Below, piece after piece: positions 1-64,000 of a stretch of DNA of 64,000 nucleotides. Origin of the DNA: Pseudopyrenochaeta lycopersici (Eukaryota > Ascomycota > Dothideomycetes > Pleosporales > Pseudopyrenochaetaceae). The position numbers and the translations under genes are program-made. The DNA lies in assembly GCA_003313425.1 (NCBI GenBank), contig NHZP01000083.1, positions 83,558 through 147,557 of the forward strand. Direction: 5' to 3'. Each line of letters starts with the position of its first letter. Position 1 is the stretch's first letter. A model generated the notes under the pieces. That model did no database searches and was not told the origin of the DNA. It was given only the letters and a program-made list of their open reading frames with translations.

Positions 1-1074
1 AAGGGCTTCTACTGTAGTTGCAAAGAGGAAGGCATCAAGAGATAGATTGATTATATGACCGCTGCATCGAATCCGCCTCTTTTTTGCATTGAATTCCACC
101 CCAATTTTTGTAAGAGCATTTGCAATAGCCCTACAACAAGTGTCGTTACTGGAAGCATTATCCCCAATAATATAGCCTGTCTTCTCCGTAACCTCATAGG
201 CTTGTATTGTCTCGAGAATATGCCTTGCCATCGTCTCGCCGCTGTGAGAGAAGCGACACTGTGGGAGGGAGAGGAGAGCTTTGCGGAGGGTGTAGTCGTG
301 TCCAACGAATTGCGCGCAGATGCCAAGGAATGATTTCCGGTTTGCCGATGACCAGAGATCGATAGAGTAGTGGATTTGAGACTTTGCCCTGTGTAGGCGC
401 TCCTTAATGGTAGCGTAGTGTGTTTTAAAGCTTCGCTCAATGTGGACAGGTATAGTAGTGTGTGACTCGATAAGTAGGTTTTCGACCTCTGGATTAACTG
501 CCATTAGGAGCGCTTGGTATTCTGGCCATTCAACACAGTTGAAAGGCAAGCGGCGGCGAGTAACAAGCTGGATTTGTGCCTCGTAGAAGGCGTCTTTGTT
601 AAGCGCCTTCGTAAGAACCTCCTCCACATCCTCGGTATTCTTCTCTACCTGCTTCTTTACCGACATTTGAAGGGCTGCTTGGAGAGAGACTTGCCGTACT
701 TTCTTTCCCTTCGGCTCTTCAACATCAACGTAGACTTGATGTAGATTCGCCATATGAGTCCTAGCGTTAGTGGTAATAGCAGTAGCCCAGGGTTTCCCAT
801 AGCCGTCACAGTCCTTACAATACATCAGTGATTGCCCTGACTTATCGCGCATTGCCTCATCATTCTCTGGCTTCCGAAAGTGTGTCCATATATCAGCAGC
901 ACGCCTCTTTCTTGACTTTACGTCCTCACGGCTACGGTCAGGTCGATGTGGTTTGTCATTGAGGAAGCGCCATGGACTAGGAGAGGCTCTGGAGGAAGGC
1001 GTAGTGGGTAGAGAGGGTGTGGATGAGGAGGAAGGAGGTCGGATAGGCCGACCTTGGGAGTTCTGGGAGGCCAT
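1..1074 (-). CDS. hAT-family transposase, N-terminal part (runs off left edge)
   Basis: Reading the minus strand from the ATG at 1074-1072 gives 358 codons with no stop up to the window edge, so the C-terminal part lies outside. hAT transposases excise and reinsert their own element. After a Ser/Pro-rich N-terminus there is a BED-type zinc finger (C-x2-C in YCKDC, then H-x4-H in THMANLH, about residues 80-110). The RNase H-like core follows: SIDLWSS (first catalytic Asp), GDNASSND (second Asp) and CSGH (the family C-x2-H motif). The third acidic residue and the dimerisation domain would be off-window. The frame has no RIP-type stops, unlike the DNA to its right, so the element is young or active. 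The family call is firm; the start is the first ATG of the frame. Confidence 0.88.
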   Translation of the reverse strand, partial: MASQNSQGRPIRPPSSSSTPSLPTTPSSRASPSPWRFLNDKPHRPDRSREDVKSRKRRAADIWTHFRKPENDEAMRDKSGQSLMYCKDCDGYGKPWATAITTNARTHMANLHQVYVDVEEPKGKKVRQVSLQAALQMSVKKQVEKNTEDVEEVLTKALNKDAFYEAQIQLVTRRRLPFNCVEWPEYQALLMAVNPEVENLLIESHTTIPVHIERSFKTHYATIKERLHRAKSQIHYSIDLWSSANRKSFLGICAQFVGHDYTLRKALLSLPQCRFSHSGETMARHILETIQAYEVTEKTGYIIGDNASSNDTCCRAIANALTKIGVEFNAKKRRIRCSGHIINLSLDAFLFATTVEAL

Positions 1075-1263
1075 AACGTTGTAGAATGGTTTATGGCGGT
1101 GGTTGTGGAGCATGCAGCAGAGAGATAAACCGGTAGATACCCTGGGATTTGCACGCAAAAGGTGCAAAAAAGGAAAACGCGAAAGGACGCGAAAGGGCGC
1201 GGAAGAACACCAAAAAAGGCGAAAAAAGGCGAAAAAAGCAAAAAGGTGGTGAGAAGTGGGTGT

Positions 1264-1384
1264 GCACGTGCCCTTATCAATACTTATCAATATTGAATTG
1301 ATAACGATATCCCATATTGATATTGCCTACTTGGATGAATATTGATATTGATTGATAAGAACATTGATAAGCACATATTGCCGA
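1264..1384. repeat. hAT subterminal TTATCAAT / ATTGATAA repeat cluster (element end)
   Basis: Upstream of the transposase start is a cluster of short repeats, TTATCAAT and its complement ATTGATAA, in both orientations. It stops near 1384, where RIP-type TA-rich DNA begins. hAT elements carry such subterminal transposase-binding repeats just inside short terminal inverted repeats, so the element's left terminus (in its own orientation) is probably near 1375-1385. The exact inverted repeat and 8-bp target duplication need the other end. Confidence 0.55.
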
Positions 1385-3069
1385 CAAGTCTGATAATAAG
1401 TTTTCCTAGATTTATTATTTCTTCCTTTTAGCTTCTTCTTTTTTCTAGTATTCTCTAATCTTTTCCTAGCAGTTTCTTAGGTATTCCTCTAGCTCCTACG
1501 TGCTCTCTGCGCTTAGGTATCCTTTCTATTTAACTAGGTAACTAAAGCTTAGTTCTAGGTCGTTAACTCTTCTATTCTGTTAGTATCCCTAGATTTTCTT
1601 AACTTTAAACTTGTTTTCCTCCTCTAGGTTATATTAAAATGTTTTCTATAATAGCGTTATAAGGTTAGCTAGTTCTAGCTTAGAGATATAAAAGCATAGG
1701 TAGATCTTTGCATCTAGTAGTAGCTTAAGTGTATAATTTACAGGTCTGTTTTATTCTTTAACTAAAAATAGTCTAACCTTAACATAATTAAGTCCCTTAC
1801 TTAGTTGCTTATTGCGTAGATTCTTTGTAAGTAAGTATACTTTATCCTCCTTCTTTAGCTAAGGTGCTATTTTTCTTTTCTTATTCTAGTAAGAAATACT
1901 ATTACGTTATACTTTCTTAAGGTTCTCTTAGAGTTACTCGTGTATTTTCTTTATTTCTTTAGCTTTTCTGCTAGGGTATAATTTTATAAAGAGATTAGGC
2001 TGTCTCCTGTAGTTAGTAAAGAATAGTATCTTTCTAGTTAATTCTAATAATTTATTATTATAGGCTAGTTATGCTATTAGTAATAATAAGACCTAATTAT
2101 TTTATTATTAGTTACTATAAATTCTTAGGTAGGTCTTTATTATTCTGTTTATTCTTTCTGTCTGTCCGTCTATTTATAGGTAATAGGCTGTTAATAACTT
2201 TCTTTTTATTCCTATCGCAGCTATTAATATAGACTAGAAGTTAGATGTAAAGAGCTTATCTCTATTACTTATAATAGACTTAGGTATACTATAGTATTAT
2301 ATTAGTCTATCTAAAATAACAAATACTAGTTATTCTATGTTATAGTTATTTCTAAACAGTATTATCTCTGCTGCTTTCGTAAACCTGCAGACTATATTAA
2401 GGATAGCGTTATACTTAATTCCTGTTATAGGATCTTTAGACAGTAGTAGCCCTATTATAAAGTCTATAGAAATATCTGCCTAAGGTTTGTTAGGTAGCTC
2501 TATAGCTTGCATTTCTCTGTAGAGTGCGTAGGTGCTGTGTTTGTTCTTATAATAATCCGCGCATTTTTTAATAAACTGTTTAACTTTAGCCTTTATATTT
2601 TTAAAGCTGTAGTATTATTATATAAGTTCTATTATTCTTTTAATTCTAGGGTAACTATATACTAGGTTATCGTAGTATTATTAGATAATTACCTCTTACA
2701 ATTCTTTAGGTACTTTAGACGTAATTATTATAGTATTATTTAATAACTTATTAAGTCCTAGGCTTCTGTCCTAGTTTACTTATAGGATAGTATTACTAAC
2801 TATTACTTTTATTCCTGCGATATCTAATCTACAGCTAAGAGCGTTAGCTCTTCTATTATTCTTTCCTAGTATATATACAATCTTAAACTTATATTATCCT
2901 AATATTTCTACCTATCTAACTTATCTTTAGTTTAGATCTTTAGTATTAGTAAAATTAACTAAGTTCTTATAATCTATAAATATTATAAGATCTAAGCAGC
3001 TCTCTGCGTAGATTCGCTAGTAGTTAAAGGCGTTAATAATTACTATAAGTTCCTTGTTATGCACGTTAT
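1385..3069 (-). pseudogene. RIP-degraded Ty3/gypsy relic, integrase side
   Basis: This stretch is TA-rich, dominated by TAG/TTA and nearly free of CpA/TpG, the mark of RIP. No frame is open. Around 2140-2200 the minus strand still resembles the integrase segment that reads SxAYxPQTDxxTER in gypsy elements. It is probably the downstream part of the same minus-strand element whose reverse transcriptase lies right of the copia insertion (8339 onward), since the copia target duplication separates the two. Confidence 0.6.
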
Positions 3070-3074
3070 ATTAT

Positions 3075-3249
3075 TGTCAGATAAGAGGCATAAAAACTGA
3101 AGTATACGAATACTGCATCGTAGACGGTATCACCTATGTATCATCGATGTATCAGGTCTGTGTTTAAAAAGGAGAGAAAACAGAACCAACGAAAATACAA
3201 TCAATTCTGATCCACGATGATGACCAAAAAGATTCATTAAATTCTGACA
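3075..3249 (+). repeat. Copia 5' LTR
   Basis: 175 bp, TGTCAG...CTGACA, same sequence as 8159-8333. It should carry the promoter for the genomic RNA. The ATTAT duplication flanks it at 3070-3074. Confidence 0.93.
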
Positions 3250-3286
3250 ATTAAGAGTCTCACTGACCCTATAACGAGCGAGGACC

Positions 3287-4612
3287 ATGTCTCACGCAAA
3301 TATTACCGGCGTACGCGACGCTACGATCATCCTCACCGACTACACGAACTACACGCCATGGTTACTACAACTCAAAGCAAAAGCAGAGTTCCACGACGTA
3401 TGGGCAATCGCAGACCCTGATGGAACTAGAGAACCTTTGCTGGAACCGATCCCCCCAGTCCTACCACGATTAGCTGACTACGTACCGGCTGTAGTCCAAC
3501 GACCGGCACCCAGCGCGTCGTCAAACTCTCGGGGTAACCGGGTTGGATCATCAAGCCAGCCAACAAGATCAAACCCGTCCCGAACCGATGCAACTCCAGC
3601 TACACCGACGAAACTATCGGACTTATCACCTGAAAGCCAGGAAACATACAAGGCCGATCGAGACGACTACAAGGTACAGCTCGAAGCCTACAAGATCGAC
3701 GAGAAGAAATACGACAGAGAACGGGCTAACTATCGGTTACTTGCAACGCACATTCAGAGCACAGTATCAGCGCACATTCAGCGCAACTGCTGCCTCCCTG
3801 GTACCACGATTCGCCGATGGATTATTGATATCCGAAGGACAGTAGGAATCAACCCACTCGAAGAACGCCAACGAGCACGAACAAGATATCACAATGCATT
3901 GAAGCCAATGAGGACCCCAGTAAACTGGGATATCTGGCTTGCCGAATACGATCGAGCAGCAACTGACGCTGAGACCGAAGGAGTCGCGGAGGTACAACAT
4001 AATGACGACATTATAGAAGATTTCTTGTCGGCAGTGGAAAAGGTAGCACCTATGTGGGTGACTGCCTTCTCTAGCCAGGTGGCCAGAGGTGACCCAGACC
4101 ATGACAGAAAAGAAATGATGAAACTCTTCCGGGAGCATATGAGCCGCTCCTACCCACAAAAGGGCAAGCAGAAGAGCGCTTTCGCTGCTGGAGACGCTGC
4201 ATACCCCGCTGGCGGTGAATCCGACCAGGGCGCACAGAGGGACGCCTCCGGTGTAGCTGAAGAAGCATCATCAGCCTTACGGGGCAAGAACCGTGGTAGA
4301 ACACGGGGAAAACGCAAATTTGGGCAAAGCAGCACCAGATCCAAGCATTCCTCTCTGGAGGATACGGCGGCAGTCGAAGGCACAACATGCCATGCTTGTG
4401 AACAGCGCCACAATCTTTTCGATTGTTTCTATCTAAACGAAGATAGGGCACCTGCGTGGTTTACACCAGATTCAAGAATAGCCAAACTCGTTGAGTACAA
4501 AAGAAAGTATGACCCAGAGCTAATCAAATTATTAGACTCAAAGCGCCAACGATCAAAGACGCCGCTGATTAAGAATTCGCAAACACCAACACCCGAAGTC
4601 TTAAAAGATTGA
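3287..4612 (+). CDS. gag: Copia Gag polyprotein
   Basis: 441 residues from the ATG at 3287, 38 bp past the 5' LTR. Gag would form the particle that packages element RNA. The central part resembles the UBN2/copia gag region. Near the C-terminus (about residues 367-379) CHACEQRHNLFDC gives C-x2-C-x3-H-x4-C, a zinc-knuckle spacing for RNA binding. Basic, low-complexity RGK-rich sequence precedes it. The ORF ends in a UGA at 4610-4612 followed by CUAG, and the same frame then stays open for the whole of pol, so Gag is probably both the terminated product and the N-terminus of Gag-Pol. Confidence 0.9.
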   Translation: MSHANITGVRDATIILTDYTNYTPWLLQLKAKAEFHDVWAIADPDGTREPLLEPIPPVLPRLADYVPAVVQRPAPSASSNSRGNRVGSSSQPTRSNPSRTDATPATPTKLSDLSPESQETYKADRDDYKVQLEAYKIDEKKYDRERANYRLLATHIQSTVSAHIQRNCCLPGTTIRRWIIDIRRTVGINPLEERQRARTRYHNALKPMRTPVNWDIWLAEYDRAATDAETEGVAEVQHNDDIIEDFLSAVEKVAPMWVTAFSSQVARGDPDHDRKEMMKLFREHMSRSYPQKGKQKSAFAAGDAAYPAGGESDQGAQRDASGVAEEASSALRGKNRGRTRGKRKFGQSSTRSKHSSLEDTAAVEGTTCHACEQRHNLFDCFYLNEDRAPAWFTPDSRIAKLVEYKRKYDPELIKLLDSKRQRSKTPLIKNSQTPTPEVLKD

Positions 4613-7600
4613 CTAGAAGGAAGAGTTATATCAACAATCGAAGCCGCGTATACCGCGTCAGTGTTCTCAATGAAGAACCAACCGTATCCGCTAAAGAATG
4701 CATTCATCCTCGATTCGGGCGCGACAATACACATCTGCAACATGGCGCAACGCCTAACCCACCTCCGTCCACCTATCCCCGGTGACTGCGTGTGGACAGG
4801 CGACGCACGAATATGGATTAAAGGGTATGGCACCGTACATATCAAAGTCAAGTCACCATATGGCACAGAGATACTCCGATTAGAGAACGTTGCCTTCTGT
4901 CCGGAGATTCTATGCAACCTCGTCTCATTTAGACTACTCAGACGGCAAGGAATTTGGTGGGATAATAAGAATGAACCTACGTCGTTAAAGAGATGGGACA
5001 ACTCCATCATCGCATACCTGACGGAAGCACACAACCAATGGGTACTCGAGCAATCAGATGCAAACGACAGTGCTTTTCACACCCGATTCAACTCTCGAAC
5101 CAAGCGGTCGCCACAAAGAGCAAGTGCGATACTATGGCACAAGCGCCTAGGGCATCCAGGGCCCGCAGTGATCGAACACCTCGTCCAACAATCTGAGGGG
5201 GTGCGCATCAAAGGCGTCACTACAGTCGAGTGCGACGCATGTGGGAGAGCCAAATCAAAGCGCAGGATCCGCAGAGAACCTCGACTGAGCGAAGAAGGAC
5301 CGGGAGAACGAATCGCGATCGACTTTCACGACTACGAAGTGGGGAGCTACTCAAAGGAAAAGAGCCAAATGCTTATCACTGACCGATTCTCGGCATATAA
5401 CTGGGATTTCTACTTTACCGACAACAGACCAGCACGATCTATTATTCGGTTACTAGATAATTTCACTTGCTTCCTCTATACGCAGTTTAATATTTCTGTA
5501 AAAGTGATTGAGACGGACAACGAGATAGTGACCGTCAAGCCAGAAGTTAAGAGATGGTGCACGTCCAAAGGCATAAAGGTCGAGCCTTCTGCTCCTGATA
5601 CCCAATCACAGAATGGCGGAGGAGAACGCTCAGGGGGTGTGATAAAAGAAAAGGCACGCACGATACGACTGGATGCTAATCTTCCCTGGGAACTATGGCC
5701 AGAAATCACAAGAGCGGCAGTATACCTGTACAATAGAACGCCGAACTACTCAAACCGCTGGAAAAGCCCATACGAGGTATTCTTCACAAGGGTCGCTGCT
5801 ATGAATGGTATCGTCACTGGACCACGGAAACCAAACCAAGCTCATCTTAAAGCATATGGCTGCAAGGCATTTGCAATGACCGACGATACCCACCGAGGAA
5901 AGTCGCGACTGCAACGCTTGGATCCAAAGGCCTGGATTGGCTATCTTATTGGCTATCAATCTACAAACATCTACCGAGTTTGGATCCCGTCACTAGCTAA
6001 AGTCATCAGCACAAGAGACGTAGTCTTCGACGAAAGCGTAGTGTTCAGCGGCAAAACGGAAGACCTCATGGACAACCTTATGCACAATACCCTGCAGGAG
6101 ATTGCAATGTGGGTGAAAACGATTGAACTGCCTACACCACCGCGACAAGGACAGCCTGAGACTGGGTCGTTCTACGAAGACGATACAATGATGGGAGAGA
6201 GCTCAAGCCCACAAGGTCAAAAGTCAAGAGGTTGCCGAAATAGAAAAGTTATGGACTCATACCCAACGCCGCCAGACACTCCGCCACCCGTAGCTCTCCT
6301 TAGCCAGGCGTGGACCGACGAACTTGAAGCTAATAGCACGACGACACATGGCTCGTCAAAGACAGAACCATGGGCAGCAGCATTTATGGCCGGCACTCAA
6401 GCAGGGCACGTAGGGGAACATGAAGGCAAGCCCATTGACAAGGCACAGCTGAAGAGAATGCTGGCAAAGGGGGTGAAGCCTCACCGAAACCAATTGCCAC
6501 CTCTGCCGGCGACTTACTCAAAGCTTGAAGATCATCCTCTGTACGAAATGTTCAAGGAAGCAGAACGAGAACACCTAAGGAGCCATGAACAAATGAAGTC
6601 CTGGGCTGAAGTGCCAATCACTCCCATCAAACGGAAAGGTCACCAAATATTAGACTGCATGTGGGTGTATACCTACAAATTGGACAAACACCATCGCCTT
6701 ATTAAATGCAAAGCACGACTGGTCGTTCGTGGCGATCAGCAACGAAACATCACGTCACAAGACACATACGCAGCCACTTTAGCCAGCAGGTCTTTTCGAA
6801 TGCTCATGGCAATCGCTGCCAAGTTCAACCTTGAACTTAAACAGTACGACGTTACTAACGCATTCGTGCATGCAACCATAGATAGAGAAATCTACATGAG
6901 AATGCCACGAGGATACCAGAAGCCCGGAACGATCCTTAAGCTTGAAAAGGCACTTTACGGTCTTCGAATTTCACCGCTCCTATGGCAGAAAGAATTCGTC
7001 TCAACCCTCACCAAACTAGGCTTCAAACAAGTGCCACATGAGGCCTGCTGCATGATCAAGGATGGCATTATCATCTTCTTTTACGTCGATGACATTATCT
7101 TAGCCTATCACCAGAAGAAGGAGGTAGAAGCTCAACAAACTATCAAGGCTCTTCAAGAAAGATACACCTTCACAGGTGGAGAAGACCTGCAATGGTTCCT
7201 CGGCGTTGAAGTTATCAGAGACCGAGAACAACGATTAATTCAACTCTCCCAGTTAGCCTATGCCGACAAAATTAGCAGACTTGCAGATAGGAAAGATGTC
7301 CGACATGATACCCCAATGGCAAGCGTTGAACTCCAGCCACGCGAGGGATTAGCATCACCATCAGAAGTCAACAAATACCAGCGTAAGATTGGTTCCTTAC
7401 TATTTGCCGCCGTTACAACACGACCAGATATAGCCTTCGCAACATCGCGCCTTGCACGCTTCCTCGTCAACCCTGGCACGGAGCATCAGGAGGCTGCTGA
7501 CAGAGTCCTGCTCTACCTTGCAGCGACAAAATCAAGAGCACTCCAATTGGGAGGAGGCGACAAGCTTGAAGTAGCCAGCGACGCATCATTTGGCGATAAT

Positions 7601-8110
7601 ACAGTCGATAGAAAGAGTTCGCAAGGTTATGTGATTAAGCTATTCGGTGGTCTTGTTACCTGGAGAGCAAGTAAACAGGACACGGTCACTACCTCAACGA
7701 CTGAAGCAGAACTGCTCGCACTCTCCCAAGTAGCAAAGGAAGCTATCTTTACTTCGCGACTTCTCAAGGAGCTCCAGGTATCATTGCCGGAGTCGACTAT
7801 TACAATTCAATGCGACAATACACAGACAATTCGACTTGTTACGGAAGAGATTGCAAAACTTCAAACCAAACTTCGACATGTAGACATCCACAACCACTGG
7901 CTACGACAAGAAGTATTGCTGGGACGAATTCAAGTCAAATACGTAGAGTCCTCGCAAATGATAGCAGATGGACTTACCAAAGCGCTGCCCTCAAACAAAT
8001 GGGAGAACTTTCTTAATCAATTAGGACTGGTAAACAAGAAACCGGCCTTAGCAAAAGAGTTAAAACTCGAAGACATACAGACTCAAATAGAGGATCTGAC
8101 AATCGCATAA
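4613..8110 (+). CDS. pol: Copia Pol (protease-integrase-RT-RNase H), made by UGA readthrough
   Basis: The frame continues straight from gag after the UGA at 4610, with no other stop to 8110. Numbering from 4661: protease DSGAT at 18-22; GAG-pre-integrase HKRLGHP; integrase core with catalytic Asp in AIDFHDY, ETDNE and the Glu segment GGGERS; reverse transcriptase with YVDD at 808-811; RNase H with SDAS and TEAEL. All expected catalytic motifs are present, so the protein should be functional. No ATG follows promptly after the stop (the first in frame is at 4670, within the protease lead-in), which favours readthrough over separate initiation. Confidence 0.92.
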   Translation, partial: LEGRVISTIEAAYTASVFSMKNQPYPLKNAFILDSGATIHICNMAQRLTHLRPPIPGDCVWTGDARIWIKGYGTVHIKVKSPYGTEILRLENVAFCPEILCNLVSFRLLRRQGIWWDNKNEPTSLKRWDNSIIAYLTEAHNQWVLEQSDANDSAFHTRFNSRTKRSPQRASAILWHKRLGHPGPAVIEHLVQQSEGVRIKGVTTVECDACGRAKSKRRIRREPRLSEEGPGERIAIDFHDYEVGSYSKEKSQMLITDRFSAYNWDFYFTDNRPARSIIRLLDNFTCFLYTQFNISVKVIETDNEIVTVKPEVKRWCTSKGIKVEPSAPDTQSQNGGGERSGGVIKEKARTIRLDANLPWELWPEITRAAVYLYNRTPNYSNRWKSPYEVFFTRVAAMNGIVTGPRKPNQAHLKAYGCKAFAMTDDTHRGKSRLQRLDPKAWIGYLIGYQSTNIYRVWIPSLAKVISTRDVVFDESVVFSGKTEDLMDNLMHNTLQEIAMWVKTIELPTPPRQGQPETGSFYEDDTMMGESSSPQGQKSRGCRNRKVMDSYPTPPDTPPPVALLSQAWTDELEANSTTTHGSSKTEPWAAAFMAGTQAGHVGEHEGKPIDKAQLKRMLAKGVKPHRNQLPPLPATYSKLEDHPLYEMFKEAEREHLRSHEQMKSWAEVPITPIKRKGHQILDCMWVYTYKLDKHHRLIKCKARLVVRGDQQRNITSQDTYAATLASRSFRMLMAIAAKFNLELKQYDVTNAFVHATIDREIYMRMPRGYQKPGTILKLEKALYGLRISPLLWQKEFVSTLTKLGFKQVPHEACCMIKDGIIIFFYVDDIILAYHQKKEVEAQQTIKALQERYTFTGGEDLQWFLGVEVIRDREQRLIQLSQLAYADKISRLADRKDVRHDTPMASVELQPREGLASPSEVNKYQRKIGSLLFAAVTTRPDIAFATSRLARFLVNPGTEHQEAADRVLLYLAATKSRALQLGGGDKLEVASDASFGDNTVDRKSSQGYVIKLFGGLVTWRASKQDTVTTSTTEAELLALSQVAKEAIFTSRLLKELQVSLPESTITIQCDNTQTIRLVTEEIAKLQTKLRHVDIHNHWLRQEVLLGRIQVKYVESSQMIADGLTKALPSNKWENFLNQLGLVNKKPALAKELKLEDIQTQIEDLTIA

Positions 8111-8158
8111 GATATAGGTTTGTGGCAGCTTAGAAGATCACTCTAAGCTGAGGGGGTG

Positions 8159-8333
8159 TGTCAGATAAGAGGCATAAAAACTGAAGTATACGAATACTGC
8201 ATCGTAGACGGTATCACCTATGTATCATCGATGTATCAGGTCTGTGTTTAAAAAGGAGAGAAAACAGAACCAACGAAAATACAATCAATTCTGATCCACG
8301 ATGATGACCAAAAAGATTCATTAAATTCTGACA
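8159..8333 (+). repeat. Copia 3' LTR
   Basis: Second copy of the 175-bp LTR, identical by eye to 3075-3249. It is followed by the ATTAT target duplication at 8334-8338. Confidence 0.93.
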
Positions 8334-8338
8334 ATTAT

Positions 8339-9885
8339 TCTTCTAGGTCTGTAAATTTCCTAGAGTAGTAGGTAATTAGGTGCTATTTCCTATTGCGTTC
8401 TTATTTTACTATTACTCTTAGTGTAAGGTCTAAGGCGTCTATTTTAAACTATAAGGGTTCTCTTATTTAAAATATAATTAATACTAGTAGTATAATATAA
8501 GCTTGTTTAAGTATCTAAAATACTTTTCTTTATCTATTTCCCTATTCTTATTTTATCTTTTTCTTTATAAGTTTAGTAAGTAGGATAGATTTTTTAGAGA
8601 AGTCCTTAATAAACTATTAGTTAAAGTTAATAAATCCTATAAATAACTGTATATCTTTAACTATTTTAGGTTTAGGCTATTCTTTTACTACTCTTATTTT
8701 TTCTTTACTTATCTTTACTCTATATACACCTACTATACATCCTAAGAATTTAACTTCCTCTTTATTAAATTTACATTTCTTAGGTTTAAGTAGCAAACTA
8801 AATCTTCCTAAGTAGGTAAGAACTATTTTAATATACTTAATATATTCCTGTAAATTATTAGAGTATATAAGGATATTATTAAGATATGTAATAATAAATA
8901 TATCTAGGTACTCTCTTAACACGTTATTAATAAGCGCCTAGTATGTAGCTAGTGCGTTAGTAAGTCTAAAAAGTATTACTATATACTTGTAGTAGCTGTA
9001 GCGTATCTTAAACGCAGTCTTCTATTCTTTACCTTCTTTTATATAAATAAGGTTATACGCTCCTCTTAAGTCTAATACTATAAAGACTTTTATAAAGGCT
9101 AGTTAATCCTATAGTTTTACTATATTTAGTAAAGAGTATTAATTCTTTATTATAATATTATTAAGCTTCTAGTAGTTAACGTATAATCTTAGCTTCCTAT
9201 TTTTTTTTAGTATAAATAGTATAGAGTATTCTACTAGTAATTATAATTCTCTAATAAATCCTTTTTTTAAGTTTATCTTAATATATTCTTATAGAGTTTT
9301 AAGTTCTTTTTTTAATAAACTATTTATTAGGCTAAAAGTTAGTTACTTTCCTTCCTGTAGGATAATCTTATAATCCTAGAGTTAATGCTTACGCAGTGCT
9401 TTTATACTTGTCTCTTCCTAAAAGAGTAGCTTATATTCTTTATACTTATTAGAGATTACTAGAGTTGCGCTTTACTCCTTAACTCTAGTTTATTAGTCTA
9501 AGGGCCTCTTATTAGTACCTGCTAAGTTAGACCCTTATATCTTAAGGTTATCCTTATTTAAAGTAAGGATTCTAATTATTATCTTCTTATCTACCTAGGC
9601 ACTTAGCTATAGCGTAGGTTTGCTTATAGTTACGTCTATTCTATAGTATCTAAATAAGAACTTTTTCCTTTTCTAATCTATTTCTAGACTATGTTCACTT
9701 AACTATAGAAGTCCTAGTATTACATTATGTTATAATAGTCTAAAGACGTCTAGGTTAATCGTTTCCCTATAGTTCTAGATAATAAGTTATACGTTCTATA
9801 CTTTGTAAGTAATTACAGACTCTAATAGCATAAGTTATCTATTAGCTACTATTAATAGATATAGTACTATTTTTAATAATAGGAT
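8339..9885 (-). pseudogene. RIP-degraded Ty3/gypsy relic, reverse transcriptase / RNase H side
   Basis: On the minus strand 8677-8922 still reads as a gypsy reverse transcriptase fragment: YLNNILIYS in place of the active-site YLDDILIYS, followed by KKCKFNKEEVKFLG. The Asp-to-Asn changes fit C-to-T mutation. The rest of the stretch is TA-rich with many TAG/TAA stops. With 1385-3069 it forms one dead element split by the copia insertion. Confidence 0.75.
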
Positions 9886-10446
9886 TGTTATGGGCGAAGA
9901 GGCCTGACTAACGAGTGTGCATTTGTCCTATACTACAGAAGGAGAAAGATAGAGAAGAGGTTACAGGTATCCTTAGAGGATATATATATATGTTCGTACA
10001 AGCGAAGAGGAACGTGCTCCTCTAGCTGCTAACTTATACGAGCTAATAAGAAAAGGGGGCAGAGGAGATTAAGGAGTTCTTTCCCCGTGCGATAGTAGCG
10101 AAGCCTCTCCTGCTTAAAGGGCGCAGCCTATTATAATACCCTCCTCCTCCTTAAATAACTGTGTTGCTTCTTCATACGTAGTTTAACCTTAACCTTATAC
10201 TTATGTAGGTAGCGTTATGTTGTCGTGCTGCAAAAGTAGAGATGTTACGTGTACTTTTTCTTGTTTGTTTGCAAGTAATTTTCCTCCTTTACCTATTATT
10301 GTTGCCTAATAACGTGAAGTAGAGGAGAGGTTAGTTGTTTGCTCGCTCGTGCGCATATAAAGAGCTTTTCCTCTAACTCTTTCTTCCTTTTTTACTGCTT
10401 AACTTTAACTTGCTTACGTACGACTCGTCTTCCTATCATTACTAAC
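9886..10446. other. Less degraded block between two relics, possible solo or 5' LTR
   Basis: Base composition changes abruptly at about 9886 to a more balanced sequence with AGGAG and CTCCT runs and a TATATATATATG stretch near 9983. No ORF is seen. Its position directly before a gag-like relic start at 10447 would suit an LTR and leader, but I could not find a second copy. Confidence 0.3.
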
Positions 10447-11400
10447 ATGCCTCCTAAAGCAGCTCCCTCAGCTAGTTAGCCTAATCGCGGTGTGTGGGGT
10501 CCTAGTGGTTATAGCGGTAGTGTAAACTATCTTGCTCGTACGACTGCTGGCAACATCATGTCTACGCACGCAGCTGCTAGGGCTGACATTGCTTAGGTTG
10601 CTTACGCTTAGCTTACTCAAACCGCTCCTAACTAAACTTAACCTACTAGTATTATTATTCCTGCTGCTTAGGGTAATACGTTTCTTCTCCCTGCTAACTA
10701 CGTAATCTAGTATATCCTAGATACTCTAGTTACAGACAAGTTTTACCATCTCTTTGCAACTGCTTTTGTACGTCTTATTCCTCTTTTCTTTTCTATATCT
10801 AACGTTATTCAGCCTAAGCTAGTTCGCATTACTAAATTCTTCCTTTATCCTGTTAATTAATCCCTGTATAATACTTAGTAGGGCTATAGTCTTAATAATT
10901 TCTCTCCTATTATCGCTCGTTGTACGATTAACACTTAGTAACTCCTCTCTAGTCGTTAATTCTACCTTAAAGCCTACCTCATCTATAGCTGCAGTTCCCT
11001 TAACACTAACTTCTGTTCTAATAACTATACTAAGGCTATACAAGAGCGTCGTACGTTTATAGCCTTTGCTAGGTGTGTCTCTATTGCTAGCAAGTAGAGC
11101 AGGGCTTACTCTAATTGCGTGTGGCAGGATTATAGTGCGTCTTGTATAGCTAGGCGTGCTCTACCTCTCCTACCTTCTAACAGAGTCTCTGTTCCTCAGC
11201 GTAGTCGAGGTTAGGGTCAAGTCCTTGCTGAGCCTGAGAAGGATAAGCGTTTCTTAGACGTCTTAGGTTAGAGGGCCTCGTACAGGGTTGGTTAGCTTAT
11301 GCCAGCTTATTTCTCTAACCTTTTAGTAGTTTCCTAGATAGTAGCCGTATAGGCTATATATAAGTCCTCTATTTCTTATAGGCTTCTATAGTAATAAGAT
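10447..11400 (+). pseudogene. RIP-degraded ORF relic, gag-like position
   Basis: From the ATG at 10447 (MPPKAAPS) one plus-strand frame can be followed for about 950 bp. Its stops are almost all TAG or TAA where a Gln codon (CAG/CAA) would be the one-transition ancestor, as RIP produces. Basic, Ser/Arg-rich stretches near 11160-11220 suit a gag-like protein. I do not recognise the family, and no functional product is expected. Confidence 0.5.
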
Positions 11401-12059
11401 TCTCTTCTAGCTCCTAAGTTAGGTTATAGTACCCCTCCTATTTTATATAGAACTTGTTATATTAATTTCATAAGCGCTTATCTTAGGTGTTCTTAATTAC
11501 CTATTTAAGGTAGTCTTCCTGTAGGTCGTCGTCTTATACAACAACAGCAGCAGGGTTTAAGTCGTTAGTTTATTGTAATAGGAAGGGGTCTTCAGTAGCT
11601 AGTCTTAGCTTCTCTACATAGTATAATTTAGTTCTCTATAGTACATAAAGCTTAACCTAATAGGGGTCTCGTACGCGGGCGACTTAGTACTTCTTGCTTT
11701 TCTAGTTAAGTTTCTTGCTTCTGCGTGTAGTTCGTACGTGCCTGAGGTCTAACTATACCTAGTCTCTAACCTTATACTTAGGAGCTAGGCGACGTGTCTT
11801 ATTCGCCTGTGCTTCCTATTGTTATTAAGCGTGTGTTATAGCTAAGATAGCCTAGTTAGTAGCTTGTTTTAGCATTTGTATAATGCTTTCTGCTTATTTG
11901 CTAGAGGGTGTTGCTCTGTTAAGTAGGTCGCTGCTAGCTAATTTCCTAGGTAGCTCTAGGAAGGGCGAGTTTAGATAGCTGTGTAGAAGGAAGAAAGAAG
12001 CGACGCCTGTAGAGGAGTTCGTACGAGTGTTTAGTATTAGCTTAAGGATTAGGCATAGC

Positions 12060-12420
12060 GTTGCCTAGTTGTTCTAGTTGTAGTTATAAAAGATTTAACT
12101 AACTGCTTTAATATTACTATTCGCGCGTTCTGTAGTGCTGTCTGTTTATAGGTAGTAGGCTGTTAATAGGTTTCTCTGTACTCCTAAGAGTTTACAGATT
12201 TTCCCCTATAGTTTACTTACAAATTACGTGCCCCTGTTTAATATAATAGACCTAGGGAGCCTGTAGTAGCAGAAGACTTCTCGTATAAATGCCTAGGCTA
12301 TATTATCTACTTTAATTATCTTAAGTAGGATTAGTATTACGCCTTTACTTAGGCGGTCTTTAACTACTATTAGGTTAGTGCAGCTAGATAACAGTAGTAG
12401 ACTAGTAATAAAGTTAACTA
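12060..12420 (-). pseudogene. RIP-degraded gypsy integrase fragment
   Basis: The minus strand around 12130-12175 resembles the integrase segment AYYPQTDSTTER and matches the arrangement near 2140-2200, so a second gypsy copy is present. Stops of the TAG/TAA type prevent expression. Confidence 0.5.
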
Positions 12421-12461
12421 TTGTGGGGCGTGAACAGGTGTATGGGGTTCAGGTTAGGGCT

Positions 12462-12715
12462 AGAATTTTTGCCCCTAGGGGTGAAACCTCTTCTAACAGT
12501 AAGTTTAACGAATAGAAATTCTTGCCCTTAGGGGTAAAACCTCTTATAATAATAAGTTTAACGAATAAAAATTCTTACCCTTAGGGGTAAAACCTCGTAT
12601 AATAATAAGTTTAACAAATAAAAATTCTTGCCCCTAGGGGTAAAACCTCTTACAGCAATAAGTTTAATAAGTAGAAATTCTTGCCCCTAGGGGTGAAACC
12701 TCTTATAACAGTAAG
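12462..12715. repeat. 53-bp minisatellite, 5 copies, each with CCCCTAGGGG palindrome
   Basis: The motif TTGCCC recurs at 12469, 12522, 12575, 12628 and 12681, an exact 53-bp spacing. Each copy holds a palindromic core (CCCCTAGGGG or a one-base variant), then AAACCTC and AAGTTTAA. Isolated copies of the core recur at about 12801, 12862, 15540 and 15595. Confidence 0.85.
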
Positions 12716-13199
12716 AAAAGTAATAGTAAGAAAAGGTAGGTACATAGTCGCATTTCTACAGCCTTGCGACTTAGTGCAGCGTGTGACAGCTAAGTTTGTT
12801 TACCCCTAGAGGCTAAAACTAGCCTAACTAAGATTTATTAGGTTACGTCTAGTCCTTTGCACCCTAGGGTAAAATGCGCTATTAGTATAAAGCCCGCTCT
12901 CCTAAATTCTATCGCCTAATCCTCTTAGAATACTAATAATAAAGCGTAAATCTAACTCTTAACCTACGAAGTTAGTAAAATAACCCTAAATCTGCGAAAA
13001 TAATTCCACGCGAAGTAGGCCGCTATCTACCTTTTAAGACGTAGAATCTACACGTATTTAAGCTAAGCTATATTGTTTAGCAACTGTATAATTTCCTATT
13101 AATACGCTTATACTAACCTAGAGTATTAGCACGAATAGACTTATAGACTATAAGTATATCTAGACGTTATATTGCATATTTATACAAAATAGCGGGGTT

Positions 13200-15110
13200 A
13201 AACGTAAATCGTAGGATAATCGTCTTCTAGTCTTATGTACACAGCAAGAGGTAGAGAGAATAATAAGCTACCTTAAAGAGAAAGAATTAGATTAAGATAG
13301 TGCGGCTAGGGCAGGCTTAGTAATACTAGAATGGCCTTTATTTAATAACTAGACTTTAGTAAATAGAGGAATGGCTGAACTTATGGCTGGTTAATATCGC
13401 GCAGATGCCTTAAGGGAATACGTACGCTGGACAGGTTCTAGTAATGAAGAATTATAGTAGGTCTGCGATATCTATAACAAAGGTATATATCTTACCTAGC
13501 TTACTCTATTTATATAAGTAATAATATAAAGTAGATACTTTACTGTACAGCCTTAATATAAAGCTTTAAGTGAACTGACGCGACCTAACGCTATAAGATA
13601 CTTATAGTTAAATATAGAGATAATTAGCTGTAATGTCTACTATAGACGATAGCCTATTTTAAGGAACTAACTCTTAGATAGAGCGTAAGATGCTTAAGGC
13701 CCTTAGGCTTAGTAGCCTAGTTAAGTTTCTTATCTGTTAACTAGTCACGCTTTAGAAGAATGCTAATTAGAGGTCTATAATTACACGCTAGTGTAAGACT
13801 ATGCTTAGTTAAGCTACATTTATAATCTTAACGTGGGAGTGGATAGCAAGCTATAAGATAGATGATGTAAGTCTTTAAAATAATACGTATATATAAAACA
13901 TACTAAGTAGAGAGTCTCTAGTATTAGTTTGCTACCTTTAACTATGTGCTCGACGTTATTTTACAGCTATCTAACAGTAACTCTAAATATGTTACTACCG
14001 CTGACTAGATTAAGCTGGCGGATCTTCTGCGAGACTATATAATTAAAAACGTACAGGAGCTGTTCTACCTAAGTTAAGAGGGTAGCTATAATGTTAATTC
14101 CTTAGGAAGCTAGAGAGATAGCTTCTTAGCTACACTTAACAGTAAAGCTTATTACTACGCCTATAATCTTATAGCTTTTGCTACAGATGTTTTATTTCTA
14201 GATATGCATACGCTCCTTAAAACTATAAAAGAGGATAGAAGAATTATAATGTAAGTCCTGTCTTATGTAGTACTGTAGCTAAACTCTAATCCTACTAAGG
14301 TTAGTAATTATAAGAATAATAAGCCCTCTCTTTAAAAAGACTTCTAGCTTTAAAGAATTACAGGGGCGAGCGAGCAGAAAAATAATCCGTTATACTTAAA
14401 CGTAAAGTGTTAGATTTTGTAAGGGGACATATTACCTAATTTAAGGACCCTGCAACTAATGCCTATCTTAATTAATTTCTAGCTGATAGCGGTGATTGTT
14501 ACTTAAGGCGATTTAAGAACGAGCCCTAGAGGAGTTTACTAAGCATTGTACACGATGCCCTAGGTCTAAACTTCCTAAGCTAAAAATTTCTCTCTCTTAG
14601 CCTGCGCGATTGTAATAAAGCTGCTCCTAGGGCTAGATTTACTATTATAAAGGCTATATGTGCGTTAATAGATTGCATACCTAAAGTAGCACAGAACCCT
14701 GCTCTTAATAGCGAGCAGGCGCTTAAAGTACTACGTTCTAAGCTTAGTTTATTAGTAGAGGATTAGGCGGCTTAGTATTCCTAAGACATATTTAATGCGT
14801 AATTAGATAGAGATATAACGCTATAGTTAGCATCTTTAGAGCGGTCGGCGCGTAGTAGGGACGATAACTAGGCGAGTCTATCCTAATTGGCAGCAGACTT
14901 TAAATAAGAGACCTATAAACGATCATCCTCGCCTACTGTAGCGCGCTCTATATACCCTCCTGCTGTTTCCCCTATTAACAGAGCTACAAGTCTATATAGG
15001 GTAGTAGAAGATATAGATAGGCGTAGCTAAAATCGCGACAGCGAGTGTTAAGAAAAGACGTAAGGGTAAGAGAACACAGGTTACAAAGGGGCTGTAACTA
15101 GCCGTAGCTG
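13200..15110 (+). pseudogene. RIP-degraded long ORF relic (function unknown)
   Basis: Plus-strand DNA with protein-like composition, in which one frame is broken mainly by TAG/TAA at would-be Gln codons, for example through about 13270-13880. The likely ancestor was a large coding gene. I recognise no domain. Frame continuity was followed by eye only and may shift. Confidence 0.35.
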
Positions 15111-15979
15111 TTCTAAGTATATTAACTTTTGCGAAATTACAGCTAAAGACGTAATAGAAATAAGGAAATTATACTGCTAAAGGAAATCTAAGCCTTAACT
15201 CGTGCTCTTACGCTTACCCCTCCTTTCTTAGCGTAAGGATAAGCTTAAAAGGCTGACAACTCTACTTATTATACTAAGCGCATAGCAAACTACTACTTAT
15301 AGAGCTGGCTCTTCTTAGAGGCGTGGCCCTACTACTTAATCTAGCTCTACAGCATAAGAATAATAGTAATAAGGCAGTTTCTAGAGTCCTATAGATTAGG
15401 CTATAATCCGCTTATAAATAGAATAGATAAGATAAGGAACGTGTAGGCTTACAGAAAGTGTGGCAGCGTGCTTAATTATTTCTAATCAGCTCTCTAGTTA
15501 GGGATTATAAACGTAATTTCCTACACTAACACCTCTTTTTACCCCTAGGGGTTAAAGAGCTAGTGCGCTTAGTATGTTTAGTGTGTGTAGTTTCACCCCT
15601 AGGAGTAGAACGATATTAACTATTATAATAATTATCTTAGAGACTTAAATAAATAATTTACGCAGACTAACCTTTCTTCTATAACTATAGCTAAATTATT
15701 TAATAATATACTTGCTAACAACGAATTTAATAATTATCTCTTTAATCCCTAAAATATTAGCTGTAATAAGCTTTTTAACCTATACTAAGACGAGATAATA
15801 GCTAGCAGCAGAGACTTGCAGTATAAAGACCCTTTCTCCCTTCCTAAAGATTAGAGCGACGTTAATTTAGATTCTAATAATAAGGATAGACTACACAGGT
15901 ATTCTGAATTAGAAGGTGCTAGTAGAGACGATACTACTACAGCGGGCGAGGAGTATTTATAGAGGATTAACTATTCTAG

Positions 15980-18690
15980 TAGTAATTATAGGCTAAAGAG
16001 TAGGCACTCTTATTATCTATATACTGTAGAGCTAATTAGCGTTAGACGAGATATAGCCTAGCACTTCATTGCGAACACCGAAGCTCCTAACTTTAACGCT
16101 GCGTAAGCACTTAACATACTGCATAGGCTCTATACTATAGACTATAGCAGCAGGAAAGCGGGCTTAAGAGCGGCTGATGTTAGCGACAACTATCTCCCAG
16201 TCTTCTTCCTTAACTATATCAGCATTATTAGCCGGCCACTTAAACTACTTACTCAGCAAACTAACTAATTCTTTAATAACGTTACTGTTTCATTTTAGAA
16301 CTAGCGGGCGTCTTATTCTAGAAAGCACATTTATAGGCTAAATTTTAGTTTAGAACATTAAACGTTTCGGCTAGCAACAGCAGCGACGAGGGAGGCTTAG
16401 TTTATTGTAATGTACCCTATCCACCTAACCGTTACTGAGCTCTATTCCTCTTAACAAGAACAACAACAGCAGTAGGAGAAGTTATTTCAGTCTAGCGCCC
16501 TGCGAACCTACTATACTCAAGCATTATCATTATATATTAAGGATGTGTTTCTCGTTAGCGAGCTTCTTAGCAAAGGAGTAGAGCCTTCGTAGAATCTTAA
16601 TAGGTTAATCTCCCAGATAATCACCTCTAATAAATAGACTGCTTTCCAGAGACTTTTTATAGAGGGCTAGGGAGATTTTATAGAATAACACTCTTTTAAC
16701 GCCTTCTAGACTAAGAACTAGCCAGCCTTCCATGCCTATAATTACGGGGCTAATATTAAGATTAACGTTACTACGCAGCTACATACGCTTCTAAAGGAAA
16801 CCTGCCTAAGACCTCTAGATAATTCAGAATCTGATAAGAAAGGAGGAAATATAGAGGAAGAACAAGGATAGGACTCAGAATCTTAGCTAAGTATAGGAGT
16901 AGGCTCAGTTGCAAGCACTAGAGATAATCACTAGGCTTTATACACTAAGGGTCTTGACCAGCTACGGACTAAACTAGAGCATAAATATAAACTGGATCAT
17001 ATTAACTCTATTTCTTATGCCCTTACTGTTAATATACATTACCTTAATGCCTCGTCGCCTAATTTAGAATATAAGTCCGCGCTCTACCTTCTTACTAATC
17101 GTAGTGCTATTACTAGCGAGTATAAGCAAAGCCGGGACTTTACCTTCTATCTATTAGCATTCTATCTAGTATATAGTAATTTTACCTCTCTACACCCGCC
17201 TTCCTTCCTATTAGATAATTTACTTACAGTTATAAAAGATAATATAAGCTTCCAGAACTAGGGCGCTAACGTCCTTTCCTTTAGGTACTTCTAGGGGTAC
17301 TCTAATATTAAGCGTTTAATTTACTACTGTCTAGACAATCTTCTTACTAACAAAGGGTTTACTACAGCTGCCCTCACGCTCCCTATATCTAACGTAAATA
17401 CTGCTAAGATTAAGGCTAAGCAACAGCAACTTCTTCAGCGTGTACATAGCGAGCTCTCGCCAGGCGATCCAGAATCGTCTAAGCTGTTTACCTGTAAACA
17501 ACAGTAAATAGAAGCAGCTATTACGTAAGAGGAACTAGCTTTCTGTATAGAGCAGGTAGTGTCTATTAATGTCTGCCGTCTTGTCTGCAAGCGCCGCTAA
17601 TTTAACATAGTGCTGCGACCTATCTTCTAGCTTATGCGGTTCTTCTTAAAGGAGAAGCAACTATATATCCACATGTTGCGATGCTTCTAGCCTTCTATTT
17701 TCCCTAAAGTTTTAAGCTTGTTTACTAGAATCTTTAGGCTTATAATAGACAAGATGTATTAATAGTTTAAAGCGAGCGGTTACAAGGGGCTTAATTTAGC
17801 CCTGTCTAAAGGTGTCGCAGTAATAGACTAGCTTAGAAGCTACTGCTTTATAGGGTTAGGGAAAGTTTTAATGGGTTCAGTGTTAGGCCCTCTAGGGACG
17901 TTTGATAGCATTAAGAAGAGGGCATAGCCGTATATCGCGCTGCGCATGCTAGACCTGCGCAATAGTGCGGGGAAGCTTAATACTACAAAATAGCTACAGA
18001 CTAAGGACAGTTAGCCTATTCTAATGCATATAGCCGCTCTTTTATACTACTACAGGCCTAAGGTCACTGCTAGTCGCCACAGTTAGCTGTAGTTCTAAGA
18101 GCTTAGAGGCAGGTCCATACGCAGGCTAAACAGCGCAGCGCAGTTTCTTAAGGAGGCATTTCGTAACTTATAGAAGCTAGAAATAAAGGCATTTATTAGC
18201 TACTAAGTCCAGCAGTAACTTAATAAGAGTGTAAGAGCGGGTAGCATATCAAGCCAGGATTTAGCGTCTGCGCAGTATCAGCAGACAGTTTTGCAAGACT
18301 AGATGCAGGCCAAGAATCCTTTCTCGTAGTAGTAGGTAACAATACTTATACTCCTGTTAAGACGCTGACCGTGCTTTAGGAGCTATGAAACGCTTATACT
18401 GCCTGCAGCTGGAGATACAGCTCCTACGTTGGACTCTATTCCCACTAAGACGCGAAGAGATTTTGCAGAAGAGCTCTATTAAGCCTGTGTTGATGTAAAG
18501 CAGACTCTAAAGGAAGTATTGTCGTCTCTTTATTCTATATAGATTTAGATTATCTAGGCCGTAATTAGGCACACTAATACTAGCTATGTTACAAAGGAAC
18601 AGTGGCTTAGTAGGCTCGCGGCAGTAATGCTTTCCAATTATATTGAGTGGATTCTGGGGTCTCATCGTTCCAAGTTGATGCATTAAAAAG
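15980..18690 (+). pseudogene. RIP-degraded long gene relic, about 900 codons (function unknown)
   Basis: A single plus-strand frame can be followed from about 15980 to a stop near 18686. Nearly all internal stops are TAG/TAA that would be CAG/CAA before RIP. Composition between stops is ordinary for a globular protein, with Gln-rich and acidic linkers (about 16440-16480 and 16850-16900). It sits upstream of the helicase gene in the same orientation. I recognise no catalytic motif. Confidence 0.45.
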
Positions 18691-20250
18691 TAATCATGCT
18701 TGTCAGAATTGCGCTGTCTAGGTTAGCGTTGGCAGCTAGGCCCGGCAGCCTCAAGCGTGCTGCTATTAAGGCGGACCAGCGGTCGATTAATATAGAGAAG
18801 AAGCGCAAGATCAACTTTGGCTGTTCTATCCTATTTACTAGCGTACCTATAATAGTAGAGAAGAGATTTACTAAATAAGTAGAGTAGTTTAAAAGGGGTA
18901 ATCTAATACTCTTGGAGCACTATCAGGTAGCACGGAATTACCTAGTGCAGTGCCTAGGGGATCCTCTTTATAATTTAATGTTAATAATAGTGTTAACTAT
19001 CTGCGCTTCATCAGTTACACCTTGCGTGCTACCAAATACACGTAGTTTTAATAAAGGTGCTAAAAGGGATCTAAAGCTGTTAGCAGCCAACCTTATAACT
19101 TAGATGCTCTAGTTTTTTAAGCTAGACGTATTTCTATAGAAAGAAGATAATAGAATAGTGCTTCGTATTCTAGAAATAATAAAAAAGATTAGTAAGTTAG
19201 ACGTTAGGTTACTTTAGAGTAGTAGCTAATATAGTTTAGGATACTAATAGAGCATAAAGGTGTTAGCAACTAAATTCTACAGGAGTTAGGGTAGGTAGAA
19301 GTAATAGGAAGCTAGGACAGCCCTTAAAATAACAAAGTAAAGCTGTAGGCAGAGCAGGAGCTAATAGGGTTACGGAGGGAACTTTTAGGGTTAAGGAAGG
19401 ACGCAGATAGGTTTATTAGGCGGATTTTCCGTAGCTATAATTGGGCGTAGGTTAAGCGATGCTCGTTAATTATAAGAGAGATTAACTAGGGAGGGTAGTA
19501 TCCTTTATCTTTATTAACTAGGTAATAATAAATTAAATTACTAGTAGTATAGAGGGTAAAGTAAATAATTTAGTTATTTAAATAGAAATCTATATAAGGT
19601 TAGTTATATAGATATTAGGGTTAAGAGTTAATTTTTTTCGTTATAGGTCTAAAGTAATAAAGAATAAATAATATTAAAATAGAGTTATAGAAAAATTAGA
19701 GTAAATTTCTAATAATTCTTTAGAAACCTAAGATACAACTAGAGAGAATAAATAGAGTAATAAAATAGGAAAGTAGAGATTCTAAAATAAATTTAATAAA
19801 TTAGTTAAAAAGAAAGCATAGGGTTAGTAGGTTAAGAGAGTAGAAAGGACTAAAGTAGGAGTAAAGAGGGTGTAAACAACTAAAGTAGGGGTAAAAAGAG
19901 TATAAACTACAAAGTAGAGGTAGAAAAGCCCTATCCTAAGGTAGTAACTATAGGGTGCCCTAGCTTCCTATACTTTAATAGACTCTAAATTTAGATATAT
20001 AAATTAGCATGCTAAGTTGCATTATCTTACTTATTTACATACCTACAACACGTATAGTTAAGAGTGTTAGGGTTATAGGGTAGAGTTAGACGTTTATTAA
20101 TAGGGTGGTCTAAGCAGCGCCTCACACTATATTACAAAGAATCTTTGCTTTTTAAACGTACTATTCTTTACTATTCCTATAGTTAAAACTAGATACAATT
20201 CTAGGCGAAGGTGCAGCTAGCAGTTTTATAAAAGAACAGGCGTTTACAGA
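18691..20250. other. Gene-free TA/AG-rich relic DNA
   Basis: Only short chance ORFs are seen (60-63 codons at 18696 and 18912). Composition grades from RIP-like to AG-rich. No gene can be supported. Confidence 0.5.
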
Positions 20251-20269
20251 CCTAACAGCAAAGACCGAA

Positions 20270-20363
20270 GGGATTAAGGTCGTTTTTGGGGTTAATCCCC
20301 TGAAAAACCCTAGCAGTTGGGGCCTTAATCCCTAAGGTCGATAATATCAATGGGATTAAGGTC
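20270..20363. repeat. Direct and inverted GGGATTAAGGTC repeats upstream of TLH gene
   Basis: GGGATTAAGGTC occurs at 20270-20281 and 20352-20363. Between them lie GGGGTTAATCCCC (a palindrome, about 20288-20300) and CCTTAATCCC (20323-20332, inverted sense). The group lies about 370 bp before the helicase start and could be a binding-site cluster or a foldback. Confidence 0.5.
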
Positions 20364-20731
20364 TGAACTTGCGTGGATTGCGCTGCAACTTCACAGTCTA
20401 ATGCATCTAACTCCGTTGCGTTGATTGAACCAACTTTCATGACGATTGGACAAGTATGTCGTGAGATATTTAATGAAAAGTGTAATGGTTTTCGTGGTTG
20501 TTAGGGTAGGCCGTGCGCGTTTGAGTTGAGTAACAATGCCAAGATTAGGGTTTCGAGACACCATACAAAGTGCCCGGGGGAGAGTCCGACAGCGTGATAG
20601 ACAAGGCATCACAAAAAGAAAGTTCATTGAAGTACAGTAATTTCCGTTAGAACGACCGCGAGGATTGCAACCATATAAGGAAGAGAAAGGGCAATTTTAT
20701 AGAGTATATATTGTCTATGTAGATTAATACA

Positions 20732-23700
20732 ATGGAGCAGTTTACCAGCATTTTTGAGTATTTGCCAGCACAGCGCATCGCCGTATGCAAGAGCCACCAA
20801 CAGGGTGTTATTAAATCCCAGTTGAAGACCCATTTAGACACCAAGCATCAGGAATATGTTCGCAGGACACGTTGGGAAATCGTCGAGGTAGTACAGGCAG
20901 AGGCATCATTGCAACAATGGGCCATGACCCAAGACGAGGTTGTTTACCCCAGCCCAGAGTCCAGCCCGTTGCCCCATTTGCCGGTGTACCACGACGGATT
21001 GCGTTGCCAGCAGTGCCCGTACGTTAATCGTAGCATCAAACGTATCCAAGAGCATTGTCGACAAGAGCATGGTTGGAAGGGGGACAGTCGGCCGAAGCCA
21101 GGGCGTCCGTCAGGCACGCGAACCATGTGGGCAACCGTGTCATGCCAAAAGTTCCAAAACACCAGTAAGATGGGCCGATTGTTTGAGGTCAGCGCAGCCA
21201 CAGAGGCCCAGCACACAGGCGACGCGGACGTGGACGTAAGCCGGGCGATTGAGGAGTCGTTGGTCCAGGCCACAGCCCAGTTAGAGGAGTTGGAAGAGAA
21301 GAAGAATTCCACCATCCAAGCCAACGACGACCGGTACGATTTTAGCAAGTGGTTGGATCGAGCGGGTTGGGCCCGACATTTGAAAGGGTTGAAGCGTGAT
21401 TGGTTGTTAACAATGGCGACAAAGCCCACGACCAAGGAGCGCGCATTGTACGAGGTATGTTGGGCAGCACGCATGGTCATGTGGCGGGCACAGCAGGCGT
21501 CCAAGGCAAGTGTGGTCGGGTTACCAGCCATGATGTACATCAATCGGCGAGAGTTTGGTGGCAAGGGCAACGAGAAGCCGTTCAATGCGCAGCAAACAGG
21601 AAAAACAATGGTCAGGTACAGCAATTGGTGGTTGGAGATTATTTCATACATTTGGCGGACCCACGAGTTGCCCGTTGTCAGCAGCCGCAACGACGACGTG
21701 GAGGTGGAAGGAAAGAGACCGCCGTATCACATCAGTGGCAGGCAGGATATGTGGTTGCAAAAGATCAAGATGATCGTAGGGCGGGACCAGGAGGAGGATT
21801 GGTTTGAGGAGATGGAGTCGGACGGCGAGGGCGACGAGGAGAGGTTGGACGAGACGCAGGAGGAGGAATTAGAGGGCCATGTGTTGCAGTTCATGTTAGC
21901 ATTGTTGGACCATTTTTTGGGCGACAGTGAGTACACGAGCGCGTTGATCAGTGGTATGGCCGTGTTGGGGATCAGCGCCGAGGACGGTTGGTTGAGCCCG
22001 TTGGTATACACGCCCAAGCAGGCCGCCATCGTCAACACATCACGCATGTTGGTGTTGTACAAGTCGACCCAGTTGCGGCAGCAAGAAGTAGGCAAGTTAA
22101 TGGCCGAGGGTTGGGGAGCAGAAGATGCAAAAGCCATGGCACCAAGCCATTTCCATTTGGTGCAGGAGATGGCCCAGCGGTTTATGACGTTGACCGATTA
22201 CAATGGCAAGCCAACGCCCATTGATTATATACAGCGGTTGAAGGCATTTGGATTCCACATCCGGTACAACACGAACGCAGAGGGAGTGGTCGATTGGAAC
22301 GGCGATACGTTGTTGTACCGTAACATCCGGTTCAGCATGCCGCAAATGCGGTCGATGATCCACGGCACAATGGCCAGCACACGACAACAGATTGTAAGGG
22401 ATTTAATGTTGTTGCAGATAGACGACGAGGGCGCGATAGCCAAAGACACAACGGCGTTGCCAGTCATCGATTGGGCAAGGTTGGTCGACAATGCAGCCGA
22501 GCAGCGGGTTGGGTGGAGTTTCATGGAAGACCCGCGCAACAAAAATGCCACAAGCGTAGATGATCCCAAGCAGTGGTTAGCGCAGCGGGTACAGAAGGAA
22601 AAGGCCATACAAAATAGTTTTATCGACGTTGAGGTGACACGGGCGGCGTTACCCAGAGGTGGAAGCGTGGTGTGGTTACGGGACCGCATACAGGCATACG
22701 GGCAAGCCATGAAAGAAGCCCGACACAAGTTGGCAGCGTTAGTCCATATGACAGGAGGTGCACCAGCGCGGGCGACGGAGTTGGTGACGGTCAAATACAA
22801 AAATAGCGCGAATGGTGACAGTCGAGGAATTTTTATCGAAGATGGGTTGGTAGTGTTTGTTACCAAATATCACAAGAATATCGGACAGTCAGGCAACGGT
22901 AAAGTAATCCACCGATATTTACCACGCGAAGTAGGCGAATTAGTCGTTTATTATTTGTGGTTCGCCAGCCCGTTTTGGCACCAGATCGAGGGGGCGGTTC
23001 GTGGCAAGGCGGTAGACACGAGCGCATATATGTGGGAGCCCCAGCCGGAGCAGGGTTGGCAGAAACCCGAGAGGAAAAGAAGACGCGGTGCCGAGAGCGT
23101 CCAGTGCCGCAGCAAGAGCGCAAAGAGAGACAGCAGATGCCGCAGCGTCGGTCGAGCGAGCCAGGATTCGTGGGAAGAGGGGGCCGAGTCGGGTGACGAT
23201 ACAGAGCAACCAGACGACCAGCAGCGCCCCATAGAGTTGTGGAACACCAACCGGGTCAAGCACGCGATGCAGAAAGCATCGTTGCCGCATATGGGTGTCA
23301 AGTTAAATGTGCAGGCGTGGAGACATGGCACCAAGGCGATGTACCGTCGATACATTCACAACCGGGCCGCGGTCAAGGCATTTTTAGACGCCGACGAGGA
23401 CAGTGACGGTTCAGAAAACGAAGATGAGTTTTTCGACATCCAGACAGGTCACGGCAGCCGCATGGCCGGCGGCATATACGGACGACCCGTCACGGAGGCC
23501 ATGTTCAGCGTCGAGGCGAAGAGGGTCGGGTTACGTTTGGCCAGCATGGAGTGGCATGCGTTTTTGCAGATTCCGTCCACCATGTCGATGAAACCGCGGA
23601 AAGGCACGCAGGCAGCAGCAGCCCGTAAAGAAGCAGTAGAGGAAGAATACCGTCGGTGGAAGATGATGCGGTTGGTGGACGTAGACGCCGAGTTGAAGAA

Positions 23701-25495
23701 TTTGTTGGGGGACCAGGCCGAATTCCGCAGCGTCCAAAGGCCAGCCATCCAAGCGATTATGCAGCACAAGAGCCCAGTAGTAGCCATCATGGGCACAGGG
23801 GCCGGCAAGAGCGTGTTGTTCATGTTGCCAGCGTCGGTGTCCACCGGGGTGACGATCGTGATTGTTCCGTTGGTTGCATTGCGGTTCGACATGAAAGAGC
23901 GGTGCGAGCAGTTGGGCATTGTCAGTGCAGAATGGAACAGTCGACGGCCGCACGAGTCCGCGCAAGTCATGTTTGTAACGCCCGAGGCAGCGGTGGGCGA
24001 GATGTTTGGCGATTACATCACCCGACAGCGGTTGATAGGACGTTTGGATCGGATTGTGGTGGACGAGTGTCATGCCGTATTAGATTCGTTGGACGGTTTC
24101 CGTAGCCGGATGTTGAAGTTGAGAAGTTTGGTTCGAGTGGAGACACAGATGGTGTATTTAACGGCGACATTGCGGCCCAGCGAAGAGCAGCAGTTCATCG
24201 ACGTGATGGGATTACCGTCCAAGAGGCAGTGCCAGTGGTTCCGCGGACAGACGACGCGTAAGAACATCCGATATCGAGTACATGCGTACGACACAGCCGA
24301 CGAGCAGCAAGCAGTCCAGCATTTGGTGGAGGATTTGAAGAATAAGTACCCGTTGCCCGGCCAGGTTGTTGTGTATTGCGGTTTAGTGAAGCGAACAAAA
24401 GACATGGCCAAGAAGTTAGGGGCCGTTTGTTACCATCGGGAAGTTGGCAGTATCGAAGAGAAGAAGGAGATTGTCAAACAATTAACCAGTGGACAACAGC
24501 AGGTGTTCACAGCGACCAACGCGTTAGGGTTAGGGATCGATGCGCCGACGATCCGCGCGGTAGTTCACATAGGCACAATCCGCAAGATGCGGCATTACGC
24601 ACAAGAAAGTGGCCGGGCAGGGCGTGATGGTAAGCCGAGTGAGGCAATCATCATGCGAGGGTATCGGAAAACACGACAAGGGAGGGTGTATGGTAAGTTT
24701 GGCAAGGACGTGGAGGCAGAGATGCAGGATTTGATTGCGGGAGAGGGGTGTATGCGGAAGGTGATTGACCAGGCGATGGATGGGGCGGATGGAGTGGATG
24801 GGGTGGACACGCGGTGGGAGTGCGAGGAGGATGAGGAGCGGTGTCAACGTTGCGCGAGGCCAGGGGTAGGGAGGGCGCAGGAAGAGGAGTGGGTGACAGC
24901 AGAAAAGATGGAGTTTGAGCAGCAGGGCAGGGGGCGGAAATGGTTGGCGGAGCAAGAGATGGAGCGGCAGTGCAGAGAAGCAGCAGAGGTGGAGGCATTG
25001 GTGGAGTTGATGGAGGAGTGGCGGGTAGGGTGTCAGTTGTGCCGGGCGTGGGGGGAAGATGGAAGGGGACATGAGTTGGAGGATTGCGTTCACGAGCAGG
25101 CGGAGAACGCGCGAGAAGGGTGCGAGAGGTTCCAGAAGGATTGGATTTATGTTAAGTTTTCATGTTGTTATGATTGTAAATTGCCGCAGGCGTTATGCAG
25201 GAGTTTTGAGATGGATATCATGGATGGGGGGTACAGAAAAAAGGCAGGGAGAAGATGTCAGTACGAGGGCGTGTTGATGAAGACATTGGTAGTGGCGTTA
25301 ATGCGGGAGGTGTTTAAGGTTCCGGAGTTTTTTCACGGGGCGATAAAAGAGGATGGGGTTGCGGGGGGGTTGGGGTTTGAGGAGGACGAGGAGGACGAGG
25401 AGGACGAGGACGAGGTTGTTGGGGGACATTCCGGGCGATCGTGCAATGGGGGAGCGGGAGGAAGCGATGGGGAGGGATTGAAGGGAACAAGTTGA
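20732..25495 (+). CDS. Telomere-linked RecQ-type DNA helicase (TLH)
   Basis: 1587 residues in one intron-free frame. Subtelomeric RecQ-like helicases of this class are common next to fungal telomeres and are linked to recombination-based telomere upkeep. N-terminal zinc-finger-like segments: a partial one at C19...H33/H38 and a full C2H2 pair at C92, C95, H108, H113. Helicase core: Walker A GTGAGKS at 1021-1027, DECH box 1111-1114, YLTAT motif III, and motif VI QESGRAGRDG at 1291-1300. A Cys-rich tail and an acidic stretch (EEDEEDEEDEDE) end the protein. A TATATATTG box sits about 30 bp before the ATG at 20732. No RIP stops, so it looks functional. The call is firm; the cellular role is inferred from family and location. 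Confidence 0.92.
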   Translation: MEQFTSIFEYLPAQRIAVCKSHQQGVIKSQLKTHLDTKHQEYVRRTRWEIVEVVQAEASLQQWAMTQDEVVYPSPESSPLPHLPVYHDGLRCQQCPYVNRSIKRIQEHCRQEHGWKGDSRPKPGRPSGTRTMWATVSCQKFQNTSKMGRLFEVSAATEAQHTGDADVDVSRAIEESLVQATAQLEELEEKKNSTIQANDDRYDFSKWLDRAGWARHLKGLKRDWLLTMATKPTTKERALYEVCWAARMVMWRAQQASKASVVGLPAMMYINRREFGGKGNEKPFNAQQTGKTMVRYSNWWLEIISYIWRTHELPVVSSRNDDVEVEGKRPPYHISGRQDMWLQKIKMIVGRDQEEDWFEEMESDGEGDEERLDETQEEELEGHVLQFMLALLDHFLGDSEYTSALISGMAVLGISAEDGWLSPLVYTPKQAAIVNTSRMLVLYKSTQLRQQEVGKLMAEGWGAEDAKAMAPSHFHLVQEMAQRFMTLTDYNGKPTPIDYIQRLKAFGFHIRYNTNAEGVVDWNGDTLLYRNIRFSMPQMRSMIHGTMASTRQQIVRDLMLLQIDDEGAIAKDTTALPVIDWARLVDNAAEQRVGWSFMEDPRNKNATSVDDPKQWLAQRVQKEKAIQNSFIDVEVTRAALPRGGSVVWLRDRIQAYGQAMKEARHKLAALVHMTGGAPARATELVTVKYKNSANGDSRGIFIEDGLVVFVTKYHKNIGQSGNGKVIHRYLPREVGELVVYYLWFASPFWHQIEGAVRGKAVDTSAYMWEPQPEQGWQKPERKRRRGAESVQCRSKSAKRDSRCRSVGRASQDSWEEGAESGDDTEQPDDQQRPIELWNTNRVKHAMQKASLPHMGVKLNVQAWRHGTKAMYRRYIHNRAAVKAFLDADEDSDGSENEDEFFDIQTGHGSRMAGGIYGRPVTEAMFSVEAKRVGLRLASMEWHAFLQIPSTMSMKPRKGTQAAAARKEAVEEEYRRWKMMRLVDVDAELKNLLGDQAEFRSVQRPAIQAIMQHKSPVVAIMGTGAGKSVLFMLPASVSTGVTIVIVPLVALRFDMKERCEQLGIVSAEWNSRRPHESAQVMFVTPEAAVGEMFGDYITRQRLIGRLDRIVVDECHAVLDSLDGFRSRMLKLRSLVRVETQMVYLTATLRPSEEQQFIDVMGLPSKRQCQWFRGQTTRKNIRYRVHAYDTADEQQAVQHLVEDLKNKYPLPGQVVVYCGLVKRTKDMAKKLGAVCYHREVGSIEEKKEIVKQLTSGQQQVFTATNALGLGIDAPTIRAVVHIGTIRKMRHYAQESGRAGRDGKPSEAIIMRGYRKTRQGRVYGKFGKDVEAEMQDLIAGEGCMRKVIDQAMDGADGVDGVDTRWECEEDEERCQRCARPGVGRAQEEEWVTAEKMEFEQQGRGRKWLAEQEMERQCREAAEVEALVELMEEWRVGCQLCRAWGEDGRGHELEDCVHEQAENAREGCERFQKDWIYVKFSCCYDCKLPQALCRSFEMDIMDGGYRKKAGRRCQYEGVLMKTLVVALMREVFKVPEFFHGAIKEDGVAGGLGFEEDEEDEEDEDEVVGGHSGRSCNGGAGGSDGEGLKGTS

Positions 25496-25680
25496 GTTGG
25501 ATTATTGGGAGGATTGTTGGGTGTTTGAAGGGTTAGGGTCACGTGAGTGGCATGAGACCCCAGTGGGATCCGGAGTGACATTTTCAAAACAGTACAGTAT
25601 AACGTAATAGAGGCAGTAGCAGTACAGGGTTTGTAAGGGTGTAAGGAGTGTTTTTGATAGTTATTTGATAAGAGTTGGGG
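25496..25680. other. 3' flank of TLH gene
   Basis: G- and T-rich DNA directly after the helicase stop. No ORF and no clear polyadenylation signal seen. Confidence 0.3.
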
Positions 25681-25686
25681 TTAATG

Positions 25687-25970
25687 CCCGTACAATAATC
25701 CCAGGGAAGACGTAAACACCCGTACAAGAATTTGCAGGGGAGTAGAGGGAAGCCCGTACAAGGATTTAGGGGAGAAGGTAGATGTTCGTACAAGGATTGC
25801 AGAGAGAAGTGGGATGCCCGTATAAGAATTTACAGGAGAAGTTGGACGTCCGTACAAGGATTGTATGGAGTAGTTAAATAAGGGAGGGAGAGAGATTTGA
25901 AGAGTTGAATGAAGGGAGGGAAAGAGATTTAAAGGAGAGGAGGGGAATGCCCGTATAAGAATCCCAGGGG
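25687..25970. repeat. Degenerate 32-bp minisatellite (CCCGTACAAG unit)
   Basis: The motif CCCGTACAAGRATTT recurs at 25687, 25719, 25753, 25785, 25817 and 25849 with spacing 32-34 bp, and again near 25950. Each copy is followed by an AGGGGAG-like purine tail. The minus-strand ORFs here are by-products of this composition. Confidence 0.7.
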
Positions 25971-26600
25971 AGAGGTAACCCGTCCGGTGCAGAACGCGGA
26001 GCGTAACAGAGGGATGGGGGTTTGGGCCCGTAAGGTGTCATAAGAAGAAAGGAGGGGAAAGAGGGAGAGAAGGGGTACCCGAACCCGAAGGGCAGAGGAA
26101 ACCCGTAGGGTGTAATAGAAGGGGAGGCGTAAAAGGTAGGGTAAGTTCCGGCCCCAGCAGGGGCGGAAGTTACGGGCAACAAAGCGATATAAAAAACAGG
26201 GGTAAGTAAGGTAGGGTGGAGAGGGCAGCAAGGATGGAGGGCAAGAAAGGGTTGCAGAAGCAAGGTAAGAAGGTAGAGAGTGGGCGGACAGTAGGTAGAC
26301 GTTAGGTGCAGGTAGGAGGAGTTCCGGCGCCGTCAGGGACGGAATTTGGGAGTAGTAAGGAATAGTAAAGTTCCGTTCGGGCCGGAACCGAAATCAGAAA
26401 GGTAGCCCCGACCCGTTCAGTAGTATGTTGTAGCCGTAGAGAAGAGGCCCGTAGAGAAGACGAACAAGGCAGGTAGCCAGTTAGTGTAAGAGGAAAGGAG
26501 AAGAAGAGGGGAAACCGTCCGGTGTAGGAGAAATGAAGGGTTAGGCGGTGAGCCCGTCCGTGCAGGAAAAGAAGCCGAACACAGCGGGTTGGTAAGGATA
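25971..26600. other. G-rich spacer with GTTCCGGC / GCCGGAA motifs
   Basis: Related GTTCCGGC...GGCGGAA foldback-like blocks appear near 26145-26175, 26318-26345 and 26368-26390. No gene is supported. Confidence 0.35.
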
Positions 26601-28371
26601 TAAAGTAGAAAGAAGAGTTTGGATTATATTAGTAAAAGAAGGTTTAGGTTTTAAAGTAAGGCAGATTAGGAAAAAGTATAATGTTTTAATAAAGTAGATT
26701 GCAGGGGAAGAAGGCGAAGAAATGAGGATTAGGGTTTTAGAGGTAAAGAGAAGGTTAGAGTGGTAGGAAAGAGGTAAAGGGGAATGTTAAAAGCGAAAAA
26801 AAGGGAGAAGAGAGTTGTAGAGAAGAGAAAAGGGCGGTGAGAGTTGGGAGGACAGGTAAAGATGAAGTTAAAAAAGTTGTGAAAGGGAGGTAAGTAGAGA
26901 AAACAGGAGAAGGTAGAGAGAGTAGAGAAAGTAGAGTAGGAGAAAAGAGAAGAAGAGAAAGAAGAGAAAAGAAGAGTAAGATAAGAGTAAAAATAGAAGA
27001 AGGAAAGGGTAAAGTGGTAAAACGAGTTAGTTTGGTAAGAAAAGAAGAAAGGCAAAAAGGGTAAGAGTAAGTAGAAGAAAAGAGTAGTTTAGTAGTTAAA
27101 AGAGGGTTATAAAGAAAGAAGAGAGTAAGGGAGAGGTAGAGGGTAAGGGAGAAAGTAGAAGTGAGGGTTGTAGGGGCGTAGAAGGGTAGGGGAGAGGGTT
27201 AGAGTTAAAAGAAAGAGGTAAGGGGGAAGGTTAAAGAGAAGAAAAGAGAAGAAGAGGAGGAAAGAAAAGGTAGTAAGTGTTAGAAGAGGGGAAAGAGGTT
27301 GAGAGAGTGTAAGAGTAAGGGTTTGGAAGGTTAAAAGAGTTAGAGTCGTAGGAAAGGATAAGAAGGTAAGTTGAAAGAGAAAAAAGAGAAAAGAAAAAGA
27401 GTTGCAGGAAAGAGAAAAGAAGGTTAAAAGTAGAGGGAAAAGGGAAGGTAAGAGTTAGAAGGAGAAGTAGAGAGAAAGTAAAAGAAGTTTAACAAGGGAG
27501 GTAAGTTGTAAAAAGGAGAGAGTAGAGAAAGTAGAGTAGAGAAGAAGAGAAGAGGAAGGAAAAAAGTAAGTAGAGAGTAGGTGCAAGTGTGAGAGAGAAA
27601 GTAAAGAAAAGTAGAGGGGTAAAGTTGTAAAAGTCGTAGAAAAAAGAGAAAAGAAGAGTAAGAGAAGAGTAAAAAAAGGAGAAGGAAAAAGAGGAAAGAG
27701 TAAAAGGATAAGTTTAGTAAGAAAAGAGTAAATAGAAGAAAAGAGGGTTATGGTTTGAGAAGAGAGTAAGGGAGAGGGAGAGGGTAAAAAAAGAGAGGGT
27801 TATGGTTTTGAGAGAAAGAGAGTAAGGTTTAGAGAGGGAAAAGTAGGGAAAAGTAGAGAGTAGGGGAAAAGGAGTAAGTTAAAGAGAGAAGGTAAAAAGA
27901 AGTGTATAGTAAAGTAAAGGAGAAAAGAGAGAAGAGTAAAAAAAAAGTAGAAATAGAGAAGGGTTAGTTTAAGAGAGAAAGAGTTTAAAAAGAGAAGAGA
28001 GTTTTGTTAGATAGAAAAGGGAGAAGGAGGATAGAAGTGGGAGTAAAGGGTAGGAAAGAGAGGAGAAAGAAAGAGAGTAGAGGGTGAGGGAGAGTAAGAG
28101 TAAGGGTGAGGGAGAGTAAGAGTGAGGGTGAGGGAGAGTAAGAGTGAGGGTGAGGGAGGAGGAGAGGGTTAGGGTTTTAGAAGAAGGAGAGGGTTAAGGT
28201 TTTAAGAGAAGTAAGGGAAAGGGGTTAGAGAGAGGGAGAGAGAAGTTAAATAGTAGAAAGAAGAGTAAAAAAAGGATGAGGAAAAAGTAAGGTGTTTAGA
28301 GAAAGTAAGGTAGTAAGGAAAGAGTAAAGAAAGAGAAGAAAAAGAAGGGTTAGTTTTTTAAGAAAGGAGGG

Positions 28372-28472
28372 AGAGAGTAGAAGTTGGGAGAGAGTAGAAG
28401 TTAGGAGAGAGTAGAAGTTAGGAGAGAGTAGAAGTTGGGAGAGAGTAGAAGTTGGGAGAGAGTAGAAGTTGG
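28372..28472. repeat. 18-bp minisatellite, about 6 copies
   Basis: GGGAGAGAGTAGAAGTTG repeats head to tail with one-base variants (TTGG/TTAG). Confidence 0.85.
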
Positions 28473-28502
28473 GAGAGTTGGGGTTGTAGAAGTAAAAGGC
28501 AG

Positions 28503-28506
<4 letters not shown>

Positions 28507-28560
<54 letters not shown>
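28507..28560. repeat. (AAG)n microsatellite, about 18 copies
   Basis: Uninterrupted GAA/AAG triplets, a purine-purine tract able to form triplex DNA. Confidence 0.95.
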
Positions 28561-28562
<2 letters not shown>

Positions 28563-30529
28563 GGAGAGAGTGTAAGGGAAGAGAGGTAAACAGGCGGAAA
28601 AGTAGAGGTTTAAGAAGAGTAGGAAAAGAAAAGAGAGGTAGGAGTTAGGAGTAAAGAGTAGAGGAGAGAAAGTAGAAGTAAAGGGATGTAGGGGTTGAGA
28701 AGGGTTAGAGTAGTAAGAAAGGCAGGGAAAGAGTAAAAGGGGGAAGAAAGTGTAAGGGAGAGGGTTAGAGTTGTAGGAAAGGTTAAGGGGGTTAGTTAAA
28801 AAAGAGAAAAGAAGAGTAAAAGTAGAGGAAAAAGGGAAGGTAATAGTTAGAAGAAGAGGTAGAGAAAAAGTAAAAGAAGTTTAGAAAGGAAGGTAGGTTA
28901 TAAAAAGAAGAGAGTAGAGAGTATGTAGAAGTGTGAAAAAATAAGTAAAGAAAAGTAGGAGGAAAAAAAAAGTAGAGAGGTAAAGTTGTAAAGGTAGTAG
29001 GAAAAAGAGTAAAAAGAAGAAAAGAAGAAAAGAGGAAAGTAAGTAAAAAAGAAAAGAAAAAAGTTGAGGAAGAGAAGAGGAGGTGGAAGAAAAGGGTTGT
29101 TAAGAAGTAAAAGGGAGAGTTAAAAAGGAAGAAAAGAGTAAGGAAGAGAGGGAGAGGTTAAAAGGAGTAAGAGTGTAGTAGAGTAAGAAAGGGAGGGTTA
29201 GGGTTGTAAGAAGAGAGAAGTTTAAGTTTAAGGTAAAGGAAGGAGTTATAGAGAAGAAGGAGAGGGGGGAGGAAGGAGAAGAAAAGGGTAAAGAGTAGGA
29301 AAGAGAGGGTAAGCAAGTAAGGTAAGGTGTAAAGAGTTGGAAGTAGGGGTAAAGAAAAAGAGGGGAGGTAAAAGGTAAGAAAGAGAGGTAAAAGAGAGGG
29401 GGGGAGTTAGGTAGTAGAGGAGAGGAGTAAAAGAGAGAAAAGGGTAAAAAAAGAAGGGGTTGTAGTAGAGTTAAAAGGGAGTTAAAGGTGTAGGAGAAGT
29501 AGGTGTGAAGTTAGAAGAGTAGTAAAGGGTTAAGAAAGAAGGTAGTGAGGGTAGGAGAAAGGAAAAGAGGGAGAGGGTTAGGGTTTTAGAGGAGGAGAGG
29601 GTTAGGGTTTTAGAGGAGGAAAGGGTTAGGGTTTTAAGAGAAAGAGAGTAGGGGAAAAAGAGAGAGGTAAAGAGAGAAAGTAGAAGAAAAGAAGAGTAGA
29701 GTAAAGTAAAGAAGAGAAGAAAGGATAAGAGTAAGGAAAAAAAGTAGAAGAAGTAAAGAAAAAGAGAAGAGAGTTTTGTTAGAAAGGTAGAAGGAAGAGT
29801 AAAGAGTAGGAAAGGGAGGGAGAAAGAAAGAGGGAGAGGGTAAGGGTAAGGATGAGGGAGAGTAAGAGAGAGGTAGAGGGTGAGGGAGAGTAAGAGTGAG
29901 GGTAAGAGAGAGGGTAAGGGAGAGGTAGAGGGTGAGGGAGAGTAAGGGTAAGGGAGAGGGAGGGTAAGGGTAAGGGAGAGGGAGAGTAAGAGTAAGGGTA
30001 AGAGTGAGGGGGAGTGAGGGTGAGGGAGAGGTAGAGGGTGAGGGAGAGGGAGGGTAAGGGAGAGGGAAGGTAAGAGTAAGGGTGAGGGAGAGTAAGAGTA
30101 AGGGTAAGGGAGAGGGAGAGGGAGGGTAAGGGTAAGGGTAAGAGAGAGGTAGAGGGTAAGGGAGAGTGAGAGTAAGGGAGAGGGAGGGTAAGGGTAAGGG
30201 TTAGGGTTTTGAGAGAGAGAGAGGGTTAGGGTTTTAAGAGAGAGAGAGGGTTAGGGTTTTAAGAGAAAGAGAGGGTTAGGGTTTTGAGAGAAAGGTAGAG
30301 AGTAGTAAAGTAAGAGAAGAAGAAGGGGAGGAGAGGAAGGAGTAAGAAGAGTTAAGAAGAGAGTAGTTAAGTAGGTGGAAGTAGAGGGAGTTAGAGAGGT
30401 TTAGGGGTTTAGAAGAAAGAGAGGTAAAGTAAAGGGAAGTTTTTTGGAGGGAGGGTGTTTAAAAGAGTTTAAAAGGGTGAAAAGAGTGAAAAGGAGGTAG
30501 AAGAGAGAAGGGGGAGGGGTGTTGGGGGT

Positions 30530-30550
30530 GGATTAGGGTTAGGGTTAGGG
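30530..30550 (+). repeat. Internal telomeric repeat at the array's left junction
   Basis: GGATTAGGGTTAGGGTTAGG plus GTT: three TTAGGG units in the same orientation as the chromosome end. They abut the first cassette at TTCCTTTCACTAG, where every other cassette has TATATATGA immediately before TTCC. Confidence 0.9.
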
Positions 30551-30557
30551 TTCCTTT

Positions 30558-30780
30558 CACTAGAAAGTTGTCAAGTGGTCAGGAGCCTTGCGCTCGGGAC
30601 CACGACGGCTTTACTCTAAGCTCTGGCCGTGACTGGAGGGAACAGCGAAGCGTTAAACCACCTGGGGTTTAGGGCAAGAGACCCCGGTAAGCAAAGCATG
30701 ACATGGATATGTGAGTCAGATGACCATGGGTTGCCACTCTTTTTATCAATCAATCATTTGATTGGTCTATGAATATGGAC
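30558..30780 (+). ncRNA. Structured cassette RNA, copy 1
   Basis: First copy; its TATA and left inverted-repeat arm are replaced by telomere repeats. Stems: AACCACC/GGGGTT; GC-GAA-GC; CTCTGGCC/GGCAAGAG; GCAA..CATG/CATG..TTGC; AATCAA/TTGATT. Confidence 0.75.
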
Positions 30781-30919
30781 GTAGGGACTAGGCAGTCCGC
30801 TGCTCTCTAGGGACTAGCGTGTCTTGGCAAAGAACAGGATGGATATGCCTATATATAATAACAGAGAATCTGTTGCTACGGAGTGTGTTTTTATAGAACA
30901 CTTCTTTTACGATACTGTG

Positions 30920-31714
30920 ATGGAGTCACACGCTGGAGGCAGTAACGCGGTTATGGACGTTGGTGTACTGGGTGTCCACGTACGAAGTTGGCTGGACAGC
31001 CTTGTTGAAGGGGCTACTGTTCGTGTATTGTCACCATCTGACAATCACATGGAGTGGGTGCGGAGGCACATTCACAGTAAGTGGATACTTCCTTTCTTCT
31101 AGTTAGGGGGAGGTCCCCCAACTGACAGAGTAGTAGCGTTGGCGGAGTGCGGCGCGTCGGTCACGTGTGATGTGAAGTTCAATGGGGTTGTATCTTGGTG
31201 GATCACCAAGGAGAGCGGATGCCTTCCTACCCAGTGTGTGGAGGAACAGCACACGGGGTGTTTAAACGCTTATAAGGAACTGTGTGCACGTAGTGTTCCT
31301 AGGCAGGCACTTCTCATCTGGAAGGTGAGTTTGTTGAGGGACTTTACTGTACGTAGTATGGTTGTCTTTGCAGAGCTGTCAGTAGAGACATTGGATGTGT
31401 TGGCGCGCAGTTTGCTGTGCCATCTTCATACACGGCGTGGAGACCTCGTGCAGGCGGAGGAGGTCGATACGCTCTTTGACGCACTTGATCAAGGGCGATT
31501 TTCCAGTAGCGTTGGATGCGGGTGCACCTGGACTATGGAGTGTGATGACTGTGGACTGCTGTATGAAGGGCAGCCACGTTTTACTCGTTGTGATACGTTT
31601 AGTGGGATACGTTTAGGCGGAGAGAATAGGTGGTTTACTGGGCTCAGTGACGGAGCCGGTGTTGTAAAGCCTTCTAATCTCCCTTGGCTTAGTTGCGGAC
31701 GCTCTAGGTTGTAG
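30920..31714 (+). CDS. Cassette 1 array protein (WWxTKESG family), spliced
   Basis: Function unknown; 18 of 21 cassettes carry this family. Exons 30920-31076 and 31137-31714, 244 residues. The intron has GTAAGT, a CTGAC branch site and a TAG acceptor, and splits a codon after its first base, as in all members. Exon 1 ends in VRRHIH. Exon 2 has SWWITKESG, then C-x5-QHxxC, FAELSVETLDV, C-x-C-x5-C-x2-C in VGCGC...CDDC (probable metal site), RFTR, and C-terminal WFTGLSDGAG. No signal peptide or membrane segment, so probably intracellular. The ATG lies past the second TATA; longer upstream reading needs a non-ATG start inside the promoter. Apparently identical to the genes at 35674, 37256 and 57768. 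Confidence 0.72.
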
Positions 31715-32139
31715 TCTGTACTCTTGTTATGCAAGAGAGTACAGTTATGACGTTAAGTGTAGTTCTTTTGGTAAGGTTGCTGTTGTAGAGTTATTCTAAA
31801 CAGTGGGTTACGAATTAAAAGTAAGTACTTGTATGCATTATGTTTTTAGTTTTCTTTTCTTTCAAACTGAAAAAAATAGGAGTTGGGTAGAGCAATGTAT
31901 ACTGAGTATATTTTATAGGAGTAGAATAATAGAGGGTTTGTGACGCCGAGCTTAGTCATCGAGGGTGGGAGCCCTTCAGATGGAACATCGAATCTGCAGA
32001 AAAATTGGCTAAGTCCAATTTCCCTGTGGCTGACAGTCACGCAGGGTCACGTTAGCTGTGGCGCGGGGAGCGCAGACATGGGTCATGTTGGGGCACGGGC
32101 CCCCTCCGACAACTTTCGAGTGCTATATATGATTCCTTT

Positions 32140-32365
32140 CACTAGAAAGTTGTCAAGTGGTCAGGAGCCTTGCGCTCCTTGACCCCTGACACTTTACATT
32201 GTATGCGTTGCCACGACTGGAGGGAGTACCGAAGGGTTAGGCTCTTTAGAGGCTAGAGGCAAAAGCCCCTGTAAGCAAAGCAGAGCACGGACGTCGCGGG
32301 TCAGATGATCACTGCTTGCCCACTTTTCTCTCAATCAGTACTGTGATTGGTCTATGAACGTAGAC
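32140..32365 (+). ncRNA. Structured cassette RNA, copy 2
   Basis: Stems AGGAGC/GCTCCT, CC-GAA-GG, GGCTCT/AGAGGCT, AATCAG/TGATT and GTCTATG/GTAGAC. First TATA about 32123-32130. Confidence 0.75.
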
Positions 32366-32509
32366 AGCATGGAAGGGGCACATTATTGCCTGCTAGGGAC
32401 TAGTGTCTCTTGGCAAAGACAGCATAGACATCGACATATAAAAGAGGGGAGCCCCCTCCCCGCGCACGGAGTGTTCTACTTTGTGTAGTTTCATCTTTTC
32501 TACACTGCG

Positions 32510-33294
32510 ATGGCATCGCACACTGGGCAAGAGGCTGAGGCGGGTTTCGCTGGCACCCCTATCCTCCCATCGACGATAGATGGGCTGCAAGAAGGATCTT
32601 CTTGCGCGGTGTCGGTAGAGACAGAGGCAGAGTTTAACGTAGTGAGGGGTCACGTGCCGGGTAGGTGATCTCTTTGTGTCGTTGGCGATGGCAGTAGGGG
32701 AGCCTATCTGACATGAGTGCAGTATTCATGAAACGCGGTATTTCTCTCACTCTCTCCTTGGATTTGTCGGGGAGACAATCTTGGTGGGTGACCAAAGAGA
32801 GTGGACGGCTTCCTCGCGAATGCGTTTCTCAGAAGCACACGGAGTGTTTACAGTACCACAAGGAACTGTGTGCAGAGGGGGTTACCCGGCAGTCGCTCCT
32901 GGTCCTCAAGGTGGAGGCGCTCCATCAGGATAGGGTGGTGCGGAGCCATGTTACTTTTGCGAAGCTCTCGGTAGAGGTACTGGAGGTGGTTGTGCAGCGC
33001 GTCCTACCTCTTCTCGTATTGCCCTCCGGCAAGACGGCGGATGTCTCTGTTGTTACTACAGTGTTTTACGGGTTAGACCTTGGGTGTTATGGAACTTCCG
33101 TGGACTGCGGGTGCAAGCTCGATAAGCGTTGCAAAGAGTGCGAGTCAGTGTCTTATGAAAAACGGCGGTTTAATCGTTCAGAAGGATTTTCTTCTGTAAG
33201 GCCGGTGTCAAAGCTTTATTGGTTTATTAGGATCAGTGATGCAGTAGGGATAATGCAGCCGGAAGGAGAGCAGTGGTTAACGTGCCGGCTATGA
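32510..33294 (+). CDS. Cassette 2 array protein, spliced
   Basis: Exons 32510-32660 and 32723-33294, 240 residues. Intron of 62 nt: GTAGGT, branch TCTGACAT, acceptor GCAG. Exon 1 is the SVETEAE type ending VRGHVP. Exon 2: SWWVTKESG near residue 70, QKHTEC, LLVLKVEAL, FAKLSVEVLEVV, VDCGC...CKEC near 178-190, and WFIRISDAVG near the C-terminus. A typical member with all hallmark residues; function unknown. Confidence 0.72.
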
Positions 33295-33544
33295 AGAATA
33301 GGCAGGTTGTTATAGGAGGACGTATTCAGTCAGTGTCATGTCTTAGTAAGGGACCGGTGGCGCCTTTAAAGCTATGGTTATGGGTGTAGATTTTTGAATA
33401 GCAAGTATGTGTTGTATATGTCTTTTATTTTATTTATTTTCCTTGAAAATTGAGTTACTATTTAGTCTAATATATACTAACGTTATAATGTAGGGGTTAT
33501 ACGGCAGTAGGAAGAGTAACAAAGAATTTGTATGGCGGAGCTTG

Positions 33545-33690
33545 GTTAGTAAGGGTGGGAGCCCTCAGGATGGAACATCGAGTCTTCAAAAAATTGGCTA
33601 AGTCCAATTTCCCTGTGGCTGACAGTCACGCAGGGTCACGTTAGCTGTGGCGGGTTCTGCGCACAGACGGGTTGTGATGGGCACGGGCCC
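33545..33690 (+). ncRNA. 3' hairpin block (cassette 2; homologous block ends every cassette)
   Basis: Before each inverted repeat lies 100-200 bp with conserved stem-loops: AAGGG...CCCTT; ATTGG-CTAAGT-CCAAT (33591-33610 here), which in other cassettes is AATG-CGTAAGT-CATT, so both sides change together; and CTGTGGCGC...GCGCACAG with variants GCGCA/TGCGC and GCGCG/CGCGC. A GGCACGGGCCC box often follows. This is either the 3' end of the gene transcript or a separate RNA; the pairing changes argue for selection on RNA structure. Confidence 0.6.
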
Positions 33691-33697
33691 ATTCTGT

Positions 33698-33739
33698 CAA
33701 CTTTCTTGTGTATATATGATTCCTTTCACTAGAAAGTTG
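33698..33739 (+). promoter_or_regulatory. Inverted repeat around TATA-like box (cassette 3; same in all cassettes)
   Basis: Left arm CAACTTTCTTGTG (33698-33710) and right arm CACTAGAAAGTTG (33727-33739) are inverted repeats with one mismatch; in other cassettes the arms match fully (CAACTTTCTAGTG) or extend to GACAACTTTC/GAAAGTTGTC. The loop always contains TATATATGATTCC (once TTATATGATTCC, cassette 9). Loop length falls in two classes, about 16 or 28 nt. It may be a core promoter for the RNA downstream, a cruciform or a recombination site. Confidence 0.75.
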
Positions 33740-33951
33740 TCAAGTGGTCAGGAGCCTTGCGCTTCTGATCCTGGACACTTTACATGTAAGCAGGGCCGGC
33801 GAGTGGAACGAGTAGCGAAGCGGTAGACTACTTGTAGGCTAGGGGCGCTGCACTTAGTAAGCAGAGCAGAGCACGGACAGTGCGGGTCGTCTGACCCTGT
33901 TGTGCCCACTCTTTTTCAGAACGTCAGTCTGATTGGTCTATGGCGGTAGAC
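33727..33951 (+). ncRNA. Structured cassette RNA, copy 3
   Basis: First stem AGGAGC/GCTTCT keeps pairing through G-U. Also GC-GAA-GC; GACTAC/GTAGGC (G-U); GCAGGGCC/GGGCGCTGC; GCAC/GTGC; GTCTA/TAGAC. Confidence 0.75.
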
Positions 33952-34018
33952 AGATGGAATGGGCATTACATTGCCTGCTAGGGACTAGTGTGTCTTGGCA
34001 GTGCCAGAGACGGAGGTG

Positions 34019-34025
34019 TATATAA
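34019..34025 (+). promoter_or_regulatory. Second TATA box, gene promoter (cassette 3; same layout in nearly all)
   Basis: TATATAA about 308 bp after the first TATA and 61 bp before the start ATG; cassette 21 has the same 308-bp spacing. It is followed in most cassettes by a short hairpin (such as AACAGCG...GCTGTT or GGGGA...TCCCC) and CACGGAGTG. Cassette 8 lacks it at the normal place. Confidence 0.65.
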
Positions 34026-34079
34026 CTAACTACAGCTCCTCTGCTGTTGGCATGGAGTGTTCTTTAAAACTTCATTGCG

Positions 34080-34867
34080 ATGGAATCGCGCACTGGGCAG
34101 TATACCGTAGCCTCTACTATGGATCATAGTCATGTAGTGTCACTGGACACGCTTGTGTCGGGTCAAAGGGGGGAGCCCTTCCCTGGGACAGTTGCAAACA
34201 TTGAATACCTGCGGAGTCGGGTGCCGGGTAGGTGTCTACTTGTTTCTTTTACTTCTAACTTCAGTGGGCCTCCCCCACTGACGGAGTAGCAGAGCTCGTG
34301 GAACAATGCGTCTCTCTAGCACTTCATGTGGATTTGTCGGGGAGACAGTCTTGGTGGATTACTAAGGAGAGTGGGCAACCTCCTAAGCAGTGTGTAGAGG
34401 AGCAACACCTGGAGTGTCTTTCCAAGTTCAATGAGCGCTTTAGTGCCCTGGGGGATACCCGGCAGTCGCTCCTGGTCCTTAAAGTGGAAACTGTATACTG
34501 GAACGAGATGGAACAAACTATTTTGTTTGCGCAACTCTCTATGGAGGCACTGGATGTGCTTTTGCAGCGCATAGTATCCCTTCTCATCCTGCCGTCGGGG
34601 CAGATTGTGGAACCTTCAGTTGTTAACCGAGTGGTCTCCCTGTTAGGGGACGGGTACTATAGTACGTGTGTAGACTGCGCATGTATGCCGCTCAGGGTAT
34701 GTGAGCCTTGTGCGTCGGTAAGTTATAATTCGCCAAGGTTTGTTCGAAAATGTAGATTTTCAGGTGTGTGGCCGTTTGGAGAGTCCATGTGGTTTGTTGG
34801 ACTCAGCGATGCGGTAGGAGAGGTACAACCATCAGGAAGGAACTGGCTTTCGTGTCCCTGTGCGTAG
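34080..34867 (+). CDS. Cassette 3 array protein, spliced
   Basis: Exons 34080-34227 and 34293-34867, 240 residues. Intron 65 nt with GTAGGT, CTGAC and CAG. Start context GCGATGGAATCGC is shared with most cassette genes. Exon 1 is the second type (SGQRGEPFPGTVANIEYLRS), shared nearly word for word with cassette 21. Exon 2 has SWWITKESG, VDCACM...CEPC and WFVGLSDAVG. Confidence 0.74.
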
Positions 34868-35311
34868 TACGTGTAATGATGATTTTGTAAGATACGGAGT
34901 ATAATAAGGTAGTAGCAATAGCAATGGTTAGGATGAAGTAGATGCTGACTTTGTGCTTTGCAGAATACTACGGTATTATGAACGTTTTTGATGTTATCTA
35001 TGACTATTATTTATGTTATGTTGTGAGTATGTATAGTGTTTTACTTTTTTTTTTTTTTTTTTCTATTAAAAAAATAGTACTGATATTGTAATGGCAGTGC
35101 CTTGTTAAGCACTAAGGAATTTGTGGTGCGCAGCTTCATTGTTAAGGGTGGGAGCCCTTCAGATGGAACATCGAACCTCTCGAAAAATGCGTAAGTCCAA
35201 TTTTACTGTGGCTGGAAGTCACGTTGGGTCACCTGGGGGTGTGGCGCAGATTGTGCGCACGGGGCAGAAATCAACTTTTCTAGTGTGGCGCAGCCTATAT
35301 ATGATTCCTTT

Positions 35312-35534
35312 CACTAGAAAGTTGTCAAGTGGTCAGGAGCCTTGCGCTCGGGACCACGACGGCTTTACTCTAAGCTCTGGCCGTGACTGGAGGGAACAGC
35401 GAAGCGTTAAACCACCTGGGGTTTAGGGCAAGAGACCCCGGTAAGCAAAGCATGACATGGATATGTGAGTCAGATGACCATGGGTTGCCACTCTTTTTAT
35501 CAATCAATCATTTGATTGGTCTATGAATATGGAC
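35312..35534 (+). ncRNA. Structured cassette RNA, copy 4
   Basis: Same sequence as copy 1, here with its TATA (about 35295-35302) and left repeat arm (CAACTTTTCTAGTG, one extra T). Confidence 0.75.
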
Positions 35535-35673
35535 GTAGGGACTAGGCAGTCCGCTGCTCTCTAGGGACTAGCGTGTCTTGGCAAAGAACAGGATGGATAT
35601 GCCTATATATAATAACAGAGAATCTGTTGCTACGGAGTGTGTTTTTATAGAACACTTCTTTTACGATACTGTG

Positions 35674-36468
35674 ATGGAGTCACACGCTGGAGGCAGTAAC
35701 GCGGTTATGGACGTTGGTGTACTGGGTGTCCACGTACGAAGTTGGCTGGACAGCCTTGTTGAAGGGGCTACTGTTCGTGTATTGTCACCATCTGACAATC
35801 ACATGGAGTGGGTGCGGAGGCACATTCACAGTAAGTGGATACTTCCTTTCTTCTAGTTAGGGGGAGGTCCCCCAACTGACAGAGTAGTAGCGTTGGCGGA
35901 GTGCGGCGCGTCGGTCACGTGTGATGTGAAGTTCAATGGGGTTGTATCTTGGTGGATCACCAAGGAGAGCGGATGCCTTCCTACCCAGTGTGTGGAGGAA
36001 CAGCACACGGGGTGTTTAAACGCTTATAAGGAACTGTGTGCACGTAGTGTTCCTAGGCAGGCACTTCTCATCTGGAAGGTGAGTTTGTTGAGGGACTTTA
36101 CTGTACGTAGTATGGTTGTCTTTGCAGAGCTGTCAGTAGAGACATTGGATGTGTTGGCGCGCAGTTTGCTGTGCCATCTTCATACACGGCGTGGAGACCT
36201 CGTGCAGGCGGAGGAGGTCGATACGCTCTTTGACGCACTTGATCAAGGGCGATTTTCCAGTAGCGTTGGATGCGGGTGCACCTGGACTATGGAGTGTGAT
36301 GACTGTGGACTGCTGTATGAAGGGCAGCCACGTTTTACTCGTTGTGATACGTTTAGTGGGATACGTTTAGGCGGAGAGAATAGGTGGTTTACTGGGCTCA
36401 GTGACGGAGCCGGTGTTGTAAAGCCTTCTAATCTCCCTTGGCTTAGTTGCGGACGCTCTAGGTTGTAG
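35674..36468 (+). CDS. Cassette 4 array protein (identical to cassette 1)
   Basis: Exons 35674-35830 and 35891-36468. Translation and flanks match cassette 1 at an offset of exactly 4754 bp, so this is a recent copy. It stands in direct tandem with another identical unit, cassette 5. Confidence 0.72.
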
Positions 36469-36893
36469 TCTGTACTCTTGTTATGCAAGAGAGTACAGTT
36501 ATGACGTTAAGTGTAGTTCTTTTGGTAAGGTTGCTGTTGTAGAGTTATTCTAAACAGTGGGTTACGAATTAAAAGTAAGTACTTGTATGCATTATGTTTT
36601 TAGTTTTCTTTTCTTTCAAACTGAAAAAAATAGGAGTTGGGTAGAGCAATGTATACTGAGTATATTTTATAGGAGTAGAATAATAGAGGGTTTGTGACGC
36701 CGAGCTTAGTCATCGAGGGTGGGAGCCCTTCAGATGGAACATCGAATCTGCAGAAAAATTGGCTAAGTCCAATTTCCCTGTGGCTGACAGTCACGCAGGG
36801 TCACGTTAGCTGTGGCGCGGGGAGCGCAGACATGGGTCATGTTGGGGCACGGGCCCCCTCCGACAACTTTCGAGTGCTATATATGATTCCTTT

Positions 36894-37116
36894 CACTAGA
36901 AAGTTGTCAAGTGGTCAGGAGCCTTGCGCTCGGGACCACGACGGCTTTACTCTAAGCTCTGGCCGTGACTGGAGGGAACAGCGAAGCGTTAAACCACCTG
37001 GGGTTTAGGGCAAGAGACCCCGGTAAGCAAAGCATGACATGGATATGTGAGTCAGATGACCATGGGTTGCCACTCTTTTTATCAATCAATCATTTGATTG
37101 GTCTATGAATATGGAC
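36894..37116 (+). ncRNA. Structured cassette RNA, copy 5
   Basis: Same sequence as copy 1 (offset 6336). The upstream inverted repeat is the short-loop class (CAACTTTCGAGTG). Confidence 0.75.
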
Positions 37117-37255
37117 GTAGGGACTAGGCAGTCCGCTGCTCTCTAGGGACTAGCGTGTCTTGGCAAAGAACAGGATGGATATGCCTATATATAATAACAG
37201 AGAATCTGTTGCTACGGAGTGTGTTTTTATAGAACACTTCTTTTACGATACTGTG

Positions 37256-38050
37256 ATGGAGTCACACGCTGGAGGCAGTAACGCGGTTATGGACGTTGGT
37301 GTACTGGGTGTCCACGTACGAAGTTGGCTGGACAGCCTTGTTGAAGGGGCTACTGTTCGTGTATTGTCACCATCTGACAATCACATGGAGTGGGTGCGGA
37401 GGCACATTCACAGTAAGTGGATACTTCCTTTCTTCTAGTTAGGGGGAGGTCCCCCAACTGACAGAGTAGTAGCGTTGGCGGAGTGCGGCGCGTCGGTCAC
37501 GTGTGATGTGAAGTTCAATGGGGTTGTATCTTGGTGGATCACCAAGGAGAGCGGATGCCTTCCTACCCAGTGTGTGGAGGAACAGCACACGGGGTGTTTA
37601 AACGCTTATAAGGAACTGTGTGCACGTAGTGTTCCTAGGCAGGCACTTCTCATCTGGAAGGTGAGTTTGTTGAGGGACTTTACTGTACGTAGTATGGTTG
37701 TCTTTGCAGAGCTGTCAGTAGAGACATTGGATGTGTTGGCGCGCAGTTTGCTGTGCCATCTTCATACACGGCGTGGAGACCTCGTGCAGGCGGAGGAGGT
37801 CGATACGCTCTTTGACGCACTTGATCAAGGGCGATTTTCCAGTAGCGTTGGATGCGGGTGCACCTGGACTATGGAGTGTGATGACTGTGGACTGCTGTAT
37901 GAAGGGCAGCCACGTTTTACTCGTTGTGATACGTTTAGTGGGATACGTTTAGGCGGAGAGAATAGGTGGTTTACTGGGCTCAGTGACGGAGCCGGTGTTG
38001 TAAAGCCTTCTAATCTCCCTTGGCTTAGTTGCGGACGCTCTAGGTTGTAG
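37256..38050 (+). CDS. Cassette 5 array protein (identical to cassette 1)
   Basis: Exons 37256-37412 and 37473-38050. Identical to cassette 1 by eye. The copies diverge only within the next cassette's RNA (after GCGCTCC near 38515), which places duplication endpoints in the shared RNA region. Confidence 0.72.
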
Positions 38051-38475
38051 TCTGTACTCTTGTTATGCAAGAGAGTACAGTTATGACGTTAAGTGTAGTT
38101 CTTTTGGTAAGGTTGCTGTTGTAGAGTTATTCTAAACAGTGGGTTACGAATTAAAAGTAAGTACTTGTATGCATTATGTTTTTAGTTTTCTTTTCTTTCA
38201 AACTGAAAAAAATAGGAGTTGGGTAGAGCAATGTATACTGAGTATATTTTATAGGAGTAGAATAATAGAGGGTTTGTGACGCCGAGCTTAGTCATCGAGG
38301 GTGGGAGCCCTTCAGATGGAACATCGAATCTGCAGAAAAATTGGCTAAGTCCAATTTCCCTGTGGCTGACAGTCACGCAGGGTCACGTTAGCTGTGGCGC
38401 GGGGAGCGCAGACATGGGTCATGTTGGGGCACGGGCCCCCTCCGACAACTTTCGAGTGCTATATATGATTCCTTT

Positions 38476-38720
38476 CACTAGAAAGTTGTCAAGTGGTCAG
38501 GAGCCTTGCGCTCCTTACCCCTGACACTTTACACCTAAGCAGGGCCTGTGACTGGAGGGAACAGCGAAGCGGTAGGCTTTTTAAAGCCTAGGGGCCATGC
38601 ACGCTTAAGTAACACGAAGCACGGACTGTGTGAGTCAGATGACGCTGGGTTACCCGTGGGTGGCACTCCTGCCCCCACTCCGTCCTCAATCAGTTGTCTG
38701 ATTGGTCTATAGCTATAGAC
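38476..38720 (+). ncRNA. Structured cassette RNA, copy 6 (with extra helix)
   Basis: Stems AGGAGC/GCTCCT, GC-GAA-GC, AGGCTTT/AAAGCCT. Contains an optional extra hairpin GTGGG...CCCAC (about 38657-38683), also found in copies 8, 15 and 20. Confidence 0.75.
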
Positions 38721-38870
38721 GCATGGAATGTGCATTTGGTTGCTCACTAGGGACTAGCATTTCTTGGCGAAGACAGCATGGACATGAATATATCACACGA
38801 ACAGAGAATCTGTGTTCACGGATGTGCTTCACTTCCTCAAGGGTTTGTTTTCTTCTTGTATTACCGCGCG

Positions 38871-39653
38871 ATGGAGTCGCAAGCCGGGCAGGGCACTGGC
38901 AATGCGGAGGCTGTTTCTGCTATAAGCTTCTTGTCTCTTCTAGAAGCGTTGGAGGAAGGAAGTTTTTTCCTATTGTCTGTAGAGACAGGTGCGGAGCGGC
39001 AATGCGTGAGAGGTCACGTGCATAGTCAGTGTCTTTTTTCCCACTCGTCTTCTAAAACTGACGGAGTAGCAGCGCTAGTGGAACGCGGGATGTCTCTCAC
39101 AATCTTCTTGGATTTGTCGGGGAGACAATCTTGGTGGGTAACTAAAGAAAGTGGACGACTCTCTCAACAGTGTGTGGAGCAACAGCATATATTTTGTCTA
39201 AAAGATTATAAGGAACTTAGTGCCGAAGGTGGGACCCGGCAGTCGCTCCTGGTCCTCAAGGTGGATGCACTCCACCCGGATGGGGTGGTCGAGAGCCAGG
39301 TTGCTTTTGCGCAGCTCTCGGTAGAGGCACTCGATGTGGTCGTGGAACGCATAGTACCCCTTCTCATCCTACCAGAAGGGCAGAGGGCGGATACTTTTAT
39401 GACGTCTTCTATATTGTTGTACTCGTTGGACAATGGGTGGTACAGTACGTGTGTCGATTGCGCATGTACGGCGCGTAGAAAGTGTGAGCCTTGTGCGTAT
39501 GTACAATTTTTTAAGGCTAGGTTTGTTCGAGTAGATGAATTTTCCGGGGTACGGCCATGTAGAGAGTCGTATTGGTTTACTGGGATCAGTGACGCTGTGG
39601 GAGCAGTACTACCATCGGGAAGGAACTGGTTGAGTTGCACTCGTTTTTGGTAA
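38871..39653 (+). CDS. Cassette 6 array protein, spliced
   Basis: Exons 38871-39024 and 39073-39653, 244 residues. The 48-nt intron starts GTCAGT (unusual third base) and is a multiple of three without a stop, so an unspliced product would also be open. Exon 2: SWWVTKESG, VDCACT...CEPC, WFTGISDAVG. An upstream in-frame ATG at 38778 lies near the second promoter and is less likely. Confidence 0.72.
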   Translation: MESQAGQGTGNAEAVSAISFLSLLEALEEGSFFLLSVETGAERQCVRGHVHSQCLFSHSSSKTDGVAALVERGMSLTIFLDLSGRQSWWVTKESGRLSQQCVEQQHIFCLKDYKELSAEGGTRQSLLVLKVDALHPDGVVESQVAFAQLSVEALDVVVERIVPLLILPEGQRADTFMTSSILLYSLDNGWYSTCVDCACTARRKCEPCAYVQFFKARFVRVDEFSGVRPCRESYWFTGISDAVGAVLPSGRNWLSCTRFW

Positions 39654-40043
39654 GAATATCGTGATGGTAAGAGTACGTAGTCCCTGTGTCCATGTAATGG
39701 TAATAATATATCTCAGTAGGATACAAAAAGTATCAAGTCCATATGGTATGTTATAGTAAAGTATATTATGGTAAGTGTATTTACTTTTTTACATATAGTT
39801 GCTAACATGGTAATGGTAGGGTGATGAGAACAAAAAAATGAACAATGGTAGTGCGGAGCTTCATTAGTAAGGGTGTGGGCGCCCTTGGGATGGAGCACCA
39901 TCTCCAAAGAAAAAAAAAATGCGTAAGTCCATTTTCCGTGTGGCTGGAGGGCACGCCGAGTCAGCAGGAGATGTGGCACATGGGGGGGCACGGGCCCCGA
40001 CTCAACTTTCTAGTGTGGCGTTTTGCCTATATATGATTCCTTT

Positions 40044-40268
40044 CACTAGAAAGTTGTCAAGTGGTCAGGAGCCTTGCGCTTCTGATCCTAGACACTTTAC
40101 AATTAAGCAGAGCCTGTGAGTGGAGCGAGTACCGAAGGGTTAGTCTTGAATAAGACTAGAGGCGCTGCCCCCTGTAAGTAAGCCAGAGCACGGACGGTGC
40201 GGGTCGTTTGACCTTGGTTTGCCCACTCTTTTTCAGGACGTTAGTCTGATTGGTCTATGAACATAGAC
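40044..40268 (+). ncRNA. Structured cassette RNA, copy 7
   Basis: Stems CC-GAA-GG, AGTCTT/AAGACT, GTAAGCC/GGTTTGC, GTCTATG/CATAGAC. Confidence 0.75.
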
Positions 40269-40468
40269 ACGGGGACTAGGCAGTATACTGCCCACTAGGG
40301 ACTGGTATTTCTTGGCGGCGCGCAAGACGGGGACATATATAACAACAGCGTCTCTGCTGTTGGCACGGAGTGTGTTTTACATTCCCTTGGGATACGCATA
40401 ATATTCTGGTGGATATTGTGTGGCACACTTTTCACGGATGTGCTCCTAGTGCACCATCGAAGGCCTTT

Positions 40469-41325
40469 ATGGGTACCCTTTTGGGACCCTCGCCCAACGG
40501 GGCTCCTATGAAATGGGATGTGGAACGTTTGAGTAATGCGACTTGGAGAGATGTCGCGGTGTTGTGGAGCAAGAGATATTTGCGCTTATGGGTGGATGCC
40601 CGAGCAAGAGCGTGGCTGGAGCAAATACGTGACAGTTGTCAGCGCTGGTGTGGTAATGGGATGGAGGTCCCATTTGCATTTGTTGTAGCACACATGGAAT
40701 GTGAGTGTAGAACATGGTACATCTATGCTATGCTGAACATCACGTAGTGCTTCTGCATCACTGTGTTTCAGTGAGCTGTGTTGTCACTGACGGTGGCACA
40801 ATGAAGTGGCTGCTTATGAAAGACCAGCGCTCTTGTGGTGGAGACACATCGATAAGTTATGAAGGATCTTCCTCACGCGTAATGCGTGCCCATGTAGTGG
40901 TTACTGCGGCTGGTGCGGTTGCAGTGTTGCCGCTATGTAAGAGCTCGCTACTGGCTGTAGCACGGGGGATCGGGCCGGTCCTAGCCGGTGTTCTCTATGG
41001 GAGAATTGTAAAGAATCCTAATCGCACTGTGTTGCGTCGTAAGCGCACGGTAGTTGCGGTGACAGCTGTGCAAGAGGTGTTCCGTCATGTGGAGATCGGA
41101 GGCTTTATGGGGGCAGTAGGGTGTGTCTGCACAGTAGCTGGTTCTGTGTGCGGAGCATGTGCCTTTGCTGCTCTGTCTGTGGACATAAAGGTTTTGACCG
41201 TTGACGATGTTAATGGCATTGTGGACGGGAGCGATTGGTGGGATGGTTATACCACTGTGCCAGGTTATGCCAAAGGGGCGGCTGTTTTTGATGAAGTAGT
41301 ACGAAATAGTAAGCGACTCTCTTAA
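40469..41325 (+). CDS. Cassette 7 array protein, highly diverged member, spliced
   Basis: Exons 40469-40700 and 40748-41325, 269 residues. The 47-nt intron (GTGAGT...TGCTGAAC...TAG) keeps the family's phase and place. Overall sequence is far from the others, but landmarks remain: CVSVSCVV, KWLLMKDQRSC in place of WWxTKESG, VGCVC...CGAC in place of the Cys cluster, and SDWWDGYTTVPGYAKG in place of WFTGxSDAVG. Membership is inferred from these and from intron position. The start is the first ATG giving the frame; a short ATG-TGC-TCC-TAG lies before it. Confidence 0.6.
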
Positions 41326-41627
41326 GTTATTGTTTTTGTTGAATTTGAAATAAACGTAGCATATAGTTATTTGTATTGATCGTATTATATAGAACTTATA
41401 CAGAACCCTAAACAATTGAAAAAATTGTATTACAGAGCTTGGTTAGTAAGGGTGTGAACCCTTAAAATGGAACATCGAATCTTCAAAAAAAAATGCGTAA
41501 GTCCATTTTCCCTGTGGCTGGAGGGCCATGCAGAGTCACGTTAGCTGTGGCGCGTTCTGCGCACAGACGGGTCGAGTTGGGGCACGGGCCCATTCTGTCA
41601 ACTTTCGAGTGTATATATGATTCCTTT

Positions 41628-41859
41628 CACTAGAAAGTTGTCAAGTGGTCACCAGCCTTGCGCTGGTTACCCTGGACACTTTACCTGTAAGCTTTGCCAA
41701 CGAGTGGAACGAGAAGCGGACGCGTTAGGCTTTTTAAAGACTACGGCATAAGCACTAGCTAAGCAAGCCGAAGCACGGACGTCGCGGGTCATCTGACCTC
41801 AGGTTGCACGTGAGGAGCACCCCTGCCCTCACACGGACCAGATGTTCATAGTTATGGAC
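41628..41859 (+). ncRNA. Structured cassette RNA, copy 8 (diverged, extra helix)
   Basis: First stem ACCAGC/GCTGGT. Extra hairpin GTGAGG...CCCTCAC (about 41809-41833). The later AATCAG hairpin is missing, so this copy is partly degraded. Confidence 0.65.
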
Positions 41860-42063
41860 ACAACGGAGTGGGCGCATTATGGAATAATAGTCTTGGTATA
41901 GAGACTGTAGTGGATGCTCTGCGGTAGTTGTCCCGGAGGGTATCAGTTGGGTACTGCCGCAGTCCCTTTGGTAGGCCTCTTGGAGTGGCCGTTCCTACCG
42001 TACGCTAAGCTTAGGTGCGGGCGTCGCTTGAGCATGGAGTGCTGTTGGCAGGACTGCCTATAA

Positions 42064-42526
42064 ATGGAGCATGCCACGGCGTTGCTTTGGGTAGCGGAGC
42101 TTTTATCGTGCTCTGTTGTTATCAACATGATGTTGTCTGATGTGCGTGAGGCTCGCACTATTGCCGATCAGGCGATCAGTATGTGTAATCTCTCCGTGTA
42201 TTGCGGAGTGTGTGGAACTGTTTGCAGGGTGGTTACTAATGTTGCGGCGTGTAGGCGTCGCTTCACTGTTGTATATGCCCATGTCGGGCGAGTGGGAGGT
42301 CACTTGGATTACCGACGATAAGCAAAGTTGCTGGGAAGCGTGTTTAGTACATGTGTACACGCGAGACGGGGAGGATCAATGGGAGATTATTGCGAGAGAA
42401 GATGGTGACAGCCGCGTCACCGCTGCCATGTCTCTCTTGGTGTCACTAGAGGTAGCGCTTGGTAGAGCTCCACGGGCTACGTTGGTTACAAAGCAAACGA
42501 GTGTACCGTTTACGTTACGTAGTTGA
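42064..42526 (+). pseudogene. Cassette 8 degenerate array gene
   Basis: Only fragments of the family remain. In the 42140-42526 frame ASLLYMPMSGEWEVTWITDDKQSC corresponds, with gaps, to the family's SLTVHVPLSG...WWxTKESG segment; the Cys cluster and C-terminus are missing. A possible remnant (VDCSVWMC) is in another frame near 42518-42560. The second TATA is not at its usual place (TATAAA occurs at 42059). A 42064 start with an intron ending TAG at 42254 is possible but no splice choice fits cleanly. Probably a decayed gene; a very diverged live one is not excluded. Confidence 0.45.
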
Positions 42527-43203
42527 TTGTTCCGTATGGATGTGCGGAGTAGACATAGGGCTGATAACGTATGGAGTGGTTTGTCCCTGTGCGCAAGGTG
42601 TGGAGCGTGTTGCGAGTATCGTGATGGCCTATCTCGATAAGGGCTTATGAAGACATGTTTTGTAGTCACGTAAGTGTGTCTTTATCTATTGTTAGTGTGT
42701 ACACTTTTTCTTATGTATGGTAGGTGCATATTTGGGGACTAGGTTTATGGAGTATTGTAGTAGAGTACTTGAATGTGTTCATGACTTATGTAGGTAGGCA
42801 ATGGGCCTATACTTCTATCATAGGGACTGTGTTTTAATGTAGTTATGTAGGTATCGGATACCTAGAACTATTGTTTAGTAGTAGTATTCTGTAAAAATAC
42901 TCTTACTATGTATATTGTTTATGTAGAATAGACTAGGATTATTTTTTTTTTTTTTTTTTAACTATAAAATATTTTCTCTATATATATGTGTAGTAACGTG
43001 TTGCGTTAGGAAAAGCAACGAAGAATTTGTATGGCGGAGGTCAGTCAGTAAGGGTGGGAGCCCTGAAGATGGAAAACCATCTCTCAGAAATTGGCTATGT
43101 CCGATTTTGTTGTGGCTGGAGGTCACGTTTTACCGGGGTGCTGAAAAATTTTTCAGCCACGTCAACTTTCTAGTGTGGCGTTTCGCCCTTATATGATTCC
43201 TTT

Positions 43204-43426
43204 CACTAGAAAGTTGTCAAGTGGTCGAGAGCCTTGCGCTCGGGACCACGACGGCTTTACTCTAAGCTTTGCCCGCGACTGGAGGGAGTACCGAAGGGTT
43301 AGGCTCCTTGGAGACTAGGGGCAAAAGCCCTGGTAAGTAACACGAAGCACGGACTGTGCGGGTCACTTGACCTCAGTTTACCCACATTTATTCAATCAGA
43401 GTCCTGATTGGTCTATGAACGTAGAC
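43204..43426 (+). ncRNA. Structured cassette RNA, copy 9
   Basis: TATA variant TTATATGATTCC. Stems CC-GAA-GG, GGCTCC/GGAGACT, CTTTGCCC/GGGCAAAAG, AATCAG/CTGATT, GTCTATG/GTAGAC. The 5' part shares the GGACCACGACGGC sequence of copy 1. Confidence 0.73.
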
Positions 43427-43660
43427 AGCATGGAAGGGGCATGCCTCTGCCTACTAGGGACTAGTGTGTCTTGGCAAAGACAGGGTGGACATCGATATAT
43501 AACCACAACAGCGTCTCTGCTGTTGGCACGGAGTGTGTTTTTATAGAATACTTCTTTTTGATTTAGGGTGGAGCCCGTTTTCTGTAGGGTTTTTTAAAGT
43601 TCCACCAAGCCGAAGGCTGGGGCTTAGGTTCTGTAGGTTTTTCTCGCGTGGAGCGCATTG

Positions 43661-44236
43661 ATGTTTGGGAAGCTTAGGCTGATCTTTTGTCCTGCAGTAC
43701 TGCAGACTTTTGTCACGAGCCGCGCTTGTAGTAGTAGTCCGGGTTCGGACGCGATGGACTCAGATGCCATGGAATGGGAAGGTACGGATGGTACTGGCAA
43801 CTCAGAAGGGGCTGTTAGGGGACCTGTTGCGGGAGATTCCGTGAAGCTCTCGAAACGTAGGAAGCGGGAGCGTCGTGGTCTTCGCACGAAGCCATCTTCG
43901 TTAGTGCACCAGCCGCCTTTTTTTAGAGAGGTTGTGCGGCGGGAGTCCTTTTCTAGAGCGTGGGAGCGCGAGGTTGTGGTGTGCCATTCTTGCACTTCCT
44001 TGTGTACGCGCGAGTCGTGTCAAGGTGCTCGTGTAGAGGAGCAGTGGGTAGTCAGCTATGTGCAGTTGTATGATCGTTCAGGGGCAACGCGGGTGTTGCC
44101 TTCGAGTGGAGGGCGGCTTTTATGGAAGAGCGACTGTGGCGCGGAGTCGTGGTTTAATGACATGGGGGAGCGTGTTCCCTATTCGCAGTCTGGAGCTGCG
44201 TTGTTCCGTGTGAGAATGAGTGGAGCTATTGAGTAA
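43661..44236 (+). CDS. Cassette 9 unique basic, Cys-containing protein
   Basis: 191 residues from the ATG at 43661. An ATG at 43754 has the array's usual start context (GCGATGGA...) and would give 160 residues, so the start is open. Not recognisably the main family. A strongly basic run KLSKRRKRERRGLR (about 62-76) looks like a nuclear localisation signal. C-x2-C-x3-C-x4-C (CHSC...CTRESC) could bind metal. A late WFNDMGERVPYSQSG faintly recalls the family's WFTGxSDAVGxxxPSG. An acidic N-terminal part precedes the basic run. It occupies the normal gene slot of a 1587-bp cassette. Possibly DNA- or RNA-binding; function unknown. Confidence 0.6.
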   Translation: MFGKLRLIFCPAVLQTFVTSRACSSSPGSDAMDSDAMEWEGTDGTGNSEGAVRGPVAGDSVKLSKRRKRERRGLRTKPSSLVHQPPFFREVVRRESFSRAWEREVVVCHSCTSLCTRESCQGARVEEQWVVSYVQLYDRSGATRVLPSSGGRLLWKSDCGAESWFNDMGERVPYSQSGAALFRVRMSGAIE

Positions 44237-44790
44237 ACCGGAGGATTATGGTTATTGGAAGTAACATATCCGTTACTCTCTTTATTTGTCTGCGTGGAGG
44301 CAGTGACTGTAAGGGAAATAGAAGGTTAGGTTTGTTGGGCTAGGCAAAGCGTTTCAGTTACTGTCTGCTAATAAGGAGTTGTAGTTTTGTGGTATATGGA
44401 AATTTTGTACGGTGTATTCGGAGAAGCTATTTGGATGAATATGGTAAGTTTTCGTTATTTTTCGATAGGTAGGCATTGAGTTGATAAAGGTGTTGTTTTA
44501 ACATAGAAGTAGTATCTAGGATACGACTGTTACGTTAATTTGATTTTTGTAATTGCTATACTTTTGTATGGTTGTGAGGAAAATCGGAGAGTTGTGGTGC
44601 GGAGCTCAGTCGGTAAGGGTGTGGGCGCCCTTGGGATGGAATACCGAAGATTAAACCTCTCGAAAATTGGCCAAGTCCGATTTCCCTGTGGCTGGAGGGC
44701 CATGCAGAGTCACATGGGTGTGGCGCGGATTTCGCGCACAGACCCGGACTCAACTTTTCTAGTGAGGCGCAGCCTATATATGATTCCTTT

Positions 44791-45013
44791 CACTAGAAAG
44801 TTGTCAAGTGGTCACCAGCCTTGCGCTGGTTACCCTGGACACTTTACCTGTAAGCAGAGCCTGTGACTGGAGGGAACAACGAAGTGTTAGACTACTTGTA
44901 GGCTAGGGGCACTGCACTCTTAAGTAAGCCAGAGCACGGACGTCGCGGGTCAGATGACGCTGGGTTGCCGCATTTTCTTTCAATCAGGCTTCTGATTGGT
45001 GTATGGACATAGA
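44791..45013 (+). ncRNA. Structured cassette RNA, copy 10
   Basis: Stems ACCAGC/GCTGGT, AC-GAA-GT, GACTAC/GTAGGC, AATCAG/CTGATT. Confidence 0.74.
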
Positions 45014-45170
45014 GTCATGGAGTGAGCAGCCCTTTGCCGACTAGGGACTAGCGTGTTTTGGCATTGCGCAAGACAGAGATGTATATAAGAGGGGAGGATG
45101 TCCCCGTTCATGGAGTGTGAATGTTTGCAGGGACTGAACATTCTCTTTTATTCCCTTCTTTTATAACGCG

Positions 45171-45953
45171 ATGGGGTCGCTCCTGGGACAGTGCAGTAAT
45201 GCGGAGGGTACAGGTGACAGTAAATCACTGTCAGTCGACCAGCTTCGGCCGGGTCAGAGGGGCTCCCCCTTCCCTGGGACAGCTGTAAACATTGAACAGG
45301 TGCGGAGGCACATTCCTAGTAAGTACTGTTTTCTCTCTCCTCTGGTTGGGTTTCCCCAAACTTACGGAGTTACAGGGCTGGTGGAGCGACTGATTTCTTT
45401 CACCTGCCATCTAAAGCCGGATGGTGCCTTAGACGTATGGCTAACAAAAGAGAGCGGGTGGCTTCCTCGCGAATGCGTTTCTCCTAAACACGCAGTGTGT
45501 CTCGATGACTTCAAGGAGTTCTGTGAACGAGGCGGTAGAGTACAGTCGGTCCTGGTCCTCAAGGTGGATACGTTGGTTAGGGATCAAGTGCGGAGCCAGG
45601 TTGTGTTTGCGGAGCTTTCGGTAGAGGCACTGGATGTGGTCGTGGAGCGCATTTTACCTCTTGTCACAACGCCGTCGGGGCAGAGGCCGGATGTCGAAGT
45701 TGTGGAGGCATTGTTCCATCAACTGCGCTTTGGGTATTATAGTACGCGTGTAGACTGCGCATGCACGCTGCACAGGAGGTGTGAGCCCTGCGCATTGGTA
45801 TGTGATGAGTCCTTGTCCAGGTTTGTTTGGGCGAATTGTTTTACCGGTATAAAGCGGTCGTTAAAGTCGGATTGGTTTACTGGGATTAGCGATGCGGTAG
45901 GAGAAATACATCCGTTGCGTGTGCAATGGCTGAGTTGCAGAAGTTGTTGGTAA
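45171..45953 (+). CDS. Cassette 10 array protein, spliced
   Basis: Exons 45171-45318 and 45376-45953, 241 residues. Intron 57 nt (GTAAGT...CTTAC...ACAG), in frame if retained, giving 260 residues. Exon 1 carries the SVDQLRPGQRG segment shared with cassette 21. Exon 2 starts LVERLISFTCHL; VWLTKESG replaces SWWVTKESG; Cys cluster VDCACT...CEPC; WFTGISDAVG. Confidence 0.72.
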   Translation: MGSLLGQCSNAEGTGDSKSLSVDQLRPGQRGSPFPGTAVNIEQVRRHIPSKYCFLSPLVGFPQTYGVTGLVERLISFTCHLKPDGALDVWLTKESGWLPRECVSPKHAVCLDDFKEFCERGGRVQSVLVLKVDTLVRDQVRSQVVFAELSVEALDVVVERILPLVTTPSGQRPDVEVVEALFHQLRFGYYSTRVDCACTLHRRCEPCALVCDESLSRFVWANCFTGIKRSLKSDWFTGISDAVGEIHPLRVQWLSCRSCW

Positions 45954-46359
45954 GATGGGTACCAGTAAGTTCTTCTGGTCTTTATTCCTATGTATGGTGT
46001 GTACTAAGGTAGTAGTTATTATGTACTCTTGTTATGATGAGAAATACATTTTTGTGTAGTAGCTGTATTTAGTACGTTGTGGTGAAGTACGTTGATAGAT
46101 TAATTGTTATTAGTATCAGGTGTAGTTACTGATTTTGTAATGGTAGGGCCATCCGAAAAACGAAGGATTTGTTGTGTGGAGCTGTATTGGTAAGGGCGTG
46201 AGGCCTGTGATGGAACATCAAAAAAAAATAAAAAAATGCGTAAGTCCAATTTTGTTGTGGCTGGAGGCGATCCCAGGTCACATGGAGATGTGGCTCGTGT
46301 TGGGCACGGGCCCCGACTCAACTTTCTAGTGTGGCGTTCTGCCTATATATGATTCCTTT

Positions 46360-46584
46360 CACTAGAAAGTTGTCAAGTGGTCAGGAGCCTTGCGCTCCTT
46401 GACCCCTGACACTTTACACGTATGCGTTGCCACGACTGGAGGGAGTACCGAAGGGTTAAACTAGAATTAGTTTAGAGGCATAAGCCCCTGTAAGCAGAGC
46501 AGAGCACGGACGTGGCGTGTCAGATGACGCTGCTGTGCCGCATTTTCTTTCAATCAGGCTTCTGATTGGGCTATGGACATAGAC
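46360..46584 (+). ncRNA. Structured cassette RNA, copy 11
   Basis: Stems AGGAGC/GCTCCT, CC-GAA-GG, AACTAG/TTAGTT, GTTGCC/GGCATAAG-type closing stem, AATCAG/CTGATT. Confidence 0.74.
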
Positions 46585-46800
46585 GCAGGGACGGGGCAGC
46601 CCATTGCCTGCTAGGGACTAGGTGGTCTTGGCATTGCGCAAGGCAGAGATGTATATAACATGAACAGTGGAGCTGTTGTAACGGAGTGTTCTACACAATG
46701 TAGTTTTTTTTTTTACGTTGCGGTAGCCGTACTTCCTGGGAAGGATACCATCGTTGGTAGGTCGAACACGTAACGTCACGTGTGAGTTCCCAAGAGAGAG

Positions 46801-47501
46801 ATGGTTCTCGAAGGGTGTGCAGAGTGTATAGACCCGTTGGTGTCTGGTAGTAAGGCGGAGCCTTTTGTAGGGACAGAAAGCCAAATTCAAGGGGTGCGGA
46901 TGCACATTCAACGTATGTGGATGTTCTCTTCCCGAGTTGGGGTCCCCCAACTAACAGTTGTGTAGATCTTGTGGAACAGAAGACTTCTGTGACTTGCCAT
47001 GTGAAGCGGGATGGTGAACAGGTTTGGTGGCTTACCGTCCCACCCAGCGTCAGTTCTGAGGGCTTGGAGAGCTGTGATTGTCTCAGGCGGGGGCGCATCT
47101 GTGGGCCGTTCTCACGGCTTTTGTTGCAGGTGGAGACCGTAAAACCGGATGGCACCCCACGTCGCATGGTTGCGTTTGGGGATCTTTCGGTGGAGGCGCT
47201 GGATGCGGTTGTAACGGGTGTTTTGCCGCGTCTTGTGCAGCAGGATGGGGCCCTGCTTGGGAACTCAGTCAAGGTGATGGAGTTTTTTGAGACACGCTTG
47301 GCAGGTCTAGGGTCTCCGCAGATATCGGAGGAACCACCATCTCTCAAAAAAATGGCTAAGTCCATTTTCCTTGGTGCCCGTGGGTTTACGGCGTGTGATC
47401 GCTGTGTAGAGAGCGTTGCGCGAGCTTTTGAGGTAGCTTTGGCCGCGGAATTGTCGCCTCCGCTCCCCAACCATACTGTATCATTAACACGACGGATGTA
47501 G
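46801..47501 (+). CDS. Cassette 11 array protein with intergenic hairpin captured in the ORF
   Basis: Exons 46801-46912 and 46966-47501, 215 residues. Intron 53 nt (GTATGT...CTAAC...TAG). Exon 1 is short and lacks the usual MESxxGQ start. Exon 2 has LVEQKTSVTCHV and VWWLTV but no KESG. At 47330-47377 the ORF contains the sequence of the intergenic 3' hairpin block (CCATCTCTC, then AAATGGCTAAGTCCATTTT), just where the first CxC of the Cys cluster should be; only the last CDRC pair follows. The C-terminal WFTG motif is absent. Probably a recombination product with impaired function. Confidence 0.6.
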
Positions 47502-47932
47502 TCTGGCTGTTGTAACGAACAGTGGTAATATTTGTGAGTAGTAGAGAGGATGTTCTTTAGTTATGGATATACAAGGAGGGCGGTAGCATGTGGAGGATTG
47601 TGCGCAATGTTTTTATTTTGTCGCTCTTTTTGTTTTCTTAACTTCTTTTTCTAAGACAAAAGTTGTACGCAGGAATGAGTGCTGACTGTATTATGTAGGT
47701 GTTATTGGATTGTGCGAACAATGCATTATTATTTATACCGAAGCTATATTGTGGGGGGTGTCGACCCTGTTGATGTTCCATCAATTCTGTCTCAAAATTG
47801 GCTAAGTCCGATTCCTGTGTGGCTGGAGGCGATGCTGGGTCACATGGGGGCTGTGGCGCGGGGAGCGCAGACATGGGTTGTGTTGGGCACGGGCCCCTTC
47901 CCTCAACTTTCTTGTGTATATATGATTCCTTT

Positions 47933-48156
47933 CACTAGAAAGTTGTCAAGTGGTCAGGAGCCTTGCGCTCCTTACCCTTGCCACTTTACAATTAAGCAGG
48001 GCCGGCGAGTGGAACGAGTAGCGAAGCGGTAGGCTTTTTAAAGCCTAGGGCCATTGCCCCCTGTAAGCAAGCCGAAGCACGGACGTCGCGGGTCAGATGA
48101 TCACTGCTTGCCCACTTTTCTCTCAATCAATCATTTGATTGGCTTATGGATATAAC
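47933..48156 (+). ncRNA. Structured cassette RNA, copy 12
   Basis: Stems AGGAGC/GCTCCT, GC-GAA-GC, AGGCTTT/AAAGCCT, GCAAGC/GCTTGC, AATCAA/TTGATT. The last hairpin is of the TTAT/ATAA version, as in copies 14, 16 and 20. Confidence 0.75.
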
Positions 48157-48316
48157 TACATGGAATGAGCAGGCCCCTGCCAACTAGGGACTAGGTTCTC
48201 TTGGCATCGCGCGAGGTCGGGAAAGACATATAAGAGGGGAGGCCGTCCCCCCGCTCACGGAGTGTGTTTGGGTACATTGCTGTTCTACGTAGAGGGACAG
48301 CGAAGTTGTAATAGGC

Positions 48317-49200
48317 ATGGCGGAGGCCGTGTCAGAGATGCCCTCTCCTATGTTGTATGGCAACACTGAGTTTCAGTCATGGTTTGCGGAGCTAACAGCA
48401 GTGGTGGTCCCGAACGGGTTGACTTGTGCACCCTTGCTTTCTGCGCGGATTGCGGAGGTGCCGGAAGGGCAATGTTTGGTACAGTCAGAAGGAACGACGG
48501 AGGAGTTGCAGGTGGTGAGGAATCACCTTGATGGTTAGCACAGTCCTTTTTTTTTGGTGGACTGTTTTTCTGAAGCTAATGAGTAGCTTCAGTACTGGTG
48601 GAACACAGTGTTTCAGTAAGTTGGTTGATCACCGCGGAGAGCGTGTCCTGGCGTTTAACGCGAGAGAGTGGCGCCCTTCCCGCACAATGTAGTCGGGTGG
48701 ATGGATCTTCTTGTTTTGCGTGTAAAGCAACTGGAGAGGATTTGCGTCGTTCCTACCTCGTGGTGGAGGCCAGTGGATGGTGGTGGAACGAGTCTGTCTG
48801 GTTTGCAGAGGCAGTGTGTGCTCTCCTTACGCGAGATGCGTTGGACATGGTGGTGTCAACTGTGTTGCCCCGTTTCATAGAGTTGCGGGCGCAGGGCGAA
48901 GGAACGTATGGCTGTCGGCAGCGGTGGGCGTTAACGGAAGTTACGACCTATGTTGATCGTTTGAATAACGGTGCATATTCTACAGATGGTAATCGATGTA
49001 AGTGTTATCTAGTAGGACTGTGTACTGCATGTGATGCAGTAACGGAGGGTCGGCGTCGGTTTTTACGTATACCACAGTTTCAGGGCGTGTTTCCACGGGG
49101 CCGGCAGCATTGGTTTGCTGGTGTTACAGACTCTACACAGTTGTTGTTGTTCAGTGGGTTCCCATGGCTGAGTTGTGCTTCTGGGTGGCAGAGCTTGTGA
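48317..49200 (+). CDS. Cassette 12 array protein, diverged, spliced
   Basis: Exons 48317-48533 and 48593-49200, 274 residues. Intron 59 nt with weak donor GTTAGC, CTAAT branch and CAG. The longer exon 1 ends VVRNHL. Exon 2: VSWRLTRESG, the cluster CKCYLVGLCTAC, WFAGVTDSTQ replacing WFTGxSDAVG. It sits in the longest cassette (1592 bp). Confidence 0.65.
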
Positions 49201-49524
49201 TCCTACTTTAGTTGTGTTATCGGCACAGAGAGTAAGGTATGTCTTGTATTTTCTGTTGTCTTGTAAGAACTATGTTTGTTCTTTTTTTGGTTACTATTAT
49301 TTTATAGTAGAGCTATGCGTAGGTTGAGTTTATTTTTAGCGTAAGCTGAATTTGTTAAGGGTGCGAGCCCTTCAGATGGAACGTCAATCCTCTCGAAAAA
49401 TGCGTAAGTCCATTTTCCTTGTGGCTGGAGGGGCACGCAGAGTCACGTTTTACCGGGGTGCTGAAAAATTTTTCAGCCACTCCTCAACTTTTCTAGTGTG
49501 GCGCAGCCTATATATGATTCCTTT

Positions 49525-49741
49525 CACTAGAAAGTTGTCAAGTGGTCAGGAGCCTTGCGCTCCTTGACCCCTGACACTTTACGCTAAGCTTTGCCTATGA
49601 GTGGAACGAATACCGAAGGGTTAAACTACTTGTAGTTTAGAGGTAAAAGCCCTGGTAAGCACGGCATCACGTGGAGCGTGAGTCATCTGACGTTGCTGTG
49701 CCTCACAAGATCTTTGATCTAATTGGTCTATGAACGTAGAC
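49525..49741 (+). ncRNA. Structured cassette RNA, copy 13
   Basis: Stems AGGAGC/GCTCCT, CC-GAA-GG, AACTAC/GTAGTT, GCACGGCA/TGCTGTGC, GTCTATG/GTAGAC. The AATCAG stem is replaced by AGATC/GATCT. Confidence 0.74.
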
Positions 49742-49866
49742 GCAGGGACGGGGCACCACATTGCCTGCTAGGGACTAGGTTCTCTTGGCGGCGCGCAAGA
49801 CAGAGAGGTATATAACAAGAACAGTGGAGCTGTTTTTACGGAGTGAATTTTTTAAAGCATAGTGCG

Positions 49867-50670
49867 ATGGAGTCGCGTACTGGGCAAGAGGTTATTATGG
49901 TGGAGGCCGATACCAAGAACAGCCTCCCGTCTATTGTAGATGTGCTACAGGAAGGGAGGCCCTGTCCAGTGTCTGTAGGGACAGAGGCGGAGCGGCAAGT
50001 GGTGAGGGATCACGTGCACAGTCAGTGAATACGTCTTCTTTCTGCCTCTCTTAGAAGGCAGGTTGGCCGATGCCCAACTGACAGCGTCATAGAGCTTGTA
50101 GAGCGTGGAGTGTCGCTAACTGTCCATGTGCCATTGTCGGGGAGACAATCTTGGTGGGTGACCAAAGAAAGCGGGCAGCCTCCGCGGCAGTGTGAGACGG
50201 AGGTCCATTTAGGTTGTCTGGGAGACTATGAGAAGTTGGATTGCCATGGTTGGACCCAGGAGGCACTCTTGGTCCTCAAGGTGGATGGAGTTCACGATGG
50301 CGGGGTGCGGAGCTACGTTCTGTTTGCTCAGCTGTCTTCGAAGGCACTGGAGGTGGTTGTGCAGCGCATTTTACCTCTTTTTGTGCTGTCAGATGGTCAG
50401 ACTGCAGATGCGTTAGCTGTCGAGGGATGGTTTGATGCATTCTCTTTAGGGGTTTTTCCTAAAGGTGCTGGCTGCGGCTGCATGCTAGATGGAATTTGTA
50501 GGCCTTGTGCGTTAGGATCGCATTCGTGGCAAGGTTTTCTTTGGCTGAATAGATTTTCGGGTGTATGGCCGTTTGGAAAGCTTGAGTGGTTCACTGGGGT
50601 CAGTGACGCTGTTGGTGTAGTACAACCATCGGGAAGGAACTGGTTGACTTGTGAGCCATGCCCCGAGTAG
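49867..50670 (+). CDS. Cassette 13 array protein, spliced
   Basis: Exons 49867-50020 and 50093-50670, 243 residues. Donor GTCAGT, CTGAC branch, ATAG acceptor, intron 72 nt (the longest here). Exon 1 MESRTGQ...SVGTEAERQVVRDHV. Exon 2: SWWVTKESG, AGCGCM...CRPC, WFTGVSDAVGVVQPSG. Start context TGCGATGGAGTCGCG. Confidence 0.73.
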
Positions 50671-51105
50671 GTCAATGTAGTCCGTCGCTGTGGTACGTGG
50701 AGTGTACATCGGAAGGAGTGATCATAGTATTGGTGCGTTAGGATGAAATACTTTGTATTTTAGATTCTATGCTAATGGTTGCATGCGAGAGTAGTTTGAT
50801 ACGTAGTTTTCATGTGGTATTGTAAGTATGCGTAGTTTATTTTGTGCGGAGGATTTTTGGTATTAGAAAATGTTGCTGATTTGGTCATGGTAGGGCCATT
50901 AAAACAATGACTTCTCGTTGTTGCGGAGCTTGGTTAGTAAGGGCGTGAACCCTTAAAATGGAACACCATTTCAAAAAAAAATTGGCTAAGTCCGATTTCA
51001 CAGTGGCTGGAGGCCATGCAGAGTCACCTGGGTGTGGCGCGGATTGTGCGCACAGACCCTCCCTCAACTTTCTAGTGTGGCGAAAAGCCTATATATGATT
51101 CCTTT

Positions 51106-51330
51106 CACTAGAAAGTTGTCAAAGTGGTCGAGGAGCCCCGTGCTCCTTGACCCTGACACTTTACTGTAAGCTTTGCCTGCGATTGGAGATCGCAACGGAG
51201 TGTTAAACTATAAGTAGTTTAGAGGTAAAGACCCCGGTAAGCAAGCCGAAGCACGGACTGTGTGGGTCAGATGACCTCAGGGTTGCCACGTTTTTTCAGA
51301 TTTCTCATCTGATTGGGTTATGGATATAAC
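51106..51330 (+). ncRNA. Structured cassette RNA, copy 14
   Basis: First stem AGGAGC/GCTCCT with a changed loop. Also AACTAT/GTAGTT (one mismatch), AC-GGA-GT, and TTAT/ATAA last stem. Confidence 0.72.
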
Positions 51331-51543
51331 GCTAGGGATTCGACACGCTAGTGTTTACTAGGGACTAGTGTTTCTTGGTAGGGGCCAAGGGCTGGATAGG
51401 TATATATATAGGGGGGGACCCTCCCCTTCATGGAGTATGTGTCTAGGCATCTAATGCCCTACAGTGCGGTCAAACCCGCACGGTTTTTGCTTCTTTCTCG
51501 TCTCGCAGGGCGGACGCCCTCTACATTGGTTGTTTATCCGACG

Positions 51544-51960
51544 ATGGATAGTAGACGTAGTGGTTTTGTGGATTCAAGTATGGCGGAGCATTTCAAAGGG
51601 AAGCACGGAAGGTGCATTGCGGTGTACTGTGAAGTGGTACGGGGCGGTGGCCCCTCGATGGATCCGAAGTCTAATGTTGTTCGCGGAGGCGGTGCACATA
51701 CTACCCTTTCTACGGAGCGTTTGCAAAGTAGGCGGAAGTCTTTATCGGGTAGTCAACCTCCCTCTTACGCGGAGTGTGTTGGGGAAGCTTCGTCAGCGTC
51801 AGATTGTAGACCGGGAGGTCGTTCTGGTGTTGGTTTGACACGGGACGTGTGTGAGTGGAGCTTTTTTGGGGTACCCGTGGTAAAGAGGCGGAGGTATACG
51901 CATGCGACCTGGTCCCCTGGTACCGCACCTTTGGGTGGTAACGGTGGTGTTGCGTCTTGA
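51544..51960 (+). CDS. Cassette 14 unique small basic protein with PPxY motif
   Basis: 138 residues from the ATG at 51544, chosen because ACGATGGATAG matches the array's start context; the frame is open from an ATG at 51430 (176 residues), but that lies where other cassettes have the 5' leader (CACGGAGTG). Unrelated to the main family. Features: two VVRGGG repeats, QPPSYAEC (a PPxY motif at 72-75; such motifs bind WW domains of Nedd4/Rsp5-type ubiquitin ligases), and KRRR at 114-117. No intron seen. Function unknown; the PPxY match is short and could be chance. Confidence 0.5.
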   Translation: MDSRRSGFVDSSMAEHFKGKHGRCIAVYCEVVRGGGPSMDPKSNVVRGGGAHTTLSTERLQSRRKSLSGSQPPSYAECVGEASSASDCRPGGRSGVGLTRDVCEWSFFGVPVVKRRRYTHATWSPGTAPLGGNGGVAS

Positions 51961-52680
51961 GCAAAGCGCTCTCGTTGCTACGATGTTGTGAGTGGAGCGA
52001 TGGTGTTTTGGTAGTGTTCTCCAGTGCTTTGATTGTAATTTGTCAAGGCACTGCACAGGTGTTATACCTGTACGTAGTATGCGGAGGTCAATACGGTTGT
52101 ACTGCCTATACGAAGGTTATAGAGTAGTATACATTGTTATGGAATGGGTGATGCAAGGTTGATGTGTTTCATGCGTAGCGTGTATTCTTGTAAGATGAAG
52201 TCACGTTTTTTTTTATGGTATGAAAACACTGGCCTTCTGGGCAGTGCAGATGGTGGGAGCACATCGTTTGTATAAAATGGTAAGCGTTAAGTACAGTATA
52301 GATCTCTATACTATGGTGATGGAGTATTAGTTCATGGTACTATGAGTTATAGTTGTGTACGGCGTACTGCTTTGTGTGTATACAATAGGTGAGTGATTTT
52401 TTTTTTCTCCATTACTAAAAAAAAATGGCTAAAATTACTATGGCAAGGTTATACTAATAAGCTTTGTTTGTAGTAACGGAAGCGTGTTGAGTATTGTAGA
52501 TAAGGGTGTATACCGTTAGGACGGGAGACCATATCTCTCGAAAATTGGCTAAGTCCGATTTCCCTGTGGCTGGAGGCCATGCAGAGTCAGACGGGGGCTG
52601 TGGCGCGGGGAGCGCAGACATGGGTCATGTTTGGGCACGGGCCCATTCTGTCAACTTTCTTGTGTATATATGATTCCTTT

Positions 52681-52926
52681 CACTAGAAAGTTGTCAAGTG
52701 GTCAGGAGCCTTGCGCTTCTGATCCTAGACACTTTACACGTATGCGTTGCCTACGACTGGAGGGAGTAGCGAAGCGTTAGGCTCCTTGGAGACTAGAGGC
52801 AAGAGCCCCTGTAAGCAGAGCAGAGCACGGACGTCGCGGGTCAGATGACGCTGCTTTGCACGTGAGGAGCACCCCTGCCCTCGCTACTCTCTCAATCAGT
52901 TGTCTGATTGGTCTATAGCTATAGAC
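52681..52926 (+). ncRNA. Structured cassette RNA, copy 15 (with extra helix)
   Basis: Stems AGGAGC/GCTTCT, GC-GAA-GC, GGCTCC/GGAGACT, optional GTGAGG...CCCTC hairpin (about 52862-52882), AATCAG/CTGATT. Confidence 0.74.
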
Positions 52927-53051
52927 GCATGGAATGTGCATTAGGTTGCTCATTAGGGACTAGTGGTCTTGGCATGGTTCAAGAGCTGGATGTATAAGAG
53001 GGGGGGGGGGCCCTCTGCCTCATTTACGGAGTGTGTTCCAGCTCACTCTAA

Positions 53052-53921
53052 ATGACGATGGTGTCGTCAACCGGAGGGCATATTCGTACGGATTGTGATG
53101 GCCGTGTAGGTAGCGTACAGCTCGAGCTTGCTCTGTCGGGGATCGACTGCCTTGTAGAAGGCAAGTTAGGAGAATTTGTTACATGGAGTGCATCTGATTT
53201 AGATTGTTTGCGGAGCCACATGGACAGTAGGCTTTTCTCTCTGTCTATCTTTCAACAGTTGGGGGCTGCAACTGACGGAGTGGTAGTGTTGGTGAAGCAA
53301 CGCGTGTCTCTTACGTTTCACCTACAGCCGGATGGCGCGCTGGAGGTATGCCTGACCAAGGAGAGCGGGCAGGCTCCTCGCCAGTGTTCTGCGCCCAATG
53401 TGTGTGGGTGTTATTTTGGAAGTTGTACTTCTGCCGATAATGCCCCGATGGCATTTCTTGTTTGGAAAGCAGACGTTGTAGGACAGTACAATCAGATGCG
53501 GAGCATGGTTGCATTTGCACGTCTTTGCTCGGAAACACTGGAGGTGTTCATCGAAAGCGTATTGCCCTGTGTGTATACACATGGGAGAGATCACGTGCAG
53601 GCGGAGGAGGTCGATACGCTCTTTGACGCACTTGATCAAGGGCGATTTTCCAGTAGCGTTGGGTGCGGGTGCAAATTGCGAGAGCATTGTTTGTCCTGTT
53701 TGTCGTTACGTTCTAATCAGCAACGTTTCACGAGATGGGACATGTTTAGTGGGCCATTCCCATGCGGTCCAGATGGCTGGTTTTCTGGGTACAGCGATGC
53801 GGTTGGAATCGTAGAACCGTTGGCGCTTGACTGGCTTACATGCCCGTATACTGCGCTCAATTCTATCTCGCCTCTCGAGGGTGCACTTAGTAAGTACTCT
53901 GTAGACGAGTTGCTCAGTTAA
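53052..53921 (+). CDS. Cassette 15 array protein, mosaic member, spliced
   Basis: Exons 53052-53226 and 53287-53921, 269 residues; a second ATG at 53058 fits the array start context better. The 60-nt intron (GTAGGC...CTGAC...TAG) is in frame if retained. Exon 2: VCLTKESG, Cys-rich CSAPNVCGCYFGSC, LVWKADVV subtype shared with cassettes 1 and 17, VGCGCKLREHCLSC, WFSGYSDAVG. A 69-bp block near 53594-53662 is identical to cassette 1 DNA amid diverged sequence. Confidence 0.7.
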   Translation: MTMVSSTGGHIRTDCDGRVGSVQLELALSGIDCLVEGKLGEFVTWSASDLDCLRSHMDSRLFSLSIFQQLGAATDGVVVLVKQRVSLTFHLQPDGALEVCLTKESGQAPRQCSAPNVCGCYFGSCTSADNAPMAFLVWKADVVGQYNQMRSMVAFARLCSETLEVFIESVLPCVYTHGRDHVQAEEVDTLFDALDQGRFSSSVGCGCKLREHCLSCLSLRSNQQRFTRWDMFSGPFPCGPDGWFSGYSDAVGIVEPLALDWLTCPYTALNSISPLEGALSKYSVDELLS

Positions 53922-54255
53922 GTATTGTTTAGTATGGACTATTATTGTCAAGCATGATAGGTGCACGATTTCTGTCGGACAGACTCTACATGAAACAATT
54001 AATTTGTGGTAGTAGTTGGCGGTAGCTAATTTTTGTTTTCAGGTATGGATGGTGGTTATGTACTATGGTATATAGTAAGGGTGTGAACCCTTAGGATGGA
54101 ACATCAAATCTGAAGAAAAAATGCGTAAGTCCATTTTGTGTGTGGCTGACAGTCACGCAGGGTCACGTTAGCTGTGGCGCGGGGAGCGCAGACATGGGTC
54201 GTTTTTGGGCACGGGCCCATTCTCTCAACTTTCTTGTGCTATATATGATTCCTTT

Positions 54256-54479
54256 CACTAGAAAGTTGTCAAGTGGTCAGGAGCCTTGCGCTCCTTGACC
54301 CCTGACACTTTACTGTAAGCTCTGGCCGTGAGTGGAGCGAACAGCGAAGCGGTAAACTACTTGTAGTTTAGGGCAAGAGACCCCGGTAAGCAAAGCAGAG
54401 CACGGACAGTGCGGGTCATCTGACCCTGCTGTGCCGCATTTTCTTTCAATCAGGCTTCTGATTGGTGTATGGATATAAC
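54256..54479 (+). ncRNA. Structured cassette RNA, copy 16
   Basis: Stems AGGAGC/GCTCCT, GC-GAA-GC, AACTAC/GTAGTT, CTCTGGCC/GGCAAGAG, GCAC/GTGC, AATCAG/CTGATT. Confidence 0.75.
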
Positions 54480-54636
54480 TACATGGAATGGGCTGCCCCT
54501 GCCAACTAGGGACTAGGCCATCTTGGCAGTGCGCAAGGCAGGCTGGACGTAACTGTATATAAGAGGGGAGGATATCCCCGCTCACGGAGTGTGAATGTTT
54601 ATTTTGTAAAAAATATCTTGTTTTTTCTGCGTTGCG

Positions 54637-55435
54637 ATGGAGTCGCGTACTACGGAAGATAGTGTGGCAGCGGCCGCTAGCATAACCACTCTCCTGTCCA
54701 TGGTAGATGGTTTACAGAATGGGAGTTCCTATGCAGTGTCTGTAGGGACAGAGGCGGAGCGGGCTCTTGTGAGGGATCACGTGCCTGGTAAGTGTCTTGA
54801 TCTTTTTACTGTAGAAGTTAGGGCGCTCCCCAACTGACAGCGTCACAGAGCTTGTAGAGCGTGAAGTGTCTCTAACTGTCCATGTGCCATTGTCGGGGAG
54901 ACAATCTTGGTCGATTACTAAGGAGAGCGGGAAGCCTCGTCCGCAGTGTGTTTCTCAGAGACACACGGAGTGTTTAAACAATCACAAGGAACTTAGTGCC
55001 TCGGTGGGTACCCAGCAGGCGCTTCTTGTCCTCAAGGTGGATGCACTCTACCCGGATGGGGTGCTCGAGAGCCTAGTCATGTTTGCGGAGCTCTCGTTAG
55101 AGGCGCTGGACGTGGTTGTGCAGCGCATCCTACCTCTTCTCACACTGCCGGGAGGGGGGGTGGCGGAGGCTTTTGTTGTCGTACATCGAGTGTTCAACGC
55201 ATTGGATGATGGATGGTATAGCACCAGCGTGGATTGCGGGTGCACACCAGGGAAGAGGTGTAAGCCTTGTGTGGATGGGCATCACAGCAACCCACGGTTT
55301 CACCGGCTCTACCATTTCCGTAGTGTATGGCCGTTTGGACAAGAAGCGCCTGCTGAGTATGACCTTGAGGAGACTTATAACCGTCGGGAGATAAGTGATT
55401 GCCTTGCGCGTTATGTCGAAAGCAGGGCAGTGTAG
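54637..55435 (+). CDS. Cassette 16 array protein with replaced C-terminus
   Basis: Exons 54637-54787 and 54849-55435, 245 residues. GTAAGT donor, CTGAC branch, ACAG acceptor, intron 61 nt. Typical through SWSITKESG, VDCGC...CKPC and FRSVWPFG. After that the conserved WFTGxSDAVG...WLSC tail is absent, replaced by an unrelated charged end (EYDLEETYNRREISD). A recombination or deletion event is likely. Confidence 0.68.
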
Positions 55436-55828
55436 TATGGAATGGCGTTGATATATTGTAGTCGAAGTGGTATACTATTGTCTATATCTTTATATAGGAA
55501 CAGTTGCAGGCTATAGATTTGGTAGAAAAACGTAGGAAGTACGTATTTAATTTAGTTGTGTTTTAAAATACGATTTGTGTATATTGTACTGTGTACTAAT
55601 TATGGCAAGTAGGTTTTGTATAGAAGTAGACGAAACATCGAAGCAGTTGTGGTGCGGAGCTTGGTCATTAAGGGTGTATGCGCTGGGATGGAAATTCGCA
55701 AAAATTGGCTAAGTCCAATTCCTGTGTGGCTGGAGGCGATCCCAGGTCACATGGAGATGTGGCTCGTGGTGGGCACGGGCCCATCCTCAACTTTCTAGTG
55801 TGGCGTTTTGCCTATATATGATTCCTTT

Positions 55829-56053
55829 CACTAGAAAGTTGTCAAGTGGTCACCAGCCTTGCGCTGGTTACCCTTGCCACTTTACAATTAAGCAGGGCAC
55901 GCCTAGGGACTAGGCAGCGGAGCGTTAAACTACGAGTAGTTTAGGGGCCATGCACTTAGTAAGCAACACGAAGCACGGACAGTGCGGGTCATCTGACCAT
56001 GGGTTGCCCACTCTACTTCAGAGCTTTAGTCTGATTGGTCTATGAATATGGAC
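55829..56053 (+). ncRNA. Structured cassette RNA, copy 17
   Basis: Stems ACCAGC/GCTGGT, GC-GGA-GC, AACTAC/GTAGTT, GCAC/GTGC, GGTC/GACC. Confidence 0.73.
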
Positions 56054-56222
56054 GCATGGAATTGGCATGGTTCTGCCTCTTAGGGACTAGGTGCTCTTGG
56101 CGGCGCACAAGGAAGGGACGTATATAACCACAACAGTTCCTCTGTTGTCACGGAGGTGGTGCACTCCCTCAACGGACAGTCAGATCGGGTAGTTTTCTGA
56201 CCCGCATGGTTTTGTGTAGGCT

Positions 56223-57018
56223 ATGGAGTTGCCACGCGTAGCAGAGCGCACAGAGAACGCGCTCCTCTTGACGGCTGATAGGCTTAGTAAGGGCATGTAT
56301 GGCCCTCCCTTTGTAGGGGACGCTGCAGCCATTGAGTGGCTAATGTGTAACGTTTGCTGTAAGTCACGTGTCCATTGGGTTGGTTGGGGGAACAACTAAC
56401 ATGGTTGTATACCTTGTGGAACAGCAAGTGTCGGTGACGTGTCATGTCAAGTCGCAGGGCGAGTACTGTTGGTGGCTCACCAAGGAGAGTGGGCAGCTCC
56501 CCCCAACGTGTGGTTCGAAGGTAGTGTGCGGATGCTCGGCTACCTTCTCTACCTCATGTTTTGGTTGTGTTTCCCCTAAAGCGCTACTCGTCTGGAAGGT
56601 CGATATTGCTGTTAGCGCTATGCAGATGCGGAGCGTTGTCGCGTTTGCGCAACTCTCCTTGATCACCTTGCGGATGTTTTGGCATCGCGTATTGCCCAGT
56701 GTTTGGGTATCGGAAGGGGCCTTGGCGGATGCCTTTACTATTGATGGATTATTCTCCGTGTTGGATTGCGGAGGCTTTTCTGGATCATTTTCGTGTGGGT
56801 GCACTTTGCAGGCGTCTTGTCAGCCCTGTTGCAGCTTGCCCATTACGCATCAGCGGTTTACACGTTGGGACAAGTTTAGCGGAGTGTGTCCTGATGGGCC
56901 CCATGGATGGTTTTCTGGGTGCAGTGATGCTGTCGGTATGGTGCATCCGTCGAGGCTTGACTGGTTAACCTGTTTAGATGTTTGGGCGTCGCCCTTAGGG
57001 TTGTGTACGCATTGTTGA
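56223..57018 (+). CDS. Cassette 17 array protein, splice acceptor unclear
   Basis: Exon 1 from ATG 56223 to a GTAAGT donor at 56359 (phase 1 as usual). The branch CTAAC is at 56396-56400, but where others have an AG acceptor this gene reads GTTGTATA, so no acceptor in the right phase is visible. Exon 2 coding is intact from 56401 to 57018 (LVEQQVSVTCHV, WWLTKESG, Cys-rich CGSKVVCGC, SCGCTLQASCQPC, WFSGCSDAVG). It may start at the ATG at 56401 without exon 1, use a non-AG acceptor, or be inactive. Confidence 0.55.
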
Positions 57019-57405
57019 TGCGGAGGCAAAGATCTTGTATGGCACAGTATATGTGTTGTCTCATATATATTTGTGAGTATTATTGGTAGATGGTTCTATT
57101 TACGATGGAATATGTGTGGGGGACCGTTTTTACCTTAGCAGCCTTTGGTTTTTTGTGCAGTGGTGGCTGCTTGTTCATTGTTTGCAGGATTTACTTGTAA
57201 GTATCTGCAGAGAGTATTTTTTCAAAAAAAAAATTGGCTAAGTACGACACAGTGTGGCGCAAAAAAAAAGTTGTCAATTGCCCTGTGCGCGATTTAGCGC
57301 GGTTCTGGAGGTACATGGTCCTCACCCAGTAGTGGGTGGGCGGGAGGTCACTCTCCAGCCACGTCAACTTTCTAGTGTGGCGTTCCGCCTATATATGATT
57401 CCTTT

Positions 57406-57628
57406 CACTAGAAAGTTGTCAAGTGGTCAGGAGCCTTGCGCTCGGGACCACGACGGCTTTACTCTAAGCTCTGGCCGTGACTGGAGGGAACAGCGAAGCG
57501 TTAAACCACCTGGGGTTTAGGGCAAGAGACCCCGGTAAGCAAAGCATGACATGGATATGTGAGTCAGATGACCATGGGTTGCCACTCTTTTTATCAATCA
57601 ATCATTTGATTGGTCTATGAATATGGAC
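57406..57628 (+). ncRNA. Structured cassette RNA, copy 18
   Basis: Same sequence as copy 1 (offset 26848), with its own TATA and long-loop inverted repeat. Confidence 0.75.
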
Positions 57629-57767
57629 GTAGGGACTAGGCAGTCCGCTGCTCTCTAGGGACTAGCGTGTCTTGGCAAAGAACAGGATGGATATGCCTAT
57701 ATATAATAACAGAGAATCTGTTGCTACGGAGTGTGTTTTTATAGAACACTTCTTTTACGATACTGTG

Positions 57768-58562
57768 ATGGAGTCACACGCTGGAGGCAGTAACGCGGTT
57801 ATGGACGTTGGTGTACTGGGTGTCCACGTACGAAGTTGGCTGGACAGCCTTGTTGAAGGGGCTACTGTTCGTGTATTGTCACCATCTGACAATCACATGG
57901 AGTGGGTGCGGAGGCACATTCACAGTAAGTGGATACTTCCTTTCTTCTAGTTAGGGGGAGGTCCCCCAACTGACAGAGTAGTAGCGTTGGCGGAGTGCGG
58001 CGCGTCGGTCACGTGTGATGTGAAGTTCAATGGGGTTGTATCTTGGTGGATCACCAAGGAGAGCGGATGCCTTCCTACCCAGTGTGTGGAGGAACAGCAC
58101 ACGGGGTGTTTAAACGCTTATAAGGAACTGTGTGCACGTAGTGTTCCTAGGCAGGCACTTCTCATCTGGAAGGTGAGTTTGTTGAGGGACTTTACTGTAC
58201 GTAGTATGGTTGTCTTTGCAGAGCTGTCAGTAGAGACATTGGATGTGTTGGCGCGCAGTTTGCTGTGCCATCTTCATACACGGCGTGGAGACCTCGTGCA
58301 GGCGGAGGAGGTCGATACGCTCTTTGACGCACTTGATCAAGGGCGATTTTCCAGTAGCGTTGGATGCGGGTGCACCTGGACTATGGAGTGTGATGACTGT
58401 GGACTGCTGTATGAAGGGCAGCCACGTTTTACTCGTTGTGATACGTTTAGTGGGATACGTTTAGGCGGAGAGAATAGGTGGTTTACTGGGCTCAGTGACG
58501 GAGCCGGTGTTGTAAAGCCTTCTAATCTCCCTTGGCTTAGTTGCGGACGCTCTAGGTTGTAG
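57768..58562 (+). CDS. Cassette 18 array protein (identical to cassette 1)
   Basis: Exons 57768-57924 and 57985-58562. Fourth copy of the cassette 1 gene, about 20 kb from the other three, with the same flanks. Shows copying over distance within the array. Confidence 0.72.
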
Positions 58563-58987
58563 TCTGTACTCTTGTTATGCAAGAGAGTACAGTTATGACG
58601 TTAAGTGTAGTTCTTTTGGTAAGGTTGCTGTTGTAGAGTTATTCTAAACAGTGGGTTACGAATTAAAAGTAAGTACTTGTATGCATTATGTTTTTAGTTT
58701 TCTTTTCTTTCAAACTGAAAAAAATAGGAGTTGGGTAGAGCAATGTATACTGAGTATATTTTATAGGAGTAGAATAATAGAGGGTTTGTGACGCCGAGCT
58801 TAGTCATCGAGGGTGGGAGCCCTTCAGATGGAACATCGAATCTGCAGAAAAATTGGCTAAGTCCAATTTCCCTGTGGCTGACAGTCACGCAGGGTCACGT
58901 TAGCTGTGGCGCGGGGAGCGCAGACATGGGTCATGTTGGGGCACGGGCCCCCTCCGACAACTTTCGAGTGCTATATATGATTCCTTT

Positions 58988-59212
58988 CACTAGAAAGTTG
59001 TCAAGTGGTCACCAGCCTTGCGCTGGTTACCCCTGACACTTTACACGTATGCGTTGCCAACGAGTGGAACGAGTACCGAAGGGTTAGTCTTGAATAAGAC
59101 TAGAGGCATAAGCCCCTGTAAGCAAAGCAGAGCACGGACGTCGCGGGTCAGATGACTCTTCTTTGCCACTCTTTTTATCAATCGGGTTTCTGATTGGTCT
59201 ATGAACGTAGAC
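58988..59212 (+). ncRNA. Structured cassette RNA, copy 19
   Basis: Stems ACCAGC/GCTGGT, CC-GAA-GG, AGTCTT/AAGACT, GCAAAG/CTTTGC, GTCTATG/GTAGAC. Confidence 0.75.
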
Positions 59213-59414
59213 GCAGGGACGGGGCACACTCGTGCTCCCTAGGGACTAGGTTTTCTTGGCGTAGCTTGAGGTAGATACCTATATAAGACTAACAGTGGAG
59301 CTGTTTTCACGAAGTGTTCTACTTTGTGTAGTTTCTTTTCTTCTACGCTGCGATTGTATCGCTTGCACTGATTAAGTGCGTACGGAGATTGTCCCATTTG
59401 ATTCTTGTTTAAGA

Positions 59415-60263
59415 ATGGATCACCGCATCAGCGATAGTAGAGCGGCAGGCGTCGCGGGCCAGGATGGCGGGTCTGGTACTGCTGTAGGGATAACCAGCAA
59501 TGGGAAGAGGGCGAAGCTTTGTCGGGACGATCCCACTGGAGGTGTTGTCTCTCTATTGCGGAGCAAGGAAGTCGTAGAGGATTTGTTATCACGTGTTCCG
59601 GAGCCATCGCTGATGTCTAGCCGACCTGGTGGGGGAGGCTCGGTGTCGTATCTTTCAGCAACGGATGCTATCCGCCTTGCTAACAGGGTGTTTGGTTTTG
59701 ACGGATGGGCAAACGAAATTCTCGAAGATGAACGGCTTGGAGAGGAACCGGGGCCGGTGTCTAAGACTAGGCAGTCTACTACGACTACGACTACGACGGT
59801 CTATTGGCGATCGAAGATAGCAGTCACACTGGCGGAGCACTTAGGAGGGGCGCGCCATGAGGATTGGGGCTATGGGAAGGCCACAGCTGCTAGTAAACTC
59901 GTAGCCATTGAGAACGCAGCGAAGGAGTCTGTGACGGATGGCATAAAGCGAGCGTTGATTTTTTTTGGCGAGGCTACAGGGAACTGTTTTAAGGATCATG
60001 CCTATCTCGCCTGGGCACAGCGTGTTATGCGGAGCGGCGAGTGTGCTAGGAAGAGATTTTCTATGGATGAAGTTGTGCGTTTGGATGACGCAGGCAGTGA
60101 TCGATGTCCCGCTGGTGGATCTACCAGTGCATTGGCTTCTCGGGTGGCTGTGCCTGTTACGAGGTCTCCTGTTAAGCAGGAAAAAGAGGTGGAACGGCTT
60201 GGTGGGGACGCTGATATATTTGATTCAGATGATTTTGATTATGATATGGGGGAGTTCAATTAG
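59415..60263 (+). CDS. Cassette 19 Rad52-family single-strand annealing protein
   Basis: 282 residues from the ATG at 59415; no intron evident. Rad52/Rad22 proteins form rings that anneal complementary single strands and help load recombinase. The conserved N-terminal domain spans about 52-198: SRPGGGGSVSYL, ANRVFGFDGWA, HEDWGYG (148-154), VTDGIKRALIFFG (173-185) and TGNC. A poly-Thr insertion (122-128) lies in the strand before YWRSKIAV. The tail is short and acidic (DSDDFDYDMG) and appears to lack the long C-terminal part that binds RPA and Rad51 in nuclear Rad52. At the usual gene start the DNA reads GCGATTGTATCGC in place of GCGATGGAGTCGC. It occupies the gene slot of a normal 1575-bp cassette. 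Confidence 0.88.
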   Translation: MDHRISDSRAAGVAGQDGGSGTAVGITSNGKRAKLCRDDPTGGVVSLLRSKEVVEDLLSRVPEPSLMSSRPGGGGSVSYLSATDAIRLANRVFGFDGWANEILEDERLGEEPGPVSKTRQSTTTTTTTVYWRSKIAVTLAEHLGGARHEDWGYGKATAASKLVAIENAAKESVTDGIKRALIFFGEATGNCFKDHAYLAWAQRVMRSGECARKRFSMDEVVRLDDAGSDRCPAGGSTSALASRVAVPVTRSPVKQEKEVERLGGDADIFDSDDFDYDMGEFN

Positions 60264-60562
60264 GTACAATGTAACCATTTTTTGTATTACGTTTACATTG
60301 CGTACAGGTTTGGTGGAACTGTTCATTTGGTAACGAACGTTATTCCATTGTAGTTGTTTATTGCGTGGTGCTTCGTCATGAAGGGTGTGGGCGCCCTTGG
60401 GATGGAACATCAAATCTTCAAAAAAAAATGCGTAAGTCCATTTTCCCTGTGGCTGACAGTCACGTTGGCTGTGGCTCGGGAGAGCGCACATGGGTTGCTG
60501 TGGCGCAGATTGTGCGCGCACAGGCCACAACTCAACTTTCTTGTGCTATATATGATTCCTTT

Positions 60563-60806
60563 CACTAGAAAGTTGTCAAGTGGTCGAGAGCCTTGCGCTC
60601 GGGACCACGACGGCTTTACTCTAAGCTTTGCCTACGACTGGAGGGAGTAACGAAGTGTTAAACTAGAATTAGTTTAGAGGCAAAGACCCCTGTAAGCCCA
60701 CAGGAGCACGGACTGTGCAGATCAGATGATCACAGTGGGCACGTGGGAGACACTCTTGGCCCCACAACGCGTTCAATCAGTTGTCTGATTGGTTTATGGA
60801 TATAAC
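60563..60806 (+). ncRNA. Structured cassette RNA, copy 20 (with extra helix)
   Basis: Stems AC-GAA-GT, AACTAG/TTAGTT, GCCCAC/GTGGGC, GATC/GATC, optional GTGGG...CCCAC hairpin (about 60741-60766), AATCAG/CTGATT, GTTTAT/ATATAAC. Confidence 0.75.
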
Positions 60807-60963
60807 TACATGGAAGGGGCAGACGCTTGCCTCGTAGGGACTAGGTTCTCTTGGTAGAGACAGCATGGATATCAACATATAAGAGGGGGGAGCCCCTTCC
60901 CCGTTCACGGAGGTGTTGCACTTCCTCAGTTCCTTGAGGCTTCTTTTGTTCTAGTATACTGCG

Positions 60964-61755
60964 ATGGTGTCGCGGCCTGGACAGGGCACTATGGCGGGTC
61001 CTAGTGCTACAAATAGTTTCCCATCTGTAATAGATAGGGTACAGGAAGGATCTTCTTCTGCTGTGTCTGTAGAGACACCCGTGGAACATGAAGCGGTGAG
61101 GAATCACGTGCCTGGTGAGTGTCTTTCTTGTTGTCTAGAGACAGATTGAGTTGGGGAGTGCCTAACTAACGGAGTAACAGTTTTAGTGGAGCGTGGTATG
61201 TCTCTTACCGTACATATAGATTTGTCAGGTAAAAAATCTTGTTGGATTACCAGGGAGAGCGGACGCCTTCCTATAGAGTGTGTAGCACAAGGACACAAGT
61301 TTTGTCTGGAAGACTATAAGTATTTTGTTGCGCAGGGGGCCACCCGGCAGTCTCTCTTAGTTCTCAAGGTGGACGTGCTCTGGTATGTGGCAATGCGGAG
61401 CTTAGTTGTTTTGGCGGAGCTTTCGGTAGAGACAGTAGATGTGTTGATGCAGCGCATTCTTCCTCTTATCACAACACCTGAAGGGCAGACTGCGGATGCT
61501 TTTATGACGTCTGTATTGTTGTATTCGTTAGACGAAGGGTTTTTTAATACGCGGGTGGACTGCGCATGTACTCTCAACTGGATATGTGAGCCTTGTGTGT
61601 ATGCACGTGGTGTTTCATCAAGGTTTACTCGCTTAGATGAATTTTCGGGTGTATGGCCGTTTGGAACGTCTGACTGGTTTGCTGGACTCAGCGATGCAGT
61701 AGGAATAGTACAACCGTCAGGAGAGGACTGGCTGACTTGCCGTCGTTGTTGGTAA
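60964..61755 (+). CDS. Cassette 20 array protein, spliced
   Basis: Exons 60964-61114 and 61181-61755, 241 residues. Donor GTGAGT, branch CTAAC, acceptor ACAG, intron 66 nt. Exon 1 has the SVETPVEHEAVRNHV form. Exon 2: CWITRESG, VDCACT...CEPC, WFAGLSDAVGIVQPSG. Complete by all family hallmarks. Confidence 0.74.
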
Positions 61756-62131
61756 AACGGTTAGCAGTAAGTTCCTCTATATTTTACATATGGGTATGGC
61801 GTGTAGCACTAGTTGTTTACTGTGTTGTAAAGTACGTTGATTTATTAATCCTTATTTTTATCACACGTAGTTACTGAGACGTTAATTATAGTATTATCAT
61901 TATTGTAACAAGGAAGTTGTTGTGCGGAGCTATGTTATTTAGGGACCTTACCCTTTAGACGGAATGTCAATCCTCTCAAAAAAAAATGCCTAAGTCCATT
62001 TTCCTTGTGGCTGGAGGGCACGCCGAGTCAGGTTGGCTGTGGCTCGGGAGAGTCACGTTGGGATGCTGTGGCGCTATTTTTGCGCGCACGGGCCCCTCCG
62101 ACAACTTTCGAGTGCTATATATGATTCCTTT

Positions 62132-62356
62132 CACTAGAAAGTTGAGCAAGTGGTCGGCAGCCTTGCGCTGCCAGCCCTTGCAACTTTATCTTAAGCTCTG
62201 CCCGCGAGTGGAACGAGTAGCGAAGCGGTAAACTAGAATTAGTTTAGAGGCAAGAGCCCTGGTAAGCAACACGCAGCACGGACCGTGTGAGTCAGATGAC
62301 CGCAGGGTTGCCCACTCTTTTTCCAATCAGTACTGTGATTGGTCTATGGAGATAAT
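62132..62356 (+). ncRNA. Structured cassette RNA, copy 21
   Basis: Distinct allele: outer stem AAAGTTG/CAACTTT and inner GGCAGC/GCTGCC, versus AAAGT..GTC/GACACTTT and AGGAGC/GCTCCT in most others. Also GC-GAA-GC, AACTAG/TTAGTT, AATCAG/TGATT. Confidence 0.77.
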
Positions 62357-62500
62357 ATCATGGAATGTGCACTTAGTTGCTCTCTAGGGACTAGTGTGTC
62401 TTGGCAGCGCTCAAGACAGGGACATATATAACAACAGTGTCTCTGTTGGCACGGAGGTGTTGCACTCCCCTAAGGGACTTTGTGCTCTTTTTGCACTACG

Positions 62501-63285
62501 ATGGAATCGCTACAGGTAGTAGATAGTGTAGGGACTACGGATAATAGTCATTTGCCGTCAGTCGACCAGCTTCGGCCGGGTCAGAGGGGGGAGCCCTTTC
62601 CTGGGACAGTTGCAAACATTGAATACCTGCGGAGTCGCGTGCCTGGTAGGTATCTACTTTGGTTTCTCACGTTGGGCCCTTCCCAACTAACCTCATCACA
62701 GAGTTAGTGGAGGACTCTGTGTCCCTTACCTTCTGTATGGAATTGTCGGGAGAACAATCTTGGTGGCTAACCAAGGAGAGCGGACGCCTTCCTACCGAGT
62801 GTGTGGAGGAACAGCACACGGGGTGTTTAAACGCTCGTAAGGAATTCTGTGCCTTGGGGGGTACCCTAAAGGCATTTCTTGTCGTGAAGGTGGAGACGGT
62901 GTATCAGAACGAGAGGGATACAATCGTTGCATTTGCGGAGCTCTCCCTAGAGGCGCTGGATGTGGTTGTGCAGCGCATAGTACCCCTTCTCATCCTGCCA
63001 GATGGGCGGATGGTAGAGGCTTATGTTGTGGAGGCATTGTTTGATATACTGTCCCGAGGTGGTTTTTCTACGCGGGTGGACTGCGCATGCACGCTGCACA
63101 GGATGTGTTCGCCTTGCGCATCGTTAGAGTATGCGCTTGCTCGGTTCGTTTTTTGCGACCAATTTTTGAGTGTATGGCCGTTTTTCAAGCGAGACTGGTT
63201 CACTGGGGTCAGTGATGCGGTAGGCATGATACAACCGTCAGGAGAGGATTGGCTGTCTTGCCTCACCGAGTATTCCTCAGAATGA
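62501..63285 (+). CDS. Cassette 21 array protein, spliced, last complete gene before telomere
   Basis: Exons 62501-62645 and 62702-63285, 242 residues. GTAGGT donor, CTAAC branch, ACAG acceptor, intron 56 nt. Exon 1 is a patchwork: SVDQLRPGQRG as in cassette 10, then EPFPGTVANIEYLRS as in cassette 3. Exon 2 resembles cassette 1 around KESGRLPTECVEEQHTGC and cassette 3/10 around VDCACT...CSPC. WFTGVSDAVG present. Its stop lies about 600 bp from the telomere repeats. Confidence 0.74.
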
Positions 63286-63705
63286 TATCTTTTTGCCTTC
63301 TCTATGGTAAAAGTTTTCTATGGTAATGTCAATCGTATAGATTTTGGATAAAGCGTATGCTTATGTTGTTATTCTTAGGGCATTATAGAGTAGTGTAGCT
63401 TTTTTTCATACAGTGTAGTCTATTTGTATATCGTAGTAGGTACATATTTTTATATTTAGTTTATTTATCTTCTTTTAATAGAAGAGAAAGCTAATGTAGG
63501 AGTAGCAGGCATAGCAGGCTGGTTAGAAGAACGAAGGGTGTGAACCCTTAAGATGGAACGTCGAACCTTCGAAAAAAAAATGCGTAAGTCCATTTTCCCT
63601 GTGGCTGGAGGGCCATGCAGAGTCACATGGAGATGTGGCACATGGGGGGGCACGGGCCTCCCTGACAACTTTTCTAGTGTGGCGCAGCCTATATATGATT
63701 CCTTT

Positions 63706-63882
63706 CACTAGAAAGTTGAGCAAGTGGTCGGCAGCCTTGCGCTGCCAGCCCTTGCAACTTTACAATTAAGCAGGGCCGACGAGTGGAACGAGTAGCGAAG
63801 CGTTAAACTAGAATTAGTTTAGGGGCGCTGCACTTAGTAAGCAACGCAACGCACGGACGTAGCGTGAGATCATCTGATCTGT
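63706..63882 (+). ncRNA. Structured cassette RNA, copy 22, truncated by telomere
   Basis: GGCAGC/GCTGCC allele as in copy 21. The sequence stops after the GATC/GATC stem, where GTGGG runs into TTAGGG. The remaining helices and the gene are lost. Confidence 0.75.
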
Positions 63883-64000
63883 GGGTTAGGGTTAGGGTTA
63901 GGGTTAGGGTTAGGGTTAGGGTTAGGGTTAGGGTTAGGGTTAGGGTTAGGGTTAGGGTTAGGGTTAGGGTTAGGGTTAGGGTTAGGGTTAGGGTTAGGGT
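63883..64000 (+). repeat. Terminal telomere, (TTAGGG) about 20 copies
   Basis: Perfect hexamer repeats to the window edge, G-rich strand running 5'->3' outward, as at a right chromosome end. The junction GTGGG/TTAGGG lies inside cassette 22, consistent with telomere addition after a break using a few bases of homology. Confidence 0.98.

Follow-up and report, generated by a model that had tools for sequence, protein, structure and literature searches.

The closest published parallel to the locus described here is BcssDV1, a fungal single-stranded DNA (ssDNA) virus in which each segment carries a single gene. Its segments are 1669 to 1707 nt long, and a geminivirus-type Rep, a capsid protein, and unknown proteins are encoded on separate segments that share a common region of about 260 nt with a ...TT^ nick motif in a stem-loop (PMC10731770; here and below, the caret marks a nick or a junction). 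The Rep of BcssDV1 is negative-sense, and its nonanucleotide, TACTCTT^CA, departs from the TAATATTAT type. Integration goes unmentioned in the main text of PMC10731770 (the stem "integrat" occurs 0 times), and that paper is not known to describe a covarying fold. Fusarium graminearum gemytripvirus 1 (FgGMTV1) is a tripartite circular ssDNA mycovirus that has three segments only, with common regions noted through PMC10731770. Nanoviruses have 6 to 8 ssDNA circles, each of which is individually encapsidated (PMC9858847). Genes of ssDNA viruses are already known within eukaryotic genomes (PMC3198968), and the genome of human herpesvirus 6 integrates in telomeres (PMC5537652, PMC3874159).

The units that we found in Pseudopyrenochaeta lycopersici were similar to the segments of BcssDV1 in their near-constant length, their geminivirus-like Rep, their common region, and their predicted ...TT^-type stem-loop nick motif, and they likewise departed from the TAATATTAT type. 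In contrast, BcssDV1 has 4 segments and the units described here formed 67 coding-sequence clusters. Human herpesvirus 6 is a large double-stranded DNA virus, whereas the junctions described here were at an origin-like nick motif. Nanoviruses differ in having plant hosts and far fewer segments, and we know of no comparable fold in them. To our knowledge, the described endogenous circular ssDNA virus sequences do not include whole units arrayed by the hundreds at telomeres. As for folded single-stranded DNA, the terminal hairpins of parvoviruses are folded viral DNA required for replication and packaging, but they are located at the ends of linear genomes and involve a different origin chemistry. 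Plasmid sso and integron attC sites also work as folded single-stranded DNA, with structure kept over sequence, but they are bacterial and are used by different enzymes.

Telomeric arrays and the genes of their units

The window (the whole stretch of 64,000 nucleotides that was analyzed) contained 22 exact unit starts (CCTTTCACTAGAAAGTTG) between 30553 and 63701, with a spacing of 1568 to 1592 bp. The array and its flanks were as follows.

30530..30552, + strand: internal telomere repeats, with a GGGTT end abutting the CC of the first unit (left junction TTAGGGTT^CC)
30553..63882, + strand: unit array of 21 full units and 1 truncated unit, with TTAGGG repeats on both flanks
59415..60263, + strand: RAD52-family gene of unit c19
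63701..63882, + strand: last block, truncated, leading directly into the terminal TTAGGG repeats
63883..64000, + strand: terminal telomere repeats, with which contig C83 (147557 bp) ends

The last unit (c22) was cut off by (TTAGGG)n from position 63883. Genome-wide, there were 893 exact unit starts (control, 0), and the arrays were embedded in telomere repeats, which they joined at TTAGGGTT^CC and GATT^AGGG. Specifically, all 33 left telomere junctions read TT^CC, and 19 of 20 right telomere junctions read GATT^AGG. Among 78 distinct full units examined, the unit length was 1577 +/- 12 bp, and 67 coding-sequence clusters were counted. Some of the counted units lacked a long reading frame and are possibly degenerate. 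Different units encoded different genes, which the first-pass annotation of this DNA had missed, as it had the genome-wide telomeric setting.

The RAD52-family gene of unit c19 had 13 copies in the genome, all encoding an identical protein. Elsewhere in the genome, units encoded two kinds of Rep, one geminivirus-like and one without a helicase, as well as a putative capsid protein. Pieces of Rep matched Gemini_AL1 (E 0.0057 to 0.0083) and REP_ORF2-G2P (E down to 4.8e-5), and Rep also matched Gemini_AL1_M (E 4.6e-4); all of these matches were below gathering. When a two-sequence Rep profile was compared to the PDB, 8 matches were obtained, and the top six were named Rep or replication-associated (best match 1l2m, E 0.0059). 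The sequences VTW, HYH, and YCxK, which we take to be HUH Rep motifs I to III, were common to Rep and the second Rep, and the two proteins were 44% identical over that part. Judged from sequence, the units thus appear to encode the HUH Rep endonuclease with motifs I to III that is a feature of CRESS-DNA elements. A by-eye reading of Rep yielded candidate SF3 helicase motifs, namely, a Walker A (GPSRLGKTEWA), a Walker B (LVLNDIDF), and a motif C (PVIVTCNADN); a PDB search with Rep gave no helicase match, and a comparison of the Rep pieces to viral contigs found no relative. The N-terminus of the capsid candidate was basic, and its last 271 codons were modeled as all-beta, though unreliably (pLDDT 34). 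Sequence searches of Pfam, NCBIfam, and the PDB gave a single line for it, from Pfam at E 0.5, and no other match. The N-terminal piece of Rep had 9 identical copies, and the piece of the capsid candidate had 8. The arrays are likely to be a massively multipartite CRESS-DNA virus-like element that is stored at telomeres.

A covarying block next to an origin-like stem-loop

At every unit start, an equivalent structured block of about 300 letters began. On the virion-sense strand, the predicted nick lies immediately 5' of the block, which likely adjoins a replication origin. Unit c2 serves as the example.

32110..32152, + strand: origin-like stem-loop across the c1/c2 junction, with the predicted nick between 32134 and 32135
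32135..32430, + strand: structured block of unit c2, from the nick site up to the second TATA
32155..32194, + strand: domain D1 with inner hairpin hp1 (GGAGC/GCTCC), helices 1 to 3
32205..32264, + strand: P2 multibranch domain around hpA, hpG, and hpB, helices 4 to 7
32275..32319, + strand: P5 domain around H6 and H7, helices 8 to 11
32332..32364, + strand: hairpins H8 (CAATCAG/GTGATTG) and H9 (TCTAT/GTAGA), helices 12 and 13
32435..32444, + strand: second TATA-like box, 5' of the gene of unit c2
32510..33294, + strand: gene of unit c2, with a predicted exon 1 from ATG 32510, a predicted intron with a GTAGGT donor, and family A exon 2 (WWVTKESG, conserved Cys)

The stem-loop at the c1/c2 junction consisted of a left arm, CAACTTTCGAGTG (32110-32122), a loop, CTATATATGATT^CCTTT, and a right arm, CACTAGAAAGTTG (32140-32152). 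The inverted repeat CAACTTTCTAGTG...TATATATGATT^CC...CACTAGAAAGTTG spanned unit junctions; with the patterns used, the left arm or inverted repeat was found in 72 of the 78 distinct units. In place of the Genomoviridae TAATATTAT-type nonanucleotide, 76 of 78 distinct units had TATATATGATT as their 3' end. The nick motif in the stem-loop, with its predicted nick, was TATATATGATT^CC, which differs from TAATATTAC. Unit junctions would therefore have, at the level of sequence, the stem-loop origin with a nick motif in the loop that is a CRESS-DNA feature. The first TATA (TATATATG) was located in the loop of this stem-loop. The second TATA-like box was 289 to 318 bp (median, 297) past the unit start in the 19 of 21 full units in which the pattern used detected one. 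Because the second TATA is 3' of the block, a gene transcript starting there would exclude the block.

The first-pass annotation had placed a structured block in all 22 units of the window, and this was borne out, with 18 complete distinct versions and a truncated one (c22). The blocks of c1, c4, c5, and c18 were identical, and hence the window contained 19 distinct blocks. The paired sequences that it had listed were also present, including the hp1 pairs (AGGAGC/GCTCCT, ACCAGC/GCTGGT, and GGCAGC/GCTGCC), GC-GAA-GC, CC-GAA-GG, AC-GAA-GT, and the AACTAC/GTAGTT-type hairpin. We widened the sample beyond the window to 174 blocks from parts of the genome, 83 of which were distinct. Two mid-unit false matches, 5 blocks without the 3' landmark, duplicates, and blocks entering telomere repeats were dropped before counting, and the alignment was made of 64 distinct blocks out of 73 references (9 references were left out).

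The structure over the 64 distinct blocks had 65 pairs in 13 helices. Changes on both sides were observed in 34 of the 65 pairs, compared to 25.4 after shuffling, and the covariation score was 0.296, compared to 0.158 after shuffling and 0.058 to 0.085 for slid partners. Over the whole structure, 85.9% of cells were paired (shuffled, 77.4%; slid, 34 to 41%). The count of further pair types, which was one of five measures, was not above shuffling (89 versus 88.5; 258/500). The six column pairs with the strongest APC-corrected covariation all satisfied the pairing criterion (the pair of columns 87 and 93, for example, contained GC 28, CG 25, AT 6, and TA 4 times), as did 18 of the top 140 column pairs and 108 of all 4609 column pairs with G>5. 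Unguided RNAalifold yielded 39 pairs, 16 with double changes. When allele sharing between the two arms of a stem was expressed as adjusted mutual information (AMI), the values were 0.67 for hp1, 0.69 for hpA, 0.77 for hpG, and 0.87 for hpB, and those between modules were mostly -0.08 to 0.31 (maximum, 0.42, for H6 versus the H7 5' arm). The arms of P2 (0.27) and H7 (0.21) showed an association that was not above that of some neighbors. Column covariation, whole-structure controls, RNAalifold, and arm alleles all supported the earlier proposal that paired changes in many stems reflect selection on folding. It is near certain that the block folds and that its stems are conserved as pairs while their letters change.

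Individual parts of the structure varied in quality. Helices 8 and 9 (P5) were weakly aligned, with 75% and 55% pairing, respectively, and P2 (78% paired) contained internal mismatches; its register was ambiguous in some alleles, by one base in that of c2. Only 71% of hpA was paired because two of its pairs were usually G.A/A.G. The hpA loop was GGA in 64 of 64 rows. In 62 of the 64 rows, hpG consisted of a GNA triloop on a stem of 2 bp (CCGAAGG 17, GCGAAGC 16, ACGAAGT 13, plus others), with an outer pair of G.G in 2 and G.T in 3 of those 62. In c2, hpA had the GGA triloop and hpG was a C-GAA-G mini-hairpin (32229-32235). In the capsid-candidate unit and the Rep unit, a different sequence replaced P5 to H9 (rows L026:7705-7928 and L034:8356-8578).

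Folding strand and the choice between DNA and RNA

At 30 variable pairs, G.T outnumbered A.C by 175 to 38 (270 to 147 with shuffled partners), and this excess indicates that the + strand is the folding one. G.T pairs made up 317 of 4108 cells, and such common G.T pairing would be expected of an RNA at least as much. The mean folding z of the + strand was -2.61 as DNA and -1.67 as RNA (24 units, 40 shuffles each), and mid-ORF controls gave -0.38 to 0.00. The minus strand likewise folded better than shuffles (DNA, -2.20; RNA, -1.87). Covarying pairs were recovered with a sensitivity of 0.56 under DNA rules and 0.46 under RNA rules, a comparison made on these blocks themselves. Both energy models recovered the structure only in part (pairing probability, 0.13 to 0.14 for hpA and 0.02 to 0.04 for hpG), and RNA rules were superior for hp1 and, at 37°C, for H7.

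GNA loops produce extraordinarily stable, nuclease-resistant DNA mini-hairpins, and GCGAAGC DNA melts at 78°C (PMC4686876). In 16 of 64 rows hpG was identical to d(GCGAAGC), and in most others it was a GNA variant; d(GCGAAGC)/GNA is known as an isolated stable motif, whereas here it was within a large evolving fold. The first-pass annotation had called the block a structured RNA, with single-strand DNA as the alternative. The fold held up, and the alternative fits better than RNA, which is the less probable of the two. Single-stranded DNA is preferred because the first TATA is in the origin-like loop, some units encode Rep, and the second TATA is positioned as described; two GNA-triloop hairpins and the better overall pair recovery by DNA parameters are further reasons. 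Given the C(GNA)G mini-hairpins and the performance of the DNA energy rules, we favor single-stranded DNA, short of proof, and the block is probably not an RNA gene. That the annotation knew of no RNA family with such a layout agreed with an Rfam search of the 64-kb window, which returned 0 matches at gathering; a search of Rfam 15 with one block returned only 4 sub-threshold matches (E 0.034 to 3.5).

A proposed packaging tag and its alternatives

We propose, with about even confidence, that the block is a folded virion-sense ssDNA tag for packaging the segments of a many-segment geminivirus- or genomovirus-like element. Rep would nick at GATT^CC, and the block would therefore be exposed as single-stranded DNA before the rest of the displaced virion strand. 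A compact scaffold would be formed there by the mini-hairpins, C(GNA)G and GGA, and the capsid protein would be its most likely reader, recognizing shape and loop letters, not stem letters. Packaging of one segment per particle would explain the fixed unit length. Rep would also link the CC 5' end with the TT at the 3' end of the telomeric G strand, and extension of ...GATT-3' by telomerase would leave segments stored at chromosome ends. No such folded element is known to us in a CRESS virus, and thus a tag function would be without direct precedent. The complete picture, a multipartite ssDNA virus with dozens of segment types, about 900 telomeric units joined by Rep at TT^AGGG, its own RAD52, and segments marked by an ssDNA fold, is one whose chances we judge to be evenly balanced.

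The same virion-strand DNA fold could instead be a single-strand origin, with hairpins that recruit host primase or polymerase for the complementary strand, and we regard this as possible but on the unlikely side. A + strand DNA fold was beside the origin in the examined units whatever their gene, and rolling-circle plasmids have sso elements that form extended folded regions close to the nick; however, in many such plasmids the sso is placed for late exposure, and the block here would be displaced first. The same evidence fits a packaging tag and a single-strand origin. It is doubtful that the block is a non-coding RNA from TATATATG, such as a Pol III small RNA with an anti-silencing or structural role. 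TATATATG is about 30 nt 5' of the first D1 helix, TTGTCAAGTGG resembles a Pol III A box, and G.T pairs are common, but TATATATG falls within the origin-like inverted repeat, the GNA loops and, overall, the energy rules lean to DNA, and Rfam gave no match. A Pol III T-run terminator after the structured part was not a general feature, since TTTT was 3' of P5 in just 33 of 64 blocks and was missing from the other 31, including all 18 extra-hairpin blocks.

It is extremely improbable that recombination among a small number of founder units produced the paired changes as a side effect, with folding not under selection. The blocks are clearly mosaics, pieced together from a limited number of module alleles, and the P2 and H7 arms associate no more than some adjacent modules; however, the arms of hp1, hpA, hpG, and hpB had AMI values of 0.67 to 0.87 when most other module pairs were near 0, and linkage is unable to create arm complementarity, which collapsed in the slid controls. 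A further alternative concerns the element and overlaps the other readings, namely, that the arrays are a telomere-confined Helitron-like or other rolling-circle transposon with no virion stage. Telomere-specific insertion, a Rep-type endonuclease, and hundreds of copies in the assembly are consistent with this idea, yet we consider it unlikely: Rep is small and geminivirus-like, and the narrow unit length over 67 coding-sequence clusters, together with the capsid candidate, suggests particles. Helitrons have a Rep/Helicase and TC...CTRR ends and insert between A and T, whereas the ends here were CC...GATT and insertion was at TT^AGGG.

If the packaging-tag reading is right, the block would provide an unusually rich covariation record for a natural folded ssDNA element beside a replication origin, and a large natural structure of DNA, not RNA, would be documented by compensatory evolution. 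Segment recognition in multipartite ssDNA viruses and the existence of CRESS packaging signals would become testable, as would the viral use of telomeres as a store. An element-borne RAD52 would be tied to segment recombination, and the segment number of multipartite fungal ssDNA genomes would rise from four, as in BcssDV1, to dozens.

The unit, its origin-like end, and its telomeric junctions

The array in the window (contig C83, 83558 to 147557) contained 22 unit starts (CCTTTCACTAGAAAGTTG) within positions 30553 to 63882, spaced 1568 to 1592 bp apart, and the last unit (c22) passed into (TTAGGG)n at 63883. The blocks of c1, c4, c5, and c18 were identical, which left 18 distinct complete blocks and the truncated c22. 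The first-pass annotation had described a structured block in all 22 cassettes, and the block was present in all 22 units. In the genome as a whole (188 contigs, 62.7 Mb), TTCCTTTCACTAGAAAGTTG occurred in 893 exact copies (366 on the + strand and 527 on the - strand), and its reversed control had 0 copies genome-wide. Sampled genome pieces yielded 132 full units (1400- to 1750-bp filter), 78 of which were distinct, with a mean length of 1577.5 bp (s.d., 11.8; range, 1536 to 1609). Other features of the window were as follows.

4661 to 8110: polyprotein frame of a Ty1/copia-type retrotransposon (RVT_2 and others)
20732 to 25495: intact frame of 1587 codons that carries OrsD, DEAD, and Helicase_C domains and resembles a telomere-linked helicase
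26880 to 30530: about 3.6 kb almost without C on the + strand (only 7 C in 27500 to 30530), rich in purines, with degenerate TTAGGG-like repeats, directly preceding the array

The "first TATA" that had been placed before each block was indeed present at the unit junctions, but it lay in the loop of a stem-loop and, judged by sequence, represents a putative origin. The loop held TATATATGATT|CC, between left arms of the CAACTTTC-TAGTG type and the right arm CACTAGAAAGTTG. With the patterns used, the left arm was present in 72 of the 78 distinct units (CAACTTTCTAGTG, 35; CAACTTTCGAGTG, 15; CAACTTTTCTAGTG, 12; CAACTTTCTTGTG, 10), and TATATATGATT was the unit end in 76. A second TATA-like box was located 289 to 318 bp (median, 297) from the unit start in 19 of the 21 full units in the window; the other two had no match to the pattern. 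By eye, a further hairpin was seen directly upstream of the left arm at unit starts (e.g., 32091 to 32104), with stem letters swapped between units (GGGGCACGGGCCCC, TGGGCACGGGCCCA, GGCTGAAAAATTTTTCAGCC).

All 33 left junctions with telomeric repeats read TT|CC (32 GGGTT and 1 GGGGTT; free spacing of 0 to 6 bases). Right junctions read GATT|AGG in 19 of the 20 separate junctions keeping TATATATG, a count that leaves out arrays cut mid-unit, including the one in the window; the exception, on contig C131, was shorter. On contig C23, a telomere tract lay between two units at exactly the GATT|CC / TT|AGGG point. Thus, wherever the junction was readable, insertion was precise on both sides, falling at TT|AGGG in the telomere and at GATT|CC in the unit itself. 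In the arrays examined, the + strand of the unit was the TTAGGG strand directed toward the contig end. A unit-encoded Rep would nick after TT and join its own 5' CC end to the telomeric 3' TT end, and telomerase would then extend ...GATT; together, these steps would account for both junctions.

Covariation and anatomy of the block

We sampled 174 blocks (83 distinct) and aligned 64 of 73 references. Ranked by the APC-corrected G statistic, the six highest column pairs were all scored as base pairs (e.g., columns 87 and 93: GC 28, CG 25, AT 6, TA 4), as did 18 of the top 140 and 108 of the 4609 with G > 5. In a 65-pair structure, 85.9% of cells were paired, and 34 pairs (25.4 in shuffled alignments) and 394 cells (142.8 shuffled) showed changes on both sides. 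Covariation was 0.296, compared to 0.158 shuffled and 0.058 to 0.085 slid, although the slid control favored the structure because it was written from covarying pairs of the same 64 rows. Further pair types were no higher than in shuffles (89 versus 88.5). Unguided RNAalifold gave 39 pairs, with double changes in 16. The fold of the block is real, and the earlier claim of paired changes that keep the stems stood. The domains were arranged as follows.

D1: first from the unit start, AAGTGGT with ACC...ACTT, enclosing hp1
P2: after D1, enclosing hpA, hpG, and hpB
P5: after P2, enclosing H6 and H7
H8 and H9: after the P5 domain

Every one of the 64 rows had a GGA loop in hpA, and the closing pair was T.G in 37, T-A in 21, G-C in 4, and C-G in 2; the positions under it were usually tandem G.A/A.G and were Watson-Crick in 8 to 10 rows. 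Hairpin hpG had the form N-C(GNA)G-N' or a variant. Its commonest alleles were CCGAAGG (17), GCGAAGC (16), ACGAAGT (13), GCGGAGC (6), and ACGGAGT (4); rarer ones were GCGGAGG (2), GCGGACGC (2), GCGGAGT (2), GCGAAGT (1), and GTGGAAC (1). P5 and its extension aligned poorly (75% and 55% paired). RNAalifold also paired GTC (before D1) with GAC (H6 loop), A1 columns 18 to 21 with 161 to 163, a possible pseudoknot-like contact.

The blocks were mosaics. Adjusted mutual information was 0.67 to 0.87 between the arms of hp1, hpA, hpG, and hpB and -0.08 to 0.31 between different modules, except for 0.42 between H6 and the H7 5' arm. The P2 arms, which lie across hpB, shared 0.27 with each other and 0.07 to 0.12 with hpB; the P2 5' arm was associated just as strongly with hpA and hpG (0.24 to 0.31), and the H7 arms shared just 0.21. 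In the Rep unit (L034:8356-8578) and the capsid-candidate unit (L026:7705-7928), a common alternative 3' block end, TAAGCGCTAGCCTTTTTGTCACGTGGAGGCGGG, replaced P5 to H9; D1 and P2 were therefore the core common to the 64 aligned rows.

DNA or RNA as the folding molecule

G.T pairs outnumbered A.C pairs by 175 to 38 (shuffled, 270 and 147), an asymmetry that pointed to the + strand as the folding strand. Its folding z score was -2.61 with DNA parameters and -1.67 with RNA parameters (minus strand, -2.20 and -1.87), and ORFs were near 0. With no known folds as a yardstick, DNA rules recovered the covarying pairs with a sensitivity of 0.56 and a ppv of 0.38, and RNA rules with 0.46 and 0.29. Hairpin hp1 was better recovered by RNA rules, and the two-pair hpG hairpin was predicted by neither model (pairing probability, 0.02 to 0.04). 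One study gives a melting temperature of 78°C for DNA GCGAAGC and names GNA loops as extraordinarily stable in DNA (PMC4686876). A block made of RNA would fit the frequent G.T pairs, the presence of TATATATG, and the TTTT run that 33 of the 64 blocks carry. The first-pass annotation had allowed either molecule; the z scores and sensitivities leaned toward DNA, and the block probably folds as DNA rather than RNA.

Gene content, affinities, and proposed function

Grouping the coding parts (bases 421 to 1300) of the 78 distinct units by shared 12-mers gave 67 clusters at either of two thresholds; diverged paralogs counted separately, and the 78 included some units without a long frame, which may be degenerate. 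The motif frame of family A, a large, diverse Cys/Trp-motif family (e.g., 34081 to 34867 in the window), was found in 42 of the 78; 33 of 40 such frames were aligned, with 25 to 64% identity to the first. Its fold was well predicted but had no match, and by eye its intron carried a hairpin (e.g., CAGTGGG/CCCACTG) ahead of the 3' splice site. Unit c19 (58983 to 60557) encoded a RAD52-family protein (Pfam E, 7.2e-28) with 13 genome copies identical in protein and 45 to 48% identity to the chromosomal RAD52 pieces on contig C12. This captured single-strand annealing protein could drive the mosaic recombination.

Pieces of the Rep of the L034:8356 unit matched REP_ORF2-G2P, Gemini_AL1, and Gemini_AL1_M, all below gathering; its N-terminal piece had 9 identical copies, and further copies were interrupted. 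A second, helicase-less Rep (L044:543-1220; 3 copies) was 46% identical to it in the genome search and resembles a mastrevirus RepA. With a profile of both, Rep proteins ranked first and made up 6 of 8 matches (1l2m, E 0.0059; 7vg8, E 0.0097). The L026 protein had a basic N terminus, a C-terminal piece in 8 identical copies, no family match, and an all-beta model of unusable quality; we take it for a putative capsid protein.

On the Rep and the origin, the element likely belongs to the CRESS-DNA viruses, and the nonanucleotide usual in Genomoviridae was not found in the units. The nearest published system found was BcssDV1, which has four segments of 1669 to 1707 nt, a stem-loop holding the nick motif, Rep and capsid on separate segments, and common regions measuring about 260 and 38 nt (PMC10731770). 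Our element has dozens of coding types, units stacked in telomeres, and a common region that evolves through compensatory change. Eukaryotic genomes are already known to hold endogenous genes of ssDNA viruses (PMC3198968); nothing like the telomeric system was found among the matches listed from the literature searched, which covers few subscription papers or preprints.

On the units examined, the block was present regardless of the gene, upstream of the gene's TATA and directly 3' of the predicted nick, and its stem letters were free, with loops mostly fixed. This position and pattern fit recognition by shape, which would take place on the displaced virion strand. A complementary-strand origin, the nearest rival reading of the block, seems rather improbable. 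The narrow unit length across 67 coding clusters suggests a packaging limit, and this limit, together with the fit to shape recognition, led us to choose an encapsidation tag, a reading in which we place about even confidence.
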